From: Scolanthus callimorphus | Lineage: Eukaryota; Cnidaria; Anthozoa; Actiniaria; Edwardsiidae | Direction of reading: 5' to 3' | Length of the DNA: 64,000 nt | Assembly: GCA_033964015.1 (NCBI GenBank) | Contig: CM066917.1 | Span: 25,451,951-25,515,950 of the forward strand | In this document: positions 1-64,000 of the stretch, one piece after another | Layout of the letters: the number at the start of each line of letters is the position of its first letter | Numbering within the stretch: position 1 is the stretch's first letter | Notes under the pieces: generated by a model | The model's database searches: none | What the model was told of the DNA's origin: nothing | What the model saw: only the letters and a program-made list of their open reading frames with translations | Made by a program: the position numbers and the translations under genes

Positions 1-277
1 AGTAGGCCATGAGCTGTCTGTTTGTTATGCTTGAAATTGAGGTTAGCAGACTGCCAATTTTATTGTAGCAATTGTTTATTGATGGTGGTTTTCTTCTATG
101 TTTTCACTCACATCATTTAATTTTTGAACAGGCCTCAAATAAAATTCATTGTCTAGACTTACCCACTAACTGTAGCTGAATTGATTTGTCGCGTCGAAAG
201 CTAGACAACAGTCTAGACAGAATGCAGACAACTGTACTAGGCAATACCATATATTCATAATATATGGTATACAGGTA
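1..277. other. SPT16 upstream intron, no gene seen
   Basis: AT-rich sequence with no exon that matches the SPT16 N-terminus. It contains a short AT palindrome at about 246-271. Because the first recognisable SPT16 exon (2290) already starts inside the N-terminal domain, this stretch is most likely intron. Confidence 0.5.
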
Positions 278-1634
278 CACTACTGGCAAAAAGAAACGAG
301 ACGGAATTTTGCCGAATTTCGGACTTTGTTTTGACGAATTTTCGCGCGAAAATTCGGCGAAAATTCGGTAGACCTTTTACTCGATTAACAGCAGCGAAAA
401 TTCGCTTCCCGAATTTCGGACGAAGACTTTGGAGAATAAATGTACGTTTTACAAAGCTCTTTAAATAAATTTTCAAAGTCGATGTTGACCACGCGACGCC
501 ACTACGCACTTTGGTAAATGAATAAATGATCTACGCACTTTCGTGACAATGTCAAGACATGGTAATGCAGCTCACAATCAAAAACTTTCTCTTGACTGTG
601 GCCAAAAAGAAAAACACTACAGAGAACACAAATGGAGAGCTCAATTTTTTAGAACAGAGAACTTGGTCTTTATACCGCGGAAATGTTTAAAACGGCTTGG
701 GAGAAAAAGTAAACAAACTCACCTGAACACGAGGTCACGCACTCATCTCCGCAACGCCGGAAAAAGGTATTGACTTGAGTTTTAAAATCTTCCTTCTGAT
801 TCTTTGATATTATCTTTGCAAATGCTACTTTGGATTTCCCTTGCAGGAATTAGCAATTTTAAAACAATCATAACTTAGTAGTTTGACGCGCTCCGTGTTG
901 AATATGGTTGCGTTTGTCGATCGAACAAGTGAAAGTCACGCTAATTACAAATTCAGAATGCAAAAATTTCTCACTTTCTTTTGTTTTCTTCTTTTGTCGC
1001 TCTTTCCTTCCTAGGGAACCTTTTGTTTATAACGACTACAAGTAATTTATATCAAGCTAACAAAACCTATAAAAATTCAGGAGTGAATTCTTCTCGATTA
1101 CTGTAGCAAACTAATTTTTAATTGCACAGAAGTTGAGCGTCGTCTAGCCGATGTTTTTCCCAAGCTTTAATTAATTAAGCGGTTCGCGCGCGGGTCGTTT
1201 AGAAAAGCAAAGTTTTTTCCAAACTTTTCAAGACAATAACTGTGTAATTATAATCTTCAATAAAAGTAGAAACACAAGACAGTAAAAAGGCATGTGTTGT
1301 ATTTAGCGGCCTAACATCGCGAGGAAGTTGTGATTTCTAATTAGCTTTACATCGCGCGCTGGAGAAAACAAAGTGCCATCATAGCGCTGTACATTTTCTA
1401 CACCTCTCTTACGGCTCGTGAAGTACCTTTCAAAACGAAAATTCGGTGAACGAAAATTCGGCAAGCGATAATTCGCTTCATAACCTCTGCGAAATATCGT
1501 TTCTTCAGGACAATAGGCCATCCGAAATTTCACCGATATTTCGGCTGCTGCGAATTTTCGGCAATTTTCGCCAAACTTCGGCAATTTAGCCGAAATTCGG
1601 CGAACTTTGTTCTCGTTTCTTTTTGCCAGTAGTG
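278..1634. mobile_element. TA-flanked TIR element (MITE-like, 1.36 kb)
   Basis: The left end reads CACTACTGGCAAAAAGAAAC and the right end is its inverted copy at 1612-1634. Both ends are flanked by the dinucleotide TA (276-277 and 1635-1636), as in Tc1/mariner-type insertions. Both subterminal regions are packed with short copies of CGAAAATTCGGC-like motifs in inverted orientation. The longest open frames are under 100 codons and look like nothing known, so the element is non-autonomous. A second family member at 4429-13100 confirms the ends. Confidence 0.8.
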
Positions 1635-1636
1635 TA

Positions 1637-2010
1637 TGTGCCGCCCAGTAGGGTATGGTTTTTGGGCTCCTGAGATCGGCAGTAGGTTATCATTTTTTGC
1701 TTGCTTGGTCTATAATAGGGTATCATTTTTTTTGTCTCTGATAGGGTATGTATTTCAGTATGGCTACCCTACAAAGAAATTTTCATCAAAGTTGTGCTGC
1801 ATTTAGTGATAAAGACAGTTTATTTTAAAACTTTTTCATGATTAACAAAATTCTACTTTGATCGCGACATACTTTGATGGACCACTTTAGGTCTGCAGTA
1901 GCTAGGGTATATAATTTTAGTTACTGTAGGTCTATGGTAGGGTTAAAAAAAGATTTTTGGTCTCTGATAGGGTCAGGTTTTGGAGACCTTGGCAGCACAC
2001 CCCTGCCAAA
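1637..2010. repeat. Degenerate TAGGGTA-containing intronic repeat
   Basis: The motif TAGGGTA, or a one-base variant, recurs several times at irregular spacing of about 35-60 bases, with the phrase GTCTCTGATAGGGT seen twice. There is no coding signal. It probably belongs to an old dispersed repeat. Confidence 0.35.
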
Positions 2011-2289
2011 AAATCAGTGGAGTACCCCCTGGGGATTTTGGCACTAAATTTGTGCGGTTTCTATCCCACTCCTTTACACTTTCCTGGAATAAGGCACTAT
2101 TTTTATTTATTTATTTTCTATTTTTTTAATTTAATTTTGTTTATTTAATATATTTTTACAACCAGTTTTCATAATTTTACATTACATACAAAGAGAATGA
2201 ATTCCTAATTCCCAATAAGGCACTATGGTAGTTTTACTGCAATGCTCTGTTAATTATTTATCAAGCTATTTTACATTTGCATATTTCAG

Positions 2290-31326
<29,037 letters not shown>

Positions 31327-34030
31327 GTATAATCACAAACTCTTGGTTATTTGAGGTGTAAAATAGAAACTACTCCGCTACCATATTTACGCCATGTCCT
31401 TGTTGATTGTACTTCGTGGTAGTTGCCACATTTTGTCATTTTACTGACAAGGTGTGGTAGTGAAGAAGTACTTGAGGCCATCTGACAGCAGGCGAAAACT
31501 AAAAGGAAAGAAGTGCGCGTGACTGTTATTATGGGACAGTTTCTAGAAAGGTTCTGACACGAGGAGAAGTTACACTGAATCGCCCGGCCGGCTTGGCGAG
31601 AGTTTGACGCTTTTCCATCAGTGAACAATGCTATCGACGGGTTATCCTCGCCCATCCTTTGCGCTACCGACTTTCTACCCGTGCTGTAATGAGCAGTCGC
31701 AACCACAACCACAACAACAACAAAGAAATAAAAATAATGAAAATAAATAAAAGACCCCATCTTCAGCTACTAAAGCCTGAAAATCCTGGGTGAGCTAACC
31801 CTTCAAGCCCCAGAATTGCGTAAATCTTTACTTAACTACACGGAAATTCGTCTTCACCCACCCTCGAAGCAAACCTTTATAATGTCCGCTGAATTTTTAA
31901 CCCCGACTATAGGGCATCCACCCGGGAATTTTCACGCTTTCCTACAAGGGGGTCTAGTGAAGACAATTTCTGCGATTGCTCAATCTAATCAGCACACCTC
32001 TGAAAGCGCATGTTGTAACACGTGAAGCAACTCAAGAACTGTCTTTCAAACTTAAACTAATTGCGTGGCTCTTGGTGTGGACGTAGACGTAGTGGTCATT
32101 TTAACGAGGTGCGAGCTGCAATAGAAATTGTAGCCAACTCATGGATCCATAGGACTTGCCCGTACTAGAGAGGCTCTCTTGATATGTAAAGTACTTTTGA
32201 TCCGTATGGAGAGAGTTCGTAGTTCTTTGGTTCTGTCCGGGTGTTGTCGAGCGACTAATATTTCTTACCTGTATGATAATAAACAAAGTCACGTGATCAT
32301 TCAAGTGTAAATGGGTGTTGTTCTCGTAGCGTACTGATGGCGTTGTCTGCCGTCTTATCTCCTAGGGTCGCACTTAACAAAGATTGCCGGTTTTCCATAG
32401 AATTTGATAGCCAAATTTTGGAGACATCGCTTCACACGCAAAACACATTTTCCTCAATAGCGGTCGCACTACAAAGTCTATCCGGGATCGACAGAGCGGA
32501 AATGACCAAAAATGAAATGTCTAACTTCGCCGTATTTCAATATATAAGCTCAAGATTCCGTATACAAAGAGTTTCTATGACCAAAAGCATAATTCCAAAT
32601 TTTTAAGAAAATTGAAGAATATGAATTTTAGATATGGTCGACCAAAGTTTGCATAATTCCTGATCAAAGTACTAATAAAATGGTACAAAAACCAAAGTTG
32701 AAAGCCTAATATCTCAAAGACGGATCCATTAGAAAAAAGTCATTTTTGATATTTTGTTGTTATTCAGGCCTTATTTGAAATTTAGTGATCTAAACAGGTC
32801 ATTTCCGCTCTGCCTCCGGGATCCAGGTAAATCCTGAGGTTGGGATCCGGGATCCAGAGTATGGCATCCGGGATCCTGGATCCAGTTGAATTTGAGGTTT
32901 GGGATCCGGGATCCAGGGCCTTTCGCTTTACCTGGAATTTCCACAGGTAGCCATTTCTAGCTTTGGAATTTCCACAGAGGCAGTAAGAGAGAACGTGGTT
33001 TTTCCCCAGGGGTCGCTTCAAATTTCCACAGGGATAGAGTAATTTTTGAATATTTGGACTTCCTTGATAGGGGCGGTATGGCTATTTTTTTTTGGAACAG
33101 TCAATTATTCAGCTTCTCACAAGAATGGGTTTCTGCAGAAATTTCCTTTGTACCTTGCCATAACTTAGTCTACTGAAATGTGAATATATATGCAGAGAGG
33201 AAAACAGACATGCTTCTATTACCTTTTATGTCTTCTCCTTGAGTAATGTAGAGTACCAAGAGTTATTACTAAGAGTAGATTATTTATTTATAGAATCTTA
33301 TTCCTACTGAAACCCTTGTATGTATTCATACAGTAATGAACGAATTATTTTGACGTGACGAAAGCAGAAAGCGTTGCGTGACGAAGCACTCTGTTGAGGC
33401 CTGGGCCAAGCTCACTTTATCTACTTCTGCATTTAACAAGCTAAGTTGAAGTGTAGGTGCTAGAATCTTAGGCGGAAAGTTCTATTGGAGTAGGCAATTT
33501 GCTGCAACCACATTTACTGGAGTTACCAAAACCCTATGCAACGGATCACGATAGAAGTTCTGCCTTGGCGTTTAGTGGGTTGGTATTCTATATAGTGCCA
33601 CTCGGGTGGAGTGTATTTTAAATCCATGTAAATCTTGGTTGATATCGGAGAAACGTGCCGCAGCAAATTCCTATCACGAGACAACTCCCAGAAAAACGCC
33701 AAGAAAACAGCACTGAACTTCTGGACTTTCTGATTTACCCATTTCTCTTTATTCAAATTCTCTTCATCAGAAGAACAGAAGTAAGCCTCTCCATTTCTCG
33801 TGAACAATTCGAAAGCCAGTCTGTGTGTTCTGTAGTTTCCGTGAGACCTCGTGGTTATTATACGTCGTGGTCAGCGATTGCATCGGTAAAACAATAGGCA
33901 ATATTTGTTGGCAGACGTTGGAGGTTAAGAGGGTCCTTCGAAGTCATCGTATGCGGCTTCATGAGTAGATCATAAATTGAGCTACAGATCTCCTCGCTTG
34001 GCTGACTCGCTCTAATCTCTAGAAGACTAT
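31327..34030. other. Intergenic region, no confident gene
   Basis: After the SPT16 stop there are AATAAA motifs at 31727 and about 31746. A stretch at about 32,815-32,930 repeats GGGATCCGGGATCCAG-like units. A segment near 32,700 is related to the foldback element at 22262-22646. Open frames are short and none resembles a known protein. Confidence 0.5.
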
Positions 34031-34154
34031 CTGTGTGAATGTTTTGCAGCTCGAATCTTGCTCGAGGCGAAACGTCTTAAACAATCAGCACCTGCACTTG
34101 TTAATAGCACGGGGACCACGAGAACTGTTAACTGAAGTTCGACCGACAAAAAAA

Positions 34155-34610
34155 ATGAGCGAACATAAGACGTCCTTGACTGCCAAGGATAACCCAGTTT
34201 CTATGTGTAGTTGGCAAGAAGAAGCCGTTCACGATTTAGGATCCGTCTACGCGCGTAAGTATTCCAACGTGAAAGACGACAACGCTACGGTATGGACAAG
34301 TATGTATGAGAAAAACTTGGGTAGGAAAGTCAGCGATTTACCTCCATGGGTTTCAACGGAGTCAGGACGCAAAGAAAGCGCAGAGGAACACTTTGGTAAC
34401 CCCGGGAAGAAGGACTTTGCCACGATACACAAGGATCGAGCAGTTGATACCGGAGCTTTGCCTCCTCGACGGATGTATCACCACAGTCACGAACATGGAG
34501 GCCAAAAGAATTTGGACGTGCAGACAGCAGAACAGCGTAGAGCTCATAGGAGGAGAGCCAAGGGTAGAAGTGGATCGAGCGAAGGCGATAGCAGCCCCGC
34601 AGCCGAGTAA
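34155..34610 (+). CDS. Hypothetical 151-aa protein, possible single-exon gene
   Basis: I do not recognise this protein. It is polar, with tryptophan/tyrosine motifs (SMCSWQEEAVHDLGSVYARK, VWTSMYEKNLG, LPPWVSTESG), a His-rich patch (MYHHSHEHGG) and a basic then Ser/Glu-rich tail. I chose the Met at 34155 because it has an A-rich context; the frame stays open upstream to 34035, and a possible splice acceptor (TTTTGCAG) sits at about 34,043-34,050, so an upstream exon is possible. An AATAAA lies near 35,168. The non-repetitive sequence and ordered composition suggest a real gene, but there is no homology support. Confidence 0.45.
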   Translation: MSEHKTSLTAKDNPVSMCSWQEEAVHDLGSVYARKYSNVKDDNATVWTSMYEKNLGRKVSDLPPWVSTESGRKESAEEHFGNPGKKDFATIHKDRAVDTGALPPRRMYHHSHEHGGQKNLDVQTAEQRRAHRRRAKGRSGSSEGDSSPAAE

Positions 34611-35878
34611 CTTGAGCCGATGCAAGAAATATTGAATTTGAATATCGTACTTTTGAATGAATAACTTTAAGGAGCAAAGATTACAAGCTACAATCGTAAA
34701 CGGAAGCAGAGTATAATGATAAAGTGTGAAATACTTATATATATATATATGGTTATTAGCTAGTATAAATACTAAGTGATAGAGTATTTCGAGCGTTTTG
34801 TAATATGGTAGTAGATTTTTATGGAAGACTTGTCGTCTTTATGTCAAGTGTATCAGCCATCAGCAGTTTGACACGATGCTTTGAACGGTAAGTTTTTGAT
34901 TAAATCCATGAAATGAGCTTTTGCAGCGGAGAAGTTTGTATTTACTAATGATTGTTTAATCAAAGAGCTGATGTATTTATATAGGCCGTATCTTCAATCA
35001 ACAATGGCTTATGATACTCGAATGAGAATCAAATGATTGCTCTGCCCTTACGGCCATGCTTTGCGTAGTCTTTGTTAAGAACGACAACGTTACACACATG
35101 CTACAATATGCCTCTTGCCATGAATCCATGAACTTTTTAACAGTTTTTCACATGAAGCTCACATAAAATAATAAATCAAGCTTTATTGTCGTAAACAACA
35201 ATGTGTCTTTATTATCCTTATCTCTAAAGAAAAGAAAAACAAAGGTGGTGTATTCTCTTAACACAAACAACAAACAGGCTATTTACTTTGTATGGCTACA
35301 AAATGAGACGTGAAATGCCTGATAAAAACAGGTGCTTTTTAATAGAACTGTCGATATCAGTAAGACTTCAATGGTCGGCTGGGTGAAGTTCATAATTTGT
35401 AACCCAATAAAATGAGATATAAAATGTGCATAAATCAAGCGACTTCAAAAATAAAATCAATTTGCGGAAGGGAAGTTGATAGCGGTGAAACTGCGTTATA
35501 ATAAAAATATTCAATTTGCGTTGTAGTTGATTTCAGATGAGTGACGTGAATAATAGGCGAATTCAGGGTTCGCTCTCAGGGTACAGTGGCACAAATAATT
35601 TAGGTGTATAGTTAGTGTTCTTACTCACGATCAGGAAGCTGTTCCGATCAACACTCGGAAGTCTAATGCTTAGTCTTTCTTCAATCCGGACATGTCAAGT
35701 GTTAAGAAACGTTTTCCAAATTGGTTTCAAGTTTATCAAGCTCATAGCAATTCTTGTGAGTTTTATTTCTCCAAAAAGATGATAATAATAATATTAATAA
35801 TAATAATAATCTTTAATCCGTATAGCTGACAGATACATTGGTCTCAATTATAAAAATGTAAATGTATGGATTTGTATA
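34611..35878. other. Intergenic region, AT-rich
   Basis: Contains a (TA)n run at about 34,738-34,752, an AATAAA near 35,168 and (AAT)n at about 35,780-35,812. No gene is visible. Confidence 0.5.
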
Positions 35879-36349
35879 CAGTAAAAAACCCGCATAAAAG
35901 AACAGGTGTTTTGGGGATTCAGACTGAGTTTGTTCTTATACATTGGGTGTTTTCTGCAAAAACAGCCTGAAAATGTTCTTAAGGTGTTCTTAAAAGTTGT
36001 CTCTTAATATTAGATAATAGCTTGCTGCATACACTACCAACAGTCAAAATAAAGAATGTGATTGGCAGAAGGTGACAGTAATTTAGTAACAACAATTGGT
36101 TAAGTCTCAAAACAATTGCTAAATGTACCCTGCAATTCCTCATACAGTACATGCTGTAGACTGTGTACAATAGTCTAGCACATTACACTAGATTACTGTC
36201 CTCGAATCTAACTAGCAGCCATCTTTTTATACACAAGAACAATTTTCATTTTTCAGGCTGCATGTGTTCTTATGTATAAGGTATCTTTTTGACCAAATTA
36301 CAGCCTGAGTGTTCTTAATCCACTTGTTCTTTTATGCGGATTTTTACTG
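35879..36349. mobile_element. TA-flanked MITE, copy 1 (471 bp)
   Basis: Ends CAGTAAAAAACCCGCATAAA and the inverted TTTATGCGGATTTTTACTG are flanked by TA at 35877-35878 and 36350-36351. Copies of GTTCTTATRTATAAGG-like text occur inside. CAGT ends and TA sites suggest a Tc1/mariner (pogo-like) non-autonomous family. Confidence 0.8.
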
Positions 36350-36593
36350 TACCGCAAATATCCATATGAATGTTCAAATGCGGTTCTATACAGATGTGGA
36401 CATGTCTGATCCCCAAGATGCGGATTTTCTACAATGCAGCCTACAATATTGAGTGGTGGTTAGAAATAGAGAATAATACATGGACGTGCGGGGATATGGA
36501 ATTTGATCTCCGAGTGTTCACATTTTGAAATCTCAAGAGTGAGCGCAGCGAACTTTTTTTCTGAAAAATTTCGATTTGATGAATTTCGCGATA

Positions 36594-37281
36594 CAGTAAA
36601 AACCCGCATAAAAGAACAGGTGTTTTGGGGAATCAGGCTGATTTTGTTCTTGTATATTGGGTGTCTTCGGCAAAATCAGCCTGAAAATGTTCTTAAAGTT
36701 GTTTCTTAACATCAAATACTCCATACACTAGAAAGGTAACAGTCATTTAGTAACAACTTAGTCAAGTCTAAAAAACAATTGCTTAATTACCCTGGAATTC
36801 CTGCTGTAGAACTGTGTGCATGGTCTAGCACATCATATTGATCTCCTCGGTACTCTACCACACAGTGGGTTACTGTACTCGAATCTAACTGGCAGCATTT
36901 TCTTTATACAAGAACAATTTTCATTTTTCAGGCTGCATGTGTTCTTATGTATAAGGTACAATTTTGACCAAATTTCAACCTTAGTGTTCTTTAGATACGG
37001 CTCGGTGGCGCAGTGTGTTTGTGCACGGCACACTGTGCGTACGGTCCTGAGTTCGAACCCCGGATCGACCAACCGTATCGACTTTTCTCTGTTCCGAGTA
37101 GCTTGCTTATAGCTTTGAATTCCTTTCACCTCTGATAGAGAAAGGGGGTAAAAGCTGTGCGCCGTGGACCTCAGGTTTATCAGTCTCATTGGAGTACTGT
37201 TACGAGTTATCCACGTAAAATATGGCCTTTTACTTTTTTACTTTACTTAAACCACATGTTCTTTTATGCGGGTTTTTACTG
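36594..37281. mobile_element. TA-flanked MITE, copy 2, interrupted by a SINE
   Basis: Same ends as the copy at 35879, flanked by TA at 36592-36593 and 37282-37283. It aligns with copy 1 up to GTGTTCTT (about 36,991) and again from about 37,251. The roughly 260 extra bases in between are a tRNA-derived SINE. Confidence 0.8.
36992..37251 (+). mobile_element. tRNA-derived SINE
   Basis: The head resembles a tRNA with RNA polymerase III boxes: an A-box-like TGGCGCAGTGTG at about 37006-37017 and a B-box-like GAGTTCGAACCCC at about 37049-37061. A tRNA-unrelated body and a T-rich tail with ACTTTTTTACTTTACTT follow. It is missing from the sister MITE at 35879-36349, which defines its borders. The target duplication is short (CTT) and uncertain. 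Confidence 0.7.
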
Positions 37282-37544
37282 TAGTGGGCATTATCGTAAT
37301 GTTTCACACGTGTGAACTACGATATTTCTCAGTGGCCGAAGTCCTGATAAAACACTATAGTTTATATAATAAATATCATTCTTTGATAGCGCTACTTCTT
37401 TACCCTTATATGATATCTTTGGAGATGGCAAACATCGGAATATTTATTTCTTAGTTAGATTCCAAGCTTGCCTTTTCCCTACGAATATAAATTGTTTCAG
37501 CCAACGTGCCCCGATTACCCATGATGCAACGAGAGCGCGATCTC

Positions 37545-38111
37545 GTTTCATTTTATTTTATTTTATTTTATTTATTTTAGAGACTCTACACGTGACTGGA
37601 AGGAATAAATAAATAAATAATGTCACGTGAAGGGGGCGAGTAAACGGACACGGAGGTCCCGACGAGACACGCCCCCAACACTTAACGGGTTGCAATGACA
37701 ATACAAAAATTATAAAATGTAAATATATATATATATTATGCATAGACTGGTCTAGCAGCAGTTAATGTTCAATGATCTGCAGTAGGGGCAGACAGTTTTC
37801 CAGGTGCGGATTCTATCCGTATCAAAATGAGTGTACAGTTTATTAAAATAGAAGGATTTCAAATCTTGTTTGAAAACAGTAGAGGAGCTAGATTTACGGA
37901 TGTCGACAGGCAGATTATTCCAGATTAAGACAATTCTATTGAAAAAGGAGTCCCGAAAAAGTGAAGTTTCGTCCACTCGTATACTAGTCCGGCGGATTAG
38001 AGAAAGAATCGTATGATATCTCTTTTTTGTGGAATTCGAGGATGAGATATCATAGGATTCAAGTATATTCAAAGTCTTCAGTCGGTAGATTCCGCCGAAA
38101 ATAGCACTCAA
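37545..38111 (-). mobile_element. 5'-truncated LINE, C-terminal RT fragment and tail
   Basis: A 119-codon minus-strand frame (37752-38111) carries the usual C-terminal block of CR1/L2-type LINE proteins (SLIRRTSIRVDETSLF, then a WNNLPVDIRKSSSSTVFKQ motif and a Cys-containing end). A 3' UTR follows and ends in (TTTA)/(TTTTA) repeats at 37,548-37,615. The rest of the element is missing, as in typical incomplete reverse transcription. Confidence 0.75.
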
Positions 38112-38178
38112 AAAGGCGATATCGCCCTCGTTGCTGCCCGACTCGTGCGATATCGCTTTTTTCGTGCTATTTTCTTAG
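38093..38178. repeat. Imperfect hairpin
   Basis: GAAAATAGCAC and GCGATATCGC at the left pair with the inverted GCGATATCGC and GTGCTATTTTC at the right. It touches the broken 5' end of the LINE fragment. It may be a small MITE. Confidence 0.45.
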
Positions 38179-38921
38179 CCGAATCTAGCCTCCTGAAGCT
38201 TTGAATAATCCTATATAATTATAGAGCCAGCTCAAAATCCCATTGTGCCGGCAGATCGATTTTTCTTGTCGTCCTATTATTTTTAAATTGGATCACGCGC
38301 GCTCTGATTGGACAGTTCGCACGCTAAAATTGGATAGTTTGGGTTTGAACATGGATGCTATATAATTAATAAATAATAGTACTTTATTCTGTCCGATTAA
38401 GAATTTTTTTTTTATCGAACAGCATGGAGTCCTATTATATGTACAAATTGCACACTTTTGGCTTAAGGCACCAAAGTTTGCATGTTCATAGTTTTCGGTA
38501 GTTTATTGAAGATAAGCTATGGAGCCAAGCCAGCCATCTTGGAATCCTTAGTTATTCATCAGCTTTGCGGCGCTTGGTGAAATCTTCCATCGTCAATTTC
38601 CTCGAAAATGTGTTCTAATCGACCGGACTATACGTTTTGTTCTTAATTTTGTGTATTTACTTTGTATTTTGTGTACCACAGTCATGTGAAATGCGGCTCT
38701 AAAGACGATACACCTGTTTCACCTCGTGAAACTATGAACCATGCTTCATAAGCCGCAATGATAATTCTTGCTTGAAAAGGCAGCAGTTCATGACAAACTA
38801 TGCCCCAAAGTAGTAAACATAACGCAATGTAGTGTAGTTTGGTTTGTCAAATTCGAATAAAAAGCGACTTCATTATGATCCATGGCATGGTTGCACGGAA
38901 GCAACATTAATTGAAATATTT

Positions 38922-39036
38922 AACCATTATCCTGCGAGATTGCGCAGAATATCGTCAGATACTTAGCCGACGAGGGACGGATTCCCGAGTTGGCTAAATC
39001 AGACGATATTCTGCAAAATCGAGCAGGATAATGGTT
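38922..39036. repeat. 115-bp hairpin (MITE-like)
   Basis: AACCATTATCCTGC at the left and GCAGGATAATGGTT at the right are inverted copies. The arms continue inward (AGAATATCGTC and GACGATATTCT, TTAGCC and GGCTAA). There is no clear target duplication. Confidence 0.55.
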
Positions 39037-39600
39037 TTATTATTCAGCACATCGTTAGCACAAAAACCCTGAAAAACATTACTTTTGCGTATTATTTACG
39101 AGCTCAACACATCATATTTCCCTCAGACGACGGATATCACAGGATATATGTCATGTACAGAAGAAGGCTATTGACATTCCAATGACCATATTTGGGCAGT
39201 GCATCGATGTGTGTATATATAGCCTGAGTTAACATACGCTCACTCAAAATCAAACGATTTGAGTGAGACGTCTGTTAGGCTAGTGTATATACTGTAAAAA
39301 CACATTTAAATAACATTTTATTTGTGACAAATTATTGATGCTGACGTTGCAGACATCGCATATCAGCAATGACTCATACGAAAATAAGATTCCGTTCCGT
39401 TAACTCTGGTTTTGGTATTCGAGGTAACCAATGAACGTCTGCCAAGGCAACGTTACTCTCGATCCAAGTCGGGATACATTTTTTTCAAAAAACGTTGCTT
39501 GGTGTTTGGAAGTTGGTCATTGGTGTTTCATTACCTGCATGGCATTCTGGGTACGCCATTTCTGACGGTTTTCGTTGGTTTTGACAAGTAATACTACAAC

Positions 39601-39648
39601 CTTCCCTTCCCTTCCCTTCCCTTCCCTTCCCTTCCCTTCCCTTCCCTT
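39601..39648. repeat. (CTTCC)n microsatellite, integration target
   Basis: Nine to ten copies of the pentamer CTTCC, then directly element sequence. The last repeat (TTCCCTT) matches the spacer of the 34-bp sites at the internal unit junctions, so this is read as the host target site of the array. Confidence 0.85.
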
Positions 39649-39662
39649 ACGTTTCCCAAAAT
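39642..39662. other. Left attachment junction (hybrid recombination site)
   Basis: The right arm CGTTTCCCAAAAT (39650-39662) is intact and the spacer reads TTCCCTTA, against ATCCCTTA at the internal junctions. The left arm ATTTTGGGAAACG is absent and replaced by the host CTTCC repeat. This is what a crossover inside the spacer between an element site and the microsatellite would leave. Confidence 0.85.
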
Positions 39663-39814
39663 GAGAGAAACCCGAAATTCTGCTTACTTGCTTTGAAGTT
39701 TGCTGTAAAACTTGGACTAAAACTAGGTTAGCTTCCAGGGCAGATAACTTGATCGTTTTTTGGGATAAAAACCGAGTTGCACGAGTGCTACAATCAGTCA
39801 ATTGAAAGGGGTCC

Positions 39815-40824
39815 GTTCCTCTATTTTTGTTCCTTTGTTCCTATAATCAAATTAGGAACCAAACAATTGTTCCTTTTCTTAAATATAAGAACAGCCCTAT
39901 GCCCACGAATAGGAACACATTTTGCGTTCACCGGAACAAAAGTATCACTGATTAGGAACCAAACGGTCCTTTGTAATAACAAAGGAACGCATTGTTCCTA
40001 AACATAGAAATAAGCTGGGCCTTTTATATACAATTAGGAATTCACGTTCCTAATCATGACGTTCCTTTTTGAAAAAAGGGAACGTTTTGTTCCCAATAAT
40101 GTAATCAAATGTGAACCATTGTTCCTTTTCACTACGCTAAGGAACCAACAGTTCCGAACTGCTAAGTTCCTATCTCGATGTTTGGTTCTCCTTTGAGGTA
40201 ATTGGGAACACCTGTTCCCATTTACCGAGTTTGACAAGCTCAATCAGGAACTTTTTGTTCCTGAACGCACTCCCAATTAGGAACATTCTGTTCCCATGAC
40301 CAAATTGGACCTAACAAAAGGGGAATGTGAAGTTCCTTTGTGTGAAAATAGGGAACGTGCTGTTCCCAATTAAACAGGAATTCTGTTCCCATGACCAAAT
40401 TGGACCTAACAAAAGGGGAATGTGAAGTTCCTTTGTGTGAAAATAGGGAACGTGCTGTTCCCAATTAAACAGGAATTCTGTTCCCATGACCAAATTGGAC
40501 CTAACAAAAGGGGAATGTGAAGTTCCTTTGCGTGAAAATAGGGAACGTGCTATTCCCAATTAAACAGCAAAAAGGAACAAGGTGGCCCTAAAAAAGGTAA
40601 CACTTTGTTCCCATATGAGCAAATGGGATCATATTGTTCCTTTAGCAATAGGAACATTTTGTTCCACTGCAACACAATTAAGAACAAAGAGTTCCTATGA
40701 TCGACATCGGTCCTTTTCACTAAAGGAACGTATTGGTCTTAGATATGGATCTTGGGAACAAAGCGTTCCGAATTTAAAAGGAACGCTTTGTTCCCTTGAT
40801 GCATATTTGGGAACACAGTGTTCC
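39815..40824. repeat. GGAAC/GTTCC dyad array, unit A
   Basis: At least a dozen dyads of the form GGAAC-N4or5-GTTCC (for example 39984-39998, 40079-40093, 40141-40155, 40205-40218, 40247-40261, 40280-40294, 40352-40366, 40810-40824), plus many single GGAAC or GTTCC half-sites. A 95-bp subunit is repeated three times at about 40,285-40,565. It lies between the recombination site and the recombinase gene. Regular half-site spacing suggests a dimeric DNA-binding protein, possibly encoded by the element. Confidence 0.85.
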
Positions 40825-41178
40825 TTATACTTTAAAGCGATGGGGAGTGTTCTACAATAAAGGCCACAATAACTAACGTAAGATAGGATAGGATCGGATC
40901 GGTTTAAGCATGTTTGAGCAAGAACTCCGCCTAAACATGTTAGGGCAAGTTTGTGCACGCTCATTTGATTATGCGCACCTTCGCCTTTTTATTGGACAAG
41001 ATACAGTTAGGCTCCCAAAGGGGCTACAACATGTTCAGGGCAAGTTTGAACACGCTCACTTTATTTGCCTTGCTATTGGCCAATAAGGGTTTTCGTACTC
41101 TAGGGACACATGGATCGTATACAAACAACTGTCAGGTAAGTATATGTTCATTTCTCGCCTGCTCTCCGCCCAAGAAAG

Positions 41179-42953
41179 ATGTCGAGTAAAAAGTACAAGC
41201 AAGTTGACTGGGCTAAAATTGCAAATGCTTTGCCCAAACCGAAAAGACTTCACTTGGAGAAAGATGAATCCGATGGACTTTTTCACTGCCTAGTGCAGGC
41301 TTGCGATCACGATGGTTTTGGGACTCAAAGAGGCTGCAGGAAACACGTAACTAGAAAGCACGGTTGGTTCTTCTATTTTGATCATAAACCAAGCAATTCA
41401 GAAATTGAGGCTAGTCAAGTTCACGACTGTAATGAAAACGCAAAGAAATCCGAATCCACCAGCGCAAGCAAATCGATTCCAACCTTTGAAGCATCAGGTG
41501 CAATTGCTAAAGAATTCCTTTCTTGGCTCACTGGGAGTGGCGGGGGGTGCAAGAGCGATCGAAAAGCTCAACAAACTGTCAGTAAATGCCTTAAGTTTCT
41601 CAGATTTTGTTGTGATGACGAAGACGAACTGACTTGGAAAAATGTCGACTATAGCTTATGCTCTCCTAACCTTCTCTTTAAATTTGCTGATACGATGCAG
41701 GACACGTGGAGCCTTGGACATGCTGGACGTTTAGGATACCTGGACGCTATTGGGGAGCTAGTGCAATTCCGAAAAGTTAGCGAAGGGTTGTCGGAAACAG
41801 TGGCGAGAGGTTTGTCAGTCACCGAGACGTACTTGAAAAGAGTTCGAAGAACAGTGTCGAAGATGATGAGATTGCAGTGGACCAGCGATCTGGACATCGA
41901 TGTTTTAGAAGCCAAGGGTCACTGGGCATCGCTCGACGAACTACTGGAAGTTGTCTCTTACTACCTTCCTCGATATGAAGAAGTGCTCAAGAAATGCAGG
42001 GACAAACCAGGTAGTGTTTGCTCGGGGGTTTATCGTTTGCCACAAAATTTCTTGCCGTCTACTTGTTTATCAAGGTAAAGGGATCCCGACCTATGACGTA
42101 TCAGTACCTCACAGTTGACATGGTTCGCACAGCGAAAACAAATGGGGGATTCATTGACCAGAAAATGTTTAAAACGGCAGGGAAATACGGTTTTGACTCG
42201 CTCCTTTTGACCGACACTAACATGAAAGTTTTGGATGGATATATCAATCATATTCGCCCTCTGCAGAAACCAGCTTGCAATTACGTGCTAATGACGAGAA
42301 ACGGAGGGCAGCACAACAAGCTCGGTGAGCTCATGAGTAAACTGGTCTTCGATGCCATTGGAAAGTACGTTCATCCGACGCGCTATCGACAGATCGTCGA
42401 GACTGCAAGTTCCAACCAGCTTAGCGCAAGAGAGCAAGACTCGGTTTCAGAGGATCAAAAACACAGCTCGGTTGTAGCAAGAGTGCATTATCAAAAGCAA
42501 AGATCTCGAGAGGTCGCAACGAAGGCGCGCCAATGCTTGGATAAACTACATGGCGACAAGGGAACAAAGCTGGAACAAGATGTGATTTCAAGGCTTTCAG
42601 ACATCTCGTCAGCCTCCTCTCAAGAACAGGATCCGCACCATCTGTCCAGCGGTTCTACAGAAGAAGTAGAAAGTGCAGAGGAGGCGTTGCCACTAAAACG
42701 TGAGTGCAATTTCAATAAAATGCCAAGACGTTCACGCCAGCGCACTTTCAAAGTGGCGAACATCGATCGTACATGCAATAGAAAAAAGGCCATGTTGTTC
42801 ACCCAAGACGAGGACAAATATCTCAAGGCCGGATTGAAAAGGTACGGGTATGGGCAGTGGACAGCCATTCTAAGAGATTCCGAGTTTCATTTCCAGAAAG
42901 GGAGGTCCCCAGACTCGTTGAAAAAGAGAGCGATCGCCAAGTTTCGCCAATAG
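41179..42953 (+). pseudogene. Tyrosine recombinase (zinc finger / Myb), unit A, frameshifted
   Basis: Same gene as at 51283-53058. The run of six Gs at 52128-52133 is five Gs here (42024-42028), which shifts the frame just before the catalytic domain; the downstream part stays open to 42953. One further difference is a missense change near 42,735. Everything else is intact, so either this copy died very recently or the G-run is miscounted in the assembly. Confidence 0.88.
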
Positions 42954-42980
42954 TGTAGAGTTGGAATTTATTAAAGCTTA

Positions 42981-42990
42981 TTTTGGCGCC
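42981..42990 (+). promoter_or_regulatory. E2F-like site upstream of the cyclin gene, unit A
   Basis: TTTTGGCGCC matches the E2F/DP consensus TTTSSCGC and lies 118 bases before the cyclin start codon. E2F sites drive S-phase genes in animals. A chance match is possible. The same site is at 53086-53095 in unit B; I do not see it in unit C. Confidence 0.3.
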
Positions 42991-43107
42991 CTTTCCCTTA
43001 TTGGGACGCTGCTAACCCTTTGCATGCCGGTAGTCAGCGCGAAACTATTAGAGCTGTAACTTTTTGCGTGTTAGGCCTCATTTGCTGTTGAACGCCGAGG
43101 AGCTCAG

Positions 43108-43470
43108 ATGGACGCTGTTATTGATAAGCATCCCGAGTTGTCGCTACGAGATATCAAATTTGCTGGAGAGTTTATACGTGGAGTTTGCGTTTCCAGCTTT
43201 CCAACATCAACGGCCAGTTTGGCGGAAAGTTTGCTCTGGCGCCATTTAAACCGGACAAGAAACCGAAAAAAGTCTACTCTAAGGGAGCTGATCTTGGCGT
43301 GTCTGTTCATTGCCATCAAACTGGAAAACAGTGATATCGAAAGAACCTCCTTATTTATGGACATGGTTTCTACACCGGTGCCAAAAACAGATATCATAGA
43401 GGAGGAGCTTAAAGTACTGGAATCAGTGAATTGGAGGCCCCTGGAATATTACGACATGATAGGACTTTAA
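43108..43470 (+). CDS. Cyclin-fold protein, 120 aa, unit A
   Basis: Identical in predicted sequence to the unit B copy, which holds the full description. The gene follows the recombinase on the same strand after about 155 bases and converges on the helicase gene, whose stop codon is only about 140 bases away. AATAAA lies at about 43,503-43,508 after the stop. Confidence 0.7.
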   Translation: MDAVIDKHPELSLRDIKFAGEFIRGVCVSSFPTSTASLAESLLWRHLNRTRNRKKSTLRELILACLFIAIKLENSDIERTSLFMDMVSTPVPKTDIIEEELKVLESVNWRPLEYYDMIGL

Positions 43471-43610
43471 TAATAGCTCAGTGCTCATTGTGAGAAAAGC
43501 TCAATAAAATATTTTCACGCGTATTTCAATGCTCTGCTCAATTTACTTAAATTCGTTTTAACAACATTTCGTTTTACAACAATCTCGATTCGTTTTAGCC
43601 ACTTTTCAGT

Positions 43611-46600
43611 TTACATTGCTTTATTGAAAAAATTTCCGATTTGCGTTTGACCCCGAGGCAGCTTGCTGGAAGGCCTTGCTTTCTTCGTCTTAACGGGTTG
43701 GGATCGAACTTTGATCCCGCCCCACGCCTGCGACGACGTGTAATCCTCGAACGGCGCCCCTCTTTTTCTGCTAGGTGACTCGCGCAGTAGACCTTCCGCT
43801 GTCAAAATGGACTGACTTGGAGGCGTTTCCACTATGTCTCCTTCAGCAAATCCACTTGACACAAGTGACTCCGGTATTTCTGATAATCAAACAACGGATT
43901 ATAACAGTTTAACACATGGTCTTTTCTATGCAAAGTTTAAGAAATCGAGAAAATGTTTGGCATAACATTAACGGGACTAACCTATTTCTTTCTCGCGGCT
44001 CATCATCGGTGGCTGATGTAGATCGCCTTCGTCCTCGTCGCTTTCTTTCTCGCCGTCGCTTTCACCACCCTGACGTCCGGGGGGATACGGCAAGGGATCC
44101 CACGGGCTTATGATCTCTTCCACTTGATCTTCGCTCACCCATTTCATCGCAAGTGCTGTTTTCTTTCGCTCTTGTAGAACGTACTTCTTCAAGCCTGGTA
44201 TGTTCTCTTCATTAAAGCGCAGGCGAAGAGACTCGGACGCCACTTCCATCCTGTATCGAAGGGCCTGCTTGACGTCGTGAACGGGACACTCGTGCTCTTG
44301 TTTCTGAAGTTCTCGCAACTCCCTCTCTTTTCCAACCACCCAAGGGATCTTGAAATAACTGTCCGCCTTTTCCTTGGCCTCCTTCGCTTCATTTTCCCGC
44401 TTTCCTTCATCTCGCTGTCTTTGGCATTCCGAAGCAGCCCGTTCAAGCTGGGAAGGGAGTTCTTCGATTGGGTTAGATGGTAGGAAATCTGTCACTAAAT
44501 CTTGATCCACGCCGAGTTCAATCAGGTAACGTCGCCTTCTCTCGCGTTGCCCCGCATGCATTTGTCTCACAGATTGCCTCACCTCGTCTACTGTTTCTTG
44601 AGCACAGCTTGCCATGGCCTCTATCATTCTCGCTTTCCCAAAGTCCAGCTCTGATAGGCTTTTTGATTTTGCTCTCTCGAGAGCGTCTACGCGATCAGTG
44701 AGTTGTGTGTCGACCAAAACGTCGTCGGCGTCTTCTTCGGGCTCCTCTTCTTCGGACTCCTCTTCCTCCTCTTCGTTTAGATCGTCTAGAATGGAGTAAG
44801 CAAAACAGCTCGATACAAGTTCTCAAATTATTAGGTGTCTTTTTACCCTTCAAGTCACAGCAAACTACTTCAGATGTTCTATTTCACTCAATCCAATGCT
44901 GAAAAAAAAACTATTAAAAAACATACCTTCTTGGTCCCCCTCGTCATCAGATGATTCTTGGCGTCCTTCGTTCCCTTGACCGTGATCCAGTGTATGCTCG
45001 AAGATATTCCGAAGTTCTGAGGTCGTCAATCCTCGCTGCCCGTAGCTCACGTCACGTTCATCATCTTCAGAATCAGCACATCTTCGTGCCATGCTCGTTG
45101 CCCATACGATGCAATGCATAGGGTGTTCTCTAATCCAACGTGCAGCTTTACTCGACACGTTTGGAAGCGCCTTAAAGTAGTATTTCTTCAACCTAGAAAA
45201 TGGAACGACAACTTTAAGCCACTAATCGTCTACGATTTTCCAAAAGTGGTCTCTGATTCACCAGCCAATTTCAGATTAGCAATCGACCAAAGTTGAGAAT
45301 AACCTACTTTTAAGATTGATAGTGGAAATAGACGCAAGGGACTATGATAAAATAGAGTAATTACCTGTTGTTCATGGCTTGATTGTCCACATCCTCGCCA
45401 AAGTTGAGCTCTTTTTGTGCTGTTATGAATATGGGTGCACGACTGATGAAGGGCTTTGCCGTCTTGTACTTTGTGTCGTGTGCTGATAAACCTCCCTGTA
45501 ATAACACCTTCCAATCATCCAGATCCATCAACGACACTGTCGCTTCATCAAGGTTAATTAGTTGCGTGCTTTCGTCGATTAGAGCTTTGTTGAACTGGCG
45601 CTGCTTCACGATTTTTGCCACTCTCGTCTGATCTATGATCTTGGTAGTAGCGAGAAGCACGGACGTCTTGCCACTGTTTGATGGACCAATAAGGCAAGGG
45701 ATCTTATCCTTGTGGTCGCGCTTGTTCAGTATGAATAAGTTGAGGAAATCCTTGCATAGCTCGGCTGCCTCTTGCTCGTCCAAACTGTTTTCTATTATTT
45801 CTCTGAAGTACTTTGGACCTTCCTCGATTTCGTGATCATAAGGGACAAATGCTCTTGTGGATACCTTTCCCACGTCGTGACGATTTATCACACCATGAAG
45901 AAAACTTTTCGCCTTGAAAGACCAAAACCAGTGGTTCTTTACTTCGACTAGATCGTGATCAATCGTAAATTGCTGTATCGCCTGCGAGTCGGGGTGCTTC
46001 AGTACAGTCAGCAGCTTTGACATATTCTTCAAGAGTCGATCTTTAAACTGTTTGTTCCCTAGGAGGCTGTGTAAGAACTCTTCGATGGAGCATGCGCGCT
46101 GGTACGTGTATGATGCTCCTTCTTGGAGTCGATAAACGTCTCCCTTGTTGACGGCGAAGTTCAGAGTTCTGAGAAATCTCTCCACATCGTTGCATAGGAC
46201 CAGAATCTCGCTACCTAGCATGGGCTGTGCAGCAATATTCTCTTTATCGCCAGATCCTAGTGCTTGAGAATCACGTTCCATGGCCTGAAATACGTCAATT
46301 TGAAGTCCCTTGTCTTTCAATTTCTTTAGACTGGCTTGAAGTAATCCAATGTACTCGGGCTTTATGACAGTCATCCGTACAACTTTGTCTGGACACCTTA
46401 TAATCCTCTCTGTGATGTTCATTCCGCCGTGCGTCAATTCGTCACACAACTCTTGATAACAATGTGAGTATGATTCCTCTAATAAGTCGGCCATATACGA
46501 GTTCTTATGATCTTTCATCGCTTGGCAGATTTTGTTTAACAGCTCTGAAGAATGCTTGGCCTTGTTTCTGGGCATGCCCTAGTGGGATTTACTTCGACAT

Positions 46601-47087
46601 TGCACTTAAGTAGAGCAGATTGTACTACTGACGGCGAAACTGGTGCCCCATTCACTGATTCAATCGCAATCCAATAGGTGATTGCTGGATATCGCTTTTT
46701 TTCAGAAGCCTCTTTGGCGTGCTGTGACTTCTGGGAACTCGGGACAGAGAATGATTGAGTTGCATCTTCTTCCTCGCTTGAATCTTCGACTTCGCCTTCC
46801 TTTTCGTCATTTTTGCGACTTGACGACTTTGGTTCATATGTGGAAATGGATGAAACGAAAAAACAGACGCCGTTTAAACGCGCCACAGTACTGTCGCATT
46901 CATTTCTCTTCGCCACAATGTCATGCCAAGCTTGGATAATTCCTTGCTTCCCACCCTGAAGTCTCCAAATACATTTCACACCGATGATCGTACACCTCTT
47001 CTCCACAACCGGTATAATGTTGGCTTGAATTTCTGCTCGAATCACGGAACTGTTCAGTTGGGGATTCGGTCTATTTCGTCCGTACAT
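43611..47087 (-). pseudogene. SF3 helicase / PIP-box gene, unit A, frameshifted
   Basis: Exons by alignment with unit B: 45365-47087, 44927-45192, 43982-44785 and 43611-43879, preceded by a non-coding exon ending at 47184. The run of four Gs at 56675-56678 is three Gs here (46570-46572), which breaks the frame about 170 codons into the protein, before the helicase domain. Splice sites, Walker motifs and the C-terminal PIP box are otherwise intact. Confidence 0.85.
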
Positions 47088-47236
47088 CTGATAAATAGCA
47101 AAGTATCATGTTAGAAAAATCTTGGACAGAGCGTTTTAGACAACAAATATCGGGTTATAATTTCCAAATGGCAAAGCACTCACCTTCACTTTTCAGCGCC
47201 GTGTACTGGAAGAGATAGGACCGGTTTGGCACCGGC

Positions 47237-47245
47237 ATTTATATA
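47237..47245 (-). promoter_or_regulatory. TATA box of the helicase gene, unit A
   Basis: The minus strand reads TATATAAAT about 25-30 bases before the presumed start of the non-coding first exon (donor CTGAAAAGTGAAG|GTGAGT at 47184). Confidence 0.55.
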
Positions 47246-47264
47246 CACTACAAATAATATATGC

Positions 47265-47760
47265 AAGTATTTCACGTTTGCATCTAGGGAAACATGCTGA
47301 ATTGTTCCATTTCAAAGATATTGATGAACTAGTTGACGTTAAGTGAGAAGTGGTGATGTAACTGAACTAATTAAGGTGCCATGCTTGGGCATTCCTTTCC
47401 AAAAAAATCTTGCCAATGTCAACTCTTTATACACACCGTTCACGTGTACATCTAGAGAATCATTGTTCAATTGTTGCTCTTAAAAACAAGTTGATGTTTT
47501 GCGAGAATTGGTGATGTAATTGAACATATTAAGATGCCGTGCGGCTTTCCTTCCAAAACGAATCTCGTTAATGCCGATTCTTTACACAAGCTGTTCACGT
47601 GTTCATTCAGTTCAACTGTATAAGCAAGCAGTTGACGTGTACAGCTTTGAAATATTTGATGAACTGGTATGTTTTGCGAGGAAGTGAATGAGAAACAAAT
47701 GACTCGGCATTCCTTCCTAATGAATTTCTTGTCAAATCGGTTACCTTAATTTGACAAAAG
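47265..47760. repeat. Three diverged ~155-bp tandem repeats, unit A
   Basis: The phrase GGCATTCCTTTCC or a variant recurs at about 47,388, 47,542 and 47,704, each followed by a TCTTGYCAAT-like stretch and preceded by a GATGTAATTGAAC-like block; CACGTGTACA-like motifs also recur. It lies upstream of the helicase promoter and could be regulatory or part of an origin. Confidence 0.5.
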
Positions 47761-47943
47761 CTTGAGATTCCTAGAAAGGCCGCTGCCAGAGTTTACATGC
47801 AAATACGCATTCTGATCAATTGAAATGTCAGTTAGTTTGCTATTTCCATTTTGCCAAATCAGCTTAAAATCAAGAAACTGCTCTTGATAGAAATTATTGG
47901 CGTTTTCTAGACTTCATTCTCGAAAGACTTTTTCACTCTATAG

Positions 47944-49450
47944 GGCGTATGGTACTTCCAGTCGTAATGGTCTGTTGTATGATACTTACAGTATAATTGA
48001 TGAACAACAGATCATAATAACTGTAAGTGTCATACACGCTATATCAGTCAAATCAGTCATATCAGTGTTTATTGAAAGAGTTATATATTTTCACCTTAAA
48101 ATTGTTTAAAGAATTTTATCAAACACTGATATGACTGATTTGACTGATATAGCGTGTATGATACTTACAGTATAATTGATTAACAACAGATCATAGTTAC
48201 TGTAAGTATCATACACGCTATATCAGTCAAATCAGTCATATCAGTGTTTATTGAAAGAGATATATATTTTCACCTTAAAATTGTTTAAAGAATTTTATCA
48301 AACACTGATATGACTGATTTGACTGATATAGCGTGTATGATACTTACAGTATAATTGATTAACAACAGATCATAGTTACTGTAAGTATCATACACGCTAT
48401 ATCAGTCAAATCAGTCATATCAGTGTTTGATAAAATTCTTTAAACAATTTTAAGGTGAAAATATATAACTCTTTCAATAAACACTGATATGACTGATTTG
48501 ACTGATATAGCGTGTATGATACTTACAGTATCTATGATCTGTTGTTAATCAATTATACTATAATAAATTATAATTATTAATTTTCATTAGTAATTCATGA
48601 ATTAATTTAATTTAATAATTATATTAATAATTATAATTTATTATAGTATAATTGATTAACAACAGATCATAGTTACTGTAAGTATCATACACGCTATATC
48701 AGTCAAATCAGTCATATCAGTGTTTGATAAAATTCTTTAAACAATTTTAAGGTGAAAATATATATCTCTTTCAATAAACACTGATATGACTGATTTGACT
48801 GATATAGTGTGTATGATACTTACAGTATAATTGATTAAAAACAGATCATAATTACTGTAAGTATCATACACACTATATCAGTCAAATCAGTCATATCAGT
48901 GTTTATTGAAAGAGATATATATTTTCACCTTAAAATTGTTTAAAGAATTTTGTCAAACACTGATATGACTGATTTGACTGATATAGTGTGTATGATACTT
49001 ACAGTATAATTGATTAAAAACAGATCATAATTACTGTAAGTATCATACACGCTATATCAGTCAAATCAGTCATATCAGTGTTTATTGAAGGAGATATATA
49101 TTTTCACCTTAAAATTGTTTAAAGAATTTTATCAAACACTGATATGACTGATTTGACTGATATAGCGTGTATGATACTTACAGTATAATTGATTAAAAAC
49201 AGATCATAATTACTGTAAGTATCATACACGCTATATCAGTCAAATCAGTCACATCAGTGTTTGATAAAGTTCTTTAATGAATTTGAAGGTGAAAATATTT
49301 CTCTCAATAAACACTGATATGACTGATTTGACTGATAAAGCGTGTATGAAACTTCCAGTATCTATGGTCTGTCCATAATATAATATTATAAAACAGACCA
49401 TAGTTACTGGAAGTATCATACACGCTATATCAGTCAAACCCACTGTTTGT
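47944..49450. repeat. Palindrome array with AT-rich core, unit A
   Basis: Seven copies of a 179-bp unit. Each pairs arms of about 50 bases (AACACTGATATGACTGATTT through TTACAGTA) around a loop with TAATTGATTAACAACAGATC, so the DNA could form a row of cruciforms. Linkers between arms appear in both orientations. An AT-only palindrome of about 100 bases sits at 48,550-48,650 between units three and four. Position beside the recombination site, symmetry and an easily melted core suggest a replication origin or partition site. Confidence 0.85.
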
Positions 49451-49732
49451 ATATTGAGAATTCGGCTCAGTTGACCACAGGTATCCCGAATATGTCAGAC
49501 TAGACCTTGCATTGGAGAACATACTGAGGAACAAATGTTCCCATCTACCTTGTTCCCTTTAGCCGTGTTCCTTTTCTACTAAACTGTGACTGTATTGTGC
49601 GATGTCATTGCAATCGAAGCCACTGAAAATATCATGAAAAGTGCATTTACGGTCTCCTTTCCAGACTGGCATTTCTCGGAAGAAATCACTTGTTTTCGTG
49701 ATTTAAAAGACCTTCGAAAACCAGGAACAGAT

Positions 49733-49766
49733 ATTTTGGGAAACGATCCCTTACGTTTCCCAAAAT
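49733..49766. other. loxP-like recombination site, A/B junction
   Basis: The left arm ATTTTGGGAAACG (49733-49745) and right arm CGTTTCCCAAAAT (49754-49766) are perfect inverted copies. The 8-bp spacer is ATCCCTTA (49746-49753), which is asymmetric and so gives the site a direction. A 13-8-13 layout is the core-site geometry of Cre/loxP and close to that of Flp/FRT. It lies exactly at the unit boundary and the same unit encodes a tyrosine recombinase. Confidence 0.9.
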
Positions 49767-49918
49767 GAGAGAAACCCGAAATTCTGCTTACTTGCTTTGA
49801 AGTTTGCTGTAAAACTTGGACTAAAACTAGGTTAGCTTCCAGGGCAGATAACTTGATCGTTTTTTGGGATAAAAACCGAGTTGCACGAGTGCTACAATCA
49901 GTCAATTGAAAGGGGTCC

Positions 49919-50928
49919 GTTCCTCTATTTTTGTTCCTTTGTTCCTATAATCAAATTAGGAACCAAACAATTGTTCCTTTTCTTAAATATAAGAACAGCC
50001 CTATGCCCACGAATAGGAACACATTTTGCGTTCACCGGAACAAAAGTATCACTGATTAGGAACCAAACGGTCCTTTGTAATAACAAAGGAACGCATTGTT
50101 CCTAAACATAGAAATAAGCTGGGCCTTTTATATACAATTAGGAATTCACGTTCCTAATCATGACGTTCCTTTTTGAAAAAAGGGAACGTTTTGTTCCCAA
50201 TAATGTAATCAAATGTGAACCATTGTTCCTTTTCACTACGCTAAGGAACCAACAGTTCCGAACTGCTAAGTTCCTATCTCGATGTTTGGTTCTCCTTTGA
50301 GGTAATTGGGAACACCTGTTCCCATTTACCGAGTTTGACAAGCTCAATCAGGAACTTTTTGTTCCTGAACGCACTCCCAATTAGGAACATTCTGTTCCCA
50401 TGACCAAATTGGACCTAACAAAAGGGGAATGTGAAGTTCCTTTGTGTGAAAATAGGGAACGTGCTGTTCCCAATTAAACAGGAATTCTGTTCCCATGACC
50501 AAATTGGACCTAACAAAAGGGGAATGTGAAGTTCCTTTGTGTGAAAATAGGGAACGTGCTGTTCCCAATTAAACAGGAATTCTGTTCCCATGACCAAATT
50601 GGACCTAACAAAAGGGGAATGTGAAGTTCCTTTGCGTGAAAATAGGGAACGTGCTATTCCCAATTAAACAGCAAAAAGGAACAAGGTGGCCCTAAAAAAG
50701 GTAACACTTTGTTCCCATATGAGCAAATGGGATCATATTGTTCCTTTAGCAATAGGAACATTTTGTTCCACTGCAACACAATTAAGAACAAAGAGTTCCT
50801 ATGATCGACATCGGTCCTTTTCACTAAAGGAACGTATTGGTCTTAGATATGGATCTTGGGAACAAAGCGTTCCGAATTTAAAAGGAACGCTTTGTTCCCT
50901 TGATGCATATTTGGGAACACAGTGTTCC
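49919..50928. repeat. GGAAC/GTTCC dyad array, unit B
   Basis: Same array as 39815-40824, shifted by 10,104 bases. A few extra half-sites and a GGAAC-N4-GTTCC dyad lie on the other side of the recombination site, at about 49,530-49,575. Confidence 0.85.
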
Positions 50929-51282
50929 TTATACTTTAAAGCGATGGGGAGTGTTCTACAATAAAGGCCACAATAACTAACGTAAGATAGGATAGGATCG
51001 GATCGGTTTAAGCATGTTTGAGCAAGAACTCCGCCTAAACATGTTAGGGCAAGTTTGTGCACGCTCATTTGATTATGCGCACCTTCGCCTTTTTATTGGA
51101 CAAGATACAGTTAGGCTCCCAAAGGGGCTACAACATGTTCAGGGCAAGTTTGAACACGCTCACTTTATTTGCCTTGCTATTGGCCAATAAGGGTTTTCGT
51201 ACTCTAGGGACACATGGATCGTATACAAACAACTGTCAGGTAAGTATATGTTCATTTCTCGCCTGCTCTCCGCCCAAGAAAG

Positions 51283-53058
51283 ATGTCGAGTAAAAAGTAC
51301 AAGCAAGTTGACTGGGCTAAAATTGCAAATGCTTTGCCCAAACCGAAAAGACTTCACTTGGAGAAAGATGAATCCGATGGACTTTTTCACTGCCTAGTGC
51401 AGGCTTGCGATCACGATGGTTTTGGGACTCAAAGAGGCTGCAGGAAACACGTAACTAGAAAGCACGGTTGGTTCTTCTATTTTGATCATAAACCAAGCAA
51501 TTCAGAAATTGAGGCTAGTCAAGTTCACGACTGTAATGAAAACGCAAAGAAATCCGAATCCACCAGCGCAAGCAAATCGATTCCAACCTTTGAAGCATCA
51601 GGTGCAATTGCTAAAGAATTCCTTTCTTGGCTCACTGGGAGTGGCGGGGGGTGCAAGAGCGATCGAAAAGCTCAACAAACTGTCAGTAAATGCCTTAAGT
51701 TTCTCAGATTTTGTTGTGATGACGAAGACGAACTGACTTGGAAAAATGTCGACTATAGCTTATGCTCTCCTAACCTTCTCTTTAAATTTGCTGATACGAT
51801 GCAGGACACGTGGAGCCTTGGACATGCTGGACGTTTAGGATACCTGGACGCTATTGGGGAGCTAGTGCAATTCCGAAAAGTTAGCGAAGGGTTGTCGGAA
51901 ACAGTGGCGAGAGGTTTGTCAGTCACCGAGACGTACTTGAAAAGAGTTCGAAGAACAGTGTCGAAGATGATGAGATTGCAGTGGACCAGCGATCTGGACA
52001 TCGATGTTTTAGAAGCCAAGGGTCACTGGGCATCGCTCGACGAACTACTGGAAGTTGTCTCTTACTACCTTCCTCGATATGAAGAAGTGCTCAAGAAATG
52101 CAGGGACAAACCAGGTAGTGTTTGCTCGGGGGGTTTATCGTTTGCCACAAAATTTCTTGCCGTCTACTTGTTTATCAAGGTAAAGGGATCCCGACCTATG
52201 ACGTATCAGTACCTCACAGTTGACATGGTTCGCACAGCGAAAACAAATGGGGGATTCATTGACCAGAAAATGTTTAAAACGGCAGGGAAATACGGTTTTG
52301 ACTCGCTCCTTTTGACCGACACTAACATGAAAGTTTTGGATGGATATATCAATCATATTCGCCCTCTGCAGAAACCAGCTTGCAATTACGTGCTAATGAC
52401 GAGAAACGGAGGGCAGCACAACAAGCTCGGTGAGCTCATGAGTAAACTGGTCTTCGATGCCATTGGAAAGTACGTTCATCCGACGCGCTATCGACAGATC
52501 GTCGAGACTGCAAGTTCCAACCAGCTTAGCGCAAGAGAGCAAGACTCGGTTTCAGAGGATCAAAAACACAGCTCGGTTGTAGCAAGAGTGCATTATCAAA
52601 AGCAAAGATCTCGAGAGGTCGCAACGAAGGCGCGCCAATGCTTGGATAAACTACATGGCGACAAGGGAACAAAGCTGGAACAAGATGTGATTTCAAGGCT
52701 TTCAGACATCTCGTCAGCCTCCTCTCAAGAACAGGATCCGCACCATCTGTCCAGCGGTTCTACAGAAGAAGTAGAAAGTGCAGAGGAGGCGTTGCCACTA
52801 AAACGTGAGTGCAATTTCAATAAAATGCCAAGACTTTCACGCCAGCGCACTTTCAAAGTGGCGAACATCGATCGTACATGCAATAGAAAAAAGGCCATGT
52901 TGTTCACCCAAGACGAGGACAAATATCTCAAGGCCGGATTGAAAAGGTACGGGTATGGGCAGTGGACAGCCATTCTAAGAGATTCCGAGTTTCATTTCCA
53001 GAAAGGGAGGTCCCCAGACTCGTTGAAAAAGAGAGCGATCGCCAAGTTTCGCCAATAG
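51283..53058 (+). CDS. Tyrosine recombinase with C2H2 finger and TRF-like Myb domain, unit B
   Basis: 591 aa, likely the integrase/resolvase of the element. An N-terminal C2H2-like finger has C37, C42, H56 and H61. A helical middle (about 100-280) fits a core-binding domain. The catalytic domain has R304 (KGSRPMTYQYLTV), H399-x-x-R402 (HPTR), H429 and nucleophile Y438; the H-to-Y distance of 9 residues is the one seen in XerC/XerD (GHSS...Y pattern). A candidate catalytic Lys lies around 320-336. Residues 535-591 form a Myb/SANT domain with the TRF telobox flavour (GLKRYGYGQWTAIL, W561). The start Met is in good context, and a CAG/GTAAGT just upstream could mark a 5' UTR intron. Nearest known relatives by architecture are Crypton-type recombinases, but the Myb and the partner genes are unlike textbook Cryptons. 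Confidence 0.88.
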   Translation: MSSKKYKQVDWAKIANALPKPKRLHLEKDESDGLFHCLVQACDHDGFGTQRGCRKHVTRKHGWFFYFDHKPSNSEIEASQVHDCNENAKKSESTSASKSIPTFEASGAIAKEFLSWLTGSGGGCKSDRKAQQTVSKCLKFLRFCCDDEDELTWKNVDYSLCSPNLLFKFADTMQDTWSLGHAGRLGYLDAIGELVQFRKVSEGLSETVARGLSVTETYLKRVRRTVSKMMRLQWTSDLDIDVLEAKGHWASLDELLEVVSYYLPRYEEVLKKCRDKPGSVCSGGLSFATKFLAVYLFIKVKGSRPMTYQYLTVDMVRTAKTNGGFIDQKMFKTAGKYGFDSLLLTDTNMKVLDGYINHIRPLQKPACNYVLMTRNGGQHNKLGELMSKLVFDAIGKYVHPTRYRQIVETASSNQLSAREQDSVSEDQKHSSVVARVHYQKQRSREVATKARQCLDKLHGDKGTKLEQDVISRLSDISSASSQEQDPHHLSSGSTEEVESAEEALPLKRECNFNKMPRLSRQRTFKVANIDRTCNRKKAMLFTQDEDKYLKAGLKRYGYGQWTAILRDSEFHFQKGRSPDSLKKRAIAKFRQ

Positions 53059-53085
53059 TGTAGAGTTGGAATTTATTAAAGCTTA

Positions 53086-53095
53086 TTTTGGCGCC
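53086..53095 (+). promoter_or_regulatory. E2F-like site upstream of the cyclin gene, unit B
   Basis: TTTTGGCGCC, same context as 42981-42990, 118 bases before the cyclin start. It is suggestive of S-phase expression, but short. Confidence 0.3.
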
Positions 53096-53212
53096 CTTTC
53101 CCTTATTGGGACGCTGCTAACCCTTTGCATGCCGGTAGTCAGCGCGAAACTATTAGAGCTGTAACTTTTTGCGTGTTAGGCCTCATTTGCTGTTGAACGC
53201 CGAGGAGCTCAG

Positions 53213-53575
53213 ATGGACGCTGTTATTGATAAGCATCCCGAGTTGTCGCTACGAGATATCAAATTTGCTGGAGAGTTTATACGTGGAGTTTGCGTTTCCA
53301 GCTTTCCAACATCAACGGCCAGTTTGGCGGAAAGTTTGCTCTGGCGCCATTTAAACCGGACAAGAAACCGAAAAAAGTCTACTCTAAGGGAGCTGATCTT
53401 GGCGTGTCTGTTCATTGCCATCAAACTGGAAAACAGTGATATCGAAAGAACCTCCTTATTTATGGACATGGTTTCTACACCGGTGCCAAAAACAGATATC
53501 ATAGAGGAGGAGCTTAAAGTACTGGAATCAGTGAATTGGAGGCCCCTGGAATATTACGACATGATAGGACTTTAA
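53213..53575 (+). CDS. Cyclin-fold protein, 120 aa, unit B
   Basis: A single truncated cyclin box. Helix-3-like LACLFIAIKLE at residues 63-73 corresponds to the cyclin ACLxIAxKxEE signature, and EEELKVLESVNWRPLEYY at 98-115 corresponds to the helix-5 motif (E..VL..L.W.L) that ends a cyclin N-lobe. The N-terminal 35 residues (KHPELSLRDIKFAGEF) may be the entry helix. Inferred role: bind and direct a host cyclin-dependent kinase, either to push cells into S phase or to tie element replication to it. The family normally has about 250-400 aa with two lobes; here only one lobe exists. It lies downstream of the recombinase, convergent with the helicase gene. Unit C keeps the same length and motifs despite DNA divergence, so the protein is under selection. 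Confidence 0.7.
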   Translation: MDAVIDKHPELSLRDIKFAGEFIRGVCVSSFPTSTASLAESLLWRHLNRTRNRKKSTLRELILACLFIAIKLENSDIERTSLFMDMVSTPVPKTDIIEEELKVLESVNWRPLEYYDMIGL

Positions 53576-53715
53576 TAATAGCTCAGTGCTCATTGTGAGA
53601 AAAGCTCAATAAAATATTTTCACGCGTATTTCAATGCTCTGCTCAATTTACTTAAATTCGTTTTAACAACATTTCGTTTTACAACAATCTCGATTCGTTT
53701 TAGCCACTTTTCAGT

Positions 53716-56700
53716 TTACATTGCTTTATTGAAAAAATTTCCGATTTGCGTTTGACCCCGAGGCAGCTTGCTGGAAGGCCTTGCTTTCTTCGTCTTAACG
53801 GGTTGGGATCGAACTTTGATCCCGCCCCACGCCTGCGACGACGTGTAATCCTCGAACGGCGCCCCTCTTTTTCTGCTAGGTGACTCGCGCAGTAGACCTT
53901 CCGCTGTCAAAATGGACTGACTTGGAGGCGTTTCCACTATGTCTCCTTCAGCAAATCCACTTGACACAAGTGACTCCGGTATTTCTGATAATCAAACAAC
54001 GGATTATAACAGTTTAACACATGGTCTTTTCTATGCAAAGTTTAAGAAATCGAGAAAATGTTTGGCATAACATTAACGGGACTAACCTATTTCTTTCTCG
54101 CGGCTCATCATCGGTGGCTGATGTAGATCGCCTTCGTCCTCGTCGCTTTCTTTCTCGCCGTCGCTTTCACCACCCTGACGTCCGGGGGGATACGGCAAGG
54201 GATCCCACGGGCTTATGATCTCTTCCACTTGATCTTCGCTCACCCATTTCATCGCAAGTGCTGTTTTCTTTCGCTCTTGTAGAACGTACTTCTTCAAGCC
54301 TGGTATGTTCTCTTCATTAAAGCGCAGGCGAAGAGACTCGGACGCCACTTCCATCCTGTATCGAAGGGCCTGCTTGACGTCGTGAACGGGACACTCGTGC
54401 TCTTGTTTCTGAAGTTCTCGCAACTCCCTCTCTTTTCCAACCACCCAAGGGATCTTGAAATAACTGTCCGCCTTTTCCTTGGCCTCCTTCGCTTCATTTT
54501 CCCGCTTTCCTTCATCTCGCTGTCTTTGGCATTCCGAAGCAGCCCGTTCAAGCTGGGAAGGGAGTTCTTCGATTGGGTTAGATGGTAGGAAATCTGTCAC
54601 TAAATCTTGATCCACGCCGAGTTCAATCAGGTAACGTCGCCTTCTCTCGCGTTGCCCCGCATGCATTTGTCTCACAGATTGCCTCACCTCGTCTACTGTT
54701 TCTTGAGCACAGCTTGCCATGGCCTCTATCATTCTCGCTTTCCCAAAGTCCAGCTCTGATAGGCTTTTTGATTTTGCTCTCTCGAGAGCGTCTACGCGAT
54801 CAGTGAGTTGTGTGTCGACCAAAACGTCGTCGGCGTCTTCTTCGGGCTCCTCTTCTTCGGACTCCTCTTCCTCCTCTTCGTTTAGATCGTCTAGAATGGA
54901 GTAAGCAAAACAGCTCGATACAAGTTCTCAAATTATTAGGTGTCTTTTTACCCTTCAAGTCACAGCAAACTACTTCAGATGTTCTATTTCACTCAATCCA
55001 ATGCTGAAAAAAAAACTATTAAAAAACATACCTTCTTGGTCCCCCTCGTCATCAGATGATTCTTGGCGTCCTTCGTTCCCTTGACCGTGATCCAGTGTAT
55101 GCTCGAAGATATTCCGAAGTTCTGAGGTCGTCAATCCTCGCTGCCCGTAGCTCACGTCACGTTCATCATCTTCAGAATCAGCACATCTTCGTGCCATGCT
55201 CGTTGCCCATACGATGCAATGCATAGGGTGTTCTCTAATCCAACGTGCAGCTTTACTCGACACGTTTGGAAGCGCCTTAAAGTAGTATTTCTTCAACCTA
55301 GAAAATGGAACGACAACTTTAAGCCACTAATCGTCTACGATTTTCCAAAAGTGGTCTCTGATTCACCAGCCAATTTCAGATTAGCAATCGACCAAAGTTG
55401 AGAATAACCTACTTTTAAGATTGATAGTGGAAATAGACGCAAGGGACTATGATAAAATAGAGTAATTACCTGTTGTTCATGGCTTGATTGTCCACATCCT
55501 CGCCAAAGTTGAGCTCTTTTTGTGCTGTTATGAATATGGGTGCACGACTGATGAAGGGCTTTGCCGTCTTGTACTTTGTGTCGTGTGCTGATAAACCTCC
55601 CTGTAATAACACCTTCCAATCATCCAGATCCATCAACGACACTGTCGCTTCATCAAGGTTAATTAGTTGCGTGCTTTCGTCGATTAGAGCTTTGTTGAAC
55701 TGGCGCTGCTTCACGATTTTTGCCACTCTCGTCTGATCTATGATCTTGGTAGTAGCGAGAAGCACGGACGTCTTGCCACTGTTTGATGGACCAATAAGGC
55801 AAGGGATCTTATCCTTGTGGTCGCGCTTGTTCAGTATGAATAAGTTGAGGAAATCCTTGCATAGCTCGGCTGCCTCTTGCTCGTCCAAACTGTTTTCTAT
55901 TATTTCTCTGAAGTACTTTGGACCTTCCTCGATTTCGTGATCATAAGGGACAAATGCTCTTGTGGATACCTTTCCCACGTCGTGACGATTTATCACACCA
56001 TGAAGAAAACTTTTCGCCTTGAAAGACCAAAACCAGTGGTTCTTTACTTCGACTAGATCGTGATCAATCGTAAATTGCTGTATCGCCTGCGAGTCGGGGT
56101 GCTTCAGTACAGTCAGCAGCTTTGACATATTCTTCAAGAGTCGATCTTTAAACTGTTTGTTCCCTAGGAGGCTGTGTAAGAACTCTTCGATGGAGCATGC
56201 GCGCTGGTACGTGTATGATGCTCCTTCTTGGAGTCGATAAACGTCTCCCTTGTTGACGGCGAAGTTCAGAGTTCTGAGAAATCTCTCCACATCGTTGCAT
56301 AGGACCAGAATCTCGCTACCTAGCATGGGCTGTGCAGCAATATTCTCTTTATCGCCAGATCCTAGTGCTTGAGAATCACGTTCCATGGCCTGAAATACGT
56401 CAATTTGAAGTCCCTTGTCTTTCAATTTCTTTAGACTGGCTTGAAGTAATCCAATGTACTCGGGCTTTATGACAGTCATCCGTACAACTTTGTCTGGACA
56501 CCTTATAATCCTCTCTGTGATGTTCATTCCGCCGTGCGTCAATTCGTCACACAACTCTTGATAACAATGTGAGTATGATTCCTCTAATAAGTCGGCCATA
56601 TACGAGTTCTTATGATCTTTCATCGCTTGGCAGATTTTGTTTAACAGCTCTGAAGAATGCTTGGCCTTGTTTCTGGGGCATGCCCTAGTGGGATTTACTT

Positions 56701-57193
56701 CGACATTGCACTTAAGTAGAGCAGATTGTACTACTGACGGCGAAACTGGTGCCCCATTCACTGATTCAATCGCAATCCAATAGGTGATTGCTGGATATCG
56801 CTTTTTTTCAGAAGCCTCTTTGGCGTGCTGTGACTTCTGGGAACTCGGGACAGAGAATGATTGAGTTGCATCTTCTTCCTCGCTTGAATCTTCGACTTCG
56901 CCTTCCTTTTCGTCATTTTTGCGACTTGACGACTTTGGTTCATATGTGGAAATGGATGAAACGAAAAAACAGACGCCGTTTAAACGCGCCACAGTACTGT
57001 CGCATTCATTTCTCTTCGCCACAATGTCATGCCAAGCTTGGATAATTCCTTGCTTCCCACCCTGAAGTCTCCAAATACATTTCACACCGATGATCGTACA
57101 CCTCTTCTCCACAACCGGTATAATGTTGGCTTGAATTTCTGCTCGAATCACGGAACTGTTCAGTTGGGGATTCGGTCTATTTCGTCCGTACAT
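53716..57193 (-). CDS. Superfamily 3 helicase with C-terminal PIP box, unit B (spliced)
   Basis: Coding exons 55470-57193, 55032-55297, 54087-54890 and 53716-53984 have consensus GT/AG borders and matching phases and give 1,020 aa. SF3 motifs: Walker A GPSNSGKT at 468-475, Walker B LINLDEA at 510-516, motif C with APIFITAQ at 551-558. SF3 enzymes are the hexameric replicative helicases of small DNA viruses and some plasmids or transposons. N-terminal 1-190 is unassigned; an acidic Ser/Glu stretch lies around 100-115. C-terminal to the helicase are two acidic segments, a charged helical or coiled-coil region, and at the very end QTQIGNFF (1009-1016), a canonical PCNA-interacting PIP box. A non-coding first exon (57290 to about 57318) ends in AAG|GTGAGT behind a TATA box. 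The stop overlaps an AATAAA. I infer the replication initiator of the element, recruiting host PCNA. No HUH nickase or primase motif was recognised. Confidence 0.87.
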
Positions 57194-57342
57194 CTGATAA
57201 ATAGCAAAGTATCATGTTAGAAAAATCTTGGACAGAGCGTTTTAGACAACAAATATCGGGTTATAATTTCCAAATGGCAAAGCACTCACCTTCACTTTTC
57301 AGCGCCGTGTACTGGAAGAGATAGGACCGGTTTGGCACCGGC

Positions 57343-57351
57343 ATTTATATA
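57343..57351 (-). promoter_or_regulatory. TATA box of the helicase gene, unit B
   Basis: TATATAAAT on the minus strand, about 60 bases upstream of the first-exon donor at 57290. It sets a likely start near 57,315-57,320. Confidence 0.55.
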
Positions 57352-57370
57352 CACTACAAATAATATATGC

Positions 57371-57867
57371 AAGTATTTCACGTTTGCATCTAGGGAAACA
57401 TGCTGAATTGTTCCATTTCAAAGATATTGATGAACTAGTTGACGTTAAGTGAGAAGTGGTGATGTAACTGAACTAATTAAGGTGCCATGCTTGGGCATTC
57501 CTTTCCAAAAAAAATCTTGCCAATGTCAACTCTTTATACACACCGTTCACGTGTACATCTAGAGAATCATTGTTCAATTGTTGCTCTTAAAAACAAGTTG
57601 ATGTTTTGCGAGAATTGGTGATGTAATTGAACATATTAAGATGCCGTGCGGCTTTCCTTCCAAAACGAATCTCGTTAATGCCGATTCTTTACACAAGCTG
57701 TTCACGTGTTCATTCAGTTCAACTGTATAAGCAAGCAGTTGACGTGTACAGCTTTGAAATATTTGATGAACTGGTATGTTTTGCGAGGAAGTGAATGAGA
57801 AACAAATGACTCGGCATTCCTTCCTAATGAATTTCTTGTCAAATCGGTTACCTTAATTTGACAAAAG
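57371..57867. repeat. Three diverged ~155-bp tandem repeats, unit B
   Basis: Same as 47265-47760, with one extra A in an A-run. Confidence 0.5.
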
Positions 57868-58050
57868 CTTGAGATTCCTAGAAAGGCCGCTGCCAGAGTT
57901 TACATGCAAATACGCATTCTGATCAATTGAAATGTCAGTTAGTTTGCTATTTCCATTTTGCCAAATCAGCTTAAAATCAAGAAACTGCTCTTGATAGAAA
58001 TTATTGGCGTTTTCTAGACTTCATTCTCGAAAGACTTTTTCACTCTATAG

Positions 58051-59556
58051 GGCGTATGGTACTTCCAGTCGTAATGGTCTGTTGTATGATACTTACAGTA
58101 TAATTGATGAACAACAGATCATAATAACTGTAAGTGTCATACACGCTATATCAGTCAAATCAGTCATATCAGTGTTTATTGAAAGAGTTATATATTTTCA
58201 CCTTAAAATTGTTTAAAGAATTTTATCAAACACTGATATGACTGATTTGACTGATATAGCGTGTATGATACTTACAGTATAATTGATTAACAACAGATCA
58301 TAGTTACTGTAAGTATCATACACGCTATATCAGTCAAATCAGTCATATCAGTGTTTATTGAAAGAGATATATATTTTCACCTTAAAATTGTTTAAAGAAT
58401 TTTATCAAACACTGATATGACTGATTTGACTGATATAGCGTGTATGATACTTACAGTATAATTGATTAACAACAGATCATAGTTACTGTAAGTATCATAC
58501 ACGCTATATCAGTCAAATCAGTCATATCAGTGTTTGATAAAATTCTTTAAACAATTTTAAGGTGAAAATATATAACTCTTTCAATAAACACTGATATGAC
58601 TGATTTGACTGATATAGCGTGTATGATACTTACAGTATCTATGATCTGTTGTTAATCAATTATACTATAATAAATTATAATTATTAATTTTCATTAGTAA
58701 TTCATGAATTAATTTAATTTAATAATTATATTAATAATTATAATTTATTATAGTATAATTGATTAACAACAGATCATAGTTACTGTAAGTATCATACACG
58801 CTATATCAGTCAAATCAGTCATATCAGTGTTTGATAAAATTCTTTAAACAATTTTAAGGTGAAAATATATATCTCTTTCAATAAACACTGATATGACTGA
58901 TTTGACTGATATAGTGTGTATGATACTTACAGTATAATTGATTAAAAACAGATCATAATTACTGTAAGTATCATACACACTATATCAGTCAAATCAGTCA
59001 TATCAGTGTTTATTGAAAGAGATATATATTTCACCTTAAAATTGTTTAAAGAATTTTGTCAAACACTGATATGACTGATTTGACTGATATAGTGTGTATG
59101 ATACTTACAGTATAATTGATTAAAAACAGATCATAATTACTGTAAGTATCATACACGCTATATCAGTCAAATCAGTCATATCAGTGTTTTATTGAAGGAG
59201 ATATATATTTTCACCTTAAAATTGTTTAAAGAATTTTATCAAACACTGATATGACTGATTTGACTGATATAGCGTGTATGATACTTACAGTATAATTGAT
59301 TAAAACAGATCATAATTACTGTAAGTATCATACACGCTATATCAGTCAAATCAGTCACATCAGTGTTTGATAAAGTTCTTTAATGAATTTTGAAGGTGAA
59401 AATATTTCTCTCAATAAACACTGATATGACTGATTTGACTGATAAAGCGTGTATGAAACTTCCAGTATCTATGGTCTGTCCATAATATAATATTATAAAA
59501 CAGACCATAGTTACTGGAAGTATCATACACGCTATATCAGTCAAACCCACTGTTTG
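58051..59556. repeat. Palindrome array with AT-rich core, unit B
   Basis: Same structure and same order of linker orientations as in unit A, with the AT-only palindrome at about 58,657-58,757. It differs from A by a few single-base indels in T- or A-runs. Confidence 0.85.
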
Positions 59557-59839
59557 TATATTGAGAATTCGGCTCAGTTGACCACAGGTATCCCGAATAT
59601 GTCAGACTAGACCTTGCATTGGAGAACATACTGAGGAACAAATGTTCCCATCTACCTTGTTCCCTTTAGCCGTGTTCCTTTTCTACTAAACTGTGACTGT
59701 ATTGTGCGATGTCATTGCAATCGAAGCCACTGAAAATATCATGAAAAGTGCATTTACGGTCTCCTTTCCAGACTGGCATTTCTCGGAAGAAATCACTTGT
59801 TTTCGTGATTTAAAAGACCTTCGAAAACCAGGAACAGAT

Positions 59840-59873
59840 ATTTTGGGAAACGATCCCTTACGTTTCCCAAAAT
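59840..59873. other. loxP-like recombination site, B/C junction
   Basis: Arms 59840-59852 and 59861-59873 and spacer ATCCCTTA 59853-59860 are identical to the A/B junction, in the same direction, as required for head-to-tail units. Confidence 0.9.
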
Positions 59874-60025
59874 GAGAGAAACCCGAAATTCTGCTTACTT
59901 GCTTTGAAGTTTGCTGTAAAAGTTGGACTAAAACTAGGTTAGCTTCCAGGGCAGATAACTTGATCGTTTTTTTGGATAAAAACCGAGTTGCACGAGTGCT
60001 ACAATCAGTCAATTGAAAGGGGTCC

Positions 60026-61035
60026 GTTCCTCTATTTTTGTTCCTTTGTTCCTATAATCAAATTAGGAACCAAACAATTGTTCCTTTTCTTAAATATAAG
60101 AACAGCCCTATGCCCACGAATAGGAACACATTTTGCGTTCACAGGAACAAAAGTATCACTGATTAGGAACCAAACGGTCCTTTGTAATAACAAAGGAACG
60201 CATTGTTCCTAAACATAGAAATAAGCTGGGCCTTTTATATACAATTAGGAATTCACGTTCCTAATCATGACGTTCCTTTTTGAAAAAAGGGAACGTTTTG
60301 TTCCCAATAATGTAATCAAATGTGAACCATTGTTCCTTTTCACTACGCTAAGGAACCAACAGTTCCGAACTGCTAAGTTCCTATCTCGATGTTTGGTTCT
60401 CCTTTGAGGTAATTGGGAACACCTGTTCCCATTTACCGAGTTTGACAAGCTCAATCAGGAACTCTTTGTTCCTGAACGCACTCCCAATTAGGAACATTCT
60501 GTTCCCATGACCAAATTGGACCTAACAAAAGGGGAATGTGAAGTTCCTTTGTGTGAAAATAGGGAACGTGCTGTTCCCAATTAAACAGGAATTCTGTTCC
60601 CATGACCAAATTGGACCTAACAAAAGGGGAATGTGAAGTTCCTTTGTGTGAAAATAGGGAACGTGCTGTTCCCAATTAAACAGGAATTCTGTTCCCATGA
60701 CCAAATTGGACCTAACAAAAGGGGAATGTGAAGTTCCTTTGCGTGAAAATAGGGAACGTGCTATTCCCAATTAAACAGGAATTAGGAACAAGGTGGCCCT
60801 AAAAAAGGCAAGACTTTGTTCCCATATGAGCAAACGGGATCATATTGTTCCTTTAGCAATAGGAACATTTTGTTCCACTGCAAAACTATTAAGAACAAAG
60901 AGTTCCTATGATCCACATCGGTCCTTTTCACTAAAGGAACGTGTTGGTCCTAGATATGGATCTTGGGAACAAAGCGTTCCGAATCTAAAAGGAACGCTTT
61001 GTTCCCTTGATGCATATTTGGGAACACAGTGTTCC
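60026..61035. repeat. GGAAC/GTTCC dyad array, unit C
   Basis: Same dyads as in A and B. Substitutions are scattered, but most GGAAC and GTTCC half-sites are kept while the bases between them vary (for example around 60,780-60,960), which is what binding-site selection would give. Confidence 0.83.
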
Positions 61036-61389
61036 TTATACTTTAAAGCGATGGGTAATGTTTTAAAATAAAGACCACAATAACTGACGTAAGATAGGAT
61101 AGGATCGGATCGGTTTAAGCAGGTTTGAGCAAGAACTCCGCCTAAACATGTTAGGGCAAGTTTGTGCACGCTCATTTGATTATGCGCGTCTTCGTCTTTT
61201 TATTGGACAAGATACAGTTAAGTTCCCAAAGGGGCTACAACATGTTCAGGGCAAGCTTGAACACGCTCACTTTATTTGCCTTGCTATTGGCCAATAAGGG
61301 TTTTCGTACTCTAGGGACACACGGATCGTATACAAACAACTGTCAGTTAGGTATATGTTCATTTCTCGCCTAATCTCCGCCCAAGAAAG

Positions 61390-63174
61390 ATGTCGAGTAA
61401 AAAATTGAAGCAAGTTGAATGGGCTAAAATTGCAAATGCTTTGCCCAAACCGAAAAGACTTCACTTGGAGAAAGATGAATCTGATGGACTTTTTCCCTGC
61501 CCAGTGCAGGCGTGCGATCACGATGGATTTGGGACTCAAAGAGGCTGCAGGAAACACGTAACTAGAAAGCACGGTTGGTTCTTCTATTTTGATCATAAAC
61601 CAAGCAATTCAGAAATTGAGGCTAGTCAAGTTCACGACTGTAATGAAAGCGCAAAGAAATCCGAATCCACCAGCGCAAGCAAATCGATTCCAACCTTTGA
61701 AGCATCAGGTGCAATTGCTAAAGAATTCCTTTCTTGGCTCACTGGGAGTGGCGGGGGGTGCAAGAGCGATCGAAAAGCTCAACAAACTGTCAGCAAATGC
61801 CTTAAGTTTCTCAGATTTTGTTGTGATGACGAAGACGAACTGACTTGGAAAAATGTCGACTATAGCTTATGCTCTCCTAACCTTCTCTTTAAATTTGCTG
61901 ATACGATGCAGGACACGTGGAGCCTTGGACATGCTGGACGTTTAGGATACCTGGACGCTATTGGGGAGCTAGTGCAATTCCGAAAAGTAAGCGAAGGGTT
62001 GTCGGAAACAGTGGCGAGAGGTTTGTCAGTCACCGAGACGTACCTGAAAAGAGTTCGAAGAACAGTGTCGAAGATGATGAGATTGCAGTGGACCAGTGAT
62101 CTTGACATCGATGTTTTAGAAGCCAAGGGTCACTGGGCATCGCTCGACGAACTACTGGAAGTTGTCTCTCACTACCTTCCTCGATATGAGGAAGTGCTCA
62201 AGAAATGCAGGGACAAACCAGGTAGTGTTTGCTCGGGGGATTTAACGTTTGCCACAAAATTTCTAGCCGTCTACTTGTTCATCAAGGTAAAAGGATCCCG
62301 ACCCATGACGTACCAGTACCTCACCGTTGACATGGTTCGCACAGCGAAAACAAACGGGGGATTCGTTGACCAGAAAATGTTCAAAACTGCAGGGAAATAC
62401 GGATTTGATTCGCTTCTTTTGACCGACACTAACATGAGAGTTTTGGATGGATATATCAATCATATTCGCCCTCTGCAGAAACCAGCTTGCGATTACGTGC
62501 TAGTGACGAGAAACGGGGGGCAGCACAACAAGCTCGGCGAGCTCATGAGCAAATTGGTTTTCGATGCCATTGGAAAGTACGTTCATCCGACGCGCTATCG
62601 ACAGATCGTCGAGACTGCAAGTTCCAACCAGCTTAGCGCAAGAGAGCAAGACGCAGTTTCAGAAGATCAAAAACACAGCTCGGTTGTAGCAAGAGTGCAT
62701 TATCAAAAGCAAAGATCTCGGGAGGTCGCAACGAAGGCGCGCCAATGCTTGGATAAACTACATGGCGACAAGGGGACAAAGCTGGAACAAGATGTGATTT
62801 CAAGACTGTCGGACATCTCGTCGGCCTCCTCTCAAGAACAGGAGGTGCACAATCTGTCCAGCGGTTCTACAGAAGAAGTCGAAAGTGCAGAGGAGGCGTT
62901 GCCAGTAGAACGCGAGTGCAATTTCATTAAAATGCCAAGACTCACACGCCAGCGCACTTTCAAAGTGGCCAACATCGATCGTACATGCAATAGAAAAAAG
63001 GCCATGTTGTTCACCCAGGACGAGGACAAGTATCTCAAAGCCGGTCTCAAAAGGTACGGCTATGGTCAGTGGACAGCCATTCTAAGGGATTCCGAATTTC
63101 ATTTCCAGAAAGGAAGATCTTCTGACTCTCTGAAGAAACGCGCGGGGGCCAAGTTTTGCAGGGAAAAGCGCTAG
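61390..63174 (+). CDS. Tyrosine recombinase with C2H2 finger and TRF-like Myb domain, unit C
   Basis: 594 aa, open throughout. All active-site residues seen in the unit B protein are kept (R in KGSRPMTYQYLTV, HPTR, H and Y in KHSSVVARVHY), as are the finger cysteines and histidines and the Myb tryptophan. Differences cluster in the last 300 residues; the C-terminus is changed and three residues longer. In the catalytic half most DNA differences from unit B are synonymous, pointing to purifying selection rather than decay. The CAG/GTAAGT upstream of the start in A and B reads CAG/TTAGGT here. Confidence 0.88.
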   Translation: MSSKKLKQVEWAKIANALPKPKRLHLEKDESDGLFPCPVQACDHDGFGTQRGCRKHVTRKHGWFFYFDHKPSNSEIEASQVHDCNESAKKSESTSASKSIPTFEASGAIAKEFLSWLTGSGGGCKSDRKAQQTVSKCLKFLRFCCDDEDELTWKNVDYSLCSPNLLFKFADTMQDTWSLGHAGRLGYLDAIGELVQFRKVSEGLSETVARGLSVTETYLKRVRRTVSKMMRLQWTSDLDIDVLEAKGHWASLDELLEVVSHYLPRYEEVLKKCRDKPGSVCSGDLTFATKFLAVYLFIKVKGSRPMTYQYLTVDMVRTAKTNGGFVDQKMFKTAGKYGFDSLLLTDTNMRVLDGYINHIRPLQKPACDYVLVTRNGGQHNKLGELMSKLVFDAIGKYVHPTRYRQIVETASSNQLSAREQDAVSEDQKHSSVVARVHYQKQRSREVATKARQCLDKLHGDKGTKLEQDVISRLSDISSASSQEQEVHNLSSGSTEEVESAEEALPVERECNFIKMPRLTRQRTFKVANIDRTCNRKKAMLFTQDEDKYLKAGLKRYGYGQWTAILRDSEFHFQKGRSSDSLKKRAGAKFCREKR

Positions 63175-63383
63175 CTAAAAACTTACTGCTACTATAGAAC
63201 TGGAATGAACCAATCAAACGAGAAAGCGCTCTAGTATAGAAGTGAAATGTCGAATAAAGGCCTGGGAACTACGGTCATTCTTTATGTGATTGCGCAAAGT
63301 ATTCTGGGAAGGCGACGAGTCGCTATTAAGCGCGCAGACATTTCAAGGCAGGTCTCTTACCCGTTGAACCTCGACCACTAAAG
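63175..63383. other. Recombinase-cyclin spacer of unit C
   Basis: Longer than in A/B (209 against 154 bases) and not alignable with it. No E2F-like TTTTGGCGCC is present. It probably holds the cyclin promoter. Confidence 0.4.
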
Positions 63384-63746
63384 ATGGATATCATTGTAGA
63401 TAAACACCCCGAGCTATCTCTGAAGGATTTGAAATTTGCGGGAGAATTTTTGCAAGGAATGTGCGCCCCGAACTTTCCAAAATCTACTGCTATGCTGGCG
63501 GAAAGTCTGCTTTGGAGGCATTTGAACAGAACTACTAACAGGAAAAAGTCAACTTTAAGGGAGCTCATCTTGGCATGCCTTTTCATAGCCGTAAAGCTGG
63601 AAGACAGCGATATGGCCAGGAATAACCTATTTATGGACATCATTTCTACGCCTGTGCCGAGGGAGGACATTATCGAACAAGAACTTCACGTGTTAGAATC
63701 GGTCAATTGGAGACCCTTGGAATATTATGAGATGATTGGACTTTAA
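63384..63746 (+). CDS. Cyclin-fold protein, 120 aa, unit C
   Basis: Same length as in A and B. The cyclin-box core is kept (ILACLFIAVKLED and a LHVLESVNWRPLEYYEM end), while the N-terminal third differs more (for example LQGMCAPNFPKS). The DNA differs throughout, so conservation of the core implies that the protein is functional. Confidence 0.7.
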   Translation: MDIIVDKHPELSLKDLKFAGEFLQGMCAPNFPKSTAMLAESLLWRHLNRTTNRKKSTLRELILACLFIAVKLEDSDMARNNLFMDIISTPVPREDIIEQELHVLESVNWRPLEYYEMIGL

Positions 63747-64000
63747 ATCGAGTATATGTTTTACTCTCTATATCCAAACGGAACTACGAAATGGGCATTA
63801 AAACTAAGACATTAAAACACAACAATGATGTAAGCTACTTGCTTTCCTTTAATATTTGTGAAATTGATCACCTGCTGTGAACAAATAATTCGAGTAAACG
63901 TGTACAAACAAACAAACAAGCAGCATTTACTCTTAGACATTCTATAGCAATTGGCTTGTGTTTCAATAACTATACACAAATTGTCCCTTTTTCATGACGG
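63747..64000. other. Unit C 3' sequence, nothing recognised
   Basis: AT-rich DNA with a (CAAA)n-like stretch at about 63,905-63,918. I cannot find the PIP-box exon that sits at this position in A and B; it may be further right or lost. Confidence 0.4.

What the first reader, a model, noticed from the sequence alone, without database searches (positions are those of the whole stretch)
39642..64000. Tandem array of a 10.1-kb eukaryotic element combining tyrosine recombinase, cyclin and SF3-helicase/PIP genes
Two near-identical units and a third diverged unit lie head to tail. Seen directly: the repeat offset of 10,104-10,107 bases, three genes per unit, two cis-repeat arrays and a recombination site at every junction. 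From family knowledge: tyrosine recombinases integrate circles, SF3 helicases start replication, PIP boxes recruit PCNA, cyclins act on CDKs. Inference: a circular, self-replicating, cell-cycle-coupled genetic element (plasmid-like in the manner of the yeast 2-micron circle, or virus-derived) that integrates and amplifies in an animal genome. I know of no described family with this gene set, but I cannot search.
Basis: partly seen in the sequence, partly recalled or inferred. Interest (0 to 1): 0.95.

Follow-up and report, generated by a model that had tools for sequence, protein, structure and literature searches.

The report
Integrating plasmid-like elements in animal genome
A family of roughly 10-kb DNA elements in what looks like a coral-type animal genome carries its own cut-and-join enzyme, a virus-like DNA-copying motor and a cell-cycle gene, and inserts as if from circles into short simple repeats; it matters because I found no such plasmid-like parasite of animal chromosomes described.

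Summary
The window contains the start of a six-unit, 61-kb head-to-tail array inside a (CCTTC)n microsatellite of a 597-Mb animal genome. Each junction carries a perfect 12-bp inverted repeat around an 8-bp spacer, the layout of a loxP/FRT site. The genome has 79 copies of each half-site and none of the reversed control. Host junctions fall in the spacer: in 50 distinct left flanks position 1 is mixed and TC at positions 2-3 nearly invariant. 41 insertions have both ends read; 39 fit a reciprocal crossover, without visible target duplication. Two further subfamilies use other arms or spacers in the same layout. This points to site-specific recombination of a circular form. The gene order is conserved in six of seven other loci read (the seventh was cut): tyrosine recombinase with C2H2-like and Myb domains, single-box cyclin, and, on the other strand, an intron-containing SF3-type helicase ending in a PCNA-binding (PIP) motif. 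A GGAAC-dyad array and AT-rich iterons flank the site. Recombinase and cyclin are under strong purifying selection, and I found no frame for a capsid. I read it as a plasmid-like integrating replicon. Free circles and autonomous replication are inferred, not shown.

The parts
39600..39648 (.). host (CCTTC)n microsatellite that is the integration target of the whole array; it continues on the far side of the array after C7:25552666
39642..39661 (+). left host/element hybrid site (attL): spacer TTCCCTTA plus right arm CGTTTCCCAAAA
49734..49765 (+). full recombination site between units 1 and 2: 12-bp inverted arms around spacer ATCCCTTA
59841..59872 (+). full recombination site between units 2 and 3, identical to the first
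49933..50928 (.). unit 2 GGAAC/GTTCC array: 46 motifs counted in 49921-50960, with 11 GGAAC-N5-GTTCC dyads; includes 3 tandem 95-bp copies; proposed origin or initiator-binding array
   Evidence: same place in subfamily B
39829..40824 (.). unit 1 copy of the GGAAC array (start by unit offset)
60040..61035 (.). unit 3 copy of the GGAAC array (start by unit offset)
51283..53058 (+). unit 2 tyrosine recombinase, 591 aa, open: C2H2-like N-terminus, core-binding domain, catalytic R304 K332 H399 R402 H429 Y438, C-terminal TRF-like Myb
41140..42953 (+). unit 1 recombinase, split into two overlapping frames by a one-base difference in a G run
61390..63174 (+). unit 3 recombinase, open; against unit 2 dS 0.17, dN 0.023
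53213..53575 (+). unit 2 single-box cyclin, 120 aa (Pfam Cyclin_N E=1.2e-9)
43108..43470 (+). unit 1 cyclin (start by unit offset)
63384..63746 (+). unit 3 cyclin, 93 of 120 residues identical to unit 2 with synonymous sites saturated; nearest PDB chains cyclin E1 (E=3.3e-4), also v-cyclin (E=0.0035)
55470..57193 (-). unit 2 helicase exon 1: N-terminal origin-binding-like domain and most of the SF3-type ATPase (Walker A GPSNSGKT)
55032..55297 (-). helicase exon 2 (GT-AG introns on both sides; end of ATPase domain), inferred by homology
54087..54890 (-). helicase exon 3 (acidic C-terminal extension), inferred by homology
53716..53984 (-). helicase exon 4, ending in the PIP box; inferred from splice signals and the PIP ending
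53731..53754 (-). PIP box QTQIGNFF
   Evidence: PIP-like core conserved in the family
45361..47105 (-). unit 1 helicase exon 1, frame broken at a G run
58083..59540 (.). unit 2 AT-rich 179-bp repeats: 14 triplets of 9-bp-spaced ATCAGT iterons in alternating direction, long inverted repeats
47976..49434 (.). unit 1 copy of the AT-rich iteron repeats (end by unit offset)

Best explanation
It is a family of plasmid-like integrating mobile elements. The unit is a circle of about 10 kb with one loxP/FRT-like site (attP: 12-bp inverted arms, 8-bp spacer). Its own tyrosine recombinase crosses the circle into host DNA that shares only a short core with the spacer: TC in subfamily A, TGA in B, TTATTA at the one C locus seen. 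Many of these targets are microsatellites or other simple, pyrimidine-rich repeats. Each end is left as a host/element hybrid with no visible target duplication. Further circles can integrate at the palindromic site, which builds tandem arrays with a full site at every junction. Shown here: site architecture, reciprocal junctions, conserved gene set and order in subfamilies A and B, purifying selection on recombinase and cyclin, recent amplification (units 1 and 2). Inferred: the free circle; replication of the circle by the E1/NS1/D5-like SF3 helicase from the GGAAC-dyad array beside the site; recruitment of PCNA through the PIP box; use of the cyclin to activate a host CDK and favour S phase; a partition or enhancer role for the AT-rich iterons; a DNA-binding role for the recombinase's C2H2-like and Myb domains.
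Confidence: 0.78

Rival explanations
1. A Crypton-like tyrosine-recombinase DNA transposon that excises and reinserts only; the helicase and cyclin are carried genes serving host fitness or repair of the donor site, and the circle never replicates by itself.
For: Junction chemistry and circle intermediate are those proposed for Cryptons (PMC3212892, passages read). Deletion derivatives without the ATPase still sit in the array.
Against: Six of seven further loci in subfamilies A and B keep the same three genes and order, the seventh being cut. An initiator-type helicase with a PIP motif next to a GGAAC cluster kept in place across subfamilies looks like replication machinery. Animal Cryptons are described as having no C-terminal domain and no terminal repeats found.
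Confidence: 0.17
2. An endogenised DNA virus (papilloma/parvovirus-like helicase, cyclin as in some herpesviruses) whose capsid genes are lost or supplied by a helper.
For: Helicase family resembles NS1, E1 and D5. A v-cyclin is among the cyclin's PDB matches. SF3 plus tyrosine recombinase also occurs in virophages (recalled).
Against: The unit is bounded by its own site, and outside the three genes it has no ATG frame over 97 aa. The same short gene set recurs in subfamilies with 59-71% helicase identity. No relative in IMG/VR by protein patterns or exact site.
Confidence: 0.04
3. An ordinary host gene cluster in tandem, or an assembly artefact or contamination.
For: Units 1 and 2 are nearly identical and differ mainly in homopolymer lengths, as residual sequencing error would look.
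Against: Units of different content and length joined by exact sites, host DNA at both ends of the array, and dozens of insertions on many contigs.
Confidence: 0.01

Closest known systems
Cryptons (YR DNA transposons of fungi, oomycetes, animals including Nematostella)
   Same: Eukaryotic DNA element mobilised by a tyrosine recombinase, with an inferred circular intermediate
   Different: Animal Cryptons are described with a recombinase only, no C-terminal domain and no terminal repeats (passages); here two further conserved genes, a loxP-like palindromic site, origin-like arrays, and no DUF3504 profile hit
Yeast 2-micron plasmid (Flp/FRT), recalled
   Same: Circular replicon logic, tyrosine recombinase, 8-bp-spacer site, repeat arrays beside the origin
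   Different: 2-micron stays episomal, recombines two inverted sites to amplify, uses host initiators and Rep1/Rep2 partition; here one site per unit, chromosomal integration, own helicase and a cyclin
Papillomavirus E1 / polyomavirus LT / parvovirus NS1 replicons (layout recalled)
   Same: SF3 initiator helicase, possibly with an OBD/HUH-like N-terminal fold; short dyad or pentamer motif array; interference with the cell cycle
   Different: No capsid frame found, no HUH motif seen by eye, helicase gene with introns and a PIP motif, recombinase-driven integration
Virophages, polinton-like viruses and prokaryotic integrative plasmids or P4-type satellites (recalled)
   Same: Integrase plus SF3-type helicase in one integrating replicon
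   Different: No virion or conjugation genes seen; animal host; carries a cyclin; recombinase with C2H2-like and Myb domains
Tn916/CTnDOT integrases (recalled)
   Same: Crossover with about 2 bp of obligatory identity and heterologous remaining spacer, giving many loosely specified targets
   Different: Bacterial conjugative elements; no sequence relation tested

Membership tests
Tyrosine recombinase | R-K-HxxR-H-Y catalytic set | tested here: met
   R304 119, K332 120, H399 119, R402 118, H429 118, Y438 117 of the 120 listed relatives; residue roles recalled
Tyrosine recombinase | Core-binding (SAM-like) domain fold | tested here: met
Tyrosine recombinase | Catalytic-domain fold or profile | tested here: inconclusive
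   pLDDT mostly under 50 there; no Pfam or PHROG recombinase profile hit
Tyrosine recombinase site | 11-13 bp inverted arms around a 6-8 bp spacer, crossover inside the spacer | tested here: met
   12-8-12; host junctions inside the spacer; definition from PMC3212892 passages
Crypton | Crypton-type recombinase domain (DUF3504 / GCR1_C relatives) | tested here: inconclusive
   No such Pfam hit in any of 15 members at E up to 10; no direct comparison with Crypton proteins
Crypton | Animal Cryptons: recombinase only, no C-terminal domain, no terminal repeats | tested here: not met
   Three genes, Myb C-terminus, palindromic ends (description)
SF3 initiator helicase | SF3/AAA+ core with relation to E1, NS1, D5 | tested here: met
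   At E up to 1, of 25 members 20 touch Parvo_NS1 (best 1.7e-5), 18 DUF5906 (3.2e-6), 12 PPV_E1_C (3.9e-7); 22 touch the P-loop GTPase MMR_HSR1 (0.0018). Walker A in 32 of 32 long relatives; D5 in fold searches. The window protein alone shows no significant hit
SF3 initiator helicase | N-terminal OBD/HUH-type fold | tested here: inconclusive
PIP-box protein | Q-x-x-[ILM]-x-x-[FY]-[FY] near the terminus | tested here: met
   Window QTQIGNFF; core in 30 of 32 long relatives, strict Q in 11 of 32
Cyclin | Cyclin box | tested here: met
   Pfam Cyclin_N 1.2e-9 and 2.5e-11; cyclin E1 in PDB
Cyclin | CDK binding and activation | not testable with these tools
   One box only; the C-terminus is MIGL in units 2 and 3 and in C3, C4 and C6
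2-micron-type plasmid | Stable nuclear episome with partition system | not testable with these tools
   Needs circle DNA; no Rep1/Rep2-like gene was sought
DNA virus | Capsid protein gene within the unit | tested here: not met
   Apart from the three genes, no ATG frame over 97 aa in unit 2; a 121-codon stop-to-stop frame crosses the junction without Pfam hit. No capsid profiles were run and an intron-split gene is not excluded

The most novel reading that the evidence does not exclude
A new superfamily of animal mobile DNA: autonomous nuclear plasmids that replicate with their own PCNA-coupled SF3 initiator, carry a G1/S-type cyclin to tune the host cycle, and use a Cre/Flp-like recombinase with a short-core rule to enter and leave microsatellites, with deletion derivatives living on them as satellites.
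Probability: 0.62. Interest if true: 0.95.

Novelty: categorically new. Interest (0 to 1): 0.88.

Why it matters
To my knowledge no native chromosome-integrating plasmid is described in animals. This family would supply one, with recent copies and a readable integration rule, and would join two questions: how papilloma/parvovirus-type replicons arise outside viruses, and how a mobile element could couple its copying to the host cell cycle. The site-and-recombinase pairs, with different arms or spacers in at least three subfamilies, also form a natural set of site-specific recombinases that use microsatellites as landing pads. The parts are of known kinds; the combination, the cyclin and the animal setting are not in anything I found, within the limits of an open-access library (ten searches) and without Repbase or Dfam.

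Tried and rejected
Foldseek with the recombinase model gave no PDB match at E up to 0.001.

Telomere targeting by the TRF-like Myb was considered. Of 21 TTAGGG/CCCTAA hexamers in the window 6 lie in the element stretch, and none of the 61 host flanks printed shows telomere repeats, so I do not claim it.

Assembly artefact, host gene array and plain virus were considered and rejected as above. The contig-length coincidence (831,635 bases) between a recombinase and a helicase of another assembly is only supporting evidence, since own-genome linkage is direct; the 6,183-base coincidence is weak, because short contigs gave eight near coincidences within 20 bases in the same test.

Imperfect palindromes with 12-bp arms, an 8-bp spacer and up to one mismatch occur twice in 39.6 kb of host flank, so the architecture alone is not rare; its place at the junctions is what counts.

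The first genome search cannot be used to say where helicases are absent: it scored 76 of 785 candidates and did not list the distant helicase of unit 3 found. Absence of the ATPase in units 4-6 rests on reading those units.

Papers: ten searches gave no description of this gene set; one search found no paper. Seen: passages of PMC11071296 and PMC3212892; the others only as search listings with the start of the abstract.

Not done: recombinase and cyclin copy numbers in the own genome and a genome-wide search for the subfamily C site (tool busy); selection on the helicase; comparison with an unoccupied allele. 20 of 63 non-tandem right ends were not read, and the 40 fetched for this were chosen mostly because a left half-site lay within reach.
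Full report
WHAT IS THERE. The window lies at C7:25451951-25515950 of a 597-Mb, 302-contig assembly. From 39,642 to the window end it holds two near-identical units and part of a third, at offsets 10,104 and 10,107. Units 1 and 2 differ by one substitution and seven one-base indels, all in homopolymer runs. Two of these break unit 1's recombinase and helicase frames, while unit 2's are open. Continuing to the right shows six units in all, with half-sites at C7:25491599, 25501703, 25511810, 25526322, 25535238 and 25543952 and the last right half-site ending at 25552669. The left flank holds retrotransposon-like frames (judged by eye, not searched).

THE SITE. Both unit junctions in the window carry TTTTGGGAAACG-ATCCCTTA-CGTTTCCCAAAA, found nowhere else in the window and in none of 100 shuffles. 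The three later junctions of the array carry the same site. At the left end the host microsatellite (CCTTC)n runs into spacer TTCCCTTA and the right arm. At the right end the left arm is followed by ATCCCTTC and (CCTTC)n again. Host TTCCCTTC and element ATCCCTTA recombined within the shared TCCCTT give exactly these two ends.

GENOME-WIDE JUNCTIONS. The right-side half-site occurs 79 times (75 exact) and the left-side half-site 79 times; reversed control patterns give 0. I fetched 77 of the 79 right-side places; the other two are the window's own unit junctions. Of the 77, 16 show the other arm (tandem) and 61 show host DNA. The 61 fall into 50 distinct flanks. Position 1 of the spacer is mixed (C16, T13, A11, G10); positions 2 and 3 are T in 49 and C in 48; position 7 is T in all 50; position 8 is A by construction of the pattern. 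The 20 host bases next to the spacer are 72% pyrimidine, against 56% further out. Of 63 non-tandem right ends I read 43: spacer ATC (by construction of the pattern) followed by five mixed host bases. 41 of the 43 pair with a host left junction on the same contig and strand, and in 39 of the 41 the left junction has the TC too. Spans are 8.0-10.6 kb in 20 of the 41; three are 5.6-6.8 kb and 18 are longer, up to 61 kb. Several pairs share the same host flanks and are probably duplicated loci, so not all 41 are independent. By eye, at least a dozen host sites read on across the insertion as (GTCT)n, (CTAT)n, (CCTTC)n or similar repeats, and I see no duplication; no unoccupied allele was compared. 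Exceptions: C14 and C89 and the C5 copy. The C18 contig has the same host left flank as the window array (about 97-99% in three pieces) but fewer CCTTC units and a different spacer, which looks like an independent insertion in the same microsatellite on another haplotype or duplicate.

SUBFAMILIES. Helicase exon 1 finds 88 matched stretches in the genome; some copies are split over several rows, and only 76 of 785 candidates were scored, so this is no copy count. A tandem pair on C3 (59% helicase identity) has TTTTTGGGAATG-GTGATATA-CATTCCCCAAAA at its junction (one mismatch between arms), attL CTGATATA and attR GTGATCAT. C13b (71%) has attL ATGATATA and attR ATGAGGAT before (ATGAGG)n. A third subfamily (50%) shows TTTTGGGGAATG-GTTATTAT(TTA)n and (ATT)n-ATTATTAC-CATTCCCCAAAA at one C2 locus; no joined site was seen there. 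Arms or spacers differ between subfamilies; the layout and the crossover inside the spacer do not.

GENE SET CONSERVATION AND SELECTION. Recombinase (+), cyclin (+), helicase (-) occur in that order at C6, C13a, C5, C13b, C3 (two units) and C4, some with broken or split recombinase frames; at C3b the fetched stretch cuts the element and shows only cyclin and helicase. Between units 2 and 3 the recombinase has dS 0.17 and dN 0.023. The cyclin keeps 93 of 120 residues with about 63 of 78 synonymous sites changed. Against the C3 and C4 cyclins pS is 0.75 and pN 0.16. So recombinase and cyclin have both been working genes over long times; the helicase was not measured.

CIS ARRAYS. Between the site and the recombinase lie 46 GGAAC/GTTCC motifs in about 1 kb of unit 2, including 11 GGAAC-N5-GTTCC dyads per unit (33 in the window, 0.08 expected). 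In the two subfamily B units examined, 19 motifs cluster at the same place, though only 2 form the N5 dyad. Before the right end lie AT-rich tandem repeats: 179-bp units with ATCAGT triplets spaced 9 bp in unit 2, and 254-bp and 168/83-bp repeats in C3 and C13b.

DERIVATIVES. Unit 3 of the array is 14.5 kb and pairs a 96%-identical recombinase with a distant helicase (pieces about 31-56% identical), which also ends in a PIP motif (QAEITKFF). Units 4, 5 and 6 (8.9, 8.7 and 8.7 kb) keep the cyclin and the helicase N-terminal domain, but translated searches of their sequence show no ATPase part; the recombinase frames of units 5 and 6 are interrupted. This looks like modular exchange plus non-autonomous derivatives carried in trans.

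HOW IT WORKS. Shown: reciprocal, short-core recombination at a palindromic site, tandem arrays with that site at each junction, conserved gene set. Inferred, in order of confidence: a circular intermediate; replication of that circle by the element's own initiator at the GGAAC array with PCNA recruitment; stimulation of S phase by the cyclin. The crossover rule resembles what I recall for Tn916 and CTnDOT; the replicon layout resembles papillomaviruses and the 2-micron plasmid as I recall them. It is not filed under any of them: no capsid frame was found, its gene set and ends differ from animal Cryptons as described in PMC3212892 (passages), and no paper found in ten searches describes it.

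LIMITS. No Repbase or Dfam, no reads, no expression data. Structure models are weak in both catalytic parts.

Noticed in passing
C18:601133 (L107) against window 37000-39700: A contig with the same host left flank carries a different insertion (spacer TTCCCATA, fewer CCTTC units) in the same microsatellite: alternative haplotype or duplicate with an independent insertion.
   Followed up: partly
C7:25526322-25552669 (L010, L011, L106, L149): Units 4-6 of the array appear to be deletion derivatives that keep only the helicase N-terminal domain, a satellite-like state next to fuller units.
   Followed up: partly
C2:27514102-27535000 and C4:25744342-25857863: Subfamily C helicases recur mostly every 8.6-11 kb; at the one spacing read, about 370 bp that begin and end in (TTA)n-type host DNA separate neighbours, so this may be repeated hits in one satellite rather than a true tandem array.
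   Followed up: partly
window 4939-12731: Long Gypsy/BEL-like and LINE-like reverse transcriptase frames, named by eye and not searched.
   Followed up: no
window 20636-22835: About 2.2 kb of degenerate (AAC)n-type repeats with superimposed 72-140 bp periods.
   Followed up: no
window 29119-29385: Pyrimidine-rich 22-bp minisatellite, 10.6 copies, of the kind these elements target elsewhere, here without an insertion.
   Followed up: no
L120 (C7:8283365-8283469): Right flank partly masked as N; C7:8283425-8303433 (-) and C7:9355071-9375127 (+) look like a duplicated, inverted insertion with the same host flanks.
   Followed up: no
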